Both the position numbers and the translations under genes were made by a program. Below are positions 1-64,000 of a stretch of 64,000 nucleotides of DNA, in pieces. The DNA lies in NCBI GenBank assembly GCA_024742485.1, contig JANSYK010000004.1, positions 186,001-250,000 on the forward strand. Reading direction: 5' to 3'. This stretch comes from Alphaproteobacteria bacterium (GTDB lineage Bacteria > Pseudomonadota > Alphaproteobacteria > Rhizobiales > Rhizobiaceae). Each line of letters starts with the position of its first letter. Positions within the stretch are counted from its first letter, which is position 1. The notes under the pieces were generated by a model. It did not search any database, was not told the origin of the DNA, and saw only the letters and a list, made by a program, of their open reading frames with translations.

Positions 1-3
1 TGA

Positions 4-1170
4 TCAGGCACTGCGGTAGAGCTTGGTCATGACAAATTCCCGGTGCCCAAGCGCTTCGGCTGCAGTATGCCGGCCATTGGCCGTGCGCACGATCATCTCG
101 ATCAGCGAATCGCCCGCCTGGCTGATGGTCATCTCCCGCCGCAAGATGCCGGAAACGTCGACATCCACATGCTCGCTCATCGTGCGAACCGTGCGCGGAT
201 TGCCGGTGATCTTGATCACAGGAACAATCGGATTGCCGATCACATTGCCCTGTCCGGTCGGAAAGGTATGCATCACGTAGCCGGCAGCAGCCATCAGCGT
301 GACGCACTCGGCAGCAGCCGAAGACGTATCCATGAAATAGAGGCCCTTGCCCTTTTTCGGCTCTTCCGCCGGCCCGAGCGCATCGACATAGGTCGATGTG
401 CGGCCGATCTTTTCCAGATTGCCGAGAGCCTTTTCCTCAATGGTTGTCAGGCCACCGAGAATGTTGCCCTTGGTCGGCTGGCTGTCGGACAGGTCCGAGG
501 TCTTGTGCGCATCGATCACATCGTCCTGATAGGCCTGCCAGATGGTCTTGAATTTCGCCGCAGCTTCCGGATTGGCAGCGCGCGCTTCACACAGATGCTC
601 GGCGCCTGTTATCTCCGATGTCTCGCCAAAGCAGCCATAGATTCCTTCCGGCAGCAGCTTGTCATACATATTGCCAACGGTCGGACAGGACGACAATCCG
701 GTGGTCGTGTCGCTTTCGCCGCATTTCGTCGAAATCCACAGATCGGAGACATCGCACTCCTCGCGCATCAGCTCCGTGGCCCAGTGAACATATTCCTTTG
801 CAACGCGCGATGCGGCAGCGACGGTTGCGATGTCGCCATTTTGCTCGATCGACAGTCCGGTGACGGGCTTGCCGGTCTCCGCGATGCCGTCAACGACAAC
901 TTTCGTCCATTCGGGTTCGATGCCGATCACGACAACCGCGGCGACATTGGGATTGGATCCCGTGCCGATCATCGTGCGGAAATGAAGGTCGAGATCTTCA
1001 CCGAACTGCAGCCGACCATAGGCATGCGGCAGGGCCATGGTTCCCTTGATGTTGTTGGCAACCGACTCGCAAGCCGCATTGGAAATATCGTCAAGCGGCA
1101 GGATCACCACGTGGTTTCGTACGCCAACCCGGCCATTCTCGCGGCGATAGGCCATTATTTTTTGTGACAT
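4..1170 (-). CDS. suyB: UxaA-family lyase large subunit, probable (2R)-sulfolactate sulfo-lyase subunit beta (SuyB)
   Basis: This 388-residue protein belongs to the UxaA/altronate dehydratase C-terminal family. Its length and its pairing with a separate SAF-domain small subunit fit SuyB, which with SuyA cleaves 3-sulfolactate to pyruvate and sulfite in the cytoplasm. Cysteine-containing segments (TKCGESD near residue 150, SSCPTVGN near 160, YGCFGE near 180) fit the metal-binding core expected of the family. The ATG is preceded by AGGAG that overlaps the suyA stop codon, so the two genes are translationally linked with a 9-nt gap. Altronate or galactarate dehydratase is the alternative, but those enzymes are usually fused or longer. 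The neighbouring YihV-like kinase and shared operator favour a sulfonate substrate. The specific substrate is inference. Confidence 0.75.
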
Positions 1171-1179
1171 TGTTTTCTC

Positions 1180-1467
1180 CTACCAGCGCTTGGTCTTGAC
1201 GTTGTGCACATGGACATGCTCGCCCTTCTTGATGGGCGCGACCACTTTGCCGATATCCTCACCATATTTGAAAATCGTGTCCCCGACATCCAGATCGGCC
1301 AAGGCCACCTTGTGGCCGATCGGCACATCATGCCGGCTCTCAAGCTCGAAATCCGAATCGTCATGGGTGACGACGCAGGTCATGTTCGTGCCTGCCTTCA
1401 ATTCTTCCACAACGACAACGCCAACATTGTCCTTGTGGTCATGGACCAGCAAATGCGGGATACTCAA
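1180..1467 (-). CDS. suyA: SAF-domain small subunit, probable sulfolactate sulfo-lyase subunit alpha (SuyA)
   Basis: This 95-residue SAF/UxaA N-terminal domain protein is the expected partner of the downstream large subunit. The C-terminus has the family pattern GKVVAPIKKGEHVHVHN, where the histidines probably contribute to the active site. I chose the TTG start at 1467 because GGAGG lies 5 nt upstream and the protein then begins SIPHLLVHD. An upstream ATG-initiated version would add 15 residues with no ribosome binding site. It is first in a two-gene unit and sits about 50 bp downstream of the palindromic operator at 1519-1534. Altronate dehydratase small domains look similar, so the substrate rests on genomic context. 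Confidence 0.72.
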   Translation of the reverse strand: MSIPHLLVHDHKDNVGVVVVEELKAGTNMTCVVTHDDSDFELESRHDVPIGHKVALADLDVGDTIFKYGEDIGKVVAPIKKGEHVHVHNVKTKRW

Positions 1468-1518
1468 GGAAACCTCCAACGGATATTTTGGGATAGGCGG
1501 CACGCATGCCAAGTCTTA

Positions 1519-1534
1519 TATCTTATATAAGATA
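1519..1534. promoter_or_regulatory. Palindromic operator, suyA / gntR intergenic region
   Basis: TATCTTATATAAGATA is a perfect 16-bp palindrome, preceded by a partial copy (GTCTTATA at 1513-1520). It lies between the divergent suyA and GntR-regulator genes. The 12-bp core TCTTATATAAGA recurs upstream of the kinase gene (7730-7741) and dctP (12890-12901), and with one mismatch upstream of dctQ (14943-14954). The obvious candidate to bind it is the adjacent GntR-type regulator; that is inference. Confidence 0.8.
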
Positions 1535-1688
1535 CATAAAGCTGGATTTGTCAACCGGAACACGATAATACCAGAGGCTGGGGGATTGACCCACCCGAAA
1601 CCCGTGCACCCGCGAATGATTGCGGGCTTCAATGCGGTTGATGCGGAACGCGGGACAGGGCATTGCAAGACGCTGGAGGGCATTGAGT

Positions 1689-2438
1689 TTGGCGGCACAG
1701 GAAAACGACACGGCGATCGGATTCAAACCGCTTTACGCACAGGTCAAGGACCAGCTCATTCGCCGTCTCGTGGACCGGACCTGGCAGCCGGGCATGAGCC
1801 TGCCGAGCGAACAGGAACTGGCGCGCCAACTAAGCGTCAGCCAGGGAACGGTGCGAAAGGCGCTGGACGCGATGACAGCAGAAAACCTGCTGGTGCGCCG
1901 TCAGGGTCGGGGTACATTCGTGGCCGAACCGGAAGATTCGCGCATACTGTTCCAGTTTTTCCGCCTCGCCGCCGATGACGCCGACGCCACAGGCGCCACG
2001 GGCGCTTTTCCCGATTCCAAACTGTTGGGCTGGGCGCAGGATACGGCGGACAAGGATCAGGCAGATGCGCTGGATCTGGAGGTTGGTGCGACCGTGTGGC
2101 TGATAGAGCGGGTTCGCCTGCTTTTAGGCAAACCGGTGCTGACCGAAACAATCACCATTCCGGCGGATGCGTTTCCCGGTTTCGAGCAACTCACCGAGAT
2201 CCCCAACAATGTTTACCAGCTCTATTCCGCCCGCTGGGGCATTACAATCGCCAAGGCAGATGAACGGCTCAAGGCGGTCGCAGCGACCGATGAAGACGCC
2301 CGGCACCTCAAGTGCGAACTTGGCGAACCGCTTCTCGCCGTCCGGCGTATCGCCCGCGATCTGGAAGAAAAGCCCGTGGAGCTGAGGCTTTCCCGGTGCC
2401 TGACCCGGGACATGCACTACGCGGCGAATTTGCGCTAG
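1689..2438 (+). CDS. GntR/HutC-family transcriptional regulator (wHTH plus UTRA domain)
   Basis: This 249-residue regulator has an N-terminal winged helix (about residues 12-80, with LPSEQELARQLSVSQGTVRK followed by the wing GRGTFVAE) and a C-terminal UTRA ligand-binding domain (about 95-245), the architecture of HutC-type GntR regulators that sense small metabolites. I chose the TTG start at 1689 because GGAGG (1676-1680) lies 8 nt upstream; a TTG at 1683 is too close to it. The gene is divergent from suyAB, with a perfect palindrome between them, so autoregulation is likely. The same palindrome at three other promoters of this locus suggests it controls the whole sulfosugar regulon, probably as a repressor relieved by a pathway intermediate. 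The effector is unknown. Confidence 0.85.
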   Translation: MAAQENDTAIGFKPLYAQVKDQLIRRLVDRTWQPGMSLPSEQELARQLSVSQGTVRKALDAMTAENLLVRRQGRGTFVAEPEDSRILFQFFRLAADDADATGATGAFPDSKLLGWAQDTADKDQADALDLEVGATVWLIERVRLLLGKPVLTETITIPADAFPGFEQLTEIPNNVYQLYSARWGITIAKADERLKAVAATDEDARHLKCELGEPLLAVRRIARDLEEKPVELRLSRCLTRDMHYAANLR

Positions 2439-2477
2439 CCCGTTTCACGTTCGTCACGAATTTGATGGTTCGAGGAA

Positions 2478-3566
2478 CTACAAGAGCCTGACCGGTTCGC
2501 CGCTGCGCGCGGATTGTTCGGCTGCGGCGCCGATTTCCACCGCCCTTGTGCCATCCTCGATGCTGATTTCCGGCTGGCCGCCCTCGCGTATGAGGTGGAG
2601 GAATTTCTGATGCTGGAAATAGGTGGATCCATGGTGGTCGCCGGCCGACAGGATGGCCGGATCGACATGGATATCCTCGCGTCGCTCGATCTTGGTCGCT
2701 CGCGATGAAATGGCGATTTGGGAGTGCCGTTCCTGTCCATCGGGCGCGAAACGGGCAGGACCGGGAACAAACGCCTCGATACGGGCCTGATCGCCGGTGA
2801 CACCAATGGTCTCCTGCCAATAGGATCCCTCTGCAAACATGCAAAGATCGAGCATGCCCCGCATCCCGTTCTCGAAATCGACAATCACGAAGGCATTGTC
2901 CAGAATATCCGGCTTGACGCCATCATGTTCTTCATCGCGAAAATTCACATCCATGGCGCCGGACGCGTAGACTCGGGTCGCCTCCGAGCCCGAGATCAGC
3001 CGCATCAGATCGAAAAAATGACAGCATTTTTCCACCATGGTGCCACCCGTGAACCGCTGGAATCGGTTCCAGTGATCGATCTTGCTGAGAAACGGAAACC
3101 GGTGTTCCCGGATCGCAATCATGTGGACCCGCCCGGCCGTTCCGGCCCGGACCTCGTCGAGCAGCCGGGCGACCGGCGGCATGTAGCGGTATTCCATCGC
3201 CACCCAGACAGGGGCCTGTCGCGGCTGGGCACGGGCGAGAATGTCGCGGCACTGTGAATCATCAATCCCCAACGGCTTTTCAACCAGCAGCGGAATATCC
3301 GTTGGCAATATATCGGTCAAAATGGGGTGATGCAGGTAATTCGGGGCGGCCAGCACGATGGCATCACAGCCGCCGGCGTCGAGCATGGCCTTGTGGTCAG
3401 CATAGGCGGCGCATTGGCCACCGGCCGTATGGGCCGCCATGGCCCGCATTTCCTCATTCGGATCGGCGACCGCAACCACCTGCGTGCCCTCCAGCAGGGC
3501 AATGTTGCGGATATGCTCCTGTCCCATCATGCCGGAACCAATGATGCCGTAACGAATATTTCTCAT
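2478..3566 (-). CDS. Gfo/Idh/MocA-family NAD(P)-dependent oxidoreductase; candidate sulfoquinovosidase or sugar dehydrogenase
   Basis: The 362-residue protein has an N-terminal Rossmann fold (YGIIGSGMMGQEH, residues about 5-17; ADPN at the end of beta-2) and the family's EKP motif (LVEKPLG, near residue 95) followed by the alpha/beta substrate domain. I set the start at the ATG before RNIRYGIIG because the Rossmann strand begins immediately after it. It follows the isomerase-like gene by 13 nt and is probably cotranscribed. In a sulfosugar locus with no GH31 enzyme, it could be an NAD-dependent sulfoquinovosidase of the GH188 type, which also uses this fold. A dehydrogenase acting on SQ or another sugar is equally possible from sequence alone. 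Confidence 0.8.
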   Translation of the reverse strand: MRNIRYGIIGSGMMGQEHIRNIALLEGTQVVAVADPNEEMRAMAAHTAGGQCAAYADHKAMLDAGGCDAIVLAAPNYLHHPILTDILPTDIPLLVEKPLGIDDSQCRDILARAQPRQAPVWVAMEYRYMPPVARLLDEVRAGTAGRVHMIAIREHRFPFLSKIDHWNRFQRFTGGTMVEKCCHFFDLMRLISGSEATRVYASGAMDVNFRDEEHDGVKPDILDNAFVIVDFENGMRGMLDLCMFAEGSYWQETIGVTGDQARIEAFVPGPARFAPDGQERHSQIAISSRATKIERREDIHVDPAILSAGDHHGSTYFQHQKFLHLIREGGQPEISIEDGTRAVEIGAAAEQSARSGEPVRLL

Positions 3567-3579
3567 GGATGCTGGGCTT

Positions 3580-4977
3580 TCAAAGTCGGACAACGGGGAG
3601 ATCCAGTGCGTCGGCCAGCGACAACAGCGTGTCGATATGGTCGCCATAGGCAAGCGCCATATGGTGCTCAAGACCGCAATCGATAAGATCGGGCAGGACA
3701 TCGGTGACGGGCCGGTCGAACCGCAACACACCGGAAGTGCCGGTAAAGGCCATGGGCCGCTTCAGCATCTCGGCGCCGGCGATCACCAGCTTGTGGGCAC
3801 CCTGCGCCTGGCTGAGGCGGAACAGGCTGACGCGCCCCGGCTTCAGCGGAAACTGATAGAGAAGCGGCATTTTCCGGTTGGTATGCAAGGTTGCCTCCGG
3901 GGTGGAATCTGGATCGGCCATGGATATGGGCGCCTGTCCGCAATGCCATACGACACCGGTGTCATCCCCGGCATCCATATCCACCAGATCCACCAGAAAC
4001 ACCGGTGCATCGGCCACCGCCTGCAGCAGCAATTGGGTGGCCGCACCATAGACATCGGCTTCGCAAGCGCAGGGGACCCTTGCCTCACCCATCATCGAAA
4101 CCGGTCCGCAAACGGCACCACCATAGGCTGTGAAGGTCTCCGGCCAGCAACGGATGGCAAATGCGTCGAACCCGCCATTGCTGCGGATGGTTTCGATCGC
4201 AGCTTTCAACCGGAGCGACTTTTCCAGCTCACCCTGATCCACCGTATCAAGGCCGCTCAATTCCTGTGATGCCTGCGACCGAATGGCCGCCGACGTTTCG
4301 ACCGAAACATCCTCAGCCGCCTCGAATAGCTCTTCCAGCGGCAATTCATCGACGTTGATGGAGGTCAGGTTCTTGAGCGCGTCCTTGTCATAGCGGCAGG
4401 TGTCAAACCCCTCCGGATGGGCGCCAAGCCGGCCAATCGTCTGTCCGGCAACGGCATCCAGAACGGCTTGTCCCGCCGCACTGTCACCGCCGGCACGCTC
4501 CCCTGACAGGGGCTGGATCAATCGCTCACCCTCAAGCAACTCGTCAAGCCGTATCGCAATGTCATTGCCGTCGGGTGCGGCGTACAGCCATGAAAATCGG
4601 CGGTCCAGCAAGCCAAGAGCATGGGACGCAAGATTGAGACCGCAAAAGGCGTTGAGACGCAAGCGGTCGCCGAGCCGGGGCTCGGGCACAGCCCAAAGGG
4701 CAAGCGGCGTGTCAAATTGTCCGGCGATACGGGCGCACGCCGTAGCATCGGTAAACGTGACCTGCAGGATCAGGACGAGATCGGGCGCCTGGCCCTTCAG
4801 AGCCGCGACCGCTGCATCCGTCGCATCGCCATCCATCAACAGATGATCCGGACCGAGAATGCGCCGACCGGTCGCGGTGAGAGCACTGAGCATGAGTGCC
4901 AATTGCTGTTCCGCAAAAGCCACGTCGAATGTTGGTCGCGCCAGTGGCAGCACACCGATTGATTTGATCTCGTTCAT
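3580..4977 (-). CDS. L-fucose/L-arabinose isomerase-like protein; candidate sulfoquinovose-sulfofructose isomerase
   Basis: This 465-residue protein resembles the fucose/arabinose isomerase-like superfamily: an N-terminal Rossmann-like half (LPLARPTFDVAFAEQQL, then DLVLILQVTFTDA) and a C-terminal half with GGFDAFAIRCWPE and the CACEADVYGAATQLLL stretch, whose acidic residues and cysteines fit the metal site and subunit interface of that fold. The ATG before NEIKSIGVL was chosen because conserved sequence begins there. It is followed after 13 nt by the Gfo/Idh/MocA gene. Position between sulfosugar genes suggests an aldose-ketose isomerase that makes 6-deoxy-6-sulfofructose. No copy of the TCTTATATAAGA operator is present in front of it, so regulation may differ. 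Substrate is inference. Confidence 0.62.
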   Translation of the reverse strand: MNEIKSIGVLPLARPTFDVAFAEQQLALMLSALTATGRRILGPDHLLMDGDATDAAVAALKGQAPDLVLILQVTFTDATACARIAGQFDTPLALWAVPEPRLGDRLRLNAFCGLNLASHALGLLDRRFSWLYAAPDGNDIAIRLDELLEGERLIQPLSGERAGGDSAAGQAVLDAVAGQTIGRLGAHPEGFDTCRYDKDALKNLTSINVDELPLEELFEAAEDVSVETSAAIRSQASQELSGLDTVDQGELEKSLRLKAAIETIRSNGGFDAFAIRCWPETFTAYGGAVCGPVSMMGEARVPCACEADVYGAATQLLLQAVADAPVFLVDLVDMDAGDDTGVVWHCGQAPISMADPDSTPEATLHTNRKMPLLYQFPLKPGRVSLFRLSQAQGAHKLVIAGAEMLKRPMAFTGTSGVLRFDRPVTDVLPDLIDCGLEHHMALAYGDHIDTLLSLADALDLPVVRL

Positions 4978-5123
4978 AACAGGGCACCGCCTTCGGCCGA
5001 CCGCAAGAGACCCATTCCGATCCGGCTTGAAACCAAACGATTTATGCTTGTCAAATAAACGCTCCCGGATGATTGTCCCCTTTGAGCAGAACATGCTCTA
5101 ATCCGCTGCGAAGGAGCCATTGT

Positions 5124-5690
5124 ATGAAGCCAAGATCCTATGTTGCCGCCAGTATTGTGGTCTTGCTTGCGATAACTGCCACAGCCGCCCATGCAACGGA
5201 AGCTGCCTGGGCGCGGCTCGCCACCGGCGGCTATACGATCCTGATGACCCACGCTCTGGCGCCCGGTGTAGGTGATCCGCCGTTTTTCGACCTTGAAGAC
5301 TGCACGACCCAGCGCAATCTTTCCGATCGCGGACGGCAATTGGCGCGCCGACAGGGCGTCCGGTTTGCCGCCCGTGCCGTTTCCATATCGAAAGTCTATG
5401 TCAGCCGCTGGTGCCGAACGTTGGAAACCGCCGAAAATGCCTTCCGCGATATCGAAGCCGAGCCGCTTGAAGCGCTGGACTATTCCGAGGATGGCGGAGC
5501 AGATCAGGCCGCGGAAGTGATAGATATCATCCGCTCGTTTCGCGGTCCCGGCAATCAGGTGATGATCACCCATCCCGAAAACATCGAAACGCTGACAGGC
5601 AGCACTCCCCGCGCCGGCGAAGCGATCATTGTTGCCCCCGCGCGAGACGGCGACGGCATCGACGTCGTGGCAAGGCTGCTGCTCAATTAG
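5124..5690 (+). CDS. Exported histidine-phosphatase-superfamily protein with altered RHG motif
   Basis: This 188-residue protein has an N-terminal signal peptide (hydrophobic residues 7-23, AHA cleavage region) followed by a histidine phosphatase fold. The usual RHG/RHA motif at the first catalytic position reads MTHALAPG (His43 kept, Arg replaced by Thr42). Further family landmarks are QRNLSDRGRQLARRQG, VSRWCRTLETA and ITHPENIETLTG. The first His is retained but its phosphate-contacting arginine neighbour is not, so activity may be reduced or altered. AAGGAG lies 7 nt before the ATG. The gene is on the opposite strand to the sulfosugar genes on both sides and splits the aldolase from the isomerase gene. 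Its role in the pathway, if any, is unknown. Confidence 0.8.
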   Translation: MKPRSYVAASIVVLLAITATAAHATEAAWARLATGGYTILMTHALAPGVGDPPFFDLEDCTTQRNLSDRGRQLARRQGVRFAARAVSISKVYVSRWCRTLETAENAFRDIEAEPLEALDYSEDGGADQAAEVIDIIRSFRGPGNQVMITHPENIETLTGSTPRAGEAIIVAPARDGDGIDVVARLLLN

Positions 5691-5722
5691 GGTCGGGGAC
5701 CTGCGCCTGTTCCAGCGTGTGC

Positions 5723-6769
5723 TCAAGAGTCGAATGCCCCGTAATCATAGCGGAATGTCTGATCGTCAGGCATGAACGCCTCCCCGTTCCCGTCAAACAG
5801 GGCATGTGCGTGCCAGGGCAGCGCCTCCGCATCCGTCAGCAGATTGAGGTTTCTCATATAGTTGACCGACTCATTTTCCAGCCCATTGCGAATTTCCTGC
5901 CAGTCCGGAAAGCTTGAAAACGCCTCCAGCCAGATCGCCCGTCCTGCCAGATATCCCGATGCGCCGGCCCGGTAGGCATGCGTCAGGATATTGCGGAAAT
6001 CCTCCTTACCCGCCCCGGCCGACAGCATCACCCATGGACGTCCGGCAAGACGGCCCATTTCATCAAATACTTGCTGCGCGCCCTGCCAGCCCTCATTGCC
6101 GACGCCAGGGACATCCTGCGCGTTGAGAGGACTTTCGAGTTTGAAGACATCGACTCCATATTCCGGCTTTGCAAAGGCTTCCACGGACGCCAGCACATCG
6201 TCGGTCTTCTTGCCCTGCAGCTCTACATAATCGGTCGTTTGGTGGGCATCGCTGGCCAGTGGATAAACCAGCAATTCAAACAGGAACGGAATGTCGTATC
6301 GCGCACAGGCCTCGCCAATCCGTTTGACCAGGTCCTTTTGGTGCGTATTGACCGCCGCCGATGCGTCCGGCCGGTACCAGGCCAACACCTTGACGGCATC
6401 ACCGCCCATGCGTTTGATTTTGGCAACCGACCAGTCATCGATCGATGCGGAAAGTCGACCACCTTCGGTGTCTTCAAAGAGGGAATCTTCAAGGGTGACG
6501 ATCAGTCCCTTTTGTGGCGACAGGAAACGCAGACCACGCGGAATGGCAAAATGCGGATCCAGCAGCATCGCCGAGGACTCACCCTGCAAGGTTTCGGTCA
6601 GCAAGGACTTGAACCGCGCCACATCGTCATAGGGCGCCTGGTCGGTCCCGTAATGCGCGGCAATGGGATTCTTGATCGGGGGGCGCTGATCGACGGCCGT
6701 CATCTTGAATCGACCCGCGCCATCGGCCATGCGCCGCATGCCCCAGAGTTTGCCGGCTGTCAGGTGCAT
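5723..6769 (-). CDS. LacD/DhnA-type class I aldolase; probable 6-deoxy-6-sulfofructose-1-phosphate aldolase
   Basis: This 348-residue TIM-barrel class I aldolase is close in layout to tagatose-1,6-bisphosphate aldolase LacD. The Schiff-base lysine is Lys210 in VDVFKLESP. Other LacD active-site positions are matched: Asp27 in TAVDQR, Lys127 in DAVKVLAWY and Glu165 in FLFELL. Paired with a YihV-like kinase it most likely cleaves sulfofructose 1-phosphate to DHAP and 3-sulfolactaldehyde, as YihT/SqiA-type enzymes do. The ATG is inside the last codons of the kinase gene (10-nt overlap) and has AGGAG upstream, so the two are translationally coupled. Tagatose-bisphosphate aldolase is the alternative activity. 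Confidence 0.78.
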   Translation of the reverse strand: MHLTAGKLWGMRRMADGAGRFKMTAVDQRPPIKNPIAAHYGTDQAPYDDVARFKSLLTETLQGESSAMLLDPHFAIPRGLRFLSPQKGLIVTLEDSLFEDTEGGRLSASIDDWSVAKIKRMGGDAVKVLAWYRPDASAAVNTHQKDLVKRIGEACARYDIPFLFELLVYPLASDAHQTTDYVELQGKKTDDVLASVEAFAKPEYGVDVFKLESPLNAQDVPGVGNEGWQGAQQVFDEMGRLAGRPWVMLSAGAGKEDFRNILTHAYRAGASGYLAGRAIWLEAFSSFPDWQEIRNGLENESVNYMRNLNLLTDAEALPWHAHALFDGNGEAFMPDDQTFRYDYGAFDS

Positions 6770-7665
6770 GATGGGTTCTCCTTGAGAAAATCGTTGACGG
6801 TCTGGCCGGACGGTATGCCGGTCCGGCCGCCGAATTGCGTGCATTTGATGGCGGAAACCGCATTGGCGTAGCGAATGGCCTCCGGTTCCTGCATTCCCTT
6901 CGCCAGCATCAGGGCGAATGCGCCGTGCCAGACATCTCCTGCGCCCAGCGTATCGACGGTCTCCACGGTGAAGGTCGGCACATGCCGGACCTTCTCACCA
7001 TCCCACCAATATGCGCCATCCGCGCCATTGGTGACGCAGACCCAGGCGTCGGTTTCATCAGCGGCCTGGCGCAGGCCCGCCTCGAAGTCTTCATGTCCGC
7101 AATAGTCGAGCAAACCCTGCGCCGAGAAGGCAATGTGGCTGGCTGACTTCAGTGCTTCCGGAGCTTCGCGAACGGGCGCTTCACCATCGATGATGCCGGG
7201 CACACCACGCTGGCGCGCGCCCTCCATCAATGCGTGCGCGCCCTCGGGCCAACGCGTATCGGCCAGCGCTGCATCGAATTCGTCCGGCATGTCCCGGACC
7301 AACCATTCGGCCCCGAAATCCATCGCCTCATCGCGAAAGGCGACAATGTTTCTTTCACCATGCGCATCGATGACCACCGACGAGTAGGACGTTCTCTTGC
7401 CCCGATGCCGCTTGACCAGCGAGCAATCGACCCGCTCTTCCTCGAGGCCTGACACAACCATATCCCCGATCATGTCATCACCTGTTCGGGCCGCCAGCAC
7501 CGCCTCCCCCCCGAGACGCGATATCGTCACCGCAGCATTGGCCGCGCAGCCGCCACCAACGATCATGGCCTCCCGTGCCCGGTATTTCTGACCTGGCTCG
7601 GGAACCTCATCCAACCGGAATACGAAGTCGATGACGGCAACGCCGGCAGCGATTACACGTGTCAT
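6760..7665 (-). CDS. PfkB-family kinase, probable sulfofructose kinase (YihV-like)
   Basis: This 301-residue ribokinase-fold kinase aligns by eye, without gaps through residue 140, to my recollection of E. coli YihV, which phosphorylates 6-deoxy-6-sulfofructose. Shared blocks are VGGGCAANAAVTISRLG (about 36-52), ALADTRWPEGA (133-143), HIAFSAQGLL, the catalytic loop DTLGAGDVWHGAFA with the general-base Asp, and AIKCTQFGGRTGIP near the C-terminus. Lys27 and Arg138, the positions I recall as contacting the sulfonate in YihV, are kept, while YihV Asn109 is Ala here. It is first in a unit with the aldolase (10-nt overlap), and an operator palindrome lies about 65 bp upstream. GGGAGG precedes the ATG. 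Another ketohexose kinase is possible but less likely. Confidence 0.8.
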   Translation of the reverse strand: MTRVIAAGVAVIDFVFRLDEVPEPGQKYRAREAMIVGGGCAANAAVTISRLGGEAVLAARTGDDMIGDMVVSGLEEERVDCSLVKRHRGKRTSYSSVVIDAHGERNIVAFRDEAMDFGAEWLVRDMPDEFDAALADTRWPEGAHALMEGARQRGVPGIIDGEAPVREAPEALKSASHIAFSAQGLLDYCGHEDFEAGLRQAADETDAWVCVTNGADGAYWWDGEKVRHVPTFTVETVDTLGAGDVWHGAFALMLAKGMQEPEAIRYANAVSAIKCTQFGGRTGIPSGQTVNDFLKENPSCT

Positions 7666-7729
7666 GATGACCTGACGGACCTCCCGATAGCCGGATTTGC
7701 TCCGGCTGGTTTCGGGTCAATCTATCAAG

Positions 7730-7741
7730 TCTTATATAAGA
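7730..7741. promoter_or_regulatory. Palindromic operator upstream of the kinase-aldolase unit
   Basis: TCTTATATAAGA, a perfect 12-bp palindrome flanked by CAAG on both sides in the direct reading, lies 65 bp upstream of the kinase ATG. It is identical to the core of the sites at 1521-1532 and 12890-12901. Its place relative to the start codon fits an operator overlapping or just downstream of a promoter. Confidence 0.78.
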
Positions 7742-7807
7742 TACAAGACCAAATTTGGCTCACATTGATGTGCCGATCGCCGTGAACCGGCGGTCGATAA
7801 TCCGCGA

Positions 7808-8650
7808 TCAGTTCACCTGGCCGCTTTCCTTCAGAAAACGCGCCATGCCGCGGATATTGGCTTCACGCCAATTATCGAATTGCGCCCAGTCGCTATAGTC
7901 TTCGAGCGTTATGGTCGCGACAAGATCATCGACGCTTTTGCCGGCAATCAGGCCGCCAAGCACCTGATCCTTGAGCAATTCCAGGTAAATCCGCGCATCC
8001 GTGGCGTCGGCTCTAGTGCCGACATTGCCGTGACCCGGTGCGAAGATGTCGAAATCCAGTCGTTCCACCGCGCGAACCTGATCGATCCATCCATCGATGT
8101 TGGAATTCGGCATGTCCCGAAACGGAAGTCTCTTCGGCGCTGCGGCATCGACAATGAACGCAACATTCTCGGGACGGACGACGACGGCGATCAGGTCCTT
8201 GCCATGCCCCTCACCAAGCCAGGTCAGCTCGAATGATTTGCCGCCGATGTCCATAAACATCTGGTCGTCGAAACGCTGTGTCGGTGTTACCCCGTCGATC
8301 TCGGCAGGTGCGTTGGCATGGGCAATCACCTCCGCACCATCGGCAAAGACACCGCCACCGGAAGCATGATCGCCATGGCTGTGGCTGTAGATCAGATGCG
8401 TAACGGGTTTGTCGGTGACGCTGGACAGATTGTCCTTGAGCCAACCGGCTGCCTCCTTGTTGATCGGATCGACCACGACAACGCCATCATCGGTCACGAC
8501 AACCAGAGCGAAGTGGAAATTGTTCTGGAACCGGTAGACATCGCCGGCAACATTGGTGATCGCGCGTTTGGCGTCCTGGGCCAATGCCGGCAGGGCTGTC
8601 AGCACCACCAGGGCTGCGGCCATTACGCCACGGGAAAGAAGGTTTGTCAT
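7808..8650 (-). CDS. Exported metallo-beta-lactamase-fold hydrolase
   Basis: This 280-residue protein starts with a clear signal peptide (hydrophobic residues 8-23, ALAQ cleavage) and then an MBL fold with the zinc motif HSHGDH at 90-95, an Asp in FIVDAAAP and a late GHGNVG histidine. The family includes periplasmic hydrolases with very different substrates (quinoprotein-relay type, lactonases, sulfatase-like enzymes). It is last of three exported genes in the same direction (peroxidase, beta-propeller, MBL) inside the sulfosugar locus. AGGAGATGATCC precedes the ATG. No operator palindrome was found in front of it. Specific function is not assignable. Confidence 0.8.
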   Translation of the reverse strand: MTNLLSRGVMAAALVVLTALPALAQDAKRAITNVAGDVYRFQNNFHFALVVVTDDGVVVVDPINKEAAGWLKDNLSSVTDKPVTHLIYSHSHGDHASGGGVFADGAEVIAHANAPAEIDGVTPTQRFDDQMFMDIGGKSFELTWLGEGHGKDLIAVVVRPENVAFIVDAAAPKRLPFRDMPNSNIDGWIDQVRAVERLDFDIFAPGHGNVGTRADATDARIYLELLKDQVLGGLIAGKSVDDLVATITLEDYSDWAQFDNWREANIRGMARFLKESGQVN

Positions 8651-8763
8651 GGATCATCTCCTTGTGTTCAGGGGCTGCAATTGCAACTCCCCATCAAATC
8701 CGTCTCGGCGACAACCATGGGATCCCATAATGACAAAATTGGGATTGTGGATCGACGTGCGCC

Positions 8764-9636
8764 CTAATTGACGACGATGGTGTATCGAACGACCCGGTTG
8801 TTGTCGGAATCGGAAATGTAATAATTGCTGCCGTCGATCGCGACACCCTCGGGATCATCGAACAGATTGGGACCTTTGCCGGGCAGACCGGTACCGAGCA
8901 CGCCGATCAGGCTGCCGCCGTCGGGCCCGTCCGGGTCGATCATCAGGACGCGGTGCGCATCCTGGTCGGCAACCACCAACCGTCCGAACGCATCGGTGTC
9001 GAGATAGCGCGGCCCGATGAATCCGAATTTCTCATGGTCGATCACCTTCAGTACGGTCAGGTCTGGTGCATATTTGACCAATCGCCGGCTGAAATTGTCT
9101 GCAACCCAGATATTGCCATCCCGGTCTTCATCCACATCATGGGCACCGAAAAGACCTTCCGCGATCGCCACCGGCTGACCATTCTCATAGGCGACCAGTG
9201 ATCCAACGCCACCGGCCATGGCATAAATCCGGCCATTGCTGTGGACCAGCGCTCCCTCGCTTTGCGGCGCAGCCAGAATGGCTGTTGGCACCGGGTCTGC
9301 GCCCTGGAGCCCGTCAAACACGAAAACGGCTCCCAATCCGGTTACGGCAACCGCCGCCCGCCCATCCACGCCAAAAGAAATGTCGTGTACGCCGGGCAAT
9401 TTGCCCGCCGCCATCACTTCGACCACGTCGAGGGTTTCCGGATCCAGGACTGCAATACGGGATCCGAACTTGTCGGCAACATAGAGCCGGCCATCGGGTC
9501 CAATCGCCAGATCATGTGGATCGTTGAGTACCGGCGGACCGGCAAGATCGAAAGCCGCGAACGGCCGAACCACGTCCTGCGCGTGAGCAGCCAACGGGCT
9601 TGCCAAGACGATCAGCAATTGAAACAGACATCGCAT
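8764..9636 (-). CDS. Exported NHL/SMP-30-like beta-propeller protein
   Basis: The 290-residue product has a short signal peptide (LLIVLASPLAAHAQ) and repeated NHL-type blades: DPHDLAIGPDGRLYVADKFGSR, GVHDISFGVDGR, GAHDVDEDRDGNIWVADNFSRR, and DPEGVAIDGSNYYISDSDNNR. Such six-bladed propellers act as scaffolds or as lactonase/lyase-like enzymes. I set the start at the ATG before RCLFQLL because AGGAG lies 9 nt upstream and the signal peptide begins there. It follows the di-haem peroxidase gene by 95 nt and precedes the MBL gene by 113 nt. Function unknown; a periplasmic sugar-lactone or partner-binding role is possible. Confidence 0.7.
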   Translation of the reverse strand: MRCLFQLLIVLASPLAAHAQDVVRPFAAFDLAGPPVLNDPHDLAIGPDGRLYVADKFGSRIAVLDPETLDVVEVMAAGKLPGVHDISFGVDGRAAVAVTGLGAVFVFDGLQGADPVPTAILAAPQSEGALVHSNGRIYAMAGGVGSLVAYENGQPVAIAEGLFGAHDVDEDRDGNIWVADNFSRRLVKYAPDLTVLKVIDHEKFGFIGPRYLDTDAFGRLVVADQDAHRVLMIDPDGPDGGSLIGVLGTGLPGKGPNLFDDPEGVAIDGSNYYISDSDNNRVVRYTIVVN

Positions 9637-9731
9637 CAAACAACACTCCTGACGTCCGACCGTAACATTGCCTTGCCGCAAGACCAATCTTCCGCGGCAG
9701 TCACGATTGCGCGAGGCGGATCGGCGACAAT

Positions 9732-11129
9732 TCAATCCACCGGAAGGCCGCTGGGCACGGATGCGGGCCGGCCAAGCCGGCCCTTGACGCTGCGCCCTCC
9801 GGTCAGCGAATGGATGAAGGCGATCAGCGCCTGAACCTCCGCATCTTCAAGCCTGACAGGTTCGATATCGATCTTGCCGCGCACTCTCTGCCTCTCCCGC
9901 CGATCGGCAAGCGCGATGAAATCAATGTCAGCCAGGGTCTCGCTCACGGGCAATTTGACGTCATCGGGCCGCCAGGCGTCAAAGGCCGCCTGCGGGTCGA
10001 GATGGTGTCGAATAATTCCTTCAAGGTCGGCATAGGCGCCGTTGTGGCCGTAGGGACCGGTCAGCGCCGCATTGCGTAGCGAAGGCGTTCTGAACCGATA
10101 GGCATCCTCGATCCGGTCCGTTTCGCCCATCCGCCCGACATCCCGGGCATGAAGGTCAAATGTCCGGGTTCGCCCGGGGCCGAATTGCGGCAGTGCCAGC
10201 GCGTGAAATTCCTGGTCGGTAAACAAGGAACCGCTGTGACAGGTCGCACATTCGCCTTTGCCGTAAAATACGCCCATGCCGGCCTTTGCCTGCGGCGTGA
10301 GCGCATTGTGATCGCCACCGAGATAAGTGTCGAAGGGGCTGTCGAAGGAGCGCCATTCCGAAATGACGAAATCGCCGATGGCGTTGGCGATGTGGATGAA
10401 TTCGATATCCGCTGATCCGGTCACACCGTCATAAGCATCGGCAAACAAGGGCGCATAGGCATCGATTGCCCGGATGCGTTCCGTTAGCAGTGCCCAGACC
10501 TTGTCAATCCGGTCATTCCGGGCGCCGGCAATTTCATTTTCCTCCGGCCGTCCCGCCATCTCGGTTTCAGAGGTCACCGGAAACGCCGCCTGGGCGGCCA
10601 CAATATGATTGAGGCCTTGCGGCAGATATTCCTCGGCAGGAGAATTGAAACCATTGCCGTAGAGGTCGCTGATGCTCAGCCGACCGTCATGAAACAGCAA
10701 CCGGATGTCCCTGTGGCCCAAATTGAAAAGCGCCGGTGAATTGCGCGGCACGCGCCGGTCGATGCTGGCCATACCGGCGCCAGTCGTGCGCTCTCGGCCG
10801 ATGCCCTGTCCCCCCTCGCCGACGCCCAGGGGCAGCGCATCGGCACTGGCCAGGTCGTGATGGTGGCAGGTTCCGCAGGAAATGTTGCGGTTGCCCGAAA
10901 GGATCGGATCATAAAACAGCAGACGTCCGAGCGCCGCTCTTTTGTCATCGAACGGGAGAAAATCGCCATCGCTCAGCGCCGGCGGCAGCGGTGTGACGGT
11001 ATCGGAGCTCCCGGCTGTGACGGGAGACAAAACGGCACCGACTGCAAGCAGCATGACGAACGCTAATCCATGGCTCCTACCAAGACCACACTTGAAAGTC
11101 CGTTCGGCGCGGTTAAGGTTCAGCAACAT
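9732..11129 (-). CDS. Di-haem cytochrome c peroxidase / MauG-family protein
   Basis: The 465-residue exported protein carries two c-type haem motifs, CGTCH early (near residue 110) and CATCH in the second half, together with the peroxidase-family features FHDGRLS, RVPRNSPALFNLG, RFRTPSLRNAALTGPYGHNGAY and a final GGRS tail. A hydrophobic stretch around residues 20-40 serves as the signal peptide. Members reduce hydrogen peroxide or, as in MauG, perform oxidations in the periplasm using two haems. The start used (MLLNLNRAERTF) lacks a strong ribosome binding site, and a later ATG at the signal core is possible. Neighbours are exported proteins on the same strand; the Sel1 gene is divergent 35 bp upstream. 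Confidence 0.85.
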   Translation of the reverse strand: MLLNLNRAERTFKCGLGRSHGLAFVMLLAVGAVLSPVTAGSSDTVTPLPPALSDGDFLPFDDKRAALGRLLFYDPILSGNRNISCGTCHHHDLASADALPLGVGEGGQGIGRERTTGAGMASIDRRVPRNSPALFNLGHRDIRLLFHDGRLSISDLYGNGFNSPAEEYLPQGLNHIVAAQAAFPVTSETEMAGRPEENEIAGARNDRIDKVWALLTERIRAIDAYAPLFADAYDGVTGSADIEFIHIANAIGDFVISEWRSFDSPFDTYLGGDHNALTPQAKAGMGVFYGKGECATCHSGSLFTDQEFHALALPQFGPGRTRTFDLHARDVGRMGETDRIEDAYRFRTPSLRNAALTGPYGHNGAYADLEGIIRHHLDPQAAFDAWRPDDVKLPVSETLADIDFIALADRRERQRVRGKIDIEPVRLEDAEVQALIAFIHSLTGGRSVKGRLGRPASVPSGLPVD

Positions 11130-11164
11130 TGGGGCGACCCGCTGAGAAAAGAGGATAATGTTCC

Positions 11165-11656
11165 ATGAGCTTCGGCCGCATACGCACGCTGATTGTTGCA
11201 TCCGCCTTGAGCCTGACCGTCACCGCGGCGCTGGCTGAAATCGAGGAAGCGCGCGATCTGATGGAGGCAAACCGGTTTGAGGAGGCCATGGAGGCACTGC
11301 TGCCAGCCGCCCGTTCCGGCAATGCCGATGCCGAGGAATTGATCGGAGTGATGTATGCCATGGGCCTTGGCGTTCCGCGTGACGATGTGCGTGCCTTTGA
11401 GTGGTATCTGCGATCGGCGATGAAGGGACACCCGGGGGCCCAATCCGGAATTGGTTGGTATTACGAGGTCGGACGCGGTGTTCCCGAGCCCGATCTGGTG
11501 CGCGCCTATCTGTGGTATGTGCTTTCGGCCATCGGTGGTGATCCGGATGCCGCGATCAGCCTTGAGGAAGTGGTCAAGAAGATGACTCCCGATCAGATCA
11601 AACACGCGCAGATCCTCATCAATGACTACAAGCCCTGGATGTATCCGTTCCGCTAA
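11165..11656 (+). CDS. Exported Sel1-repeat protein
   Basis: This 163-residue protein has a signal peptide (residues 1-24, TAALAE cleavage) and two to three Sel1/TPR-like repeats, recognisable as GNADAEELIGVMYAMGLGV then GHPGAQSGIGWYYEVGRGV and RAYLWYVLSAIGGDPDAA. Sel1 proteins are protein-interaction adaptors in the cell envelope. An AGAGG sits upstream of the ATG, and the gene is divergent from the peroxidase gene. Its partner is unknown. Confidence 0.8.
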   Translation: MSFGRIRTLIVASALSLTVTAALAEIEEARDLMEANRFEEAMEALLPAARSGNADAEELIGVMYAMGLGVPRDDVRAFEWYLRSAMKGHPGAQSGIGWYYEVGRGVPEPDLVRAYLWYVLSAIGGDPDAAISLEEVVKKMTPDQIKHAQILINDYKPWMYPFR

Positions 11657-11691
11657 ATCGTTCCACGTATCATCAAGAACGTGACGACAAA

Positions 11692-11744
11692 CGGCCGCGC
11701 AAGAAACGCGGCCGCCCTCATCTCATGGCGGATCAGGATCCGCC
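11692..11744. terminator. Two hairpins between convergent Sel1 and dctP genes
   Basis: Stem CGGCCGCG (11692-11699) pairs with CGCGGCCG (11707-11714) around a 7-nt loop, and GGCGGATC (11727-11734) pairs with GATCCGCC (11737-11744). The first has a short T-run on the minus strand side. They lie between the 3' ends of two convergent genes, so a terminator role for dctP and/or the Sel1 gene is plausible although the U-tracts are weak. Confidence 0.45.
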
Positions 11745-11758
11745 GTCGCGGCGTACCG

Positions 11759-12853
11759 CTATTTGATGTCCATTGCGGCGCCGCCATCGATCTTGGCTTC
11801 GGCACCGGCAGCCGCATCGGTCAGCGCCGTGAAGGCAACCTCGCCATTGGCGATGTTCGTCTTGAACCATTCATAGACCGGTGCAGCAGCTTCCTTGAAG
11901 GCCGCTTTTTCTTCAGGCGTAGGAACATAGAGATCACCACCCTCGGCCGTGAAGTCCGCATAGGCCTGGATCGACTTGCGCTTTGGCGAAGCGAATGTGG
12001 CCTGCTGCAGGGCGGCGAAACCGTCGACGACAACCCGGCGCATGTCTTCAGGCATCGACATGAACTGATCATTGCCCATCCACCAGAGCGCACCCATATA
12101 GGCATGCCCGTCAAGCGTGACAAATTTCAGTCCGGCATCCGGGAACTTCATGCCCATGATGTCGGTGATGCCGTTTTTCGAACCTTCGACAACGCCGGTC
12201 TGGAAGGACGTGAACAGCTCGGGCCACGGAATTGGGGTCGGTGATGCACCGAGCGCCTTGACCAGTTCCTGCGGCAGGTCTGCCACCACTGTGCGGATTT
12301 TCAGGCCATCCATGTCAGCCGGGTTCTGCACTCTTTTCTTGGTATTGGCAAAGTTCCGCCAGCCACCGGTATTGCCGATGGTCATCAACCGGATCTTGTC
12401 GCCTGAGTCGGCCAGCGCCAGGTCACGCAGGGTCCGCGTGAAGGAGCCTTCGCTCAGCACTTCCTCGGCAATGCGGTCATCGCGCAGCAGATAGGGCAGA
12501 TCCAGAACCTGCACATAGGGGAAGATGCCCGATGCACCGCCTGAGGTTGAAATGTAGATGTCGATGGAACCGTCAGCAATGCCCTGCAGGCATTCGGCAC
12601 CATTCGAGCAAAGCTGCGTACCGATGAAGAGTTCCACTTCGATCGCACCGTTGGACGCTTTTTCCACATAGTCCTTGAAGACGATCAGGCCATCATAGTC
12701 CTCATCGTTTTCGTTGGAATTTGCCGTTGCACGAAGCTTGTAGTCAGCCGCTTCAGCGGCGGGCACCAGATCGCCAAAGACGGGTGACATCGCGGTCACC
12801 GTCAAACCAAGCGCGAATGCGCCAAGCAGTGTTGCGGTTTTCTTCAGTAGCAT
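11759..12853 (-). CDS. TRAP transporter substrate-binding protein (DctP family), sulfosugar locus
   Basis: The 364-residue periplasmic binding protein has a long signal peptide ending near AEAADY and typical DctP features: TQLCSNGAECLQGIADGSIDIYIS, the NTGGWRNFANTKKRVQNPADMDGLKIR segment containing the substrate-contacting Arg, and SFQTGVVEGSKNG. GGGAGG precedes the ATG. Its own copy of the operator palindrome lies 37 bp upstream, and it is followed in the 5' direction by the dctM-dctQ pair. It probably captures the sulfonated sugar or a derived glycoside; the ligand is inferred from the shared operator only. Confidence 0.85.
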   Translation of the reverse strand: MLLKKTATLLGAFALGLTVTAMSPVFGDLVPAAEAADYKLRATANSNENDEDYDGLIVFKDYVEKASNGAIEVELFIGTQLCSNGAECLQGIADGSIDIYISTSGGASGIFPYVQVLDLPYLLRDDRIAEEVLSEGSFTRTLRDLALADSGDKIRLMTIGNTGGWRNFANTKKRVQNPADMDGLKIRTVVADLPQELVKALGASPTPIPWPELFTSFQTGVVEGSKNGITDIMGMKFPDAGLKFVTLDGHAYMGALWWMGNDQFMSMPEDMRRVVVDGFAALQQATFASPKRKSIQAYADFTAEGGDLYVPTPEEKAAFKEAAAPVYEWFKTNIANGEVAFTALTDAAAGAEAKIDGGAAMDIK

Positions 12854-12889
12854 AAATTTCCTCCCACTTTTCGGACCAATTTCCGACAG

Positions 12890-12901
12890 TCTTATATAAG
12901 A
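12890..12901. promoter_or_regulatory. Palindromic operator upstream of dctP
   Basis: TCTTATATAAGA, preceded by CAG and followed by TATAAGAT (a second half-site), lies 37 bp upstream of the dctP ATG. Same core as at 1521-1532 and 7730-7741. Confidence 0.78.
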
Positions 12902-12997
12902 TATAAGATTGACGACTGAAACTCACTTGTCAAGAACGGTTTCACGCCCTGCGCTACTGCCGTCATGGTTGCACAATACAACAGGCCGCAATGCCGC

Positions 12998-14287
12998 CTA
13001 TTTGATGAAGCCGAAGAACTCCGGCACGGCCATCGAGATCGCCGGAATGTAGGTGATCAGAAAGATCACAAGAATCTCCACCGCCAGAAATGGCAGGATC
13101 GACTTGGCAATCGTCTCGACCTTGACGCCCGACACGCTGGACGCCACGAACAGCACCAGCCCCATGGGTGGCGTGGCCAGCCCCACCGTTAGGTTGACGC
13201 TCATGATGATGGCGAAATGCACCGGATGCACGCCCAGCTCCGTGAAGATCGGCGCCAGGATCGGTCCGAGGATGATGATCGCCGGACCGGCATCCAGAAA
13301 CATGCCCACAATGAACAGGAGCAGGTTGATCAGGAACAGCAGGATGAGCGGGTTCTCCGAAAGGCTGAGAATGAAGCCGGCCAGAATTTCCGGAGCATGG
13401 CTCAGACTGACCACGGTTTTGAAGGCCATAGCCGCGCCGACCAGCAGAAGCACGACGGATGTCGTCAGCGCCGCCTTGGTCAGAACTTTCGGCAGGTCGT
13501 TCCAGCCCATCGTCCGCAGGATGAACATGCTGACGATGAAGGCATAGACGGCGGCAACCGCGGATGCTTCCGTCGGTGTGAAGATACCACCCAGAATACC
13601 GCCAAGAATGATGACCGGCGTCAGCATCGGGAAAAAGGCCCGAAGCGATGCCTGTCCGCGCTCGCCCAGCGTCGCTCGCCGGGCAGCCGGTGGAAAGTCG
13701 TTCGAACGCGCCAGATAGGCCGTCATCATCATCAGGCCGACACCCACCAGGACGCCCGGGACAATGCCGGCCAGGAACAGGGCGGCAACGGATTCGCCCA
13801 TCACATAGGCGTAAATGATCATGATGCCCGATGGCGGGATAATCGGCCCGATCACAGACGAAGCAGCGGTGATGGCGGCGGCGAATTTGCGGGTATAGCC
13901 ATTCTTCTCCATGGCCGGGATCAGCATCGAACCGAGTGCCGACGTGTCAGCGACCGCGGAACCCGAGAGACCGGCAAACAACATGGAGGACAGGATATTG
14001 ACCTGCGCCAGACCGCCACGCAAATGGCCGATCAGCGCCTGGCTGAATTCGACGATCCGCATGGTGATGCCACCACGATTCATCAGTTCGCCAGCCAGCA
14101 TGAAGAATGGAATGGCCATCAGTGGAAAGGAATCCATGCCGGTATAGACATTGCGGTAGAGCAGCGCGATGTCACGCTCCTGCCCGTTGAGCCAGAGCAG
14201 AATTCCGGGCGCGGCCAGCAGGCCGAAAAACACCGGCAGACCAATCATCAGGAAAATGAGAAACAGCGGAAGAAAGAGAAAAAGCAT
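12998..14287 (-). CDS. TRAP transporter large permease (DctM family)
   Basis: This 429-residue membrane protein has about twelve hydrophobic segments and DctM landmarks: PLMAIPFFMLAGELMNRGG, SSMLFAGLSGSAVADTSALGSMLIPAME, AASSVIGPIIPPSGIMIIYAYV, GIFTPTEASAVAAVYAF and a C-terminal GLVLFVASSVSG. It is the sodium-coupled translocation subunit. I set the start at the ATG at 14287, which begins the first membrane helix (LFLFLPLFLIFLM). It follows dctQ by 5 nt. A hydrophilic upstream extension in this frame overlaps dctQ and is not coding. Confidence 0.9.
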   Translation of the reverse strand: MLFLFLPLFLIFLMIGLPVFFGLLAAPGILLWLNGQERDIALLYRNVYTGMDSFPLMAIPFFMLAGELMNRGGITMRIVEFSQALIGHLRGGLAQVNILSSMLFAGLSGSAVADTSALGSMLIPAMEKNGYTRKFAAAITAASSVIGPIIPPSGIMIIYAYVMGESVAALFLAGIVPGVLVGVGLMMMTAYLARSNDFPPAARRATLGERGQASLRAFFPMLTPVIILGGILGGIFTPTEASAVAAVYAFIVSMFILRTMGWNDLPKVLTKAALTTSVVLLLVGAAMAFKTVVSLSHAPEILAGFILSLSENPLILLFLINLLLFIVGMFLDAGPAIIILGPILAPIFTELGVHPVHFAIIMSVNLTVGLATPPMGLVLFVASSVSGVKVETIAKSILPFLAVEILVIFLITYIPAISMAVPEFFGFIK

Positions 14288-14292
14288 GGTGT

Positions 14293-14880
14293 CTACTCCG
14301 CCGAAATCACGGTTTGATCTTGATCCACCGGGAGCTCCGCGGACGGATCGATGAGGCCGATGATCGCCTTGAGCGAAAGCTCGATATTGACGAGGATCAT
14401 CATGAAGATGCCGACCGGCAGGGACATGTACATCCAGGCCAGCTTGATCCGCACCAGGCCGAGACCGAAAATCTCCAATGGCAGTTTGAGCGAGCTGGAG
14501 TTGAACAGCCATCCCGAGCTGACATGTTTGAGACCCATCTGGAAACCGACGACCAGCACCAGAAGGCTGACAAACAGCAGACACAGGGTCACCAGCTGAC
14601 CGAGCCAGGCCGGCAGCATGTCCTTGACAAGGTCGATGGAAACGAAGCCGCCCCAACGGTAAGCGCTCGGTGCAATCAGCCCGGTCATCCACAGCATCAG
14701 GAACCGCGCCGCCTCGTCGGGCCAGGGCAGTGCATTGTTGAGCACATAGCGGGCAAACACCTGCAGGACGATGATCAGAACCATCAGACCCATCGCGACC
14801 CAGGCGATGTTCCGACCGATGCGCAACAGGATGGTGTTGATCCAGGCCAGCGGCCTGAGAATGAGCAATATAGCGGCCAT
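14293..14880 (-). CDS. TRAP transporter small permease (DctQ family)
   Basis: This 195-residue protein has four hydrophobic segments and the DctQ signature VFARYVLNNALPWPDEAARFLMLWMTGL near residues 40-70. It forms the membrane partner of the DctM subunit encoded directly downstream. The ATG at 14880 is chosen because GGGGAGG lies immediately upstream (about 3-4 nt spacing); a GTG at 14892 would overlap that ribosome binding site. An imperfect copy of the regulon palindrome is 63 bp upstream. Confidence 0.88.
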   Translation of the reverse strand: MAAILLILRPLAWINTILLRIGRNIAWVAMGLMVLIIVLQVFARYVLNNALPWPDEAARFLMLWMTGLIAPSAYRWGGFVSIDLVKDMLPAWLGQLVTLCLLFVSLLVLVVGFQMGLKHVSSGWLFNSSSLKLPLEIFGLGLVRIKLAWMYMSLPVGIFMMILVNIELSLKAIIGLIDPSAELPVDQDQTVISAE

Positions 14881-14942
14881 GTTCCTCCCCACGACACGGC
14901 GCCAGCCACCCAGTTATGTCTCGGCGGGCAGCCGTCACTGAG

Positions 14943-14954
14943 TCTTATATAATA
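14943..14954. promoter_or_regulatory. Imperfect copy of the regulon operator upstream of dctQ
   Basis: TCTTATATAATA matches the palindrome TCTTATATAAGA at 11 of 12 positions and is followed by more AT-rich half-site-like sequence. It lies 63 bp upstream of dctQ, a distance like that seen at the kinase gene. Confidence 0.65.
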
Positions 14955-15038
14955 TATATTAATGGGCCCTATTCTGACACGCCTGTCAAGCACCCGGGCA
15001 TTCGGTTGTGAATATCGACAGCGTTCAACCGGTCCGGA

Positions 15039-16049
15039 TCAACCTTTGGAAAACCTGTAATCGGTTTCCTGCAACAGCGTTTCACCGGGCCGCAAAACAG
15101 CGCTGGGAAATCCGCTGTGGTTGGGAGAATCGGGCCAGATCTGCGCTTCCAGACACAGGCCAGAAAAGGCGCCATAGGGTTGGCCTTCAAGGCCGGGAAC
15201 GGCGGTGTCAACCTTGTGCCCGGCATAAAACTGCAGGCCGGGTTCAGTGGTCCACACATCCATTTTGACGCCGGAAGTCGGGCTGTTGACCTGTGCCACC
15301 GGTCTCTTCTCCACCCGTGCATCGGACAGACAGAAATTGTGATCGTAAACACACTGGCCGCCGTCCACATCGCGTCGAATGGCGCGCGTCTTTCGAAAAT
15401 CGAACGGTGTCCCGGCGACCGGCCTCACTTCGCCGGTCGGAATCAATTCGTCGTCCACCGGCAGATAGTGATCCGCCGCAATGCGGATGTCATGATCCAG
15501 CACGTCCGAACGGCCATCAAGATTGAAATAGGAATGATGGGCCATGTTGCACAGCGTCGGCTGATCGGTTTCAGCCTCGTGAATCAGTGAAAGGACCCCA
15601 TCGGCACCAAGCCGATAGGTACAGGCGATCCGGCAATTGCCGGGATAGCCCATCTGGCCGTCGGGGTCGTCGATTTCCAGCCTGACATGATTGTCACCAT
15701 GATCCGCGATGCGCCAAATTCGCTTGCCGATCCCCTCACGCCCGCCGTGGAGATGATGGAGACCGCCCTCGTTTCGGTCGAGCTGATGGTCGACACCATC
15801 GAGCGTGAAGCGTCCATGGGCGATACGATTGGCGTATCGACCCGGTGTCGCACCAAAATAGGGTGAGTGCCGCAGGTAGTCGTCAAATGCCGAGAACCCC
15901 AGAACAAGCGGGTTGTCATGTCCGGCCAGCCGCAAATCCTGCAGGGTCGCTCCCCAATTCAGGACCGATGCCGTCAAGCCACCGCCATTGATGGTGATGC
16001 GGTTGACGGTATCGCCGTCCTCCGTATTGCCGAAAATTTCGCCTTCCAT
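15039..16049 (-). CDS. Aldose 1-epimerase (galactose mutarotase family)
   Basis: This 336-residue GalM-type beta-sandwich interconverts alpha and beta anomers of aldoses. Visible landmarks are the GATPGRYANRIAHGRF segment (substrate-binding Arg), the catalytic His in NMAHHSYFNLDG, YDHNFCL near the C-terminal third and the FSGLCLEAQIWPDSPNH block carrying the catalytic Glu. It overlaps the upstream VWA gene by one base (TGATG), suggesting cotranscription with it, yet its position beside the sulfosugar locus would fit a sulfoquinovose mutarotase (as YihR). No operator palindrome precedes it, so a generic sugar mutarotase is equally plausible. Confidence 0.85.
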   Translation of the reverse strand: MEGEIFGNTEDGDTVNRITINGGGLTASVLNWGATLQDLRLAGHDNPLVLGFSAFDDYLRHSPYFGATPGRYANRIAHGRFTLDGVDHQLDRNEGGLHHLHGGREGIGKRIWRIADHGDNHVRLEIDDPDGQMGYPGNCRIACTYRLGADGVLSLIHEAETDQPTLCNMAHHSYFNLDGRSDVLDHDIRIAADHYLPVDDELIPTGEVRPVAGTPFDFRKTRAIRRDVDGGQCVYDHNFCLSDARVEKRPVAQVNSPTSGVKMDVWTTEPGLQFYAGHKVDTAVPGLEGQPYGAFSGLCLEAQIWPDSPNHSGFPSAVLRPGETLLQETDYRFSKG

Positions 16050-17233
16050 CAGCGTGAAAGCTCCCGTGTTGCCTGCTCCAGCCCGGCCAGGGTCAACGGA
16101 TACATCCTTTTGGAGAAAATATCACGAATGAGGCCTGTCGAATGGGTGTGGCGCCAGTGATTTTCCGGTACCGGATTGATCCAGACGGTTTTTGGAAACT
16201 GATCCAGCAGCCGCATCAGCCAAACCTGTCCGGCCTCCTCGTTCCAGTGTTCCACGGCACCGCCCGGATAGACGATCTCATAGGGACTCATCGCCGCGTC
16301 TCCGACAAAGATGACACGGTAGTCGGAGCCGAAGGTGCGCAGCACCTCGTAGGTCGGCATCGTTTCGCTGTGCCGCCGTCGATTGTCCTTCCAGACCCCC
16401 TCATAGAGGCAATTGTGGAAGTAGAAATATTCCATGTGCCGAAATTCGGACCGCACCGCGGAAAACAGTTCCTCGACGATTTTCACATGACCGTCCATGG
16501 AGCCGCCAACATCAAAAAACATCAGCAATTTGATGGCGTTGCGCCGTTCCGGCCGGGTCTGCACATCCAGATAACCATGTTCGGCCGTCGAGCGGATCGT
16601 GCCGGACAGGTCCAGTTCCTCATCGGCTCCCGACCGCACCCAGCGACGCAGCCGCTTCAGGGCCACCTTGATGTTGCGGGTGCCGAGTTCGACCGAATCG
16701 TCGAAATTGCGAAATTCACGCTTGTCCCAGACCTTGACCGCCCGGCGGTGCCGGCTTTCCTTCTGACCGATCCGGACGCCTTCAGGATTGTAGCCATAGG
16801 CACCGAAGGGCGATGTTCCAGCCGTGCCGATCCACTTGCTTCCACCCTGATGTCGGCCACCTTGCTCCTCCAGCCGCTTTCGCAGGGTTTCCATCAGCTT
16901 GTCGAAACCGCCAAGGCTTTCGACAAGGGCTTTCTCCTCATCTGTCAGGTGCTTTTCCGCCAGCCGCTCAAGCCATTCCGTCGGTAAATCCACCACTTCC
17001 GGCCCGGCCTCGCCCGACACCGCCTCGACGCCCTTGAAAACGGTCGAAAAGACCCTGTCGAACCGGTCGATGAACCGTTCGTCCTTCACCAGCGTGGATC
17101 GCGACAAATAGTAGAATCCCTCGACGTCATAGGGCACCAATTGTGCATCCATGCCCTCCAGCAGGGTCAGATATTCCCGCAGAGACACCGGTAGTTTGGC
17201 TGCCTTCAATGCCAGGAAAAACGGGATGAACAT
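16049..17233 (-). CDS. CoxE-like VWA-domain protein
   Basis: The 394-residue protein matches the CoxE/DUF58-like VWA group: an N-terminal helical half (FFLALKAAKLPVSLREYLTLLEGM), basic GAYGYNPEGVRIGQKESRHRRAVKVW, and a C-terminal VWA domain with a modified MIDAS DVGGSMDGH. These proteins work with MoxR-type AAA ATPases as chaperone-like pairs; a MoxR gene is present two genes upstream. The gene is followed with a one-base overlap by the epimerase. The target it assembles is unknown; no molybdenum-hydroxylase genes are nearby. Confidence 0.85.
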   Translation of the reverse strand: MFIPFFLALKAAKLPVSLREYLTLLEGMDAQLVPYDVEGFYYLSRSTLVKDERFIDRFDRVFSTVFKGVEAVSGEAGPEVVDLPTEWLERLAEKHLTDEEKALVESLGGFDKLMETLRKRLEEQGGRHQGGSKWIGTAGTSPFGAYGYNPEGVRIGQKESRHRRAVKVWDKREFRNFDDSVELGTRNIKVALKRLRRWVRSGADEELDLSGTIRSTAEHGYLDVQTRPERRNAIKLLMFFDVGGSMDGHVKIVEELFSAVRSEFRHMEYFYFHNCLYEGVWKDNRRRHSETMPTYEVLRTFGSDYRVIFVGDAAMSPYEIVYPGGAVEHWNEEAGQVWLMRLLDQFPKTVWINPVPENHWRHTHSTGLIRDIFSKRMYPLTLAGLEQATRELSR

Positions 17234-17333
17234 CGCATCAGGACCTGTCGGTTTCGAGTTGTGGCGTTATCACATCAGTCCCTCCAACAAAGGTCAATTG
17301 GCCGGCAGCAACTGTGCCCGGCCAGCCGCCAAC

Positions 17334-18269
17334 TCATTGCGACCCCTGTCGATCCTTGCCGATTTCAGACAGGTCGAATGCCGTCGTCTGGTAGATCGTG
17401 TTGATCCAGTTGCCGAAAAGCAGGTGGGCGTGGCTGCGCCAGCGGTTCAACGGCTCTGCCTGCGGATTGTTATCCGGAAAATAGTCATGCGGAATATGGA
17501 TCGATTTTCCGCCGGCAATGTCCCGGTGATATTCCTCTGCCAGGGAGAAGGAATCATATTCGATATGGTTGAAGATATAGAGCCGGTTGCAATGGGCCTC
17601 ATGGACCAGACACACGCCGGTTTCCTCTGATTTCATCAGCACTTCCAGCCCCGATGCGGGATCGATGTCGCTATCGCGGACTTCGGTCCAGCGGGAAACC
17701 GGAATCTGGAAATCGTCTGAAAACCCGTTCAGATAGGGCGAGGACGGTTTCAGGTTCTGGTGCCGGTAAACGCCGAAGGCCTTCTTTTCCAGCGCATATT
17801 TGGGTACGCCGTGAAAATGCTTGATGGCGGCCATGGCGCCCCAGCATACATTCAGGCTCGAGTGCACATTGGTCACCGTCCAGTCCAGAATATCCTCCAT
17901 CTGGGACCAGTAGGCGACATCCTCGAACTCCAGCAATTCAATCGGCGCACCGGTGATGATGAAACCGTCAAATTTGCGGTCGCGAACCTCCTCCCAGGTT
18001 TCGTAAAACGCCAGGAGATGATCTTCCGAAGTGTTCTTGGCCTTGTGCTGGCCGATCCGAACCAGGCTCAACTCGACCTGAAGCGGTGTGGCTCCGATCA
18101 GCCGCGCCATCTGCACCTCCGTGCGGATCTTGTTGGGCATCAGATTGAGGAGGCCGATTTGCAACGGCCGGATGTCCTGACGGAAAGCGGCGGTTTCCGT
18201 CATCACCGTCACGCCCTCCTCCTGGAGCGTTTTACGGGCGGGCAACTGGTCTGGAATCTTGATGGGCAT
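17334..18269 (-). CDS. metA: Homoserine O-acyltransferase MetA, predicted acetyl-CoA type
   Basis: This 311-residue enzyme acylates homoserine, the first committed step of methionine synthesis. The catalytic cysteine is Cys142 in [10 protein letters not shown], with His235 and Glu237 in FNHIEYD completing the site. Residue 111 is Glu (GAPIELLEF), whereas E. coli MetA has Gly; published work on this family links Glu111 to acetyl-CoA and Gly111 to succinyl-CoA use. I therefore predict homoserine O-acetyltransferase activity. It lies between the VWA and MoxR genes on the same strand, probably by chance of gene order. Confidence 0.92.
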
Positions 18270-18299
18270 GGGACTATTGACTGTTTTGGTTGAAAGAAC

Positions 18300-19151
18300 T
18301 CAGGCGCCGTCGCGGCGGGCCATGAAGGCCAGTCTTTCGAACATGTGCACATCCTGCTCGTTCTTCAGCAGCGCGCCATGCAGCTTCGGCAAGGCGTTGG
18401 CCGCGCTGCCGCGCAAATCCGCCGGCTCCACATCATCGGAAACCAGCAGGCGTATCCAGTCGAGCGCTTCGGAGGTCGAGGGTTTCTTCTTTAGCCCCGG
18501 GACATCGCGGATCTCGTAAAACTGATTGAGAGCGGCGCGTACAAGATCCTGCTTGATGCCCGGATAATGCACATCGACAATCCGTTGCAGCGTCTCCGCA
18601 TCGGGAAATTTGATATAGTGGAAAAAACAGCGGCGCAGGAACGCGTCCGGCAGTTCCTTTTCATTGTTCGAGGTGATGATGACCACCGGCCGGTTGCTTG
18701 CCTTGATGGTTTCCCCTGTCTCATAGACAAAGAACTCCATCTTATCGAGCTCCTGCAGCAGGTCGTTGGGAAACTCGATATCCGCCTTGTCGATCTCGTC
18801 AATCAGCAACACGACCTTGCGATCGGCGGCAAAAGCATCCCAGAGTTTTCCCCGCTTGATGTAATTGCGCACATCGTTGACGCGGTCATCGCCAAGCTGG
18901 CTGTCTCGCAGCCGCGAAACGGCGTCATATTCGTAGAGCCCCTGTTGCGCCTTGGTTGTCGATTTGACATGCCATTCGATCAGCTCGAGATCGAGCGCTG
19001 CGGCCACCTGCTTGGCCAGCTCCGTCTTGCCGGTACCCGGCTCCCCCTTGACCAGCAATGGCCGTTCAAGGGTGATCGCCGCATTGACCGCGATCTTCAG
19101 GTCTTTTTCAGCAATATAGGCCTGTGTGCCTTCAAATCGCATGGGATTCAT
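18300..19151 (-). CDS. MoxR-family AAA+ ATPase
   Basis: This 283-residue ATPase has Walker A GEPGTGKTEL (about residues 37-46), Walker B VVLLIDEIDKAD, sensor-1 asparagine in VVIITSNNEKELPDAFLRRC and a C-terminal lid. MoxR ATPases act with VWA proteins to mature or insert cofactors into partner enzymes. The matching CoxE-like VWA gene is downstream beyond metA. ATP-binding motifs all look intact. Confidence 0.88.
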   Translation of the reverse strand: MNPMRFEGTQAYIAEKDLKIAVNAAITLERPLLVKGEPGTGKTELAKQVAAALDLELIEWHVKSTTKAQQGLYEYDAVSRLRDSQLGDDRVNDVRNYIKRGKLWDAFAADRKVVLLIDEIDKADIEFPNDLLQELDKMEFFVYETGETIKASNRPVVIITSNNEKELPDAFLRRCFFHYIKFPDAETLQRIVDVHYPGIKQDLVRAALNQFYEIRDVPGLKKKPSTSEALDWIRLLVSDDVEPADLRGSAANALPKLHGALLKNEQDVHMFERLAFMARRDGA

Positions 19152-19315
19152 CTTTCACTGATTGCGCCGGTCCTGCCCGATCCACCGATCCGCTCCGCCG
19201 GCCACCGATGGGGGCAACATCCAAAGGAAAGCGATGTAGCGCATCAGACGGTGTGACGCAACGCATCTGACGGGACCAGCCGGCACCGGAATGGAGCTGG
19301 CGAGAGCGAGGGTGC

Positions 19316-21142
19316 TTAGTTTTTGCCTTCCAGCGATTCCCGCAGCATTTCGAGCTCCAGCCATTCCTCTTCCATGCGCTCAAGAGATGAACGCAGGTCG
19401 GACAGGGTCTTTGCGGCGCTGCTGAATCCGTCCGGATCGGTGGCAAAGAAGTCGGGCGCGGCCATCTTTTCTTCAAGAGCAACGATGGCGCTTTCGGTCT
19501 CGCTGATTTTCTCTGGCAGCGATTCAAGCGCGAATTTCTGCTTGTAGGACAGTTTGCGACCAGGCGATTCGGTATTTCTGGTGTCACTCCTTGCGCTTTG
19601 TCCGGTCGATTTCGGCTTTGACCTGCCGCCCTGCGTCGTCGTCTCTTTTCGCTGTGCCAGCATGTCGCTGTAACCGCCGGCAAAATGCAGCCATTGACCG
19701 TTCGGCGTCTGCGGATCAGCCGGCGCGATGATCGAGGTGACCGTACGGTCCAGAAAATCGCGATCATGGCTGACCAGTATGACGGTCCCCGCAAATCCGG
19801 CGATCAGCTCCTGCAGAAGATCCAGCGTTTCCATGTCGAGATCGTTTGTCGGCTCATCGAGAACGATCAGATTGGCGGGCCTGGCCAGATTGCGGGCCAG
19901 AATGAGACGTGCCCGCTCGCCGCCGGACAGTTCACGCACCGGGGTTCGCGCCTGCTCCGGCTGGAACAGGAAATCCTTCATATAGCCCGTGACATGACGC
20001 TGCTGGCCATTCACCGCCAGTGTACCGCCGCGACCATCGGTGAGGAAATGCTCCAGCGTTTCGTTCGGGTCCAGGTCGTCCCGCTTCTGGTCAAGCGTCA
20101 CCATTTCCAGATTGGCGCCCAGCCGCAACGAGCCTGAATCCGGTTCCATGACGCCGGTCAGGAGGTTCAGCAGGGTGGTTTTGCCGGCCCCGTTGCGGCC
20201 CACCAGGCCGATCCGGTCCCCCTTGTGTACCCGGATCGAAAAATCCTTCACAATGGTGCGATCGCCGAAGGACATGTTGATGGATTTTGCCTCGATCACC
20301 AGTTTGCCCGAATCGCGAACGTCCGACACCGTGACCTCGACCGTACCGGTTGGTCCCCGATGGGTGCGATGGCGCTCGCGCATGGCATGCAATTCGCCAA
20401 GCCGGCGGACATTGCGCTTGCGCCGCGCCGTCACGCCATAGCGCAGCCAGTGCTCCTCGCGCACAATGGCCCGGCCCAGCTTGTGTTGCTCCAGCGCTTC
20501 CTCCTCCAGCAATTTGTCACGCCAGGATTCAAACGCGGAAAATCTCTTGTCCATCCGGCGAATCACGCCACGATCGAGCCACAGGGTTGATCGTGAAATG
20601 TTCTCCAGGAACCGCCTGTCATGTGAAATCAGCACAATGGCGCTCTTCATGCGCTGCAGTTCGCCCTCCAGCCACTCGATGACCGGCAGGTCGAGATGGT
20701 TGGTTGGCTCATCCAGCAACAGGATATCAGGCTCCGGTGCCATCACCTGCGCCAGCGCGGCCCGTCGCGCCTCGCCCCCTGACAAAAGATGTGGATCCTC
20801 ATCACCGGTCAGGCCGAGCTGATCCAGCAGATATTGTACCCTGTAGGCGTCATCGCCAGGACCAAGCCCGGCTTCGGCATAGCTGCGGACGGTTTCGAAT
20901 GCACCGAAATCCGGGGCCTGTTCAAGATAGCGGATGGTCACCGAAGGGTGGCGGAAAATCTCGCCGGACTGTGCTTCCGACAGGCCAGCGGCAATTTTCA
21001 GCAATGTTGATTTGCCGGAACCGTTGCGTCCGACCAGGCAGAGCCGATCGCCGGCTTCGACCTGGAAGGAGGCGCCGTTCAACAGGGGCTCGCCGCCAAA
21101 TGTGAGCGCGATATCGTCCAGCTTGAGGATGGGTGGCGCCAT
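19316..21142 (-). CDS. ABC-F family ATPase (Uup-like)
   Basis: This 608-residue soluble protein has two complete ABC domains: Walker A GRNGSGKSTL (about 38-47) and GRNGAGKTTL (about 328), signature LSGGEARRAALAQ and LSGGERARLILARN, and Walker B ending DEPTNHLD and DEPTNDLD. The linker and the C-terminal coiled coil (last 90 residues, rich in Lys/Glu) place it with Uup. ABC-F proteins bind ribosomes or nucleic acids rather than transport. It starts 4 nt from the thiamine diphosphokinase stop region, so the two form a unit on the minus strand. Confidence 0.92.
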   Translation of the reverse strand: MAPPILKLDDIALTFGGEPLLNGASFQVEAGDRLCLVGRNGSGKSTLLKIAAGLSEAQSGEIFRHPSVTIRYLEQAPDFGAFETVRSYAEAGLGPGDDAYRVQYLLDQLGLTGDEDPHLLSGGEARRAALAQVMAPEPDILLLDEPTNHLDLPVIEWLEGELQRMKSAIVLISHDRRFLENISRSTLWLDRGVIRRMDKRFSAFESWRDKLLEEEALEQHKLGRAIVREEHWLRYGVTARRKRNVRRLGELHAMRERHRTHRGPTGTVEVTVSDVRDSGKLVIEAKSINMSFGDRTIVKDFSIRVHKGDRIGLVGRNGAGKTTLLNLLTGVMEPDSGSLRLGANLEMVTLDQKRDDLDPNETLEHFLTDGRGGTLAVNGQQRHVTGYMKDFLFQPEQARTPVRELSGGERARLILARNLARPANLIVLDEPTNDLDMETLDLLQELIAGFAGTVILVSHDRDFLDRTVTSIIAPADPQTPNGQWLHFAGGYSDMLAQRKETTTQGGRSKPKSTGQSARSDTRNTESPGRKLSYKQKFALESLPEKISETESAIVALEEKMAAPDFFATDPDGFSSAAKTLSDLRSSLERMEEEWLELEMLRESLEGKN

Positions 21143-21145
21143 GGT

Positions 21146-21799
21146 TCAGCGACCTGACAGATCATAGGGCCGCGCCAGGAACAGCGCGGTACCGGCGGCG
21201 ATGGTGATGGTCACCGGCCCTTCCGCCACATTGGACAGGGTGCGCGATGACCCGAAGGCCAGATCGAACCGGTCGAGCCGATAGCGCGCGCCCTCGATGC
21301 TCAGGCCGCTGACGTCGCTGAAATTCAAAATGGAAAACAGGCTGGCGGGCGGGAGATCGAAAGTCTGGCGGCCGAGGGACAGCGGCCACGCTTCCTCCTG
21401 GCCCGATGTCAGCATGATATCGAGGCCATCTGCATGCAGGGCACAGGCATTCGTCATGTGCAAAACGGCATGATCGCTGCGCGCGCCACCGAGTGCGCCG
21501 GCCAGGACAATCCGGTCTGCCCCGCGTTTCAGTGCCTCGTCGACCGCCAATTCACCATCGGTCAGGTTCTTTTCAGCCGGGAAGGGCAAACGCGGAATAT
21601 TCGGCCAACGCTGCAACAGCGACTGTGGCGACGAATCGAAATCACCGACCCACACCTCCGGTTGCAGGTCCAGCTCGGCGGCATGCCGCATGCCGCCATC
21701 GGCAGCGATGACGCGGGCATTGCCGATCTGCCGGGTCAGCCGGTCGGTCTTTTCAAGCGCTCCGCCCAGCAGGATGAGGAAAGGGTGATCACGTTTCAT
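21146..21799 (-). CDS. Thiamine diphosphokinase
   Basis: This 217-residue enzyme transfers diphosphate from ATP to thiamine to make the cofactor TPP. The family pattern is clear: ILLGGA at the N-terminus, VIAADGGMRHA (ATP/thiamine contacts), VWVGDFDSS, FPAEKNLTDGELAVDEALKRG and GGARSDHAVLHM. I chose the ATG before KRDHPF; a GTG four codons earlier has no better ribosome site. It is divergent from the TPP-riboswitch-controlled thiBPQ importer, so salvage of external thiamine is organised here. Confidence 0.93.
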   Translation of the reverse strand: MKRDHPFLILLGGALEKTDRLTRQIGNARVIAADGGMRHAAELDLQPEVWVGDFDSSPQSLLQRWPNIPRLPFPAEKNLTDGELAVDEALKRGADRIVLAGALGGARSDHAVLHMTNACALHADGLDIMLTSGQEEAWPLSLGRQTFDLPPASLFSILNFSDVSGLSIEGARYRLDRFDLAFGSSRTLSNVAEGPVTITIAAGTALFLARPYDLSGR

Positions 21800-21869
21800 G
21801 GCGGCATCCACATAGCAGCTTTTCTACACCTTGCCAGTGGCCATCGGTGCATTTAAAACCGGTGTTGCT

Positions 21870-21958
21870 CTAACGGGGTGCACACCAAGACGTGGTGGGC
21901 TGAGAGGTATATCCAACCCGAAGAACCTGATCCGGTTTGAACCGGCGGAGGGATTAGA
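21870..21958 (+). promoter_or_regulatory. TPP riboswitch (THI box)
   Basis: The conserved elements are all present and in order on the plus strand: ACGGGGTGC at the 5' side, GGCTGAGAGG (21898-21907), AACCCGAAGAACCTGATCCGG, a short P3/P4 region and GGCGGAGGGATTAGA closing P1 against TCTAAC. It lies 50-140 nt upstream of thiB and ends about 40 nt before its ribosome binding site, so it controls thiBPQ translation or transcription in response to TPP. Confidence 0.95.
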
Positions 21959-22009
21959 CGCCACATCAGCGCCTTGCCTCCTGAAACATGCAACCAAAGG
22001 AGGCGCGTT

Positions 22010-23023
22010 ATGCCCTTTCATTCATACCTGTCTGCCCTTTTCGGGGCGCTCCTGTTGTCGGTTAGCGGCCAGATTGCCACCGCATCCGACAAAACGCTGA
22101 CGATCTATACCTACGACAGCTTTGTCGCCGATTGGGGCCCCGGTCCGGTCATCAAAAAGGCCTTTGAGTCGGAATGCGACTGCACGCTTGACTGGGTCGG
22201 CATTGCCGACGGTGTCGCCCTGCTGAACCGTCTGAAACTGGAGGGCGACAGCGCCAAGGCCGATATCGTGCTCGGACTCGATACCAATCTTGTCGCGGAA
22301 GCCAAGGCCACCGGCCTGTTCGCGCGCCATGATACCGACACATCGGCGATCAACGTTCCCGGCGGTTGGTCGGACGATGTCTTCATTCCCTATGATTACG
22401 GCTATTTCGCTTTCGTCTACGACACGGATGTCATCAGCGATCCGCCGACCAGCCTGAAAGAATTGGTCGAAGGTGATCCGAGCATAAAAATCGCCATTCA
22501 GGATCCGCGCACGGCAACCCCCGGGCTCGGTCTCCTGCTGTGGATGAAATCGGTCTATGGCGACGAGGCAGTTGATGCCTGGAAGGATATCAAGGACCGG
22601 GTCCTGACGGTGACACCGGGCTGGTCGGAGGCCTATGGCCTGTTCACCAATGGCGAGGTGCCCATGGTGCTGTCCTACACCACGTCTCCGGCCTATCACA
22701 TGATCGCCGAAGAGACGGACCGCTATCAGGCGGCAGCGTTTGAAGAAGGCCATTACATGCAGATCGAAGTGGCCGGACTGCTCGCCGGATCGGACCAGAA
22801 GGATCTGGCCAGACAGTTCCTCGAATTCATGACCGGTCCCGGATTTCAAAACGCCATACCGACGACCAACTGGATGTTTCCGGCCGGCGCCCTGTCGGAA
22901 CCCGTGCCTGCTGCCTTCGACACTCTGGTCAAGCCCGAAAAGACCCTGCTTTTTTCGCCACAGGAGGTTCAAGAGAATCGCAAGGCCTGGGTTGATGAGT
23001 GGCTGGCGGTCATGAGCCGTTAA
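22010..23023 (+). CDS. thiB: Thiamine ABC transporter substrate-binding protein
   Basis: This 337-residue periplasmic binding protein has a signal peptide (to about residue 24) and the ThiB opening block [17 protein letters not shown], then [32 protein letters not shown] and [11 protein letters not shown]. It captures thiamine, TMP and TPP. The ATG follows AAAGGAGG. It is the first gene after a TPP riboswitch and is followed by thiP and thiQ. Confidence 0.95.
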
Positions 23024-23057
23024 AGCGAGATCCGAAAAGTGGAGGCCGGTTTTCGGA
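23024..23057. repeat. Short palindromic repeat, copy 1 (thiB-thiP spacer)
   Basis: A 34-bp unit beginning AGCGAGATCCGAAAAG and ending GTTTTCGGA. Inside it TCCGAAAA pairs with TTTTCGGA across an 11-nt loop, as in REP/RIME-like elements of rhizobia. An identical copy lies 54 bp further on. Confidence 0.85.
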
Positions 23058-23077
23058 CCTATCGAGCGACTCAAAAG

Positions 23078-23111
23078 AGCGAGATCCGAAAAGTGGAGGC
23101 CGGTTTTCGGA
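23078..23111. repeat. Short palindromic repeat, copy 2 (thiB-thiP spacer)
   Basis: An exact second copy of the 34-bp unit at 23024-23057, with the same internal TCCGAAAA/TTTTCGGA stem. Both copies lie in the 122-bp gap between thiB and thiP, where they may modulate mRNA stability between binding protein and permease. Confidence 0.85.
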
Positions 23112-23145
23112 TTCCTCAGATGATTCGCAAACCGGACGCCCCGTC

Positions 23146-24801
23146 ATGGTAAACCGTCGTCAAGGAAGCGCGGCCATCGCGGCAGGGATATTCGTCCTTG
23201 CCGCGATGGCAGTCGTCATCGGGGCGGCAGTTGTCGCCCTGTTCTTCGAGGCCGCCGGTTCTTCGGCACAGACTTCGCCATTCTACGATTCCTACATCTG
23301 GCGTGTGGCCCGTTTCACGCTGTTGCAGGCCAGCCTGTCCACCGCGATCTCTGTTGGACTTGGGATTCCACTGGCGCGGGCGATTGCCCGTCGTCAGCAC
23401 TTTGTCGGTCGGACCTGGCTCATCCGCCTTCTGGCGGTGCCGATCGGACTGCCGCCAATCATCGCCGCGCTCGGATTGATTGAAATATGGGGCCGTCAGG
23501 GGCTGGTCAATTCGGGCCTGCTGTGGCTGGGGCTTGCCGAACCGGTGTCGATCTATGGATTGCCGGGCATATTGCTGGCCCATGTTTTCTTCAACCTGCC
23601 GCTCGCAACGCGACTGTTCCTGACCCAGCTTGATCGGGTCCCGTCGGAATTCTGGCGCAATGCCGACCAGCTCGGCCTCGGCGCCTCGGCGGTCTTCCGC
23701 CTCATCGAGTGGCCCTTTATGCGCAGCCACATCGCCGCAATCGCCGGCTTGATCTTCATGCTGTGCGTCACAAGCTTCACGCTGGTGCTGTTGCTTGGCG
23801 GCGGTCCGGCGGCAACCACGATCGAAGTCGCCATCTACCAGGCTCTGCGATTCGACTTCGATCCGCCCCGTGCCGTTACGCTGGCGGTTCTGCAACTGAT
23901 CCTGACCTCACTGTTGCTCGGCCTGCTGGCTTTGCTCGGCAAGGCCCCGGAAGAAGGAGCAACCCTCGGACAGTCGACCTATCGCCACCCCGATCGACAC
24001 CTCGGATCACGGGTTTCCGATTTTGGTCTGATTGCATTGGCCGCGCTGTTTTTCGTTTCACCGCTGGTGTCGATCACAATCTCCGGACTTTCCGCCGATT
24101 TGCCGCGCCTGCTGCAGGAGCCCATCGTCTGGCGCGCCATCGCGACCAGCCTCGCCATCGCCTTGTGTGCCGCCGGGCTGGCGGTCTCATTGGCGCTGAT
24201 TCTTGTGCGCGCGCGCCATGCAGCGCAACCTCTTGCGGCGACCAGGCTTTGGGCGCGCCTGCTCCGAACAACCACAACCGCATCGACAAGCCTCGTACTG
24301 CTGGTCCCGCCCATCGTCCTGGGCGCCGGCTGGTTCGTCCTGTTGCGTGGCCGGGTGGATGTCTTTGCATTGGCGCCGGTCCTTGTCATCGTGATCAATG
24401 GCTTGATGGCCCTGCCCTTCATCATGCGTGTTCTGGAGCCGGCCCATACCACTCACATGGCCAGAACCGAGCGCCTGAGCGCCGCACTGGGATTGACCGG
24501 CCGGCACCGGTTTGTGCTGGTCGACTGGCCAGGCATGAAACGTGCATTTTCCCTGGCCGTCGCCTTTGCCATGGCACTATCGCTTGGCGACCTCGGCGCG
24601 ATTGCGCTGTTCGGCAGCCAGGATGTCATAACCCTGCCCTATCTGTTGTTGCAGCGCATGGGCAGCTACCGCACCGACGATGCAGCGGGTCTTGCCTTTC
24701 TTCTCGGCCTGGTCTGTCTGGCGCTGATGGTCTTCGCAAGCCGGGAGACAGCAAGGCCTGCCAATGAAACCATGCCGCTGACAAGGAGGCATTCCGCATG
24801 A
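23146..24801 (+). CDS. thiP: Thiamine ABC transporter permease
   Basis: This 551-residue fused permease has about twelve hydrophobic segments in two homologous halves, each with an EAA-like loop (LDRVPSEFWRNADQLGLGASAVFRLIEWP and RTERLSAALGLTGRHRFVLVDWPG). The ATG before VNRRQGSAA is chosen because the first hydrophobic segment follows directly and the upstream in-frame stretch consists of translated short repeats. No strong ribosome binding site is visible, so it may depend on coupling to thiB. It overlaps thiQ by 4 nt. Confidence 0.93.
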   Translation: MVNRRQGSAAIAAGIFVLAAMAVVIGAAVVALFFEAAGSSAQTSPFYDSYIWRVARFTLLQASLSTAISVGLGIPLARAIARRQHFVGRTWLIRLLAVPIGLPPIIAALGLIEIWGRQGLVNSGLLWLGLAEPVSIYGLPGILLAHVFFNLPLATRLFLTQLDRVPSEFWRNADQLGLGASAVFRLIEWPFMRSHIAAIAGLIFMLCVTSFTLVLLLGGGPAATTIEVAIYQALRFDFDPPRAVTLAVLQLILTSLLLGLLALLGKAPEEGATLGQSTYRHPDRHLGSRVSDFGLIALAALFFVSPLVSITISGLSADLPRLLQEPIVWRAIATSLAIALCAAGLAVSLALILVRARHAAQPLAATRLWARLLRTTTTASTSLVLLVPPIVLGAGWFVLLRGRVDVFALAPVLVIVINGLMALPFIMRVLEPAHTTHMARTERLSAALGLTGRHRFVLVDWPGMKRAFSLAVAFAMALSLGDLGAIALFGSQDVITLPYLLLQRMGSYRTDDAAGLAFLLGLVCLALMVFASRETARPANETMPLTRRHSA

Positions 24802-25508
24802 TCGGCGAACAGGTGGTCCTGGACAATGTCGGCTTCGATCGACCCGGCAGTTCGATGTTTTTCGACGCCACATTCGACAGCGGGACAATTACGGCCATCA
24901 TCGGCCCGTCGGGCGCCGGAAAATCCACATTGCTCAACCTGGTGGCCGGCTTCGAGACGCCGACAAGCGGCCGGGTCCGCATCGGTGATCGGGACGTTAC
25001 CGGACTGAGCCCCGCCGAACGCCCGGTTTCGATGGTCTTCCAGGACAACAATCTGTTCACCCATCTTACGGTCGAAACCAATATCGCCCTTGGCATTCGG
25101 CCCCGGATTTCCCGACAGCCGGGCGACCGCGAGACCATTTCGGAAGCGCTTGAGCGGGTGGGTCTGACCGGTTTCGAAAAACGGTTGCCGGGCGAGCTCT
25201 CCGGTGGTGAGCGTCAGCGGGTGGCGATCGCCCGCGCCTGGCTCCGGAGAAAACCGGTCCTGTTGCTGGATGAGCCCTTTGCCGCGCTTGGCCCGAAACT
25301 GCGCCGGGACATGTTGCACCTGATCCGGACATTGCAGGCGGAAACCGGCATGACAACGGTCCTCGTGACCCATCAGCCGGACGAAGCAGCAGGTTTTGCC
25401 GAAAAAATCGTCTTCATCGACGCCGGAAAAACGATCGCCCACGGACCGGCGCAACAGTTTCTTTCGCGAACGGATGTGCCAGGTCTGGCCGAATATCTCG
25501 GACGATAG
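24798..25508 (+). CDS. thiQ: Thiamine ABC transporter ATP-binding protein
   Basis: This 236-residue ATPase has Walker A GPSGAGKSTL, Q-loop VFQDNNLF, signature LSGGERQRVAIARAW, Walker B VLLLDEPFAALG and H-loop VTHQPDEA. It energises ThiBP. The start overlaps the thiP stop (ATGA). Confidence 0.95.
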   Translation: MIGEQVVLDNVGFDRPGSSMFFDATFDSGTITAIIGPSGAGKSTLLNLVAGFETPTSGRVRIGDRDVTGLSPAERPVSMVFQDNNLFTHLTVETNIALGIRPRISRQPGDRETISEALERVGLTGFEKRLPGELSGGERQRVAIARAWLRRKPVLLLDEPFAALGPKLRRDMLHLIRTLQAETGMTTVLVTHQPDEAAGFAEKIVFIDAGKTIAHGPAQQFLSRTDVPGLAEYLGR

Positions 25509-25584
25509 GATGATACATCGCTGGAGTGCCTACTGCAGGATGTGACATGAATCCCAATCGCGTCCGTTGGAACCGAGCCCGACC

Positions 25585-26841
25585 TCAGCGAATGATCATG
25601 CCCGGAAACAGGCTCAGCAGAACAACGACCAGTCCGGCAACGGTGACAAAAGGCAAGGCGGATCGAAAGATTGCACCCGCTTTCACGTTTGAAACCGTTG
25701 CCGCAACATAAAGGGCAACGCCGACCGGTGGCGTTACCAGCCCGACGGTCAGATTCAGGCACAAAACAACGCCCAGGTGATAGGGATCGATGCCATATAC
25801 CGAGGTCGCGACTGGCAAAATGATTGGCACGACCATGATAAGCGCGGGTATGCCGTCAATGATCATGCCGACGGCCAGCATGATCAAATTCACCAGAAGC
25901 AAAAACAGGATCGGGTGTTCGGCGACCGTGACAACCCATTCGGCCAGACTTTGTGGGATCTGACCGTAAATCAGGATCCAGCTGAAGACATTTGCCGTTG
26001 CCACCATAAACAAAACCAATGCTGCATTCGATCCGGCAGTCAGCAGCATTTTAGGGATATCGCGATCCGACAGTTCCCGTGTGACGAACCGACCGATCAG
26101 ATAGGCCATGACGGCTGCGATGGCAGCCGATTCCGTCGGGGTTGCAATACCGAGCAGGATGCTCCCGATGATCGAAGCAGGAATCACCAGCGTCAACAAT
26201 CCGTCGCGCAGCAGCCCGATCCGCTCCTGACGGCTTAGCGGAGGAGCAATCGGAAACGGGTTGAACAGGCCAATGATAAAAATCACGACCATGAAACCGA
26301 GCGCCATCAAAAGGCCTGGCACGATGCCGGCAATGAACAGGTCTCCGATCGATATCTGAGCCAGGACACCGTAAACGACAAACATCATTGACGGCGGAAT
26401 GATCGGGGACAGCAAACCGGCGGACGTTGTCGTCGCAACGGCAAACTCCTTTTGATACCCAGCCCGTTCCATTTCCGGAACCATCACCTTCGACATGATG
26501 GAAATCTGTGCCGTGGCGGAACCGAGGATTGAGGCCATCATCATGTTGGCAAGGATATTCACATAGACCAGCCCGCCCTTCATGGTGCCGACGATTGCCC
26601 GCGCCATGCCAATCAGGCGGGTCGTGATACCACCGCCATTCATCATTTCGCCGACCATCATGAACAGCGGAATTGCCAGCAAACCATATTTGCCAATGCC
26701 GGATTGTAATTGAAGCGCATAGGAGCCGATCAGCGCGAAGTTGCCGGTATCCAGCACATAGACCGCTGCCGACACCGCAAGGACAATGCCGATCGGCGCA
26801 CCGATGAACAAAAGAACGATGAAGACCAGAGCCGTAATCAT
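25585..26841 (-). CDS. TRAP transporter large permease (DctM family), second TRAP system
   Basis: This 418-residue membrane protein has DctM landmarks: LLAIPLFMMVGEMMNGGGITTRLIG, NMMMASILGSATAQISIMSKVMVPEM, GLLSPIIPPSMMFVVYGVL, GIATPTESAAIAAVMAYL and VGLVTPPVGVALYVAATVSNV. It is the last gene of the minus-strand catabolic operon and overlaps dctQ by 4 nt (ATGA). Substrate unknown. Confidence 0.9.
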   Translation of the reverse strand: MITALVFIVLLFIGAPIGIVLAVSAAVYVLDTGNFALIGSYALQLQSGIGKYGLLAIPLFMMVGEMMNGGGITTRLIGMARAIVGTMKGGLVYVNILANMMMASILGSATAQISIMSKVMVPEMERAGYQKEFAVATTTSAGLLSPIIPPSMMFVVYGVLAQISIGDLFIAGIVPGLLMALGFMVVIFIIGLFNPFPIAPPLSRQERIGLLRDGLLTLVIPASIIGSILLGIATPTESAAIAAVMAYLIGRFVTRELSDRDIPKMLLTAGSNAALVLFMVATANVFSWILIYGQIPQSLAEWVVTVAEHPILFLLLVNLIMLAVGMIIDGIPALIMVVPIILPVATSVYGIDPYHLGVVLCLNLTVGLVTPPVGVALYVAATVSNVKAGAIFRSALPFVTVAGLVVVLLSLFPGMIIR

Positions 26842-27389
26842 TGTGGCGCTCCGGTAGCTGCAGGGTCAACGAGAGCCTGTAGCAGGCAGGCTGCGCTGTG
26901 TATGGTCAGGGTGAACGCAAACCATGGCATCACGAGAAAGAACCACAAGCGCCGCACTCCGATCGTATTGGTCACCTCCTGATAGACGCTGTTGAACGTG
27001 TTTTCGAAAAACAGCTCCAGATCGAACCCGTTCCTGGCCAGCGTCGCAGGGTCGAACCAGACCCAGCACGCATAGGTAAGAAACAGTGCAAACCCCAGAT
27101 TCACGCACTGAACCGCAACGGCCATCCATCGACGGCTGGTTTCCGACACGGCATCTGTCAGAAGGGTCACGGCGAAGTTTCGCCGTTGAGCAAACATCAG
27201 ACTGGAACCGACAAAGGCAAAGACGACCATCAGATTGATCGCCAGCTCATCGACCCAGTAGAGTGACGCATTGATGGCGCGAGTGGCGACATTGAGGATC
27301 AGGAGCATCAACACCGCTGCTACAAGGATCTTCAGCAGAGCAGCTTCGATCCTGGCGATCCCGTCGGATGCTTTCAGAATGAGGTTCAT
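26838..27389 (-). CDS. TRAP transporter small permease (DctQ family), second TRAP system
   Basis: This 183-residue protein has four hydrophobic segments and the DctQ-type block NASLYWVDELAINLMVVFAFVGSSLMFAQRRNF. GGAGGAGC precedes the ATG before NLILKAS. It lies between dctP and dctM of the same operon and joins DctM to form the membrane complex. Confidence 0.85.
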   Translation of the reverse strand: MNLILKASDGIARIEAALLKILVAAVLMLLILNVATRAINASLYWVDELAINLMVVFAFVGSSLMFAQRRNFAVTLLTDAVSETSRRWMAVAVQCVNLGFALFLTYACWVWFDPATLARNGFDLELFFENTFNSVYQEVTNTIGVRRLWFFLVMPWFAFTLTIHSAACLLQALVDPAATGAPQ

Positions 27390-27452
27390 TCCGCTCCTCC
27401 AGCGCGTTTCCTCCCATGACCGCCCGCACACGGGTGCGGGCGGTCAATCAGA

Positions 27453-28442
27453 TCAGGCCAGTGCCTTCGCCTCGGCGCGAAGGGGTGCAATTGACGGTGC
27501 CTTGGGTTCCCAAATGGCATTCCACTCACTGATCGTGTCACCAAAGAAGCCGGGCTCTGCAGTTGTTACATTCATGCCGGTCCCTTGAAGATCGTTGAGC
27601 CATTTCGGCTCGAACTCAACATATTGTGCAAACAGCCAGTCGATCTGCTCTGAAACGGCTTGCGACAACATCTGCTTTTCGGCGTCGTCCAGCGCGGCCC
27701 AGTACTTTCCGGAAACAACGGCAACCACCGGGAACATCATTTGACTTGTGATGGTCAGATTGGGCGCCTGATCATAGAGCTTGAGTTTCCAGGCAAGTTC
27801 GAGATCGATATCAGCGCCATCGACCTGACCATTCGCCAGGGCGTCAAACAGGCCGGGTAGCGGGACCGGCGTCGGCGCAACATCCATCAATTCGTAGAAG
27901 TCGCGCAGAGGTGCAAACGGGGTGATGCGGTATTTGCGCCCCGCAAGATCCGCCGATGTCAGGCCCGGCTCGCGGGAAATCAGATGACGCATCCCTCCCA
28001 GGCCGAATCCCAGCCCCTTCATGCCCAAGCTCTTGTATTGCTCCAGCATGCCGGTTGCCGTCGGACCGGTGAGCAGTTTTGAGGCCCGACCCACATCCTG
28101 CACCAGATAGGGCGTGAAGAGCGCGGCCATGTCATCCAAACGGTTGGAGAATTCAGCCACCGTCAGGAACCCCATATCCAGCCCACCGGACTGGATTTGC
28201 TGTATCATCGTCGCCTCGTTGCCCAGCTGTCCCGAGGGAAAGATCTGGGTTTTGAACGTGCCGCCGCTCTTGTCGGCCATCGATGTCCCGACACGATCCA
28301 TGGTCTGCGTCCAGAAGTGACTGCCGGGCGTGATCGTGCCGATACGAAGTGTTTTGTCGGAACTTGCCCTGACAAGTGCAGGCGTGGCGAATGCCGCCGC
28401 TGCCGCCAACGTTGTGGTTTTCAGAAAGGTACGACGTTTCAT
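27453..28442 (-). CDS. TRAP transporter substrate-binding protein (DctP family), second TRAP system
   Basis: The 329-residue protein has a twin-arginine type leader (MKRRTFLKTTTLAAAAAFATPALV) and a mature DctP fold: IFPSGQLGNEATMIQQIQSGGLDMGFLTVAEFS, a substrate-arginine region in LAGRKYRITPFAPLRDFYELMDVAPTPVP and FDALANGQVDGADIDLELAW. It is followed by dctQ and dctM and preceded by the SDR gene, so the ligand is probably the substrate that the operon's enzymes degrade; its identity is unknown. Confidence 0.9.
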   Translation of the reverse strand: MKRRTFLKTTTLAAAAAFATPALVRASSDKTLRIGTITPGSHFWTQTMDRVGTSMADKSGGTFKTQIFPSGQLGNEATMIQQIQSGGLDMGFLTVAEFSNRLDDMAALFTPYLVQDVGRASKLLTGPTATGMLEQYKSLGMKGLGFGLGGMRHLISREPGLTSADLAGRKYRITPFAPLRDFYELMDVAPTPVPLPGLFDALANGQVDGADIDLELAWKLKLYDQAPNLTITSQMMFPVVAVVSGKYWAALDDAEKQMLSQAVSEQIDWLFAQYVEFEPKWLNDLQGTGMNVTTAEPGFFGDTISEWNAIWEPKAPSIAPLRAEAKALA

Positions 28443-28474
28443 TTGGTTTCTCCCTTGTAAAATTGGTATTTGCG

Positions 28475-29227
28475 TCAGTGGAAATAGGCCCCGCCATCCA
28501 CCACCAGCGTCTGACCGGTCATGAAAGCTGCGTCCTCGGAGGCAAGGAAAGCGACCGCCCCCACGATGTCTTCGGGCAACTGATCACGCGCGATCACCCG
28601 GGCCTTCTGTGAGATTTCCTGAAGCTTTTCGATCTGGTGCGGATTCGCTTTCACCCCTTCAGACAGGGTGAATCCGGGCGCGACACCATTCACACGAATG
28701 CCCGAGGAACCGAGTTCCTTGGCCAGCGCCTTTGTCATTGCGTTTATGGCGCCTTTGCTGGCCACATAGTGCAGCAGATAGGGCACGCCCTTGAACGGCG
28801 TGCCCGAGGAAATATTCACGATTGCGCCCGATCCCTGTGCCTGCATTGCTGGCAGGACAGCACCGGTGACAAGGGCCTGACCCATGACATTGACGGTCAG
28901 GACGCGTTGCCATTCCTCCGGCGAGATTTCAGAAAATTCGGTCAGCTTCAACGTTGAATACAAACCGGCATTGTTGACCAGCGTATCGATCCGCCCGAAC
29001 GCGCTCAGAGCATCAGCTGCCATCGCTTCGCATGATTTTGGATCGGAGATGTCGCATGACACGCCGATCGCGCGGGCTCCGCTATCTGCGATCTCGGTCG
29101 CGGCCTGTACAGCCCCCGACACGTCAGCGATCACCACGGCTGACCCATCTTTGGCAAACCGATCGGCAATGGCACGCCCGATCCCCATGGCTCCGCCCGT
29201 TACGATGACGACATTGTCTTTGTTCAT
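28475..29227 (-). CDS. SDR-family oxidoreductase
   Basis: This 250-residue classical short-chain dehydrogenase has TGGAMGIG (about 10-17), an acidic beta-2 end in IADVSG (favouring NAD), LVNNAGLYS, the catalytic Ser in NISSGTPF and YVASKGA for Tyr-Lys, and ends DGGAYFH. It would oxidise or reduce an alcohol/ketone intermediate of the operon. It follows the thiamine-diphosphate enzyme gene by 29 nt. Confidence 0.88.
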   Translation of the reverse strand: MNKDNVVIVTGGAMGIGRAIADRFAKDGSAVVIADVSGAVQAATEIADSGARAIGVSCDISDPKSCEAMAADALSAFGRIDTLVNNAGLYSTLKLTEFSEISPEEWQRVLTVNVMGQALVTGAVLPAMQAQGSGAIVNISSGTPFKGVPYLLHYVASKGAINAMTKALAKELGSSGIRVNGVAPGFTLSEGVKANPHQIEKLQEISQKARVIARDQLPEDIVGAVAFLASEDAAFMTGQTLVVDGGAYFH

Positions 29228-29256
29228 GTTCTTGTTCCTTCACTTTCAGGACGGGC

Positions 29257-30951
29257 TCAGGCACCCCGTGCGGAATCGCGCAAATCATCAATGGTCAGCG
29301 TCGGTGTAATCAGCTCCGGATCGACCTGAAGCTCGATCAGACTCGGTCCGGGAAATGCACAGGCGCGGTCCCATGCCGGCGCAAACTGATCCGTTTGCTG
29401 AACAGTCTCGCCGTGACAGCCATAGGATCTTGCCAGCGCTGCAAAATCGGGATTGACCAGGTCCGTTGCACTGATGCGGCCAGGATATTCCCGTTCCTGA
29501 TGCATACGGATTGTCCCGTACATGGCATTGTTTACCACGAGCACATTCAGATTTGCCTTGTACTTTACGGCTGTCGCCAGTTCCTGACCGTGCATCAGGA
29601 AACATCCGTCACCGGCGAAACAGACAATTTGTCGGTCGGGATGGGTTCGGGCTGCCGTTACGGCTGCGGGCAATCCATACCCCATTGATCCGGAAATCGG
29701 CGCAAGCTGCGTTCGATACTTTCGGTAGGTGAGAAACCGATGGACCCAAACCGTATAATTGCCGGCGCCGTTGGTTATGATGGCATTGTCGGCCAAATTG
29801 TCTTTCAAGTGCCGAATGACCTCGGCCATCGCCAGGTCCCCGCGCCCCTTGGGAAGGGTCGACCATGCAAGGTATTCGGCATGGCATGCCTCGACATGGT
29901 GTTTTCGTTCGGGCCGCTCGTGGATGGTGCGCCTGTGTTCCAGCAACGACGCAATGACCTCTGGGGCCGGTGCGGCGATACCCAGGTCAGGCGCGTAGAC
30001 ACGGCCGAGTTCGTCCGGATCCGGGTAGATGTGAATGAGCTTTTGGGCCGGTTTGGGAATGTTGATCAGGCTGTATCCGCTTGATTCCATCTCGCTGAAC
30101 CGGGTTCCCAGAAGAACCAGCACGTCAGCAGATCGAATCCGCGCCGCCAGTTTTGGATTGATCCCGATCCCGGCATCACCCGCATAACAGGGATGCGTAT
30201 TGTCAAAGAAATCCTGGCATCTGAACGAGGCAACGACCGGAACCATCAAGCTCGTGGCAAATTCCTGCAAGTCCAGTCGTGCCCTGTCAGACCATGCGCC
30301 GCCTCCGACGATGATCATCGGGTGCGAGGCCGATTCCAACGCGTCCAGCACCGCTGTCCTGTCGGCATCGGTCAGAGTTGCGGTTGCAGGGCGTGCAACG
30401 GGCAGATTTTGAGCAAAAAGCTCGGTCATCTCAACCAGCATGTCCTCGGGAAGCGCCAGTACAACTGGACCGGGCCGCCCGGACATGGCAACGTGAAAAG
30501 CCCGGGAGACCATCTCGGCCATGCGATCAGCGCTGTCCACCTCGGCCACCCATTTGGCCACTTGCCCAAACATTCGTCGATAGTCGATTTCCTGAAACGC
30601 TTCGCGCTCGCGCATGTCGCGCGCTACCTGACCCACGAACAGAATCATCGGCGTCGCATCCTGCCGAGCGATATGGAGCCCGGCCGAAGCGCTGGTCGCA
30701 CCCGGTCCGCGTGTAACCATGCAGATACCCGGACGCCCCGTCAGCTTGCCATGGGCTTCGGCCATCATTGCAGCGCCGCCCTCCTGGCGGCAAACGGTCA
30801 CGTCGATCTGCGGCGCGTCGATGAGTGCGTCGAGAACGGCCAGATAGCTCTCACCAGGCACAAGGAAGCATTGATCAACCTGTTGCTCACACAGACACTG
30901 CACCAGACATTGCGCCCCGGTCTGGGCCTTGTTCCGGATCCACGTGTTCAC
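29257..30951 (-). CDS. Thiamine-diphosphate-dependent enzyme (acetolactate-synthase-like / decarboxylase family)
   Basis: This 564-residue enzyme has the three-domain layout of TPP enzymes. The catalytic glutamate is Glu57 in CRQEGGAAMMAEAHGK; the central NAD/FAD-like domain is about residues 190-320; the TPP-binding motif starts at GDGCFLMHGQE and ends VVNNAMYG. Acetolactate synthase itself is unlikely, because it sits in a catabolic operon with an aldehyde dehydrogenase. A 2-keto-acid decarboxylase making an aldehyde for that dehydrogenase, or an aldehyde-transferring lyase, is more likely. It overlaps the cupin gene by 4 nt. Confidence 0.82.
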   Translation of the reverse strand: MNTWIRNKAQTGAQCLVQCLCEQQVDQCFLVPGESYLAVLDALIDAPQIDVTVCRQEGGAAMMAEAHGKLTGRPGICMVTRGPGATSASAGLHIARQDATPMILFVGQVARDMREREAFQEIDYRRMFGQVAKWVAEVDSADRMAEMVSRAFHVAMSGRPGPVVLALPEDMLVEMTELFAQNLPVARPATATLTDADRTAVLDALESASHPMIIVGGGAWSDRARLDLQEFATSLMVPVVASFRCQDFFDNTHPCYAGDAGIGINPKLAARIRSADVLVLLGTRFSEMESSGYSLINIPKPAQKLIHIYPDPDELGRVYAPDLGIAAPAPEVIASLLEHRRTIHERPERKHHVEACHAEYLAWSTLPKGRGDLAMAEVIRHLKDNLADNAIITNGAGNYTVWVHRFLTYRKYRTQLAPISGSMGYGLPAAVTAARTHPDRQIVCFAGDGCFLMHGQELATAVKYKANLNVLVVNNAMYGTIRMHQEREYPGRISATDLVNPDFAALARSYGCHGETVQQTDQFAPAWDRACAFPGPSLIELQVDPELITPTLTIDDLRDSARGA

Positions 30952-31577
30952 GGTGACAGTCCAATCTCGCCAAAGCTGCGGTAGATTTGGGACTTTGGTT
31001 TCGCGCGGTCTTCTTCGTTTTCGTAGTGGATCGAGGATTTTCCACGCAACACATCCGGCAACACCATTGCACGGATGAAGCGGCTCTGCACGGATCGGTC
31101 GGCCTGTGCAAAGACGGGCACCGGTCCACTTTCAAACCAGGCCCCTCCCGGTCCGAACGAGTTGGACAGTCCGCCGGTATCGATGCGTATTCCACCCTCA
31201 CGAAGGCAACGGATACCGGGCCCCTGATGGGTGTGCAGCAACGCCGTGCCTTCAGGGGGAAAAGTTACACTGTCCAGCCGCAGAAAATTGCCGGGGCCGG
31301 ACAGATGCTCCGGAACCTCGCCGGAGAGTTTGATGGCAGTGTATTCGACGGGCGTTTCGGGCAGTGCCTCGCAAATGTCCCAGCGCCAAAGCGAAGCGCC
31401 TTCGACTCCCGCAGTCAGTGTCAGAGATTGATCCGTCACAAAGCCATCATCACATTGATAGGTCGTTCCGCTCGATGTGACTTCTCCGGCCGTCACATAG
31501 ATGGCGCGGGCAAGCGCACCACTGAATGCAACCTGCTGGCCGTCTGAAAGGTTGTCTTCCAACAAATGCAGTTTCAA
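30948..31577 (-). CDS. Cupin-domain protein
   Basis: This protein of about 209 residues contains cupin-like segments; the first metal motif is LLHTHQGPGIRCLREGG near residue 120. The second half (GGAWFESGPVPVFAQA) supplies the other cupin strand. I prefer the TTG start at 31577 because GGGAGAG lies 5 nt upstream; a GTG 18 nt earlier is possible. It sits between the NIPSNAP and TPP-enzyme genes. It could be an isomerase or a regulator of the pathway; function is not known. Confidence 0.65.
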   Translation of the reverse strand: MKLHLLEDNLSDGQQVAFSGALARAIYVTAGEVTSSGTTYQCDDGFVTDQSLTLTAGVEGASLWRWDICEALPETPVEYTAIKLSGEVPEHLSGPGNFLRLDSVTFPPEGTALLHTHQGPGIRCLREGGIRIDTGGLSNSFGPGGAWFESGPVPVFAQADRSVQSRFIRAMVLPDVLRGKSSIHYENEEDRAKPKSQIYRSFGEIGLSP

Positions 31578-31598
31578 CACTTCTCTCCCGGTCACTGC

Positions 31599-31916
31599 CT
31601 AGCGGCGCTCTCGCATGAACGGTGCCGGCACCAACAGCTTGTTCTCCTGATGCCGCACCAAGGGTCTGATTTTCTTGACGTAATTTTTCCAATCCGCATC
31701 GAGAGCCAGCGCTTTGCGGCGGGTTTGTCGATCCTGAAAGTCGGTATAGGACCACATGTGAATGATCTGGTTCTGCGGTCCGAACTCGACCTGATAATAC
31801 CCGAGCAGATTTCCCAGAATGCGGGTCTGAACGGCCAGACCTTCAGCCTCGTAAAGCTCGAGATACACGGGAACCTTGCCGACATGCAGCGTATAGATTC
31901 GTTCCTCGACGATCAT
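31599..31916 (-). CDS. NIPSNAP-family protein
   Basis: This 105-residue protein matches the NIPSNAP fold (dimeric alpha/beta barrel): RIYTLHVGKVPVYLELYEAEG, LGYYQVEFGPQNQIIHMWSYTDFQDRQTRRKAL and the final DADWKNYVKKIRPLV. NIPSNAP proteins in bacteria often accompany degradation operons, with unclear catalytic roles. It overlaps the aldehyde dehydrogenase gene by 4 nt. Confidence 0.85.
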   Translation of the reverse strand: MIVEERIYTLHVGKVPVYLELYEAEGLAVQTRILGNLLGYYQVEFGPQNQIIHMWSYTDFQDRQTRRKALALDADWKNYVKKIRPLVRHQENKLLVPAPFMRERR

Positions 31917-33382
31917 GCCGCTGCCTCCAGACCTGCCAGACAGATATATTTCAGCTCGGTCCAGTCTTCGATTCCGTATTTTGACCCTTCACGGCCGATT
32001 CCGCTTTCCTTGACGCCGCCAAACGGGGCAACCTCGGTGGAAATCAGACCGGTATTGACGCCCACTATGCCGGTATTCAAGGCATCGGCGACGCGGAAAA
32101 TCCGCCCCACATCACGGCTATAGAAATATCCGGCGAGACCATAGGGCGTATCGTTTGCCATCCCGATTGCACTGCGTTCATCCTTGAAGCTGGTGATTGC
32201 GGCAACCGGACCGAAAACCTCCTCGTGGGAGATATCCATCGCGGGCGTGATGCCGGTCATAACCGTTGGCTCGAAAAACGTTCCCCCCGCCCCATGGGGC
32301 CGACCGCCAATGTGGATCCTCGCCCCTTTTTCCGTGGCATCTGAAACCAGTCGTTCAACCTTTTCCAGTCCGCGCGCATCAATGAGAGGACCTTGGCCTG
32401 TGTCCTGTTCGAGCCCGTGTCCGACCTTGATCTCCTGTGCTCTTGCGCACAACGCTTCTACGAATTTGTCGTGAATGCTCTCCTGAACCAGGATACGATT
32501 GGCGGCAATGCAGGTCTGACCGGCATTGCGAAACTTGCAGATCTGGACACCTTCCAGGGCGGCGTCAATATCCGCATCGTCAAACACGATGAATGCTGCG
32601 TTTCCGCCCAGCTCCAGACTCACCTTGGTCAGATCGCTGGCGCAGTCACGCATGAGTTGCTTTCCAACGGCGGTCGATCCGGTAAATCCGATCTTGCGCA
32701 CAACCGGGCTGTCGATCAGCGCCTTGCCGATTGAAGGTGCCTCCTCACGCCCGCCGGTGACCACATTGAAAACACCAGGAGGAACACCCACCCGCTCGCC
32801 CAGGGCCGCGATCGCAAGTGCTGAAAGCGGAGTGGCTTCGGCTGGCTTGAGGACCATGCAGTTTCCTGCCGCCAGGGCAGGCGCCGCCTTGCGCGTTACC
32901 ATGGCGGAGGGAAAGTTCCACGGCGTGATGCCGCCAACGACCCCGAGCGAATTCCGCGTCACAAGGATGCGGGCATCCGGTCGATGAGGGGGAATGATAT
33001 CCCCATACAATCTTCGGCCTTCTTCCGCGAACCAGCTGAAGAAACTGGCGGCGTATTCGATTTCAACCAGGGATTCACTGAACGGCTTGCCCTGTTCAAG
33101 CGTCATGAGCCTTGCCAGATCGTCCGCATCGGCTCGCATCGCCGCCGCCCAACGGTGCAGGACGTCCGCCCGGTCGGCGGCGGTCCGGCTGCTCCATTCT
33201 TCATGGGCAATCTGGGCCTTGTCGATCGCGTCGCGCGTGTCGGCGGCGCCCATGCGTGGAACGGATGCCAGAACATCGCCGGTCGCGGGGTCCAGCACAT
33301 CAAGTCGGTCACCGGAATTCGCACTGACCCACCTGCCGCCAACGAGGCACTCCGTTTTCAAGAATTCCGGCAATTGGGCCAA
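31913..33382 (-). CDS. NAD(P)-dependent aldehyde dehydrogenase (succinate-semialdehyde dehydrogenase GabD-like)
   Basis: This 489-residue ALDH has the nucleotide motif FTGSTAVGKQLM, the catalytic Glu in LELGGNAAFIVFDDADID, the catalytic Cys in NAGQTCIAANRI and the C-terminal APFGGVKESGIGREGS. These features place it with GabD-type enzymes. A TTG start at 33382 is chosen because AAGGGAAG lies upstream and it gives the typical family length; the longer ATG-initiated frame overlaps the divergent regulator's leader. It is first in an operon of eight genes. GabD-like enzymes also serve as sulfolactaldehyde dehydrogenases elsewhere, but no operator links it to the sulfosugar locus. Confidence 0.88.
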   Translation of the reverse strand: MAQLPEFLKTECLVGGRWVSANSGDRLDVLDPATGDVLASVPRMGAADTRDAIDKAQIAHEEWSSRTAADRADVLHRWAAAMRADADDLARLMTLEQGKPFSESLVEIEYAASFFSWFAEEGRRLYGDIIPPHRPDARILVTRNSLGVVGGITPWNFPSAMVTRKAAPALAAGNCMVLKPAEATPLSALAIAALGERVGVPPGVFNVVTGGREEAPSIGKALIDSPVVRKIGFTGSTAVGKQLMRDCASDLTKVSLELGGNAAFIVFDDADIDAALEGVQICKFRNAGQTCIAANRILVQESIHDKFVEALCARAQEIKVGHGLEQDTGQGPLIDARGLEKVERLVSDATEKGARIHIGGRPHGAGGTFFEPTVMTGITPAMDISHEEVFGPVAAITSFKDERSAIGMANDTPYGLAGYFYSRDVGRIFRVADALNTGIVGVNTGLISTEVAPFGGVKESGIGREGSKYGIEDWTELKYICLAGLEAAA

Positions 33383-33521
33383 TGTATCTTCCCTTTGATG
33401 GGTGCGCGACTGTGTATCTATCGACCACAGGGTTGCATTTCGATACGGCGTGGTCTTTGCCCAGACGTCGTGGTATTTACCTTTTTGTCCGATTATTTCG
33501 CGACTGTTCACGAAGGAAATG

Positions 33522-34370
33522 ATGGCCGACGCGTTGGGAATTGCAGTAGGTGCGTTTGGGCGGGTTGCCTTGCTGTCGGCGACCGAACCCGTTGCGGATC
33601 ATGCACATTCACAGGTCCATGCGCTCATCAAGCTATCCGGTCCCGACACGGTCTATCGTGTTGACGAAACGAGTGCGAAGCTTACCGATACACAAATGGT
33701 CCTGGTCAATCCCTGGACCGTTCACTCCAACCAGCGCCCGTCAGGAATTGAACCAACGGTTCTGTTGGCGCTCTATATCGATACGCTTTGGTTCGGCGAT
33801 CACGCAAACCAGATACTGACGGGCTACAAGAACCTGCCATTTGCACGGACAATGGCAACCGTCAGCTCCCAATTGCAGGAACAGGCTGTTCAACTTGCGG
33901 ACCATCTGGCTGACTTGCATAGTGATGAAGAGCAATTCGATACTTCGCTGCGCGATCTCGTCTGGTCGGTCCTCCAGTGTTCGAAAACCAGCGTTATGTC
34001 AGACGAAAGTTCAGACCGTTCATTCATAAGCGACCATCGTATACGAAAGGCCGTCAAGGCATTTCGTAACGAACCGTCCAAAGAGCTGGATCTCAATGAG
34101 ATCGCACGTGTCGTCGGGCTGTCACGATCACAGTTCTATGCACGCTTTCGCCAATGTACCGGGCTATCCCCGCGCACCTATCTGGACACATTATGCTGCG
34201 AACGCGCTTCACACCTGCTCAGCAGGTCAGACATCACGATTGCCGAAATCTCCGAACGTCTCGGGTTTTCTGCTCAGGGACACTTCACGCGGTTTTTCAA
34301 ATCCAAAACCGGCGTTTCACCAAATAATTTCCGGATGGGGCACATCGATATCGGACGTGTGTTGAGGTAG
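33522..34370 (+). CDS. AraC-family transcriptional regulator
   Basis: The 282-residue protein has an N-terminal cupin-like sensing domain (HAHSQVHALIKLSG; VLVNPWTVHSNQ) and a C-terminal double-HTH: LNEIARVVGLSRSQFYARFRQCTGLSPRTYL and ITIAEISERLGFSAQGHFTRFFKSKTGVSPNNFR. I set the start at the ATG at 33522 because GAAGG is just upstream (a tandem ATG at 33519 exists). It is divergent from the aldehyde dehydrogenase operon and most likely activates it in response to the operon's substrate. Confidence 0.88.
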   Translation: MADALGIAVGAFGRVALLSATEPVADHAHSQVHALIKLSGPDTVYRVDETSAKLTDTQMVLVNPWTVHSNQRPSGIEPTVLLALYIDTLWFGDHANQILTGYKNLPFARTMATVSSQLQEQAVQLADHLADLHSDEEQFDTSLRDLVWSVLQCSKTSVMSDESSDRSFISDHRIRKAVKAFRNEPSKELDLNEIARVVGLSRSQFYARFRQCTGLSPRTYLDTLCCERASHLLSRSDITIAEISERLGFSAQGHFTRFFKSKTGVSPNNFRMGHIDIGRVLR

Positions 34371-34645
34371 CGCATTGCCTCCGGCAATCGACTTCATTGC
34401 GGACCCGGCCCAGTCAACACACTGTCAAACGAATGCCATTAAAGTGCGCCAACATGCCGGTCCCGTTGAACAATCGGGGCTACCAGCCAGCCGAGAAATC
34501 GGTTAGAACCGGCAGCACAGGCTCAATCATGTGTTTGATGCAACGCTTTTTTCGACAAGGTGCCAGGCAGATCACTCTATTCGACACCCATCGGGAACCG
34601 CCCGGGACGGTCACGCGACATGTGAACGCGCTGGCTCGGCCACGG

Positions 34646-36103
34646 ATGAAATCGATGCTGCTGACGATGGCATTGGCGATCGGACTGTCGGGTTGCCAGT
34701 CCTGGCTGGACCAGACCTATTCGTCATCGGTCGGACCATCCGATAATCCGCAAACGGTGGCCCGCCTCGAAAAGAACGATCCCCGCGCGCGGCTCGGCGC
34801 CAAGGAACATCCGCGCATTGTCGCCAGCTATGGTGGTGAGTTCAGCGATCCCAAGGTCGAGCGTCTTCTGGCCCGCATCGTCGGTGCGCTGACACTGGTC
34901 TCGGAAAATCCGAAGCAAACCTATCGCATCACGATCCTCAATTCCCCGGCGGTCAATGCATTTGCCCTGCCCGGCGGCTATCTCTACATCACCCGCGGCC
35001 TGCTGGCGCTTGCCAATGATTCCTCCGAAGTCGCCGCCGTAATCGCCCACGAAATGGCGCATGTGACGGCCAATCACGGTCTGCAGAGAAAGCGGCGTGA
35101 AGAGGCAGAGGTCATTGCCAGCCGTGTCGCCGCCGAAGTGATTTCCAACGAGGTGGCCGGACAAAAAGCGTTGGCCCGCAGCAAATTACGGCTTGCCGCC
35201 TTTTCCCGCAAGCAGGAGCTGGAGGCCGATGTCATTGGTGTTCGGATGCTGGGCCAGGCCGGTTTCGACCCCTATGCGGCGGCCCGCTTCCTTCGTTCGA
35301 TGGAGGCCTATAGCCGCTTTCGTGCCAGCGATGCGGACAGTGACCAGAGCCTTGATTTTCTGTCCAGCCACCCCGATGCTCCGAAACGGCTGGAACTGGC
35401 CGTGCGCCATGCCCGGGCATTCGGCCCGGAAGGCACGGGAACACGCGACCGCGATCAATATCTGAATGGCATAAACGGGCTGCTTTACGGTGACAGCCCG
35501 AACGAGGGCTATGTTCGCGGGCTGACCTTTCTTCACCCGAAACTGGAGATTCGCTTCTCGGTTCCCCAGGGCTTCAAGATCGACAATACGGCCCAGGCGG
35601 TGCTCGCCACCGGACCGGGTGATATTGCGGTGCGTTTCGATGGCGTCTCGGAACGCGGCCGACGGTCGCTGACGAAATACATCGCCAGCGGCTGGGTCAG
35701 CGGGCTTGATCCTTCAACCGTGCAAAGCACCCGTGTCAACGGGCTGGATGCCGCCACCGCGCGGGCACGGGCCGACAATTGGGATTTTGACGTGACGGTC
35801 ATTCGCGTCAAGAACCGCATCTACCGGGTTCTGACCGCGGCCCCAACCGGCAGCACGAGGCTTGAACCGACGGCAAGGGCTGTGCGTGCATCGTTTCGAA
35901 AGATGACGCCGTCCGCCGTTGCGGCGCTGCAACCGCTGCGCATAAAGGTGGTCAAGGCTGGGCCGGGAGCCACCGTATCAGGGATAGCCGGGCGCATGCG
36001 CGGCACCAATCGAAAACTGGAACTGTTCCGTCTGCTGAACGCGCTATCGTCCGGCAGCGCGCTCTCGGCGGGCGACGAAGTCAAGATCGTGACCGATCGC
36101 TAG
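34646..36103 (+). CDS. M48-family metalloprotease lipoprotein
   Basis: This 485-residue exported protein has a lipobox LSGC near residue 17, the zinc motif HEMAH with the third ligand Glu in KQELEADVIGVRM, and a LPGGYLYITRGLL block, as in BepA/YfgC-type peptidases. The C-terminal 70 residues (IKVVKAGPGATVSGIAGRM ... AGDEVKIV) resemble a LysM-like module. Members help outer-membrane protein quality control. The ATG at 34646 is chosen from the lipoprotein leader; an earlier in-frame ATG would bury it. Confidence 0.85.
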   Translation: MKSMLLTMALAIGLSGCQSWLDQTYSSSVGPSDNPQTVARLEKNDPRARLGAKEHPRIVASYGGEFSDPKVERLLARIVGALTLVSENPKQTYRITILNSPAVNAFALPGGYLYITRGLLALANDSSEVAAVIAHEMAHVTANHGLQRKRREEAEVIASRVAAEVISNEVAGQKALARSKLRLAAFSRKQELEADVIGVRMLGQAGFDPYAAARFLRSMEAYSRFRASDADSDQSLDFLSSHPDAPKRLELAVRHARAFGPEGTGTRDRDQYLNGINGLLYGDSPNEGYVRGLTFLHPKLEIRFSVPQGFKIDNTAQAVLATGPGDIAVRFDGVSERGRRSLTKYIASGWVSGLDPSTVQSTRVNGLDAATARARADNWDFDVTVIRVKNRIYRVLTAAPTGSTRLEPTARAVRASFRKMTPSAVAALQPLRIKVVKAGPGATVSGIAGRMRGTNRKLELFRLLNALSSGSALSAGDEVKIVTDR

Positions 36104-36143
36104 AACCGCAGGACCCTGCCGTAACCGCAGGACCTGAATTGCT

Positions 36144-37004
36144 CTAGATACTGGTAATGGCCGGCGCGTCCTTTTCCAGCGCATCCTTCAGCTTTTGCAG
36201 GGCCCTGTTCTCTATTTGCCGGACCCGCTCCTTGGAAATCCCCAAGCTGCTTCCAAGCGCCTCCAGCGTCGCGCCATCCTCGCTCAGCCGCCTTTCACGG
36301 ATGATTTTCTCCTCACGCGGGTTGAGTTTTTCGAGGGCTGACTTGATCCACTCGGAACGGCGCTCCTCGTCGATCATGATGCTGACCTGCTCGTCCGGCA
36401 GCGGATCGTCACTCTTCAGAAACTCGATCCGGTCGGAGCCCGGCGTTTCGGAATCCATCATCGGCGCGTTGAGCGAGGTATCGGCCCCCGACAAACGCGC
36501 ATCCATCACGGCAACATCCTTGACATTGACACCGACAGCCAGCGCGATTTCAGCGTGAATGTCGCTTTCCGGTGAATGAGCGTTGGTTCGCCACAGTTTT
36601 GCGCGCAGTCGCCGAAGATTGAAAAACAGCGCCTTTTGGGCCGAACTCGTGCCACCGCGCACAATCGACCAGTTGCGCAGAATATAGTCCTGTATGGATG
36701 CCCGGATCCACCAGGTCGCATAGGTCGAGAACCGGACATCGCGCTCCGGCTCGAACCGGGCCGCCGCTTCCAGAAGCCCCACATGGCCTTCCTGGATCAA
36801 ATCGCTCATCGGCAGCCCGAAATTCCTGAATTTCGCCGCCATGGATATGACCAGCCGCATATGGGCGGTGGCGATTTTGTTCAGCGCCTCCTGGTCCTTG
36901 TTTTCTTTCCAGCTGACCGCCAGATCGTGTTCTTCGGCACGATCCAGATAGGGCGCCGACATGGCGGCCTTGATAAGTTTATGCCCGGCACGAACGTCGC
37001 TCAT
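36144..37004 (-). CDS. rpoH: RNA polymerase sigma-32 (RpoH-type) factor
   Basis: The 286-residue protein has sigma-70 region 2 (HMRLVISMAAKFRNFGLPMSDLIQEGHVGLLEAAARFEPERDVRFSTYATWWIRASIQDYI), the RpoH-specific box QKALFFNLRRLR and region 4 (LGISKERVRQIENRALQKLKD). It directs heat-shock and stress promoters. The ATG before SDVRAGHK has GGGAG 7 nt upstream. Rhizobial genomes have two or more rpoH copies; I cannot tell from sequence alone which paralogue this is. A 12-bp motif shared with a TetR operator lies about 95 bp upstream. Confidence 0.92.
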   Translation of the reverse strand: MSDVRAGHKLIKAAMSAPYLDRAEEHDLAVSWKENKDQEALNKIATAHMRLVISMAAKFRNFGLPMSDLIQEGHVGLLEAAARFEPERDVRFSTYATWWIRASIQDYILRNWSIVRGGTSSAQKALFFNLRRLRAKLWRTNAHSPESDIHAEIALAVGVNVKDVAVMDARLSGADTSLNAPMMDSETPGSDRIEFLKSDDPLPDEQVSIMIDEERRSEWIKSALEKLNPREEKIIRERRLSEDGATLEALGSSLGISKERVRQIENRALQKLKDALEKDAPAITSI

Positions 37005-37201
37005 ATCGTTCTCCCGAAAGAGCCTCAATCACCAGAGACAAAGGTGCGCGAAACACCCCTGCCGCATCATTTCCGGCCATTATGACCGGCAATGGTATTT
37101 TCACTACGTAACAATCGTGTGTATGGATCACCGAAGTTACAAGAAAACGCAGTGTTCACCGTTTGGAACCAATCGGTCTTCAATTGGCTGATTTCACACA
37201 A

Positions 37202-37228
37202 AAAAACCCGGCATATTGCCGGGTTTTT
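37202..37228. terminator. Intrinsic terminator downstream of carD
   Basis: CCCGGCA (37207-37213) and TGCCGGG (37217-37223) form a 7-bp stem around TAT, with an A-run before and a T-run after, so it can work in either direction. On the minus strand it lies about 70 nt after carD; on the plus strand no gene reads into it. Confidence 0.9.
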
Positions 37229-37299
37229 CGTTTGTGCTGAAACTGTGATCGCTTGTCAGTGGCTTTCACATTGAAGTGAACCGCGCCATGGAAACGAGA

Positions 37300-37884
37300 T
37301 TATGCCGCAGCTTCCTGGGCGTTTCCGTCTCCGCCTGATTCCTCTTCGGCTGCCTTGCCGCGCTTCGGACCCTTGTTCAGATTGGTCTCGATCAGCCGCA
37401 CGGCTTCCGTTTCGGACAGTTTGTTGACCGCCGCAATTTCCCGGGCCATACGGTCAAGGGCTGCTTCGTAAAGCTGACGTTCGGAGTAGGACTGTTCCGG
37501 CTGGTTGTCAGCCCGATACAGATCGCGAACGACCTCGGCAATGGAAATCAGATCACCGGAATTGATCTTGGCATCATATTCCTGCGCCCGGCGTGACCAC
37601 ATGGTCCGCTTGATGCGCGCGCGGCCCTGTACAACCTTGAGGGAGCGTTCGACAAGTTCGTTTTCGGCAAGCTTGCGCATTCCGATGGATGCGGCCTTGG
37701 CAACCGGCACCTTGAGACGCATCTTGTCCTTTTCGAATTCGATCACAAACAGCTCCAGCTTGTGTCCAGCGACTTCCTGTTCTTCAATCGCTGTAATCTG
37801 GCCAACCCCGTGAGCCGGATACACGATGAATTCGCTGGTCTTGAAACCTTGGCGCTGTGATGGTTTTTTCTGTTGGGTTGTCAT
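37300..37884 (-). CDS. carD: CarD-family transcriptional regulator
   Basis: The 194-residue protein has the CarD/TRCF RNAP-interacting domain at its N-terminus (SEFIVYPAHGVGQITAIEEQEVAG, MRLKVPVAKA) and a helical C-terminal DNA-contact domain (RARIKRTMWSRRAQEYDAKI). CarD binds RNA polymerase and stabilises open complexes. It ends in an acidic Gly/Ala tail, followed by an intrinsic terminator. Confidence 0.93.
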   Translation of the reverse strand: MTTQQKKPSQRQGFKTSEFIVYPAHGVGQITAIEEQEVAGHKLELFVIEFEKDKMRLKVPVAKAASIGMRKLAENELVERSLKVVQGRARIKRTMWSRRAQEYDAKINSGDLISIAEVVRDLYRADNQPEQSYSERQLYEAALDRMAREIAAVNKLSETEAVRLIETNLNKGPKRGKAAEEESGGDGNAQEAAA

Positions 37885-38302
37885 TCGTTGTTATACTCCC
37901 TGTTACAAACCCGGCAGTGGCCAGGCCGGGCACCGAAAAAGACGAGCCAAGCACTCGATCTCAGCCGTGACGTGACTGCCGGTACCCGCAATAAGAATCG
38001 CCTGTGTAAACATCAAAATCCGACCGGAAACCGACAGCGGAAAGACAGAGCTGTCGTCACAAGAAAGGGTTTCGCGGGGGTCGAGTTCTTCCGTCGTCAA
38101 GGCAATCATGGCGGATCTTCAGGAACCGCCACTGGTCAGTGCTGTATTGGTAACACAAAAATCGGCAAGAATCAATCATTTGCCGCAGGTGCACAATGGG
38201 CCGGCGGGCAGCTTTTGTCCAATTGGTTAATTTCCCGACGCCTCGCAAGCCCTGTCATCAAGGCATTCAGGCCTTGCCGAATCCGTCAAAACCTCAACTG
38301 CG
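37885..38302. other. Intergenic region between fdxA and carD
   Basis: I see no convincing gene in this 418-bp stretch. Only the carD upstream region and a few short unrelated open frames without ribosome binding sites are present. It must carry the carD promoter. Confidence 0.6.
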
Positions 38303-38641
38303 CTAGTCACCCTCACCCGGTTCCGGTGAGAAATACTTCTCGAATTTGCCTTCCATCCCATCGAATTCCTCGGCATCCGCCGGCGCATCGCGATTCATGG
38401 TGACGTTCGGCCACTTTTCGGCATATTCGGTGTTGATCTGCAGCCATTTGTCGAGCCCGGGCTCGGTGTCGGGCTTGATCGCCTCGGCCGGGCATTCCGG
38501 TTCGCAAACACCGCAATCGATGCATTCGTCCGGGTGAATGACCAGCATGTTCTCACCCTCGTAGAAACAGTCGACCGGACAGACCTCGACGCAGTCCAGA
38601 TATTTGCACTTAATGCAATTTTCGGTGACGATGTAGGTCAT
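38303..38641 (-). CDS. fdxA: Ferredoxin FdxA (7Fe-8S type)
   Basis: This 112-residue ferredoxin has the first cluster motif [17 protein letters not shown] (an interrupted set, for a 3Fe-4S cluster) and the second [12 protein letters not shown] (4Fe-4S), followed by the long C-terminal tail of the FdxA type. It carries electrons in the cytoplasm. The gene lies between the S4 protein and carD, an order common in Rhizobiales. Confidence 0.95.
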
Positions 38642-38822
38642 GGATGGCTCCGGTGGGTCTTTGAAGGCATGTTGATCCGATCAGGTAGCGGCTTTGATTT
38701 GTCTTGGCAAGAGGTCCATTGCCACACCCCGTATGGTGGTCCGATGGCTTGATTTCTCCGCTGTAAATGTTCCCGCGTCGGGGCTGAGCCAATTTGCCAC
38801 AGGCCAAACGCAATGGAGCCGG

Positions 38823-39209
38823 TCACTGTTTTGGTATTTTCCATTTGTCCAGCTGGCGGCGCTCGCGTTTCGTCGGCCGTCCGCTGCCGGCTTCCCGCAA
38901 AGGGACGATTGCCGCGGGTTGCCTTTCGCTGGTGGGAACAGGCGGCGGGCTCAGGTCCTCAAACAGCGTACGCGCCTCTTCAAAAGGTCCGCGCCGCTCG
39001 CCCGGCAGCAGCACTTTGAGAATGCGGATCTGACGGTCCAGCGTGATCGTCAGGACATCCCCGAAACCAATCTGTCGGCTGGCCTGACTGACCTTGTCGC
39101 CATTGAGCCGGACACGTCCGGACTGGGCGAGCTTGGCCGCCAGCGACCGAGATTTCACCACACGGGCGAAAAACAGCCATTTGTCGATACGTTGACGGAA
39201 CTCTTCCAT
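38823..39209 (-). CDS. S4-domain RNA-binding protein (Hsp15-like)
   Basis: This 128-residue protein begins with an S4 RNA-binding domain (QRIDKWLFFARVVKSRSLAAKLAQSGRVRLNG) and has a basic C-terminal tail (GRPTKRERRQLDKWK), as in HslR/Hsp15, which handles stalled 50S-nascent chain complexes. The ATG before EEFRQRID is preferred over a TTG three codons upstream. It starts 20 nt after the helicase stop and is likely cotranscribed with it. Confidence 0.88.
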   Translation of the reverse strand: MEEFRQRIDKWLFFARVVKSRSLAAKLAQSGRVRLNGDKVSQASRQIGFGDVLTITLDRQIRILKVLLPGERRGPFEEARTLFEDLSPPPVPTSERQPAAIVPLREAGSGRPTKRERRQLDKWKIPKQ

Positions 39210-39228
39210 GTTGGGCAAAGCCCGACAT

Positions 39229-42200
39229 CTATTTGTCGAGCTGTTCCTTCAGGGCGGCAAGCTTGGCGAAAGGCGAATCCGGATCGATGGGTTTTTCCCG
39301 GCGCGGCGGGCGGGCAGAATAGTTGCCGCTTCCCTGCCCATCCTTCTTGGACTTTCGAGGATTGCCCTTGAAGCGACCCTTGCCTTTCGGACCAGCTTTT
39401 TTCTCGCCATCACGCTGGTTGCGTCCATGACCCGTGGCCTGGTTGTTTCTGGACCCCTGACGGTGGCGTCCCCGCGCGCCGTCCGAACGACCCGCCGGAC
39501 GCCACAATAGAACCGGCTTCGGCGGTTCGTCAGACGCGGTATCAGCTTTGTCCAGCGTGGCCGCCCCATCGCTCGATGATTCGTCACCGGATGATGGCGC
39601 GGCCTCCTCGCCCTTTGTCTCCTCAACCGCCGTTTCCGGCTTTGCCGTCTCCACCGATGTTTCGGCAGCAATCTCGCCGGCCGCCGTTTCAGCATCCGTC
39701 GCCTGCTCGGCATCTACCGTTTCGGGCTGTGCCGCCTGAGCCGATGCATCGGCAACAGCATCATTGTCAGTTTTTGCTGTGTCGGCGGCCTGCTTCGTAT
39801 CGTCCGGTTCGCCCCCTTCTGCCTGGGTTGTGCCCTCTGGCGGCGTGTCATTGCGCGCTGTAGCCGAAGCATCGGCCGGTTGTGCCGGCCCGCCCTCTGG
39901 CTTGCTTTCAGATGACTTGTCCGCGCTCTGCGCCAGTTTGGCATCCAGCGCCGACAGATGTGCGGCAGCCTCCTCGGCCGAAACCGGCTCGCTACGATAA
40001 CCGAGCCCCTTGAGGATTTCCTCCAGGTCATCCTGTGTCGCACCGAGAATGGACAGCATGGTCGGTGTCGACACGAAGCGTCGGCCATCATAGGCACCTT
40101 CGGGCCTCGGGCCGCTGTCCTGTTTCCAATGCAGCAGCGGCCGGATCAGATCCGCCAGGCGTTCAAGAATATCGATGCGTACGGCACGCTTGCCGAGAAA
40201 CCGGAAACCCGCCAATTTGTAGAATTCCCGGTCAAAGGAATGATCGGTCACGATCGAGGTCCGGCCGGCAGCAAGTGCGCCGGTGATCTCACCATAGCCG
40301 GGCTTGTCGAAGCCCGTATTCCGCAGCGCCCAGAGCAGCGTTATCATTTCGGCCGGCGCCGGTTTCAGCAGCATCGGCATGAACACATGATAGGCACCGA
40401 AGCGCACGCCATAGCGGCGCAGCGAGCCACGCGCGTCCTGATCAAGCGCCTTGACGTCCTCGGCCACATCGCGGCGAAACAGCACGCCGAGACTCTCGAC
40501 GATGCGAAAAGCCAACCCCTTGGCAAGGCCTTCCAGGTCCTCCGCATGGGCCAGTTCGTCGAGTGGTTTGAGCACGGTCGCCACATGGTGATGAACGAAC
40601 CGCTGGAGCCGGGCCGCAATCACGTCGCGCGCCTGCGCCGACAATTGCTCATCCGCCAGAAGCACGATGCCGGGGCGCAGAATCTCCTCGCCGTCGCTCA
40701 GATGGGCAACCGGGTCTCCCAGCCAGCGCAGCACACCATCGGAACCGATGGCAAAATCATTGTTGCCCGATGCGTGCAGTCGCGCCGCCCTTGCTTCGAA
40801 TTCGAGCTCCAGCGACTTGCGCGCTGCAGCCAGAACGGCCTTGGCGTCCGGGCCCTCCGCGCTGGCATCAGGTGTAAAGCGAAATCCCGCCAATTGTCCG
40901 ACATGATGTCCTTCGACAAAAACATCGCCATCAACGCCAATCTGAGCTTCAAGCATCGCATTTTCTCTCAACCGCTTCATGAGCACAGATGTCCTGCGAT
41001 CAACGAAGCGTTTCGTCAACCTCTCATGCAACGCATCGGACAGTCGATCTTCGATTTCACGCGTCTTTTCTTGCCAGTGTGACGGATGTGCAAGCCATCC
41101 CGGCCTGTGGGAGACATAGGTCCAGGTCCTGATGTGCGAGATACGCGCCGATAATGTGTCGATCTCGCCATCGGTCCGGTCCGACCGGCGCACCTGTTCA
41201 TCGACAAAATCTTCACGCACCGCGCCATGGCGGACGACGTCACCAAAAATCGCGGCAATGATATCTGCGTGCTGCGCCGGGGTGATCCGCCGATAGTCCG
41301 GCAGGGCGCAAACGTCCCACAACAATTCGACACTTTCCGGCGATGATGCGAGGTCGGTGATCTCACCGGCGCGGACCAGGTGCTCGAGGGCCTGTTGATC
41401 GACGGCCGGCAGAGCCCGTGTGAGCCCGGGAAGCGCCGGAGTCCTGTCGAGACTTGCGCGCAGTGCGTCGATGGACGCGAAATCGAGCTGTTTGCTGCGC
41501 CACTGCAGAACCTTTTCGGGCTGAAAATCATGCCCCTCAATGCGTTCGACAAGATCCTCCGCGAACGGATCGGCCCGTCCGGTCACTCCGAATGTTCCAT
41601 CATGCATATGCCGGCCGGCCCGGCCGGCGATTTGCCCGAGCTCCGACGGATTGAGCCGGCGAAACTGGAAGCCGTCGAATTTGCGGTCCTGTGCGAATGC
41701 CACGTGATCGACATCAAGATTAAGGCCCATGCCTATGGCATCGGTCGCCACCAGATACTCCACATCACCGGCTTGGTAGAGGGCAACTTGCGCATTGCGG
41801 GTCCGCGGGCTGAGCGCACCCAGGACGACTGCCGCACCGCCACGCTGCCGACGGATCAGTTCGGCAACCGCATAAACCTCATCGGCGGAAAATGCGACAA
41901 TGGCAGACCGTCTTGGAAGCCGTGTGATTTTCTTTGATCCGGCATAGGCCAGGTGGGACAGCCGGGGCCGCGAGACAACCGTCAGTCCGGGCAACAGGCT
42001 CTCCAGGATCCCGCGCATGGTCGCCGCACCGAGCAGCAGCGTTTCCTCGCGCCCGCGCAGATTGAGCAGGCGGTCGGTAAAGACATGACCGCGCTCAAGA
42101 TCAGCCGCCAATTGTACTTCGTCGATGGCGACGAAGGCCGCATCGGTTTCCCGCGGCATGGCCTCCACTGTGCAGACCGAGTAGCGGGCATTGGGTGGGT

Positions 42201-42435
42201 TGATCTTTTCTTCACCGGTGACCAGCGCAACATGTTCGGCGCCGACCTTCTGCACGACCCGGCCATAGACCTCGCGCGCCAGGAGCCGAAGCGGCAGTCC
42301 GATCACACCGGATTTGTGAGCCACCATGCGCTCGATGGCATAGTGTGTCTTGCCGGTATTGGTTGGGCCGAGCACCGCCACGACGCCGCGGCCGCTGAAG
42401 ATCATCGGCTGATTTTGAGAAGGGGAGATCAACAT
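39229..42435 (-). CDS. Suv3-like RNA/DNA helicase with low-complexity C-terminal tail
   Basis: This 1068-residue DExH/D helicase has Walker A VLGPTNTGKTHYAIERM, a DEVQLA motif II and motif VI QIAGRAGRHMHDG, as in SUV3/mitochondrial-degradosome helicases. A basic, cysteine-poor middle follows. The last 240 residues are acidic and Ala/Thr/Glu-rich and end in a basic Arg/Lys/Gly segment (GRHRQGSRNNQATGHG), probably disordered. I chose the ATG at 42435 because Walker A then starts about 20 residues in; the DNA upstream is the GANTC-rich intergenic region. It is followed by the S4 protein gene, consistent with a role in RNA processing. Confidence 0.85.
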   Translation of the reverse strand: MLISPSQNQPMIFSGRGVVAVLGPTNTGKTHYAIERMVAHKSGVIGLPLRLLAREVYGRVVQKVGAEHVALVTGEEKINPPNARYSVCTVEAMPRETDAAFVAIDEVQLAADLERGHVFTDRLLNLRGREETLLLGAATMRGILESLLPGLTVVSRPRLSHLAYAGSKKITRLPRRSAIVAFSADEVYAVAELIRRQRGGAAVVLGALSPRTRNAQVALYQAGDVEYLVATDAIGMGLNLDVDHVAFAQDRKFDGFQFRRLNPSELGQIAGRAGRHMHDGTFGVTGRADPFAEDLVERIEGHDFQPEKVLQWRSKQLDFASIDALRASLDRTPALPGLTRALPAVDQQALEHLVRAGEITDLASSPESVELLWDVCALPDYRRITPAQHADIIAAIFGDVVRHGAVREDFVDEQVRRSDRTDGEIDTLSARISHIRTWTYVSHRPGWLAHPSHWQEKTREIEDRLSDALHERLTKRFVDRRTSVLMKRLRENAMLEAQIGVDGDVFVEGHHVGQLAGFRFTPDASAEGPDAKAVLAAARKSLELEFEARAARLHASGNNDFAIGSDGVLRWLGDPVAHLSDGEEILRPGIVLLADEQLSAQARDVIAARLQRFVHHHVATVLKPLDELAHAEDLEGLAKGLAFRIVESLGVLFRRDVAEDVKALDQDARGSLRRYGVRFGAYHVFMPMLLKPAPAEMITLLWALRNTGFDKPGYGEITGALAAGRTSIVTDHSFDREFYKLAGFRFLGKRAVRIDILERLADLIRPLLHWKQDSGPRPEGAYDGRRFVSTPTMLSILGATQDDLEEILKGLGYRSEPVSAEEAAAHLSALDAKLAQSADKSSESKPEGGPAQPADASATARNDTPPEGTTQAEGGEPDDTKQAADTAKTDNDAVADASAQAAQPETVDAEQATDAETAAGEIAAETSVETAKPETAVEETKGEEAAPSSGDESSSDGAATLDKADTASDEPPKPVLLWRPAGRSDGARGRHRQGSRNNQATGHGRNQRDGEKKAGPKGKGRFKGNPRKSKKDGQGSGNYSARPPRREKPIDPDSPFAKLAALKEQLDK

Positions 42436-42677
42436 CGAATGGAGAAGGTCTTCCGATTGGTCGTTAGGCGAAAAACAGATCAGGCTGTTAGCATCATCTA
42501 GTGTAGAATCCAGCCAAAAACAAAGTATCGACTGTACGGGGCCGGTGCCCGTTATGCCCGATGATACGCAAGTGCCCGGCGCTGGGATGACTCCGATGGC
42601 CATTTTGATGGCTTGGGGTGCAAATGGGGTCCTGGACGGCTGATTTCACCCTCAAAATTAACAATTGGAACAGGGAT

Positions 42678-42704
42678 GGAACGAATCGGCGACGAATCGC
42701 TGAC
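42678..42704. repeat. 27-bp direct repeat, copy 1
   Basis: A unit that starts GGAACGAATCGG and ends AATCGCTGAC, with two GANTC sites inside. The exact second copy is at 42960-42986. Confidence 0.9.
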
Positions 42705-42959
42705 TCGGATTGATTCAGGGTTTGTTCACGGCCACATATGCCGATTCCGTCCGAGAGGCACACTAGATGCTGAATCCGGATATCTCACCCAACAGGCTTA
42801 AATCTAAAAACAGCGACCCAGCGTTAACACTTTCGGCGGCGCCGATGAATAGTCGCCACGTCCCCCGGTAACTTTTTGTTAAGATGATAAAAATCTGAAT
42901 ATCCTCTTAACGGATCAACACAATAAATCCCCCGGTTTGTTAACGAATCGACCAAAAAC

Positions 42960-42986
42960 GGAACGAATCGGCGACGAATCGCTGAC
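42960..42986. repeat. 27-bp direct repeat, copy 2
   Basis: Identical to 42678-42704, 282 bp away start to start, in the same orientation. Flanking bases differ. Confidence 0.9.
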
Positions 42987-43193
42987 AGGACGATGTTCCT
43001 GTTATGTACACACAAGATATAGCGGCGATGATTGCGCGGACACACCAATCTGCGGCCGCTTGGGACCTGAAATCATGACGTGGAACGCGGTTCCGTTAAC
43101 CTTTGACCCGCCGGCACCAATTGAATGCATTTCCGTTTTCGGGATACGACGGCAAAAAAGAGAGAAAATCGGCACATCTGTGCGAATCACATG

Positions 43194-43223
43194 AAAAAGC
43201 GGCCACCGCGATGCGGTGGCCGC
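43194..43223 (-). terminator. Intrinsic terminator downstream of phaA-phaB
   Basis: GCGGCCACCGC (43199-43209) pairs perfectly with GCGGTGGCCGC (43213-43223) around a 3-nt loop (GAT). On the minus strand it is followed by TTTTT, giving a strong rho-independent terminator for phaB. Confidence 0.92.
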
Positions 43224-43249
43224 TGCAGATGTGTAACGAACGGTTTGGA

Positions 43250-43975
43250 TCAGACGACGAACTGGCCGCCATTGGCGGAGATGGTCGAGCCCGTGATGAA
43301 GCCGGCATCATCGGACGCCAGGAAAACCACGCACCGCGCAATCTCCTCCGGCTCGCCGAGCCGCCCGACGGGAATTTGCGGAATAATGCGTTCATTGAGC
43401 ACCTTTTCCGGAACGGCACGCACCATTTCGGTGCCGATATAGCCAGGACAGATGGCATTGACCGTAATGCCCTTGGCTGCGCCTTCCTGCGCCAACGTCT
43501 TGGTCAAGCCAAGATCGCCGGCCTTAGACGCGGAATAATTGGCCTGTCCCATCTGGCCCTTCTGGCCATTGATGGACGAGATGTTGATCACCCGGCCGAA
43601 GCCGCGCTCCCGCATGCCCGGCCAAACCGGGTGGGTCATGTTGAACAGACCGGTCAGGTTGGTATCGATGACGTCCTTCCAGTTCTCCGGCGTCATCTTG
43701 TGAAACATCGCGTCGCGCGTAATGCCGGCATTGTTGACCAGCACCTCGACCGGGCCGAGTTCGGCTTCGATTCCGGCAATTCCGTCCACACAGGCCTGAT
43801 AATCCGCAACATCCCATTTGTGGACGCTGATACCGGTTTCCGCCTTGAAGGCGTTGGCCTTTTCATCATTGCCGGCGTAACTGGCCGCGACCTTGTAGCC
43901 GGCATCCTTCAATGCGATGGAAATCGCCGCGCCAATGCCGCGTGTTCCACCGGTGACAATAGCAACCCTGCTCAT
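43250..43975 (-). CDS. phaB: Acetoacetyl-CoA reductase PhaB
   Basis: The 241-residue SDR reduces acetoacetyl-CoA to (R)-3-hydroxybutyryl-CoA for PHB synthesis, using NADPH. Motifs are TGGTRGIG (about 9-16), NNAGITRDAMFHKM, catalytic Ser in NISSINGQKGQMGQANYSASKAG with Tyr-Lys, and the PhaB hallmark CPGYIGTEMV. It follows phaA by 54 nt and ends before a strong terminator. Confidence 0.95.
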   Translation of the reverse strand: MSRVAIVTGGTRGIGAAISIALKDAGYKVAASYAGNDEKANAFKAETGISVHKWDVADYQACVDGIAGIEAELGPVEVLVNNAGITRDAMFHKMTPENWKDVIDTNLTGLFNMTHPVWPGMRERGFGRVINISSINGQKGQMGQANYSASKAGDLGLTKTLAQEGAAKGITVNAICPGYIGTEMVRAVPEKVLNERIIPQIPVGRLGEPEEIARCVVFLASDDAGFITGSTISANGGQFVV

Positions 43976-44029
43976 GGGGCATCTCCCGATTTGTTGATTT
44001 GGGCGGCGGAACCGCCCTTTGTGTTTGCG

Positions 44030-45211
44030 TTACGCGCGTTCGACGCACATTGCGACGCCCATGCCACCGCCGATGCAAAGAGTGGCAAGGCCCTTCTTGG
44101 CATCACGCCGCTGCATTTCGAATAGCAACGTATTGAGAACCCGTGCCCCGGACGCGCCGATCGGGTGACCGATAGCGATCGCGCCGCCATTGACATTGAC
44201 GATCTCCGGGTCCCAGCCAAGATCCTTGTTCACGGCGCAGGCCTGTGCGGCGAATGCTTCGTTGGCTTCGACCAGTTCAAGGTCATCGACCGTCCAGCCG
44301 GCCTTTTCCAGAGCCTTGCGGGACGCCGGTATCGGACCGGTTCCCATGATCTGCGGATCAACGCCGGCGGTTGCCCAGGAAACTATTTTCGCCATCGGCT
44401 TCACGCCACGTTTCTGGGCCTCTTCTTCGCTCATCAAGACCACTGCGGCAGCGCCGTCATTGATGCCCGAGGCGTTTGCGGCTGTCACGGTTCCTTCCTT
44501 GCTGAAGGCTGGGCGCAGCTTGCCCATCTGCTCCATCGAGGCGCCGTGGCGGATATATTCATCCTGATCAACGACTGTCTCGCCCTTTCGCGTCTTGACC
44601 GTGAAGGGAACGATTTCATCGGCAAACCGGCCGGCTTTCTGCGCGTCCTCGGCCTTGTTTTGCGACTTGACCGCAAAGCTGTCCTGATCTTCGCGGGTCA
44701 GTTGCCATTTTTCAGCTACATTTTCAGCCGTGTTGCCCATGTGATAGCCATAGAACGCGTCGGTCAGGCCATCCTTGATCATCGTATCGATCAGTTTCAT
44801 ATCGCCCATCTTGGTGCCGGATCGCATATTGGCACAGTGTGGTGCCATGGACATGGATTCCTGACCGCCGGCCACCACGATTGCCGCATCGCCGGTTGCA
44901 ATCTGCTGCATGCCGACGGCGACAGCGCGAAGTCCCGAGCCGCAGAGCTGATTGAGGCCCCAGGCCGTGGCTTCCTGCGGAACACCGGCCTTCATGGCCG
45001 CCTGACGGGCCGGATTCTGCCCTTCGCCTGCCGACAGGATCTGTCCCATGATCACCTCGTCCACATCCGTCGGATCGACACTGGCGCGTTTCAGCGCCTC
45101 GGTTATGGCGGCAGCACCGAGCTCATGGGCCGGAACATTGGCGAAGGCGCCGTTAAAGGAGCCGACGGCGGTCCGTGCGGCACTGGCAATTACAATGGGG
45201 GAATTTGTCAT
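44030..45211 (-). CDS. phaA: Acetyl-CoA acetyltransferase (beta-ketothiolase) PhaA
   Basis: This 393-residue thiolase condenses two acetyl-CoA to acetoacetyl-CoA. The nucleophile is Cys90 in [11 protein letters not shown]; the other catalytic residues lie in [17 protein letters not shown] (His) and TLCIGGGMG (Cys). The ATG before TNSPIVIAS is chosen because AGAGAAG is upstream and the thiolase fold begins directly. It heads the phaA-phaB unit and is divergent from phaR. Confidence 0.95.
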
Positions 45212-45498
45212 TCGTCTTCTCTGAATCTCGATTTTCTGTTCAGGATGATGTCCATTCGGAAAGTGAAGCAGGCAACGACGGAAGTCAAACGCAGTTGCAG
45301 CATAGCTGCTATTCGCCAATGCATGCAGCCACCGTTTACAGGAGCCGAACGCATCACCGCAATGCACAATAGGTCGCATTTAATACTATACTTTTTGCCG
45401 TACCCGTGCTCATCTTGTTCGCTGGGCCGCCCCATTGGTGCCGGGCGATACCCGCATCACGCGCCGGCACGGCGATTGCCTTCAGGGAGGTAAAGTGA

Positions 45499-46092
45499 AT
45501 GGCCAAGAAAGACGGTCAAACGATTATCAAGAAATATGCCAACCGGCGGCTCTACAACACCGGAACGAGCAGCTATGTGACGCTTGATGACCTGGCGGTG
45601 ATGGTCAAGGACGGTGACGATTTTGTCGTGCTCGATGCCAAATCCGGTGATGACATCACCCACTCCGTCCTCACACAGATCATCTTTGAGCAGGAGTCGA
45701 AAACCGGCAATACACTGCTGCCGGTGTCGTTTCTGCGCCAGCTCATTTCCTACTATGGCGATCAGATGCAGATGTTGGTGCCGAGCTATCTCGAACACTC
45801 CATGAGTGCCTTTTCCGCCCAACAGGACCAGATGCGCGAACAGGTCACCAAGGCCTTTGGCGACACGCCTGTCACCCGCAATATGCAGTTGCCGCTGCAG
45901 GTGATGGAAGACCAGGTGCGGCGAAACACCGAAATGTTCCAGCAGGCCATGCAAATGTTCTCGCCCTTTGTGGGTGCCGGATCAGCCGATGCGGAGAAAG
46001 GCGAAAAGCCGAAATCCGAAAACAATGATTTGAAGGAACTCAAGGAACAATTGAGCGCCCTGCAGGACAAGCTCGACTCGATGGGCGAATAG
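45499..46092 (+). CDS. phaR: PHB synthesis repressor PhaR
   Basis: This 197-residue regulator has the N-terminal PHB-accumulation regulatory domain (IIKKYANRRLYNTGTSSYVTLDDLA) and a C-terminal coiled region rich in Gln, Met and Lys/Glu (QAMQMFSPF; LKELKEQLSALQDKLDSMGE). PhaR binds PHB and DNA to adjust phasin and PHB genes. GGGAGG precedes the ATG. It is divergent from phaA. Confidence 0.95.
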   Translation: MAKKDGQTIIKKYANRRLYNTGTSSYVTLDDLAVMVKDGDDFVVLDAKSGDDITHSVLTQIIFEQESKTGNTLLPVSFLRQLISYYGDQMQMLVPSYLEHSMSAFSAQQDQMREQVTKAFGDTPVTRNMQLPLQVMEDQVRRNTEMFQQAMQMFSPFVGAGSADAEKGEKPKSENNDLKELKEQLSALQDKLDSMGE

Positions 46093-46152
46093 CCGCACAT
46101 ATGGAGATCGGCACCTGGATCGGCCGGAGCCCGTCAGGTGTGCCGGACCCTG

Positions 46153-46905
46153 TCAGTATTGAATGATTTTGCGTGTTGTACGCGAGGCGCCCTGCGGCGC
46201 CAGCACGGGCACGAAAACCCGGCGCGACGCCCGTTCGGCCACCGGCAACCCCTGATACAGCCGCTTCTGCGCCTCGACAATCACGACACCGCTCAAAAAT
46301 GGCCAGTAGCGCCGACCAAGGCGTTCCAGGGTGCGCGCCATGCCCTGCGCCGCCTTTTGCTTGGACGGCGGAAACAGCAGAGCCTCCGCGAAGGCGCCTG
46401 GGGTAAAATTCGTCTCGCGCAGCAGCCGCACCAGTTGATTGCGGGAATAGGGCCGACCCCATCCAAAGGGCGTGTGATCAAGCCGGGCCCAAACGCCGCG
46501 GCGATTGGGCACAACGATGACGAGGCGTCCGCCGGGCGCCAGGACCCGCCACGACTCCATCAGGGTTTCGCGTGCATTTTCCGCATATTCGAGAGCATGG
46601 ATCATCAGCACCCGATCCACGCTGGCATCAGCAAGCGGTAGTTCCTCATCAAAGACCAGCGCCGTGGCGGAAGGCTCCTGCACCGGCCAGTTCACCGCGC
46701 CCTGCGCCGCCGGCATAAAGGCAAGGGCCCGCTCCGCATCGGCGCGAAATCGATCGAGATAGGGCACAGCATAGCCCAATCCCAGCAACCGCTCGGCTGG
46801 CAGCGAAGTCCACACCGATGACAGCGCCATGGTAATGGATTGCTGTGCCAGGGTGCCCAGCTTCGTGTGGTAGAATTGTCGAAGGTCGACGATATCGCTG
46901 TGCAT
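46153..46905 (-). CDS. Class I SAM-dependent methyltransferase
   Basis: This 250-residue protein has a methyltransferase core with ALVFDEELPLADASVDRVLMIHALEYAENARETLMESWRVLAPGGRLVIVVPNRRG. The first glycine-rich loop is shallow (LLGLGYAVPYL), so the SAM site is less typical. The tail is basic. It is divergent from gloB 118 bp away, a pairing frequent in Rhizobiales. Substrate unknown. Confidence 0.75.
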   Translation of the reverse strand: MHSDIVDLRQFYHTKLGTLAQQSITMALSSVWTSLPAERLLGLGYAVPYLDRFRADAERALAFMPAAQGAVNWPVQEPSATALVFDEELPLADASVDRVLMIHALEYAENARETLMESWRVLAPGGRLVIVVPNRRGVWARLDHTPFGWGRPYSRNQLVRLLRETNFTPGAFAEALLFPPSKQKAAQGMARTLERLGRRYWPFLSGVVIVEAQKRLYQGLPVAERASRRVFVPVLAPQGASRTTRKIIQY

Positions 46906-47022
46906 GGTTCCGGTCTGATGCGCGTCCTTGGCCCATGAAACCATGTGCATGACCCCATTGGCAAATCCGTTTCACTCACCCACATCTTCATGTAGTCTGA
47001 ATTGAATTTTCCGGAGGTCATC

Positions 47023-47793
47023 GTGACAACACTGCAGATCGAACAATTTCCCTGCCGAAGCGACAATTTCGGTGTGCTGATTCACGATACGGCGACAGGG
47101 GCCACGGCATCCATCGATGCTCCGGAGGAAAATCCGATCCTCGATGTGCTTGAGGAGCAGGGCTGGCAGCTCACCCATATCCTGGTGACCCATCATCATC
47201 ATGACCACGTTGAAGCCAACCTGGCGCTGAAAAAGAAGTTCGGCGCAAAGATCATCGGGCCCCGTGACGAAGCCGACAGGATTCCCGGTCTGGACGAGAC
47301 GGTGGGCGGCGGCGACAAATTCAAGTTCCAGGAATTTGACGTCGAGGTGATCGCCACACCCGGCCACACGCTCGGCCATATCAGCTATTACATGCCAGGT
47401 GCCAAAACGGCCTTCACGGCGGACACGCTGTTCGCGCTTGGCTGCGGCCGCATCTTCGAAGGCACACCGGCCCAGATGCACGAATCGCTGCAAAAACTGG
47501 CGGCGCTTCCGGACGACACGGTGGTCTATTGCGGTCATGAATATACCGAGGCCAACGCCAAATTCGCCCTGACAATCGACCCCGACAACAGGCAACTCGT
47601 CAAGCGGGCCGCTGAAATCTCGGCTCTCAGGGCAAATGGCGAGCCGACGCTGCCTACCACCATCGGATTGGAAAAGCAGACCAATCCGTTCCTGCGGGCC
47701 GGCGATGCGCAGATCCGTCAGCATCTCGGCATGATCGATGCCAGCGATGAGGCCGTGTTCACCGAAATTCGCAAGCGCAAGGACAATTTCTAG
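47023..47793 (+). CDS. gloB: Hydroxyacylglutathione hydrolase (glyoxalase II)
   Basis: This 256-residue enzyme hydrolyses S-lactoylglutathione. It has [11 protein letters not shown] (binuclear metal motif), a later [40 protein letters not shown] and [15 protein letters not shown] chose the GTG at 47023 because GGAGG is 6 nt upstream; a TTG at 47002 gives an N-terminus without that signal. Confidence 0.93.
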
Positions 47794-47811
47794 GTTGCGG
47801 TGACCCCACTG

Positions 47812-48483
47812 CTACAGAAGTGCCAGCGCGGCCAGCGTGATCAGAAGATGCGCGGCGTAGTAGTCGATCCAGACCAGCAGAGGCATCCATCGCGGCAAGG
47901 CCTGCTGTGAACCGGTTGTTGTAACGACAAGAGCGGCAAAGATCGCCAGCAGGACGGCACCGGCCATCAGGCCCGGCAAAATGGTGCCGAACGACAGGAC
48001 GGCCGCAACAGCCGAGACGACAAGCGCGACCAAGACGGGAATCCGAAACGCGCTGGTCATGAAAGCAGCCCGGCGCAACAACAGTACCACGGCCACCAAC
48101 ACGGCCGCAGCAAGAACCAGTCGCCAGGGCTCCTCCATGTAGAGACGGGCCACGACACCGCGATAAAACAGCACCGTATAGCCGGCATGTCCGGCCAGTA
48201 GAAAGGCAAGTCCGAGCCGTGTCGCCCGGTCGTCATCTTGAGCAAGAAACGCATCGCCGGCGGCAAAAACCAGCAAAGTTGCCGTCAACAGCAACGGCCC
48301 GCCAATGATGTTGGACAAGACAGCCAGCAATGCAACGGCCAGCACACGGGCACCGGTCCGCCGCGCTGATGGTGGGTGGGCCACCAGAAAACACGACAGG
48401 AACGCCGCAACCAACGACAGCAAAAAGGTGCCGAATTGCGGCGATGCAAGGCCATATTCAAAAATCAGCGGCAATCGCTTCAT
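47812..48483 (-). CDS. YhhN-family membrane protein (lysoplasmalogenase-like)
   Basis: The 223-residue protein has about seven to eight hydrophobic segments and YhhN-like features (FAAGDAFLAQDDDRATRLGLAFLLAGHAGYTVLF; a final YYAAHLLITLAAL). YhhN/TMEM86 members hydrolyse vinyl-ether lysolipids. AAAGGAGG precedes the ATG, which overlaps the EamA stop by 4 nt (ATGA). Confidence 0.82.
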   Translation of the reverse strand: MKRLPLIFEYGLASPQFGTFLLSLVAAFLSCFLVAHPPSARRTGARVLAVALLAVLSNIIGGPLLLTATLLVFAAGDAFLAQDDDRATRLGLAFLLAGHAGYTVLFYRGVVARLYMEEPWRLVLAAAVLVAVVLLLRRAAFMTSAFRIPVLVALVVSAVAAVLSFGTILPGLMAGAVLLAIFAALVVTTTGSQQALPRWMPLLVWIDYYAAHLLITLAALALL

Positions 48484-49358
48484 TCCTCCTTTGGGAGCCC
48501 GAACGCACAGAGAACGAGGGTCTTTGCCGCCAGTAGCGCTCCACCGACGATCAGAAAGCAGGCCAGAGCAATGCGCCAGTCGGCCTGACCGGCACCCGCC
48601 GCGATCAGCAAAAGGGTCGACAGCAACGGCGCCATGTAACTGGTGGCGCCAAGGATCTGGATATTGCCGCGTTTGACGCCGTAATCCCAAGCATAGAATG
48701 CCGCCCCGACCGGCAGCAATCCGAGACCCGCGACAGCCACCCATTCGCCGAGATCCTGAGGCCAGATTGTTTCTTCAAGTGCCAGGTGGCACACAAGCGA
48801 CAGAGCAGCCGTCGCCGCGCAATAGCCGGCGACAACATCGGTGGGAACGGCACCGAAGCGTCGTGACAGCAGGGAATAGCCGGCCCAGGTAAAGGCACAT
48901 GCCAGCGCTGAACCGTAGCCAATGGCAAAACCGCTATCAAAGACCAGACCGTTTCTTGACACGATCAGGACGGTTCCCAGTAGGCCGGCCAGCGCGCCGG
49001 CAACATGGTACCAACCCAGTTTTTCTCCCGGAAGCAGCGCCGACCCAACGACAATCAATAGGGGCCAGAGATAAGCGATCAGCCCCGCTTCGATTGCCGG
49101 TGCATTGCGCAAAGCGGTGAAATAGAAAAAATGATATCCGAACAGGCCGATCACACCCAGCGACCAGACCTTCGGAGACTGCAAAAGATGCTTCAGCCGC
49201 CGCGGCTGCACCAGCAGTGGCACGAAGCCAACCACTGTTCCTACCGCAAAACACATCGCCGCAAGCTGAAACGGCGGCACATCTCCGGAGGAGGCTGTGA
49301 GCAGGGCCAAAAGCGACCACATGATGATTGCGCTGAAGCCGATTGTTGTCGCCCGCAT
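48480..49358 (-). CDS. EamA/DMT-family transporter
   Basis: This 292-residue protein has ten hydrophobic segments in two EamA repeats (for example PAIEAGLIAYLWPLLIVVGSALLPGEKLGWYHVAGALAGLLGTVLIV). DMT transporters export metabolites such as amino acids or nucleosides; substrate is not predictable. It is followed with a 4-nt overlap by the YhhN gene. Confidence 0.88.
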   Translation of the reverse strand: MRATTIGFSAIIMWSLLALLTASSGDVPPFQLAAMCFAVGTVVGFVPLLVQPRRLKHLLQSPKVWSLGVIGLFGYHFFYFTALRNAPAIEAGLIAYLWPLLIVVGSALLPGEKLGWYHVAGALAGLLGTVLIVSRNGLVFDSGFAIGYGSALACAFTWAGYSLLSRRFGAVPTDVVAGYCAATAALSLVCHLALEETIWPQDLGEWVAVAGLGLLPVGAAFYAWDYGVKRGNIQILGATSYMAPLLSTLLLIAAGAGQADWRIALACFLIVGGALLAAKTLVLCAFGLPKEE

Positions 49359-49609
49359 ACCCTATTCCATCTGGTGTTGAGGCAAAACGGCACGAATGAA
49401 CGCCTCGTTGGACAGCTTTTGCAATGTTCCCTCGCAGATGGCAATTCGTCGCTGCGTGATTCTGCGGCCCGGAAAACACGCTTTGACTTGACGGGTGCGC
49501 CGGTGGCGACTATAGAACCGCGACTTTCCAATGACAGGTCAGAGAGCTGCGGCCGGCGCACGGTGTCGGACCCGTATTGCAATAGACCAATAGACCGAAG
49601 GTGAAAACC

Positions 49610-49906
49610 ATGTCGCGCAGTTGCGAATTGACCGCGAAGGCTGTCCAGTCGGGCAACAATGTCAGCCACGCAAACAACAAGACACGCCGCAAATTCCTGC
49701 CGAATTTGTGCAATGTGACCCTGATTTCCGACGCTCTTGGCCAGCGTTTCCGCATGCGCATCAGTGCAGCAGCACTGCGGACGGTGGAGCATCGTGGTGG
49801 TCTCGACGCTTTCCTGCTCAAGGCGAGCGAAAAGGACCTGTCCATGCGCGCCCGCCTGCTGAAGCGTCAGATCGCCAAGAAACTGGCTGAAACAGCTGCG
49901 GCCTGA
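49610..49906 (+). CDS. rpmB: 50S ribosomal protein L28
   Basis: This 98-residue ribosomal protein has [30 protein letters not shown] at its N-terminus, the L28 signature, and a helical C-terminus ([25 protein letters not shown]). GAAGG lies upstream of the ATG at 49610. Confidence 0.97.
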
Positions 49907-50022
49907 CCGCACTGTTGGAATAGATTACCCGCCGGTCGATCACTCGACCTGCTGTCTTGTGATTGCATGATCCCGATTTTCGGGACCGCATTCTCGCTGG
50001 TGGCATCACCCAGGATAAAAAA

Positions 50023-50694
50023 ATGCTCAATCAACACTCGCAATCCGCGCAGCCTTCTCTGGGTCTGCTGATCCCTTTCCTGCTGGCGATGGCGGCAATC
50101 GTTGTCGCCTCCAACGTCCTTGTCCAGTTTCCGGTGCAGTATTCGCTGGGTCCGTTGGTTCTGGAGGACCTTCTGACCTGGGGTGCCTTCACCTATCCCA
50201 TTGCCTTTCTGATCACCGACCTCAGCAACCGGACCTTCGGCCCGGCCAGGGCGCGCCTTGTGGTCATCACCGGGTTCATCATCGCCGTCGGGATCTCGGT
50301 CTACGCGGCAACTCCGCGTATTGCTATTGCCTCCGGCTCAGCCTTTCTCGTCGCCCAGCTTCTCGATATTTCGATCTTTCACCGCCTGCGCCATGCCCAT
50401 TGGTGGCGCGCGCCGCTGATCTCGTCGGTTCTCGGGTCGTGCCTCGATACGCTTTTGTTCTTCTCTCTGGCCTTCGCCGCCAGCTTCGCCATTCTTGGGG
50501 CAAATGATGAATTTGCCATCGAGGCTGCTCCGTTCCTCGGCCTGTTTGCAACGGAGGTTCCACGCTGGATGTCTTGGGCAATCGGCGATCTTGCCGTCAA
50601 ACTGATCGTTGCACTGGCGTTGCTCGCTCCCTACCGTATCATCATCCCATTTTTCCAGCCGCTGCGCCCGACGGAAAGCGCGAAGGTCGTGTGA
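50023..50694 (+). CDS. Queuosine precursor transporter, YhhQ/VUT family
   Basis: This 223-residue protein has six hydrophobic segments and the VUT landmarks GAFTYPIAFLITDLSNRTFG, ASGSAFLVAQLLDISIFHRLR and SSVLGSCLDTLLFFSLAF. YhhQ-type carriers import queuosine precursors (preQ0/preQ1). The ATG before LNQHSQSA is chosen; no clear ribosome site precedes it. No preQ1 riboswitch was recognised upstream. Confidence 0.85.
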   Translation: MLNQHSQSAQPSLGLLIPFLLAMAAIVVASNVLVQFPVQYSLGPLVLEDLLTWGAFTYPIAFLITDLSNRTFGPARARLVVITGFIIAVGISVYAATPRIAIASGSAFLVAQLLDISIFHRLRHAHWWRAPLISSVLGSCLDTLLFFSLAFAASFAILGANDEFAIEAAPFLGLFATEVPRWMSWAIGDLAVKLIVALALLAPYRIIIPFFQPLRPTESAKVV

Positions 50695-51031
50695 TGCCAG
50701 GGTACGCGGATCGGGTCGCCACCCCAAAAGCGATGAGTCTGCCGAACCGGATCACCTGCTATTTTCACGCTTGGGCTGCCGGCTGATTCGTTTCGGCCCG
50801 ACCGTGACAGGGTTTTCGTTTTAGCCAACCTGCAAATGCGTCGGCTCGTTGTGACGTGCCGTGCTGCGCCGCGGATGACCACAATCAAAAACTCGAAAAT
50901 GCCTGTGGCGTCAGATCTGGGCCCATAACCCTGTGGTTTGAGAAGCGGTCTCTGACGACGCGCACCAAGGAGAAACGGGCGCACCGGATCCGGGACCGAA
51001 AGCCTCGACAAATGGGAAAAGGACAACTAAG
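50695..51031. other. Intergenic region between yhhQ and aztD
   Basis: I see no coding gene in this stretch of about 340 bp. The palindrome at its right edge (51032-51050) is the only clear element. The opposite-strand open frame here has no ribosome binding site or family resemblance. Confidence 0.6.
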
Positions 51032-51050
51032 AACGTTATGATATAACGTT
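51032..51050. promoter_or_regulatory. Zur-type operator upstream of aztD
   Basis: AACGTTAT (51032-51039) and ATAACGTT (51043-51050) form a perfect inverted repeat around GAT, matching the GTTAT-N3-ATAAC pattern of alphaproteobacterial Zur boxes. It lies 21 bp upstream of the ATG of the zinc metallochaperone gene, so zinc-responsive repression is very likely. Confidence 0.85.
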
Positions 51051-51071
51051 ACCTAGCAATCGGAGACTTCC

Positions 51072-52310
51072 ATGTGGAAATTACCTTGTGCTCTCGGCAC
51101 AACCGGGGGCATTGTCCTCACCCTCCTTTCGGTCGGACTGAATCCCGCGACCGCTGCGGACGAATCGCGTGAAATGTGGCGCCTCTTTGTTGCCGATCAA
51201 CAGGAACCCGAAGTGACGGTGATCGACCCATCGAAAGGTCGGGCACTCGGAAGTTTTGAGACATCCGGCTATGTCACACATCTGGTCGCCAGCCAAAGCG
51301 GTAAGACGCTGTTTGCGGTACAGATGGACCATGACATGGTCCACGTGCTGAAGAGCGGCATCGCGACAGCCGATCACGGCGAGCACGCCGATATCAACGT
51401 CGAAGCGGCCGAACTCTTACCCGTCACATTGCCCGGCGAACGCCCGATTCATGTCGTCGCGGACGGTGACAGCATGGTCCAGTATTTCGACCGGGAAGGC
51501 GTGGCACGTGTTTTCAGCGAAACCAGGTTGCTGAGCGGCGACGGTTCCTTCGATACGGTCCGTGCCATTGCGCCCCACCACGGGATCGCGGTTCCCATGG
51601 GCCGCTATTTCCTGATGTCGGAACCAGATCTGGATACCAAAACCAAACCCGGAGAACTGCCGCCACGACTCGGATTGAGGATTATCGATGAGGACGGCAA
51701 GCAGGTTGGAGATATCGCCACTTGCTCTGGCCTGCATGGCGAGGCCCACTCGGCCGGGATCGTAGCCTTCGGCTGCGCGGAAGGCGTGCTGGTCGTTCGG
51801 CCCGATGGCGACAATCCGCCGAAGGTCGACATGCTGGCCTACAGGTCAGACATGCCGGAAGACCGGGTAAGCCAGTTGCTGGGCGGCAAGGCGATGAACT
51901 TCTTTCTGGGCAACTACGGCGCTGACAGGCTCGCGCTCATTGACCCGGCATCCGAGACTCCCTTTCAACTGGTTGACCTGCCCGTTCGCCGAGTGGATTT
52001 TGCGCTTGATCCGCAGCGCGTGAAAACCGCCTATGTCTTCACGGAAGACGGACAATTGCATGCGTTGGATGTGTTGAGCGGCGAGATCGTCCGGTCAGCG
52101 AACATCACTGAACCTTACAGCAAGGACGGCCACTGGCGCGACCCGCGACCGCGACTGGCGGTGATGGGTGACATCATCGCCGTGACGGATCCGAAACAGC
52201 ATCTGGTTCGCCTCATTGACGCGGAGAGTTTTGAACAAAAGAACACGATCGAAGTAGAAGGGCTACCCTTCAACATCGTCGCGGTCGGCGGAAGCGGTTT
52301 GCAGCACTAG
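51072..52310 (+). CDS. aztD: Zinc metallochaperone AztD-like protein
   Basis: This 412-residue exported beta-propeller protein has a signal peptide (to about residue 28) and His-rich segments that fit zinc binding: ATADHGEHADINVEAAEL near residue 100 and CSGLHGEAHSAGIVAFGCAEG near 225. These match AztD, the periplasmic zinc chaperone that loads AztC. A Zur box directly upstream supports this. The AztABC importer itself is not in the window, so aztD is separate from its partner here. Confidence 0.85.
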   Translation: MWKLPCALGTTGGIVLTLLSVGLNPATAADESREMWRLFVADQQEPEVTVIDPSKGRALGSFETSGYVTHLVASQSGKTLFAVQMDHDMVHVLKSGIATADHGEHADINVEAAELLPVTLPGERPIHVVADGDSMVQYFDREGVARVFSETRLLSGDGSFDTVRAIAPHHGIAVPMGRYFLMSEPDLDTKTKPGELPPRLGLRIIDEDGKQVGDIATCSGLHGEAHSAGIVAFGCAEGVLVVRPDGDNPPKVDMLAYRSDMPEDRVSQLLGGKAMNFFLGNYGADRLALIDPASETPFQLVDLPVRRVDFALDPQRVKTAYVFTEDGQLHALDVLSGEIVRSANITEPYSKDGHWRDPRPRLAVMGDIIAVTDPKQHLVRLIDAESFEQKNTIEVEGLPFNIVAVGGSGLQH

Positions 52311-52322
52311 AGCATCGGAGTA

Positions 52323-52353
52323 CGGCAAGGCGGAGCGGCTACCCGCCTTGCCG
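52323..52353. terminator. Stable hairpin after aztD
   Basis: CGGCAAGGCGG (52323-52333) pairs with CCGCCTTGCCG (52343-52353) around a 9-nt loop, between the convergent aztD and hydroxylase genes. No T-run follows on either strand, so it is a hairpin with possible terminator or mRNA-end function. Confidence 0.5.
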
Positions 52354-52369
52354 GGTCCGCGGCCCGCCC

Positions 52370-53308
52370 TCACAAGAAAATCAGCAATATGACGAGGCCG
52401 ATCGCTGCATATTTGATCGTGTAATACAGCGTGCGGTTATAGGCCTTGACCTTCTTGAAGAAGCTGCGCACCGGATAGATCAGACCGAACAGCCTGTTGA
52501 TGAAACCGACCTTTTCGCCCGGCTCGTTGCGGGTGGCCGACAGGGCCATGATCTTGGTTCCGATATAACTGGTGACGGCCGTCGACCAGGCAAACATCAT
52601 CGGCCTTTGAATGTCGCAAAACAGGATCAGCCGATCCTGGTCGGTCTCGTTTTCGGCAAAATGGATATAGGTTTCATCGAAGATGACATCTTCGCCGTCG
52701 CGCCAGCTGTAGCGCTCACCATCAACATCAATGAAGCAGCGGTCATCATTGGGTGTGACCAGACCCAGATGATAACGCACGGAGCCCGCATAGGGATCCC
52801 GATGCCGGACCAGCCGCGCACCGGGCGGCAGCATCGTGAACATGGCCGCCTTCAGCCCCTTGACCTGATCGAGCAGCGCCATGGTTTTCGGGCAGGCAGC
52901 CTGTGCGCTTGGCAGCGTTTCTCCATACCATTTCAGGTAGAAACGCGTCCAACCGGTTCGGAAAAACGAATTGAACCCGGCATCGTCATACCGCTCGGAT
53001 GCCTTGACCCGGCCCTCGTCATGCAGGCCGGCAGCTTCGTCACGGATAGTTTGCCAATTGTCCCGCAATACTTGCAGGCTGGGAAAGTCCTTGCTGTCCA
53101 GATAGGGCCGGTTTGGAACACCTGATGTCAGATAGATCAGGGCGTTGATGGGCGCCAAAAAGGTGGAATGGTCGGTCAGCTGGCGAAAGAATTTGTGTCG
53201 GACCCGGCCGCGCAGATGCACCCAGAGCGCCGATCCAATGAACAAATATACAATCAGGAATTTCCAGGAGAATGCAGCCTGCAACCAGCTCTCAGCCAAT
53301 CCCTGCAT
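52370..53308 (-). CDS. Aspartyl/asparaginyl beta-hydroxylase-family membrane dioxygenase (LpxO-like)
   Basis: The 312-residue protein has an N-terminal membrane helix (FLIVYLFIGSALWVHL), a catalytic domain with GARLVRHRDPYAGSVRYHLGL (iron His/Asp motif), DGEDVIFDETYIHFAENETDQDRLILFCD, and a C-terminal hydrophobic segment. LpxO uses Fe(II)/2-oxoglutarate to hydroxylate a secondary acyl chain of lipid A. GGAGG precedes the ATG before QGLAESWL. No lipid A genes are nearby; a lipid target is inferred from family only. Confidence 0.82.
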   Translation of the reverse strand: MQGLAESWLQAAFSWKFLIVYLFIGSALWVHLRGRVRHKFFRQLTDHSTFLAPINALIYLTSGVPNRPYLDSKDFPSLQVLRDNWQTIRDEAAGLHDEGRVKASERYDDAGFNSFFRTGWTRFYLKWYGETLPSAQAACPKTMALLDQVKGLKAAMFTMLPPGARLVRHRDPYAGSVRYHLGLVTPNDDRCFIDVDGERYSWRDGEDVIFDETYIHFAENETDQDRLILFCDIQRPMMFAWSTAVTSYIGTKIMALSATRNEPGEKVGFINRLFGLIYPVRSFFKKVKAYNRTLYYTIKYAAIGLVILLIFL

Positions 53309-53453
53309 CTTGTCCTCCGCATTTTCAGGACCCATGGGTCCATATCACACCTTTTTCCGGTGGAGAAGATTTTCGAATGATCATGGGGCAGAGCAGCCAC
53401 CGTTGTGCGGCTCCACCCGGAACATTGAAATGCCAGCCTTGCCGACGCTGTGA

Positions 53454-53969
53454 TCACGGTGACCTGACAGTCTGTTTCACAAATTGAACATTGCGTCCGG
53501 TACATTCAGCACTGTCGAACGGTTCCCACATTTCAGATGCCATCTCGAAAACCGCATCAGGAACGTCCATGGAGAATGTCGGTCCCCTCTCCAAATTTCT
53601 GTTTCTGACGCGATCGCGCCGGACGGCAACAGGTGCGTCCAGAACATGGACGACATATTCGTATGGGCCCGACTCAGCGCGTCTGTAAAGGTCGATCCGG
53701 TCTCGGCGCTGCACGAGGCCAAGTTCCACGATCGCATCATTGCCGGTGTCCATCAGGCCACAGACCACCCGCCAAATCTGCTCGATGCAGCGCTGCTTGC
53801 GTTCCGCATACCAGCGCCAGAGATCATCAGCCGGGCGGTCCGGCCGGAACAGGGTCACCATCCACTCATCCAGCACCAGTGCTGGCGTGTTGCATTGCCG
53901 GCTCAAATGCGCAGCGAAGGTGGTCTTGCCGGCTCCCACAGGCCCCTCGATAATGTGCAACCTTGCCAT
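53454..53969 (-). CDS. Small P-loop AAA/kinase-like protein
   Basis: This 171-residue protein has Walker A EGPVGAGKTTFAAHL at its N-terminus, an acidic region DAIVELGLVQRRDR and a lid-like VAVRRDRVRNRNLERG. It resembles nucleoside or shikimate-type kinases used as small-molecule kinases. Substrate unknown. It is isolated, with 145 bp before the hydroxylase gene. Confidence 0.72.
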   Translation of the reverse strand: MARLHIIEGPVGAGKTTFAAHLSRQCNTPALVLDEWMVTLFRPDRPADDLWRWYAERKQRCIEQIWRVVCGLMDTGNDAIVELGLVQRRDRIDLYRRAESGPYEYVVHVLDAPVAVRRDRVRNRNLERGPTFSMDVPDAVFEMASEMWEPFDSAECTGRNVQFVKQTVRSP

Positions 53970-54138
53970 GAAAACCTGTCATTCCTTCGATGCATACCAA
54001 GCCATGCTGCCGATCCAGGCCAATACCCATTGGACAGCGGCGTTGGGGGTGGACGGTCCGTATCGACCATTTCCAATGCAGGTTAACAATTGGTTCATTC
54101 CGCAGCATCGCACACTTTGCGAATGCGTTTGTTGACAA

Positions 54139-54184
54139 TTTCACTACGTATGTATAGAAATATACCGATACACACGTAGTGAAA
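54139..54184. promoter_or_regulatory. TetR-type operator / promoter region
   Basis: Two 19-bp arms (54139-54157 and 54166-54184) form an inverted repeat matching at 17 of 19 positions, each beginning TTTCACTACGT when read inward. A TTGACA (54133-54138) just upstream is a possible -35. The repeat lies 24 bp before the TetR gene, so it is most likely its autoregulatory operator. Confidence 0.75.
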
Positions 54185-54207
54185 CTGTTTGTCTTTCACG
54201 GAACACC

Positions 54208-54819
54208 ATGGCGCGACCCAAATCCTATGACCGAACCGAGGCGATCCGGCTGGCGTGCAACGCGTTCTGGGAACATGGCTACGAGGCTCTTGGCGTGCGC
54301 GCGCTGGAGCAACTGACGGGACTGAACAAATTCGCCATCCGGACCGAATTCGGCGGAAAGGAAGGGCTCTATCTGGCAGCGCTCGCCTATTATCACAGCG
54401 CAGCCAAAGAGGCCGTTCTAACCCCGATGAGATCCGGCGGGATTGACGCGGTGCAACATTTCTTTCGGAAACTGGTTGTCGAAGGCAGCGTGAATTCCAG
54501 CGCCTGGGGCTGTCTCATGGTCAATACCGGCATCGAAAACGCCGAGATTGGAAGCACCCGGCTGCAGGACGCGGCGGACGATTACTGGCAGGATTTGCGT
54601 GACCACTTCAGGCACGCTTTGCAAATGTCGCAAAACCGACGCGACATCAAGAATTCCGTCGATGTCGACCAGGCATCCCGCGGCCTCGTTACGGCCGTCA
54701 TGGGTGTCCACACCATGAACCGCATATCCGGCGCCCATGATGCCGGGCAACCGCTGGTCGACATGATTGTCACGATGCTGACCTCCTGGAGAACCGATCA
54801 TGCCAACAACCCTCTCTGA
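54208..54819 (+). CDS. TetR-family transcriptional regulator
   Basis: This 203-residue protein has an N-terminal HTH (EAIRLACNAFWEHGYEALGVRALEQLTGLNKFAIRTEFGGKEGLYLAAL) and a C-terminal ligand-binding domain. It is preceded by a large inverted repeat and overlaps the DUF4336 gene by 20 nt, so it may regulate that gene and itself. Confidence 0.9.
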   Translation: MARPKSYDRTEAIRLACNAFWEHGYEALGVRALEQLTGLNKFAIRTEFGGKEGLYLAALAYYHSAAKEAVLTPMRSGGIDAVQHFFRKLVVEGSVNSSAWGCLMVNTGIENAEIGSTRLQDAADDYWQDLRDHFRHALQMSQNRRDIKNSVDVDQASRGLVTAVMGVHTMNRISGAHDAGQPLVDMIVTMLTSWRTDHANNPL

Positions 54820-55444
54820 GTTCGCAGCCATCCCCGGTATGGAGGGGTTCTTTACCGCAACGAATGGCCGGTTGCGCTGTACGGCAGTCCGCCTGTCATC
54901 CGGCAATCTGTGCCTCCACAGCCCGGTTGCCGGTCCCGGCGACCGGGCCCGCGACAGCCTGGATCGGCTGGGTCATGTGGCCTATCTGCTTGCGCCCAAT
55001 CATTATCACAACAAGGCGTTGGCCGAATATGCAACGCACTATCCGGAGGCCAGCCTCGTCGCGCCAGCGGCAAGCCGGCCGCGTCTGGAAAAGATCACTG
55101 GCCTTGCCTTCGACGATCTCGATGCGATGAGCGGCAAACTGCCGGATGGCGCGCGCCTGGTCAGGCCAGCCGGCCTGAAAACCGGAGAGGTCTGGCTGGT
55201 CACAGCAACGGGTTGGCTGGTTGTCGATGCATTCGCCGGTCCATCCGGTGATGACCCGTCACCATCCCTGTTGGGCACGTTTCCGAAATTCGGTGTGCGT
55301 GACAAGGCGCAATATGCCGACTGGGTCCGAGATTTCATCACATCCGATCCGCCCCACACGCTTGTCCCCTGTCACGGAGACATCATTCATGATCCCGATC
55401 TGCCGGCCAAACTGACAGATCTCGTGAATCGGAAGTTGAGATAG
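54800..55444 (+). CDS. DUF4336 protein
   Basis: This 214-residue protein is related to the MBL-like DUF4336 family: AVRLSSGNLCLHSPVAG, LGHVAYLLAPNHYHNKALAEYATHYP and VPCHGDIIHDPDLPAKL. It lacks a canonical HxHxDH, so hydrolase activity is uncertain. GGAGAA precedes the ATG, inside the end of the TetR gene, so it is translationally coupled to it. Confidence 0.75.
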   Translation: MPTTLSEFAAIPGMEGFFTATNGRLRCTAVRLSSGNLCLHSPVAGPGDRARDSLDRLGHVAYLLAPNHYHNKALAEYATHYPEASLVAPAASRPRLEKITGLAFDDLDAMSGKLPDGARLVRPAGLKTGEVWLVTATGWLVVDAFAGPSGDDPSPSLLGTFPKFGVRDKAQYADWVRDFITSDPPHTLVPCHGDIIHDPDLPAKLTDLVNRKLR

Positions 55445-55450
55445 GCCGGC

Positions 55451-56452
55451 TTATTGGTCGAGCCGGAATTCCAGCAACAGCGTGCGTTGCAACAGCGAGT
55501 GATTGTCATCCGACAGCAACAGAATCCGCGTGCTTCCATCCGGAGCCACGGTAACGTCGAGACCTTCCATATTGTCGATCTGAAAACCGAAATCGGCCTC
55601 CATCAGCACGTCCCCATCAACGGTTTTGCCAGCACGGATATCCCCATCCTTGATGCGTCTGATGCGCATGCCGACACCCCGGGACACGGAGAAGCGACGT
55701 TCCAGCAGAAGCAAATCGCCATTTGGAAGAAAGTCGCCATCGGTTACGTCGAAGGGTGGGTGTCGGCGCACAAAGAACAGCCCCTTGTCCGGTCCTGTGA
55801 CGATGGCCGCGAAAAGATTGCCCTGCCTGTCCAGGCTCTTTTCGGAAACAGTAACAATGGCACCATCAAGGGACGACCCCGGCGGCGCAATCGCCAGAGC
55901 CTCCATGCCGCGATTGTTCCGGAACTCATGATCGGGAATGGGTTGGGACAAGGAGGAAACCGGCGCGGCGGTCGGAATGTCCGAAAGGGCAAAAACCTCG
56001 ATCCTGTGGTCGCGCTCATAGCTGACAAGCACCCGGTCCCCATCGATGGCGAGGCCCTCCGCATCGACACCGTAGCGTGACTGGACCACTTCGCCTGCAC
56101 GATTGCGCATGGCTGTCATGACGGCATCCGACAATCCGCTGAGCCGCCCGTCGCTGTCCCTTTGCAGATCGGCCGTCAGCCAGTATCCGGTGTCGGTCAC
56201 AGCAATCATGCCGACACCGTCATTGCGCATCCGCAAGGCTGAAAGACCACCAAATGTCCGGTCGGGTGAGCTCAGTTCAAGACCGCCAAGATATTCGAAC
56301 GGCCCGAAGCGGCTTTCATCCGAGCGCACCTCGAATGTCGCAATGGGCCGAGAACTTATCTCGATCGATCGCGGTTCGCCGTCCCGTGCGATCGCCTCAC
56401 CCGAAGACAGTCCGACGAAAAGAGCCAGCAGAAGAACGATGACTGGCCGCAT
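55451..56452 (-). CDS. Exported esterase-like-activity-of-phytase family protein
   Basis: The 333-residue protein has a signal peptide (MRPVIVLLLALFVGLSSGEAIA) and a beta-propeller-like fold with LSALRMRNDGVGMIAVTDTGYW, YGVDAEGLAIDGDRVLVSYERDHRIEVF, FRNNRGMEALAIAPPGS and IDNMEGLDVTVAPDGSTRILLLSDDN. This phytase-esterase domain has no settled function. It follows cobT by 10 nt on the same strand. Confidence 0.8.
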   Translation of the reverse strand: MRPVIVLLLALFVGLSSGEAIARDGEPRSIEISSRPIATFEVRSDESRFGPFEYLGGLELSSPDRTFGGLSALRMRNDGVGMIAVTDTGYWLTADLQRDSDGRLSGLSDAVMTAMRNRAGEVVQSRYGVDAEGLAIDGDRVLVSYERDHRIEVFALSDIPTAAPVSSLSQPIPDHEFRNNRGMEALAIAPPGSSLDGAIVTVSEKSLDRQGNLFAAIVTGPDKGLFFVRRHPPFDVTDGDFLPNGDLLLLERRFSVSRGVGMRIRRIKDGDIRAGKTVDGDVLMEADFGFQIDNMEGLDVTVAPDGSTRILLLSDDNHSLLQRTLLLEFRLDQ

Positions 56453-56462
56453 AGGAGCCGTA

Positions 56463-58361
56463 TTATCCGGCACGGCGCATGCCGCCATCTCCGGCAACGG
56501 GTTCTTCCTCGAAGAGCGACGCAAGCTGATCCGTCATGGCGCCGGCGAGTTCCTCGGCATCGACAATGGTCACCGCGCGGCGATAGTAGCGCGTCACGTC
56601 GTGACCAATTCCGATCGCCAGCAATTCCACTGGAGAACGTGTTTCGATTTCCTCGATGACGGCGCGCAGGTGCCGCTCCAGATAATTGCCCGGATTGACG
56701 GAAAGCGTTGAGTCGTCGACCGGTGCACCGTCGGAGATCATCATCAGGATCCGTCGCTGCTCGGGCCGGCCGAGGAGCCGGTTATGGGCCCAGATCAGCG
56801 CTTCGCCATCGATGTTTTCCTTCAGCAATCCCTCGCGCATCATCAGGCCGAGATTGCGCCGCGCCCGGCGCCAGGGCGCATCGGCGGATTTGTAGATGAT
56901 GTGGCGCAGATCATTGAGTCGGCCCGGTGTCGCCGGTTTGCCTTCCGAAAGCCACTTTTCACGCGCCTGACCACCTTTCCAGGCCTTTGTCGTGAAACCG
57001 AGCAGCTCCACCTTGACGCCGCAGCGTTCCAGCGTACGGGCCAGTATGTCGGCGCAGGTAGCGGCAACCGTGATCGGTCGACCGCGCATCGAACCGGAAT
57101 TGTCGATCAGCAGCGTGACCACCGTATCGCGGAAATTCGTGTCCCGCTCCATCTTGAAGGAGAGCGGCTGCATCGGATCGATCACCATCCGTACCAGCCG
57201 GGCCGAATCCAGATAACCTTCCTCCAGATCGAACTCCCAGGCCCGGTTTTGCTGGGCCATCAGCCGGCGCTGCAGCCGGTTGGCGAGACGTCCGACCACC
57301 CCTTGCAGATGGGAAAGCTGTTTGTCGAGATAGCCGCGCAGACGATCGAGTTCGGCCTCCTCGCACAGATCCTCCGATGCCACGATTTCATCGAATTCCG
57401 TGGTGAACACGGAATAATCGACCTTCTGGCCGAGATCGTCGAACGGCATGTTGGGTCGGCGTGACTCGCCTGGCGTATCGGCGTCGTCATCCTGATCATC
57501 GACCATATCATCATCGGATATCTCGGCGCCGTCCATGTCGCCATCATCCATCTGATCGTCTGCCGATTCGCTTTCTTCCGCCGGCGCGGCCTCGGATCCG
57601 GCCTCATCCTCCGCGCTCTGCTCGTTTTCTTCCTCGGAGCGTGGCTGGTCGTCGTCGCTGCTGTCTTCCTGTTGATCCGGCTGATCGGGGTCATCGCCGA
57701 ACTCCTCGGCGACCTCCATATGCGACAGCATATCGCGCACGACCCGGGCGAATTTCTGCTGGTCTTCCAGAACCCCGCTAAGGCCGTTCATGTCCTCGCC
57801 GGCTTTCTCCTCCATCCAGCTGCGCCAGAGATCCAGCACCGGGCCGGCTGATTCAGGAGCCTTTTGACCGGTCAGTTTCTCGCGGACCAGCAAAGACAGG
57901 GCCTCATGCAAGGGCGCCTCTTCACGGCTTGTGACACCACGGTAATTGGCCTTGGCGCACCGGTCGCTCAATACGGCGTTCAGATTGTCGGAAACGCCGG
58001 CCATGCGATTGGCGCCGATGGCATCGATCCGGGCCCGCTCCACGGCATCAAAAATCTCCCGCGCATCCTCACCCTGCGGCGCCATGGCGTTATGGATCGT
58101 CGAATCGTGACAGGCTTTGCGCAATGCCAGTGAATCGCCAACGCCGCGGGTAATCGACAGATCGGTCCTGCTGGGCCGCTTGGGTAGATCCGGCAGCCGC
58201 AACCGTTCGCCGGCCAGGCCCGGTCGGTCATTGGCGAAGACGACTTCCAGTTCGTGATCATTGGCAATCGCACGCACGCAGCCGGTCACCGCCCGCTTGA
58301 ACGGCTCCGTATCGATCGGCGCGTTTGAACGCGCCTTTGAATTGTCACCCGGACCGGCCAT
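56463..58361 (-). CDS. cobT: Cobaltochelatase subunit CobT
   Basis: This 632-residue protein has the CobT layout: an N-terminal region, a long acidic low-complexity segment in the middle (Asp/Glu/Ser-rich, near residues 230-300) and a C-terminal VWA domain with [19 protein letters not shown]. CobT pairs with CobS to drive CobN cobalt insertion in cobalamin synthesis (CobN not in window). The ATG before AGPGDNSKA is chosen because the preceding frame overlaps cobS. cobS starts 17 bp upstream. Confidence 0.94.
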
Positions 58362-58377
58362 CTGTGCTGCAGACCCC

Positions 58378-59370
58378 TCAGGCGTCCAGAACGATATTGG
58401 CGGCGCTTTCCTTGAGTTCCTCGCCGAAGGCGCGCTGATATTGTTCAGCAACCAGCGAGCGCTCGAGCTCATCGCATTTGTTGAGGAATGTCAGCCGGAA
58501 CGCGAAGGACACATCACCGAAGATTTCGGCATTCTCCGCCCAGGTGATGACCGTACGCGGGCTCATCACGGTCGACAGGTCACCATTGATGAAGGCAGCT
58601 CGGGTCATGTCGGCGACCCGTACCATCTTGGAAATGATCTCCCGTCCTTCGGTGCTGTCGAACGACTTGACCTTCGCCAGGACGATGTTGACCTCATTGT
58701 CGTGCGGCAGGTAGTTGAGCGTCGCAACAATCGACCAACGGTCCATCTGCGCCTGGTTGATCTGCTGGGTACCGTGATAGAGCCCGGTCGTATCACCCAG
58801 GCCCACCGTGTTGGCGGTCGCGAACAGACGGAATGCCGGATGCGGCCGGATCACCCGGCTCTGGTCGAGAAGGGTCAGCCGGCCGGAGGATTCGAGCACC
58901 CGCTGAATGACGAACATGACATCCGGTCGGCCGGCATCATACTCGTCGAAAACCAATGCGATATTGTGCTGATAGGCCCAGGGCAGAATGCCGTCCTTGA
59001 ACTCGGTGACCTGTTTGCCGTCCTGCAGGACAATCGCATCCTTGCCGACAAGATCGATGCGGCTGACATGACTGTCGAGATTGACGCGCACGCAGGGCCA
59101 GTTCAAACGGGCGGCCACCTGTTCGATATGGGTGGATTTTCCCGTGCCGTGATACCCGGAGATGATCACGCGCCTGTTATGCGCAAAACCGGCGAGAATG
59201 GCCAGCGTCGTGTCCCGGTCAAACAAATAATCGGGATCGAAATCAGGCACATAGGCATCGGGCTGTGAAAATGCCGGCACCACCAGATCGGTATCGAGAT
59301 CAAAGGCTTCGCGAACGGAAACCGTGGTATCGGGCAAGTTCGAAATGTCGAGGTCAATCTTGTTCATCAT
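58378..59370 (-). CDS. cobS: Cobaltochelatase AAA+ subunit CobS
   Basis: This 330-residue AAA+ ATPase has Walker [19 protein letters not shown], Walker [16 protein letters not shown], and arginine-containing sensor regions ([25 protein letters not shown]). It forms hexameric rings with CobT to power cobalt chelation. Start ATG at 59370 gives the usual length. Confidence 0.95.
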
Positions 59371-59453
59371 ATCTCCAACGCAGCCTTTTTTTGGCTGTCT
59401 TGCGCGTCACCGAATGTCGGGGCGCTGGTGTATCCGGCAACTGGAAGAACCGT

Positions 59454-60092
59454 CTAGCAGAAACCAGCCTGTTTTAACAATTGATAGGCTTGAATCACGG
59501 CACGAAATCGTTCCTCCGAGCCGCGGTCGCCACCATTGGCATCCGGGTGATGCTGTTTGACGAGTTCCTTGTAGCGCGTCTTGATGTCATCCGACGTCGC
59601 GTTTCCGGCAAGGCCCATCGTATCGAACGCCTTGGCCTCCAGGGACTTCAGCTTGCGCTTTCGCGGCTGCGGTCGCCCGGCATTGGCGCCCTCATTCAGC
59701 AGCCTGAACGGATCGCGCATATTGGCATAGGCAGCGGCGCTGCCCGATCGGGCGGTCGATTGCTCCGGATTGGCCTTGGCCGTCTTGTTGACGCCAACCG
59801 TCCAGGTCGGCCTGTGACCCGTCAGGGCCTCCTTTTGATAGCGCGCGATCTCACCATCCGACAGGCCGGAAAAATAATTGTATCCCTTGTTGTACTCACG
59901 CACGTGATCGACACAGAACATGAAGTATTCGCCTTCGGCATCGCGGCCGACCGGTGCGCGATGTTCGCCCTTCCTTTCGCACCCGTCCCATTGGCAAGTG
60001 GGCGCGGTGGGTTTGGCCTTGGGTCCGGCCTTTCCCTTTCCCTTTCGTTTCGACGAACGAATACTGTCAAAATATTTCGAATCGAGTTTCAT
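59454..60092 (-). CDS. J-domain protein (DnaJ family)
   Basis: The 212-residue protein has a J-domain at its C-terminus (DTMGLAGNATSDDIKTRYKELVKQHHPDANGGDRGSEERFRAVIQAYQLL, with the HPD motif) and a basic N-terminal segment (KRKGKGKAGPKAKPT). It is a partner of DnaK with unusual domain order. The ATG before KLDSKYFDS is chosen. Common next to cobS and bolA in Rhizobiales. Confidence 0.9.
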   Translation of the reverse strand: MKLDSKYFDSIRSSKRKGKGKAGPKAKPTAPTCQWDGCERKGEHRAPVGRDAEGEYFMFCVDHVREYNKGYNYFSGLSDGEIARYQKEALTGHRPTWTVGVNKTAKANPEQSTARSGSAAAYANMRDPFRLLNEGANAGRPQPRKRKLKSLEAKAFDTMGLAGNATSDDIKTRYKELVKQHHPDANGGDRGSEERFRAVIQAYQLLKQAGFC

Positions 60093-60238
60093 GTGCTCTT
60101 TTACGATTGCGTGTCGACACCGCCGACAAGGATTGACTTGCCCTGCACTGCCCATCTATCGGGAACGGACGGAAACGACGATGGAGTACATCGTCCCTCT
60201 CGCATCCGGGCGCAATAGCATATCAGGATTATCATGTC

Positions 60239-60535
60239 ATGACAGATCAAAGTTTGACCGTTGAAGCGCGGATGACAAAAAAAATTCAGGACGCTCTTTC
60301 GCCCGAGCGCCTTGAGGTGATCAATGAGAGCCATCTTCACGCCGGCCACCAGGACTCCTTCGATGGCACCGGTGAAACGCATTTTCGCATCCGCATTGTT
60401 TCAGGCGCCTTCTCCGGCATGCCGCGCCTGCAACGCCACCGGACAATAAATGAACTGCTGCAGGCCGAATTACAGGACACCGTCCATGCCCTGGCAATCG
60501 AACCCGCAGCCCCGGGCGAATCGGTTCGCTGGTAA
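60239..60535 (+). CDS. BolA-family protein
   Basis: This 98-residue protein has the BolA core LSPERLEVINESHLHAGHQDSFDGTGETHFRIRIVSGAFSGMPRLQRHRTINELLQAEL. BolA proteins work with glutaredoxins in iron-sulfur/iron homeostasis or regulation. It is divergent from the J-domain gene. Confidence 0.93.
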   Translation: MTDQSLTVEARMTKKIQDALSPERLEVINESHLHAGHQDSFDGTGETHFRIRIVSGAFSGMPRLQRHRTINELLQAELQDTVHALAIEPAAPGESVRW

Positions 60536-60554
60536 CCGAAAATCAGCGTCTGGC

Positions 60555-61835
60555 TTACACGGCGGCCTCCGCGCCGACCGGCTTGATGCGCAGTTTGGTG
60601 ATGCGGTTCTTCTGACGTTTCATCACGATAAAACGCTTGCCGTGATAGGTGAAAGCCTGTCGTTCCTCCGGAATAATCTGTGATTCGTGGATCACCAGTC
60701 CGGCGACCGTTGTCGCTTCTTCATCCGGCAGGTTCCAGTCAAGAGCCCGGTTGAGATCGCGGATCGGCACAGTACCGTCGACAACGACCGAGCCGTCAGC
60801 CTCCTGCACGACACCCTTGATGTCCAGATCATGTTCATCCGCAATGTCGCCGACAATTTCCTCCAGAATATCCTCAAGGGTAACAAGACCTTCCACCTCG
60901 CCATATTCATCGACGACAACGGCGAAATGCGACTTGCGCCTCAAAAAGGCGCCGAGTTGGTCCTTCAGATTGGTCGTATCGGGCACGAACCACGGTTTCT
61001 GGGCGATCTTGACGACATTGATCGGCTTCTTGTCCGTTCCGTTTCCGGCCAGCGCCCGTAAGACATCCTTGGCATGAACAACGCCGATGATGTTGTCGGT
61101 TTCGCCACGCCAAACCGGCATCCGTGTAAACGGGCTTTCGAGGATCTGTCGAACAGCCACCTCCGGGTCCTCATCCGCATTGACCATGCGCATGGAGGTG
61201 CGATGCACCATGATATCGGAGACCTCGAGTTCACCCAGATCCAGCACGCCGCCCAATCGGTCACGGTCGGCCTTGACCACCGATCCTTCCCGGTGAAGCA
61301 GCGCCACGGCGCCGCGCAGTTCCTCATGACCGGATAGCATGGATGTGTCGGTTGAAAACTGGATCCCGACGGCGGCAAGTATCCTGCGAACAAGCCAGTT
61401 GACCGCCACCGATGCGGGGCCAACCACCGTGACAAAGGCGCGCACCGCCGGCGCCACGGTCATGGCGAAGCGGTCGGTTGACGAAATGGCCCAGCTTTTC
61501 GGCAGAACCTCGGCGAAGACAACGAGCAGCGCCGTCATCGCCAGCGTGGCGTAGACCACGCCCGCTTCGCCGAACAGAGCCAAAAACATGCTTGTGGCCA
61601 GCGAAGAGGCCAGAATATTCACCAGGTTGTTGCCGATCAGAAGGGCACCGATCAGCCGGTCGCGCCTTTGGATCAGCCCCTCGACGATGCCCGCTTTCCT
61701 TTGGCCGTTCATGGCCAGCTGGTGCATTCGGGCACGGGATGCGGCAGTCAGGGCGGTCTCCGATCCGGAGAAGAATCCGGACAGGAAAACCAGAATCAGA
61801 ACGCTTATGATAATCAGCCAGTATTCGGCAATCAT
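60555..61835 (-). CDS. HlyC/CorC-family (CNNM/CBS) membrane protein
   Basis: This 426-residue protein has an N-terminal DUF21 membrane domain (about 4 helices), two CBS domains in the middle (IMVHRTSMRMVNADED; VVDEYGEVEGLVTLEDILEEIVGDI) and a C-terminal CorC_HlyC domain. It probably exports magnesium or cobalt. It overlaps aroB by 4 nt. Confidence 0.9.
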   Translation of the reverse strand: MIAEYWLIIISVLILVFLSGFFSGSETALTAASRARMHQLAMNGQRKAGIVEGLIQRRDRLIGALLIGNNLVNILASSLATSMFLALFGEAGVVYATLAMTALLVVFAEVLPKSWAISSTDRFAMTVAPAVRAFVTVVGPASVAVNWLVRRILAAVGIQFSTDTSMLSGHEELRGAVALLHREGSVVKADRDRLGGVLDLGELEVSDIMVHRTSMRMVNADEDPEVAVRQILESPFTRMPVWRGETDNIIGVVHAKDVLRALAGNGTDKKPINVVKIAQKPWFVPDTTNLKDQLGAFLRRKSHFAVVVDEYGEVEGLVTLEDILEEIVGDIADEHDLDIKGVVQEADGSVVVDGTVPIRDLNRALDWNLPDEEATTVAGLVIHESQIIPEERQAFTYHGKRFIVMKRQKNRITKLRIKPVGAEAAV

Positions 61836-62965
61836 TGTGGGTGTTTTTCCTTCAAGAAACTCAGAACCTCTGAGGATGGCACATCGTCGGCCATGAATGA
61901 CTGACCGATGCCGCGGGTCAGGATAAATGTCAGTTTACCCCTTTTGACCTTTTTGTCCTGCGCGATGTGGTTCATCAATATATCGGGTGGCGGCAGCTCA
62001 CCTTCAATATCAGCCATTTTGGTCGGAAGTCCGACGCTCTGAAAATGCGCGGCAACACGGTGCGCATCGTCCGGGCTGGCCAGATTGAGTCGGGCCGAGA
62101 ACTGATGGGCCAGCACCGTGCCAATCGCCACCCCTTCGCCATGCACGAGCCGGTTTCCGTCATAGTCGGTCGCTGCCTCCAGCGCATGTCCGAACGTATG
62201 CCCCAGATTCAGCAGCGCCCGGTGACCACCTTCATGCTCATCGGCGGCAACGACATCCGCCTTGGCCTGGCAGCTTTGCGCGATTGCGCGCACCCGCGCA
62301 CCGCCGCCGGCAAACACATCACGCCAATGGTCTTCCAGCCAGGAAAAGAATTCAGGCTGGTCGATCAATCCGTATTTGACCATTTCGGCGTAGCCGGCAC
62401 GAAACTCCCGCTCGCTCAACGTGTCGAGGACGCCGGTGTCGGCAAGCACCAGCGCCGGCTGATAAAACACGCCGACCAGGTTTTTTCCATGGGCGGTGTT
62501 GATCCCGGTTTTGCCGCCGACGGAGGAATCGACCTGCGCCAGGAGCGATGTGGGGATCTGCACGAAACGCATGCCCCGCCGCACGATTCCGGCGACAAAC
62601 CCCGTCAAATCGCCGATGACGCCGCCACCCAGCGCCACAACGGCGTCGCCGCGTTCGAGATGGGCATCAAGGATCTCCTCCGAGACCCGGATCACCTGAT
62701 CGAAGCGCTTGGTTTTCTCGCCGGCCGGCAGAACAATGGATATGCTCTGGATACCGGCATCCTTGAGACTGTCCTGCAGCGGTGCGAGATAATGGGCGGC
62801 GACATGTTCATCCGTGACGATGGCGGCACGCACCCCCGGCAGACGCGCGGCGATCTTGGAACCAGCGCGGCCAATCAGGCCCGGGCCGATGAGAATGTCG
62901 TAGGATCGGGCGCCCAGCGGAACCTCGACGCGCGCCTGATCTGCAGTTTTTTCTGTCGCGCTCAT
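61832..62965 (-). CDS. aroB: 3-dehydroquinate synthase AroB
   Basis: This 377-residue enzyme makes 3-dehydroquinate in the shikimate pathway. Visible features are VALGGGVIGDLTGFVAGIVRRGMRFVQIPTSLLAQVDSSVGGKTGIN, EMVKYGLI and NLGHTFGHALEA (metal ligands). It overlaps aroK by 4 nt at its start and corC by 4 nt at its end, forming a tight operon. Confidence 0.96.
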   Translation of the reverse strand: MSATEKTADQARVEVPLGARSYDILIGPGLIGRAGSKIAARLPGVRAAIVTDEHVAAHYLAPLQDSLKDAGIQSISIVLPAGEKTKRFDQVIRVSEEILDAHLERGDAVVALGGGVIGDLTGFVAGIVRRGMRFVQIPTSLLAQVDSSVGGKTGINTAHGKNLVGVFYQPALVLADTGVLDTLSEREFRAGYAEMVKYGLIDQPEFFSWLEDHWRDVFAGGGARVRAIAQSCQAKADVVAADEHEGGHRALLNLGHTFGHALEAATDYDGNRLVHGEGVAIGTVLAHQFSARLNLASPDDAHRVAAHFQSVGLPTKMADIEGELPPPDILMNHIAQDKKVKRGKLTFILTRGIGQSFMADDVPSSEVLSFLKEKHPQ

Positions 62966-63570
62966 GGATTGCCTTCCCAGCTCCCTTTATCGCTGCCCGG
63001 CCCAACCCCGATGACCGCATCCAGCACTTCACCGACGATTTTTTCCTTGCTGACATCACGTGATTGCACGATGAGATCCGCTTCGCCATAAACCGGATAT
63101 CGTGCCTCAAGCAAGGCCGATAGCGTGCCCTTGGGATCGGCATTCTGCAAAAGCGGCCGGTGGGACCTCTTGCGCACGCGCTCCCAAAGCACCTCCAGAT
63201 CCGCCCGCAACCATAACGAAAGACCGCGCCGCTGGATCACCGAGCGTGTCCGCTCATTGATAAATGCGCCGCCGCCGGTGGACAGGATCATCGGCCCCTC
63301 CTGAAGGAGCCGCCTGATGACCCGCTCCTCAAGCGCACGGAATTCGTCCTCTCCATAGGTGTCAAAGAGATCGACAATCGACATGCGCGAGACCTTCTCG
63401 ATCTCCTGATCCGAATCGACAAAGGGAATCTTCATCGCGGAGGCCGTCATTTTGCCGATAACGGACTTGCCGGCCCCCATCAGGCCGACGAAAACCAGCG
63501 TCCGTTTGCCAAGCACATTCGTGGCCAGCCGCCCCTTGTTTTGCATCAGACTGAGCACACGGCTGTTCAT
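62962..63570 (-). CDS. aroK: Shikimate kinase AroK
   Basis: This 202-residue kinase has Walker A VGLMGAGKSVIGK, the DSDQEIEK shikimate motif, RALEERVIRRLL, and STGGGAFIN. It phosphorylates shikimate. The ATG at 63570 is kept; a later in-frame ATG (63546) is possible. It is first of the aroK-aroB-corC unit. Confidence 0.95.
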   Translation of the reverse strand: MNSRVLSLMQNKGRLATNVLGKRTLVFVGLMGAGKSVIGKMTASAMKIPFVDSDQEIEKVSRMSIVDLFDTYGEDEFRALEERVIRRLLQEGPMILSTGGGAFINERTRSVIQRRGLSLWLRADLEVLWERVRKRSHRPLLQNADPKGTLSALLEARYPVYGEADLIVQSRDVSKEKIVGEVLDAVIGVGPGSDKGSWEGNP

Positions 63571-63813
63571 GATTCAGAATTCCGGCACCGAGGCAATTGT
63601 CGGTGTTTCATCAATGAGGGCACGTTTTTCGGGGTCAGCCCGACACCCGCCCCTATCCGGTATCGACAAATGTGCCCACGCCGTCAAGATGGGCCGCTCA
63701 AACCATGGATGGGGCGACGACACGATCGTCCTCACCGATTGTCGCCATCAGTCTTGCAACGGCCCCGCGCCTCGCCCATAAAGGTCAGCAAGACAACACA
63801 CACGGGACGCCGC

Positions 63814-63960
63814 ATGCCGTCATTGATCCGATTTCTGGTTTTTTGCGCGGTCATTGCCGGCCTGGTCTACGGCGCGATGTTTGCGCTGACGACCCTTGTC
63901 GACCCCAAACCACGGGAAATCACGATCCGGGTGCCGACGGAAAAGGTCAATCAGGACTAG
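63814..63960 (+). CDS. Small single-pass membrane protein
   Basis: This 48-residue protein begins with one hydrophobic helix (LIRFLVFCAVIAGLVYGAMFALTTLV) and ends with a short basic/polar tail. It lies between aroK (divergent) and the next gene, an arrangement often found in Rhizobiales. Function unknown. Confidence 0.6.
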   Translation: MPSLIRFLVFCAVIAGLVYGAMFALTTLVDPKPREITIRVPTEKVNQD

Positions 63961-63985
63961 GCTCTCTTGCGTCGGGAGGTTCACA

Positions 63986-64000
63986 TTGGCAGACCTGAGT
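63986..64000 (+). CDS. 5' end of the next gene, possibly site-specific recombinase XerD
   Basis: The first five codons (TTG GCA GAC CTG AGT) follow GGGAGG 6 nt upstream. Only the N-terminus is in the window; xerD next to aroK is expected from synteny in this order, but the sequence is too short to prove it. Confidence 0.35.

Follow-up and report, generated by a model that had tools for sequence, protein, structure and literature searches.

Does one bacterium here carry a complete route for sulfoquinovose (SQ), and is that route governed as one regulon? SQ turnover is estimated at about 10 billion tons per year in the accessible parts of PMC10755693 and PMC12890257, and those of PMC9594981 and PMC13372026 portray sulfoglycolysis for the most part as the work of two partners, a first bacterium that releases sulfolactate or DHPS and a second that removes the sulfonate. 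The locus lies in a window of 64,000 nt (positions 186,001–250,000 of contig JANSYK010000004.1, assembly GCA_024742485.1) from an Alphaproteobacteria bacterium of the Rhizobiaceae with a genome of 6.87 Mb. The initial annotation had proposed a candidate complete sulfosugar pathway combining a YihV-like kinase with SuyAB desulfonation. All ORFs it named were found to be present and its enzyme names were sound, but a SftI/SqvD-type isomerase, a GH188 enzyme, slcC, comC and soeABC had been missed. With these added, the gene set probably represents a SuyR-type regulon in which a hybrid (EMP1/EMP2) sulfo-EMP pathway is continued by the desulfonation of sulfolactate and the oxidation of sulfite, for full use of SQ in one bacterium.

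The desulfonating side begins with two ORFs on the minus strand. The larger (4–1170) contains GD_AH domains, has suyA, slcC and comC as neighbours and is the predicted SuyB, the large subunit of (R)-sulfolactate sulfolyase; the smaller (1180–1467), the predicted SuyA, adjoins it, matches Pfam SAF and is 54–73% identical to suyA of loci L113–L117. Such a UxaA-like pair could also be an altronate/galactarate-type dehydratase in a locus that degrades ordinary sugar acids, as NCBIfam matches SuyB to galactarate dehydratase alone (131 bits, where the cut-off is 731) and most of the plasmid annotations read 'UxaA family hydrolase'. Judged on identity, however, the protein shares 61–86% with 13 of 313 matching plasmid records, several of them in sulfonate loci, while the other 300 stay below 60%, with the next-ranked at 37.5%. 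The earlier reading of 4–1467 as SuyAB is thereby upheld, the pair lying much closer to SuyB from sulfonate loci, an hpsN-hpsO-suyAB locus of Cupriavidus pinatubonensis included, than to altronate/galactarate dehydratases; the neighbouring slcC and comC and an operator in common with soeABC (see below) likewise speak against the dehydratase, which we regard as extremely improbable.

The suy operon extends beyond the window, with slcC and comC directly 3' of suyB (L009, 17023–17955 and 16019–17026, respectively). The suyAB genes are thus accompanied by a putative D-2-hydroxyacid dehydrogenase and an Ldh-type dehydrogenase, and the latter, ComC, is matched best in NCBIfam by L-sulfolactate dehydrogenase (196 bits, under the cut-off of 500). 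By annotation, a similar pair is found near suyAB in Paracoccus aestuarii, Methylobacterium oryzae and Rhodococcus koreensis; it is absent from the viewed stretches of the P. versutus and C. pinatubonensis suy loci, and strain SC52 has the Ldh-type gene alone of the pair.

On the sugar side, the kinase (6760–7665, minus strand) and aldolase (5723–6769, minus strand) ORFs overlap by 10 nt (6760–6769), as first reported. Over 295 aa the kinase is 37.6% identical to E. coli YihV, and the alignment bears out the three YihV blocks named in the initial annotation (VGGG.AA.AAV...RLG, LAD.RW..GA and A.KCT..GGR.GIP). Its best solved-structure match is the sulfofructose kinase 7ag6 (198.9 bits; ribokinases ≤96.5), and it scores 187–199 bits to two YihV proteins versus ≤68 to seven PfkB paralogues of its own genome. 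Checked against other PfkB proteins, it falls on the YihV-like side by bits as well as in a tree, which took in 7 of the 12 other PfkB matches of the genome: the kinase clusters with 19 other YihV-like kinases, apart from the seven paralogues (support 93/92, unstarred branch), in a clade neighbouring YihV proper (100/99) and not inside it. A sulfofructose kinase of YihV type is therefore predicted. The LacD/DeoC class I aldolase (PF01791), the proposed sulfofructose-1-phosphate aldolase, is nearer to LacD (140 bits) and 8tnf (321) than to YihT (62), the catalytic Lys of which aligns, and its gene comes after the kinase gene in most related loci.

The aldolase also scores over the cut-off of the tagatose-bisphosphate aldolase model NF009498, and such models are its nearest, so that the sugar half might serve another sulfosugar, for instance a galacto-configured one degraded via sulfotagatose phosphate and likewise followed by SuyAB. 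In the same direction points the kinase, in which one (Asn109) of three sulfonate-site residues of YihV is replaced by Ala. For a PF00294/PF01791 pair in the SuyAB cluster of Paracoccus wurundjeri, the accessible part of PMC12421959 moreover considers that it might form a sulfotagatose route, and reports no significant increase of the pair on sulfofucose.

What makes another sulfosugar unlikely in our view is that the remaining genes look like a set for SQ. The start of the isomerase ORF (3580–4977, minus strand) was set at an ATG near 4977 instead of at 5094, in line with the starts of its homologues. NF048012 is its sole NCBIfam match (271 bits, under the cut-off of 700), Foldseek assigns it the AraI/FucI fold, and E305, D329 and H438, presumably metal ligands as in FucI, are invariant, which suggests an SQ isomerase of the SftI/SqvD type. 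The candidate NAD-dependent sulfoquinovosidase of family GH188 (2478–3572, minus strand) is SqgA-like, matching 8qc2/8qc3 with 364–368 bits and 8zn9 with 386 bits (next match 79), and keeps the sulfonate-binding Arg/Leu/Lys (R..L.K, within RFPFLSK) as given in PMC11465081. In loci L062, L198 and L199 a GH31 enzyme, which would be a sulfoquinovosidase, replaces GH188, as would follow from a sulfoquinovoside donor. An aldose 1-epimerase (15039–16049, minus strand, PF01263) is the proposed SQ mutarotase, and homologues with 50–60% identity adjoin gh188 or sit one gene away in L053, L054, L057–L060 and L200. Uptake of SQ or its glycosides is proposed for a TRAP transporter, all on the minus strand, consisting of the solute-binding protein DctP (11759–12853, PF03480), which recurs in the cluster, the large permease DctM (12998–14248, PF06808) and the small permease DctQ (14293–14892, assigned from its position and its resemblance to what related loci have in the dctQ place). 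A MauG-like di-haem protein (9732–11201, minus strand, PF03150) and a Sel1-repeat protein (11165–11656, plus strand, PF08238) are recurrent neighbours, with homologues in 6 and 8 of 21 other loci, respectively.

That both halves belong to the same regulon had only been asserted before, and is now backed by operators common to the suy and kinase sides. Divergent from suyA lies a gene for a GntR/HutC-type regulator with GntR and UTRA domains (1620–2438, plus strand), the proposed SuyR, which is 52% identical to GntR of the Methylobacterium oryzae suy locus, 43–44% to those of G335 and Bauldia and 37% to those of two Paracoccus. The palindrome TCTTATATAAGA, a putative operator, occurs at exactly 4 places in the 6.87-Mb genome: in the suyA/gntR intergenic region (1521–1532), 65 nt upstream of the kinase start (7730–7741), 37 nt upstream of dctP (12890–12901) and, on another contig, before the soeABC-type genes. 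A further copy, which departs from the 12-mer at one position, lies 51 nt upstream of dctQ (14943–14954). The Markov expectation is 0.005–0.09 places genome-wide, and the count in the window was matched in none of 100 shuffles. All five places in the genome that fit a 16-mer version with 0–1 mismatch are the five sites named here. At one mismatch the 12-mer shows no excess in this genome (7/8 versus 10/15 for the reversed pattern). An operator before all the transcripts, as a single SuyR regulon would predict, is what this genome shows. Looser copies, TCWTRTATAWGA, were found in 11 of 122 loci, each of these loci being part of the regulon itself or carrying suy genes. In G335, Bauldia and two Paracoccus the site falls in the gap between gntR and suyA; in Methylobacterium oryzae and Cupriavidus it precedes suyA. 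Even this looser site is lacking from five suy loci (L105, L114, L115, L116 and L122).

In the genomes G430 and G469, TCTTRTATAAGA is present on the gntR/suyA side, before the kinase and before an SDR-TRAP row; these kinds of places account for 3 of 3 exact operators in G430, where the contig stops before suyA, and for 3 of 4 in G469, the fourth having no recognised sulfonate gene alongside. In G480, the genes next to suyAB-slcC-comC are gntR and those for TRAP, kinase, aldolase, isomerase, GH188 and mutarotase; the group also includes an aldehyde dehydrogenase that shares 74% identity with that of L058, and the operator stands at suyA only and not at the other transcripts. Among 22 isomerase loci, several of them short contigs, 3 have suyA beside the sugar genes. 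Of ten further isomerase genomes, G335 (at suyA) and G387 contain exact TCTTRTATAAGA; the SuyB-bearing G117, G222 and G386 do not (0 of 3).

These distributions bear on the possibility that two unrelated modules are merely neighbours, one (SuyAB-SlcC-ComC) for sulfolactate or DHPS taken up from outside, the other (sulfo-EMP) ending in the export of sulfolactate. Such an arrangement would fit the separation of suyB from the sugar cluster in G222, G117, G386 and G335, the one-sided operator of G480 and a locus without a sulfolactaldehyde (SLA) dehydrogenase. Yet the operator is common to both modules and soeABC, and the linkage is repeated in G469, G480 and partly in Bauldia. The gntR-suyAB-transporter-slcC-comC-exporter operon of Paracoccus aestuarii, which resembles ours in suyAB, the slcC-like and comC-like genes, the divergent GntR and a related operator, has a tripartite transporter between suyB and slcC that is absent here, and no sugar genes in the viewed stretch. 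We consider two independent modules very doubtful, and the coupling of kinase and desulfonation in one regulon, as originally suggested, is supported by the common operator and by its recurrence.

The operator also leads to sulfite oxidation. The soeABC-type genes comprise a molybdoenzyme, a 4Fe-4S protein and a DmsC-type anchor, the make-up of a sulfite dehydrogenase. The SoeA family adjoins xsc in Azospirillum brasilense and is no more than about 4 kb away from xsc in G022 and G390, a sulfonate context that makes the assignment probable; one of three SoeA-family neighbourhoods viewed, that of Paraburkholderia graminis, shows no sulfonate gene. Contrary to the initial proposal, the pathway is not complete inside the locus. 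PF00171 has no match on contig C44 between 168001 and 206000, and therefore the locus lacks an aldehyde dehydrogenase for SLA; the SLA dehydrogenase or reductase expected of a sulfo-EMP cluster did not turn up in this search, which covered the aldehyde dehydrogenase family. While the coupling of the YihV-like kinase with SuyAB holds, SLA oxidation is thus without a gene in the locus. Three of the 27 aldehyde dehydrogenases compared in this genome keep the proposed Arg pair (L012, L013 and L022), and none of the candidates has the operator.

We propose that the TRAP transporter would import SQ or its glycoside, from which GH188 would free SQ, and that mutarotase and SftI/SqvD-type isomerase would provide sulfofructose, the YihV-like kinase sulfofructose-1-phosphate and the LacD-type aldolase dihydroxyacetone phosphate and (S)-sulfolactaldehyde. 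An aldehyde dehydrogenase whose gene lies outside the locus would turn the latter into (S)-sulfolactate, which SlcC and ComC may convert via sulfopyruvate to (R)-sulfolactate; with flux in this direction, SuyAB would release pyruvate and sulfite, and SoeABC would oxidise sulfite to sulfate. The GntR protein, acting at TATCTTATATAAGACT-like sites, would govern the suy, kinase-to-GH188, TRAP and soe transcripts.

The coupling of sulfoglycolysis with desulfonation has precedents. The actinobacterial Y160 GH188 cluster (Actinobacteria bacterium IMCC26103, described in silico in PMC11465081) likewise contains GH188, a fucose isomerase, SF kinase, SFP aldolase, D-3-phosphoglycerate dehydrogenase, SuyA/SuyB and a regulator. 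It belongs to another phylum, has an ABC in place of a TRAP transporter, an SLA dehydrogenase and Tyr at the GH188 sulfonate site where Leu is found here; the text names no shared operator or sulfite dehydrogenase and argues for no complete mineralisation. According to the accessible part of PMC12421959, the tandem sulfofucolytic-sulfolactate sulfolyase pathway of Paracoccus wurundjeri also sets a SlcC/ComC/SuyAB tail on sulfosugar glycolysis in one organism, again with the SLA dehydrogenase gene not identified; there the sugar half is of the ED type for sulfofucose, growth was measured, and sulfite export via a TauE homologue is proposed, while SoeABC and operators do not figure in that part. 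The sulfo-EMP, sulfo-EMP2 and hybrid pathways of E. coli, Arthrobacter, Bacillus urumqiensis and Vibrio share the steps from SQ via SF and SFP to DHAP and sulfolactaldehyde, and SqvD in place of YihS is a known hybrid (PMC9594981, PMC12890257, PMC13372026, PMC8873060, as far as accessible). The known sulfo-EMP types in these parts end in DHPS or sulfolactate, whereas here desulfonation and sulfite oxidation would follow in the same regulon. Extended sulfo-TAL clusters of Thermotogae and Chloroflexi, in the accessible part of PMC9594981, combine sulfoglycolysis and SuyAB in one cluster as well, but by the transaldolase route and in other phyla.

We lean towards the view that SuyR with its operator took over the whole one-cell route, from sulfoquinovoside uptake through hybrid sulfo-EMP to SuyAB and SoeABC, with a downstream intermediate as the presumed effector inducing both halves. 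In this view, relatives of the same class would join the sugar half to SlcC and ComDE (sulfopyruvate decarboxylase), with Xsc elsewhere, and the tail would be an exchangeable module. A one-cell regulon marked by a short operator would offer a direct genomic test for complete SQ mineralisers, and the operator may serve as a handle on the gene oxidising sulfolactaldehyde when none is clustered.

The window spans bases 186001-250000 of contig C44, which measures 405 kb within a draft genome of 6.87 Mb in 161 contigs, and the sulfosugar locus extends past the left edge of the window into the next 18 kb (stretch L009). The ORFs named in the initial annotation all exist, and the overlap of 10 nt reported between the aldolase gene (5723-6769) and the kinase gene (6760-7665) is exact. 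The kinase had been called YihV-like from an alignment with three named sequence blocks, which are indeed visible against E. coli YihV (K-12 record; 37.6% identity over 295 aa). Identity as a ribokinase or fructokinase was ruled out by structure-match scores and by the tree. The top match among solved structures is the sulfofructose kinase 7ag6 with 198.9 bits, followed by the ‘sugar kinase’ 2rbc with 172.5, while ribokinases reach at most 96.5. In the tree, 20 YihV-like kinases split from seven PfkB paralogues, taken from the 12 other PfkB matches of the own genome, with a support of 93/92 that is not starred, the paralogues being long rows. The window kinase falls in a clade of 11 rows (100/99) beside, not within, YihV proper; its other members are eight kinases from loci with a related isomerase (L052-L054, L056-L060) and two plasmid kinases (L097, L101) without an adjoining isomerase. 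Because the YihV-like side also includes two rhizobial-type kinases (L106, L109) whose neighbors show no sulfonate genes, membership in this group alone is no proof of substrate. Among the residues that we take to form the YihV sulfonate site (Lys27, Asn109 and Arg138), Lys and Arg are found in all 20 kinase rows; Asn is kept in 13 of the 20, and the window has Ala at this position. The closest kinase found (58%) is that of L097, from a Nitratireductor thuwali plasmid; it lies outside any sulfo-EMP set, next to an ABC transporter and a Gfo/Idh protein and more distantly an LLM-class flavin oxidoreductase.

The locus had been under-read in that the isomerase (3580-4977) and GH188 (2478-3572) genes were missed. 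For the isomerase the sole NCBIfam match is the sulfoquinovose isomerase SftI, with 271 bits, below the cut-off of 700. Since phmmer against solved structures gave no match, its fold was predicted and compared, and the predicted model (pLDDT 92) resembles arabinose and fucose isomerases. E305, D329 and H438 do not vary among the 15 sequences compared, and the step of 24 residues from E305 to D329 is what we take to be the metal-ligand spacing of FucI. Three solved proteins of GH188 type match the GH188 protein at 364-386 bits, and the next protein reaches 79 bits. The window protein retains the sulfonate-site Arg, Leu and Lys as given in PMC11465081. The aldolase belongs to PF01791 with the catalytic Lys of YihT aligned, but scores higher against LacD (140 bits) and 8tnf (321 bits; the record bears just the name ‘DUF2090 domain-containing protein’) than against YihT (62 bits). 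The own genome holds a second, distant fucose-isomerase-like gene (C120:1073055-1074398, 27% identity), and no match to the other cluster genes was found in the 20-kb stretch around it. On the Zymomonas mobilis plasmid pZZM402 an SftI/SqvD-type isomerase (39%) shares its stretch with a class II aldolase, an aldose epimerase, a Gfo/Idh protein, a TonB receptor and an SSADH-type gene; this is possibly a plasmid-borne sulfoquinovose locus. On a plasmid of the chloroflexote Ca. Chlorohelix allophototropha the annotations place the isomerase together with a PPi-PFK-type kinase, an ALDH, a nitrite/sulfite reductase, siroheme genes, phosphoglycerate dehydrogenase and threonine synthase.

The reading of 4-1467 as SuyAB held against altronate or galactarate dehydratases, which were ruled out by the SuyB identities: 13 of 313 matching plasmid records share 61-86%, and the remaining 300 stay below 60%, with the next-ranked at 37.5%. 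Among the 13, Cupriavidus pinatubonensis has suyB adjoining hpsN-hpsO, and Paracoccus aestuarii shows the annotated order gntR, suyA, suyB, tripartite transporter, hydroxyacid dehydrogenase, Ldh-type dehydrogenase and exporter. In the own genome, slcC (L009:17023-17955) and comC (L009:16019-17026) follow immediately 3’ of suyB outside the window; in contrast to P. aestuarii there is no transporter between suyB and this pair. According to the accessible part of PMC9594981, SuyAB acts on the (R) form of sulfolactate, and SlcC/ComC would convert (S)-sulfolactate to this form.

The main point of the initial annotation, a YihV-like kinase and SuyAB in one regulon, is supported. The suyA/gntR intergenic region carries the palindrome TATCTTATATAAGATA; the corresponding region of another genome (G335) reads AACTCTTATATAAGAGTT, and related sites are present in two Paracoccus records. 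Exact copies of the 12-mer TCTTATATAAGA lie at 1521, 7730 and 12890, before suyA, the kinase gene and dctP, and a copy with one mismatch lies at 14943. Its eight strand-matches in the window compare with a shuffle mean of 1.11, and none of 100 shuffles reached eight. The whole own genome contains four exact places, the three in the window and C102:1700319 on another contig, against 0.005-0.09 exact places expected from Markov models of 194 kb of this genome. A scan with the 16-mer TATMTTATATAAGAYT that allowed up to 3 mismatches gave five places at 0-1 mismatch, every one of them a regulon place, and the next place outside the regulon has 2. As the motif was defined on the suyA site, only the other places count as independent evidence. 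With one mismatch allowed, the 12-mer shows no enrichment over the reversed control in the own genome (7/8 versus 10/15), and weak operator sites are therefore to be ignored; the other one-mismatch places lie on contigs C24, C102 (two) and C120. The GntR protein (1620-2438), which shares 52% identity with the GntR encoded in the suy locus of Methylobacterium oryzae, would bind the operator TATCTTATATAAGACT. The gene name suyR is already in print (PMC6018796, excerpt).

Three genes in a row, starting 30 nt after the operator at C102:1700319, encode a molybdopterin enzyme (964 aa), a 4Fe-4S protein and a DmsC-type anchor. Because the large subunit matched no NCBIfam sulfite dehydrogenase model, its identity was judged by gene context. 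Among the 20 matches listed, 13 plasmid records share 50-62% and the others less than 30%. Members of this family adjoin xsc in Azospirillum brasilense, are neighbors of an ALDH/CoA-ligase set lacking xsc in Indioceanicola, and have no recognizable sulfonate gene in their neighborhood in Paraburkholderia graminis; in two other genomes (G022, G390) the gene is about 4 kb or less from xsc. We read the row as a putative SoeABC sulfite dehydrogenase, which is present in 9 of 13 genomes examined. The soeABC genes of Ruegeria pomeroyi are likewise situated next to pta and close to tauR (PMC4334477, in part). PF00174 has two matches in the own genome.

Several further genes lie within the locus. Between dctP and the kinase gene we found a MauG-like di-haem protein (9732-11201, minus strand) and, in opposite orientation, a Sel1-repeat protein (11165-11656, plus strand), which recur in 6 and 8 of 21 other isomerase loci, respectively; Sel1 accompanies a TRAP subtype with DctP about 79-84% identical. 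Between mauG and the kinase gene the minus strand encodes a protein of metallo-beta-lactamase fold, a relative of quinoprotein relay zinc hydrolases (7808-8650), and an NHL-repeat protein (8764-9735); tblastn (E 1e-8) matched neither of them in the 21 other loci. An ORF of histidine-phosphatase type, below the Pfam cut-off and with a signal-like N-terminus, is located on the opposite (plus) strand between the aldolase and isomerase genes (5073-5690) and likewise found no match in these loci.

Relatives of the isomerase (E ≤1e-20) are present in 10 of 385 genomes evenly sampled from the class, seven at ≥34% identity including the own genome, and in 10 of 101 genomes of the order sample, again with the own genome included; a GTDB contig scan gave six loci. 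Among the 22 loci compared (the window, L052-L063 and L195-L203), 17 contain GH188, and three (L062, L198, L199) have strong GH31 matches in its place. suyA lies within the stretch in three, several stretches being short contigs: the window, G469 (truncated by its contig end) and G480. G469 carries three operators at corresponding positions (gntR/suyA, kinase and before an SDR-TRAP row), and G430 matches it in gntR, sugar genes and three operators, on a contig that ends before suyA. In G480 the full gene set is found in one stretch with an operator only at suyA: suyA-suyB-slcC-comC, an exporter-like membrane ORF (by eye), operator, gntR, a deoR-type gene, TRAP, sel1, mauG, kinase, aldolase, isomerase, GH188, mutarotase and an aldehyde dehydrogenase sharing 74% identity with the one in locus L058. 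Genome-wide, exact TCTTRTATAAGA occurs once in G480 (at suyA), and in the cluster in 3 of 3 cases in G430 and 3 of 4 in G469, with 0-1 per strand in the reversed control; no sulfonate gene was recognized near the fourth G469 site. Bauldia G388 groups kinase, ALDH, comC, suyA, gntR and suyB, with isomerase, aldolase, GH188 and slcC at a separate place; its two one-mismatch operator places are both at the suy locus. Exact operators occur in 2 of 10 other isomerase genomes (G335, at suyA, and G387), so that the operator is not a general feature of this sugar cluster. SuyB at ≥75% is found in 6 of 13 isomerase genomes tested (others ≤35%) and Xsc over the cut-off in 8 of 13, the own genome counted in both. 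In place of suyAB, the same sugar cluster in G022 (L058, 12676-16149) has slcC followed by genes for the two subunits of sulfopyruvate decarboxylase (TIGR03845 and TIGR03846, each above its cut-off), and that of G161 (L063, 11658-14575) slcC and, by similarity, comDE-like ORFs; both genomes carry Xsc elsewhere.

No aldehyde dehydrogenase was found in the locus (PF00171 on the window's contig, 168001-206000), the same gap as in Paracoccus wurundjeri (PMC12421959, as excerpted). Among the best 27 of 32 ALDH matches of the own genome, three (L012, L013, L022) retain, read by motif, the two Arg residues that the consulted section of PMC10599462 proposes as binding sulfolactaldehyde; in five rows one position was unread, and their other position is not Arg. 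The Arg pair is not decisive, because human succinate-semialdehyde dehydrogenase has Arg at equivalent positions, binding the carboxylate of its substrate (same section). L012 (C154:2570297) comes closest, at 63%, to the ALDH of the Shinella kinase-aldolase cluster and retains the second Cys of the cluster ALDHs. The 12-mer and 16-mer scans of the own genome placed no operator near any of the three. At 25-35 kb the window holds a catabolic set of TRAP genes, an SDR, an acetolactate-synthase-like ThDP enzyme and an SSADH-like ALDH (31913-33511), which adjoins an AraC-type gene (by eye). Membership of this ALDH in the cluster was rejected, as it sits in this separate set with no operator. It and L012 are candidates for the missing step.

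In the open-licence literature, to which this claim is limited, no title, opening of an abstract or excerpt that we examined joins sulfo-EMP, SuyAB and a sulfite dehydrogenase under one operator. The closest published cases are an in-silico actinobacterial cluster (PMC11465081) and, from the available portions, a sulfofucose pathway (PMC12421959), sulfo-TAL with SuyAB (PMC9594981) and hybrid sulfo-EMP clusters (PMC12890257, PMC13372026). With the sulfolactaldehyde step as its weakest link, the locus probably represents an extended sulfoglycolysis that keeps a desulfonation and sulfite-oxidation tail inside its regulon.
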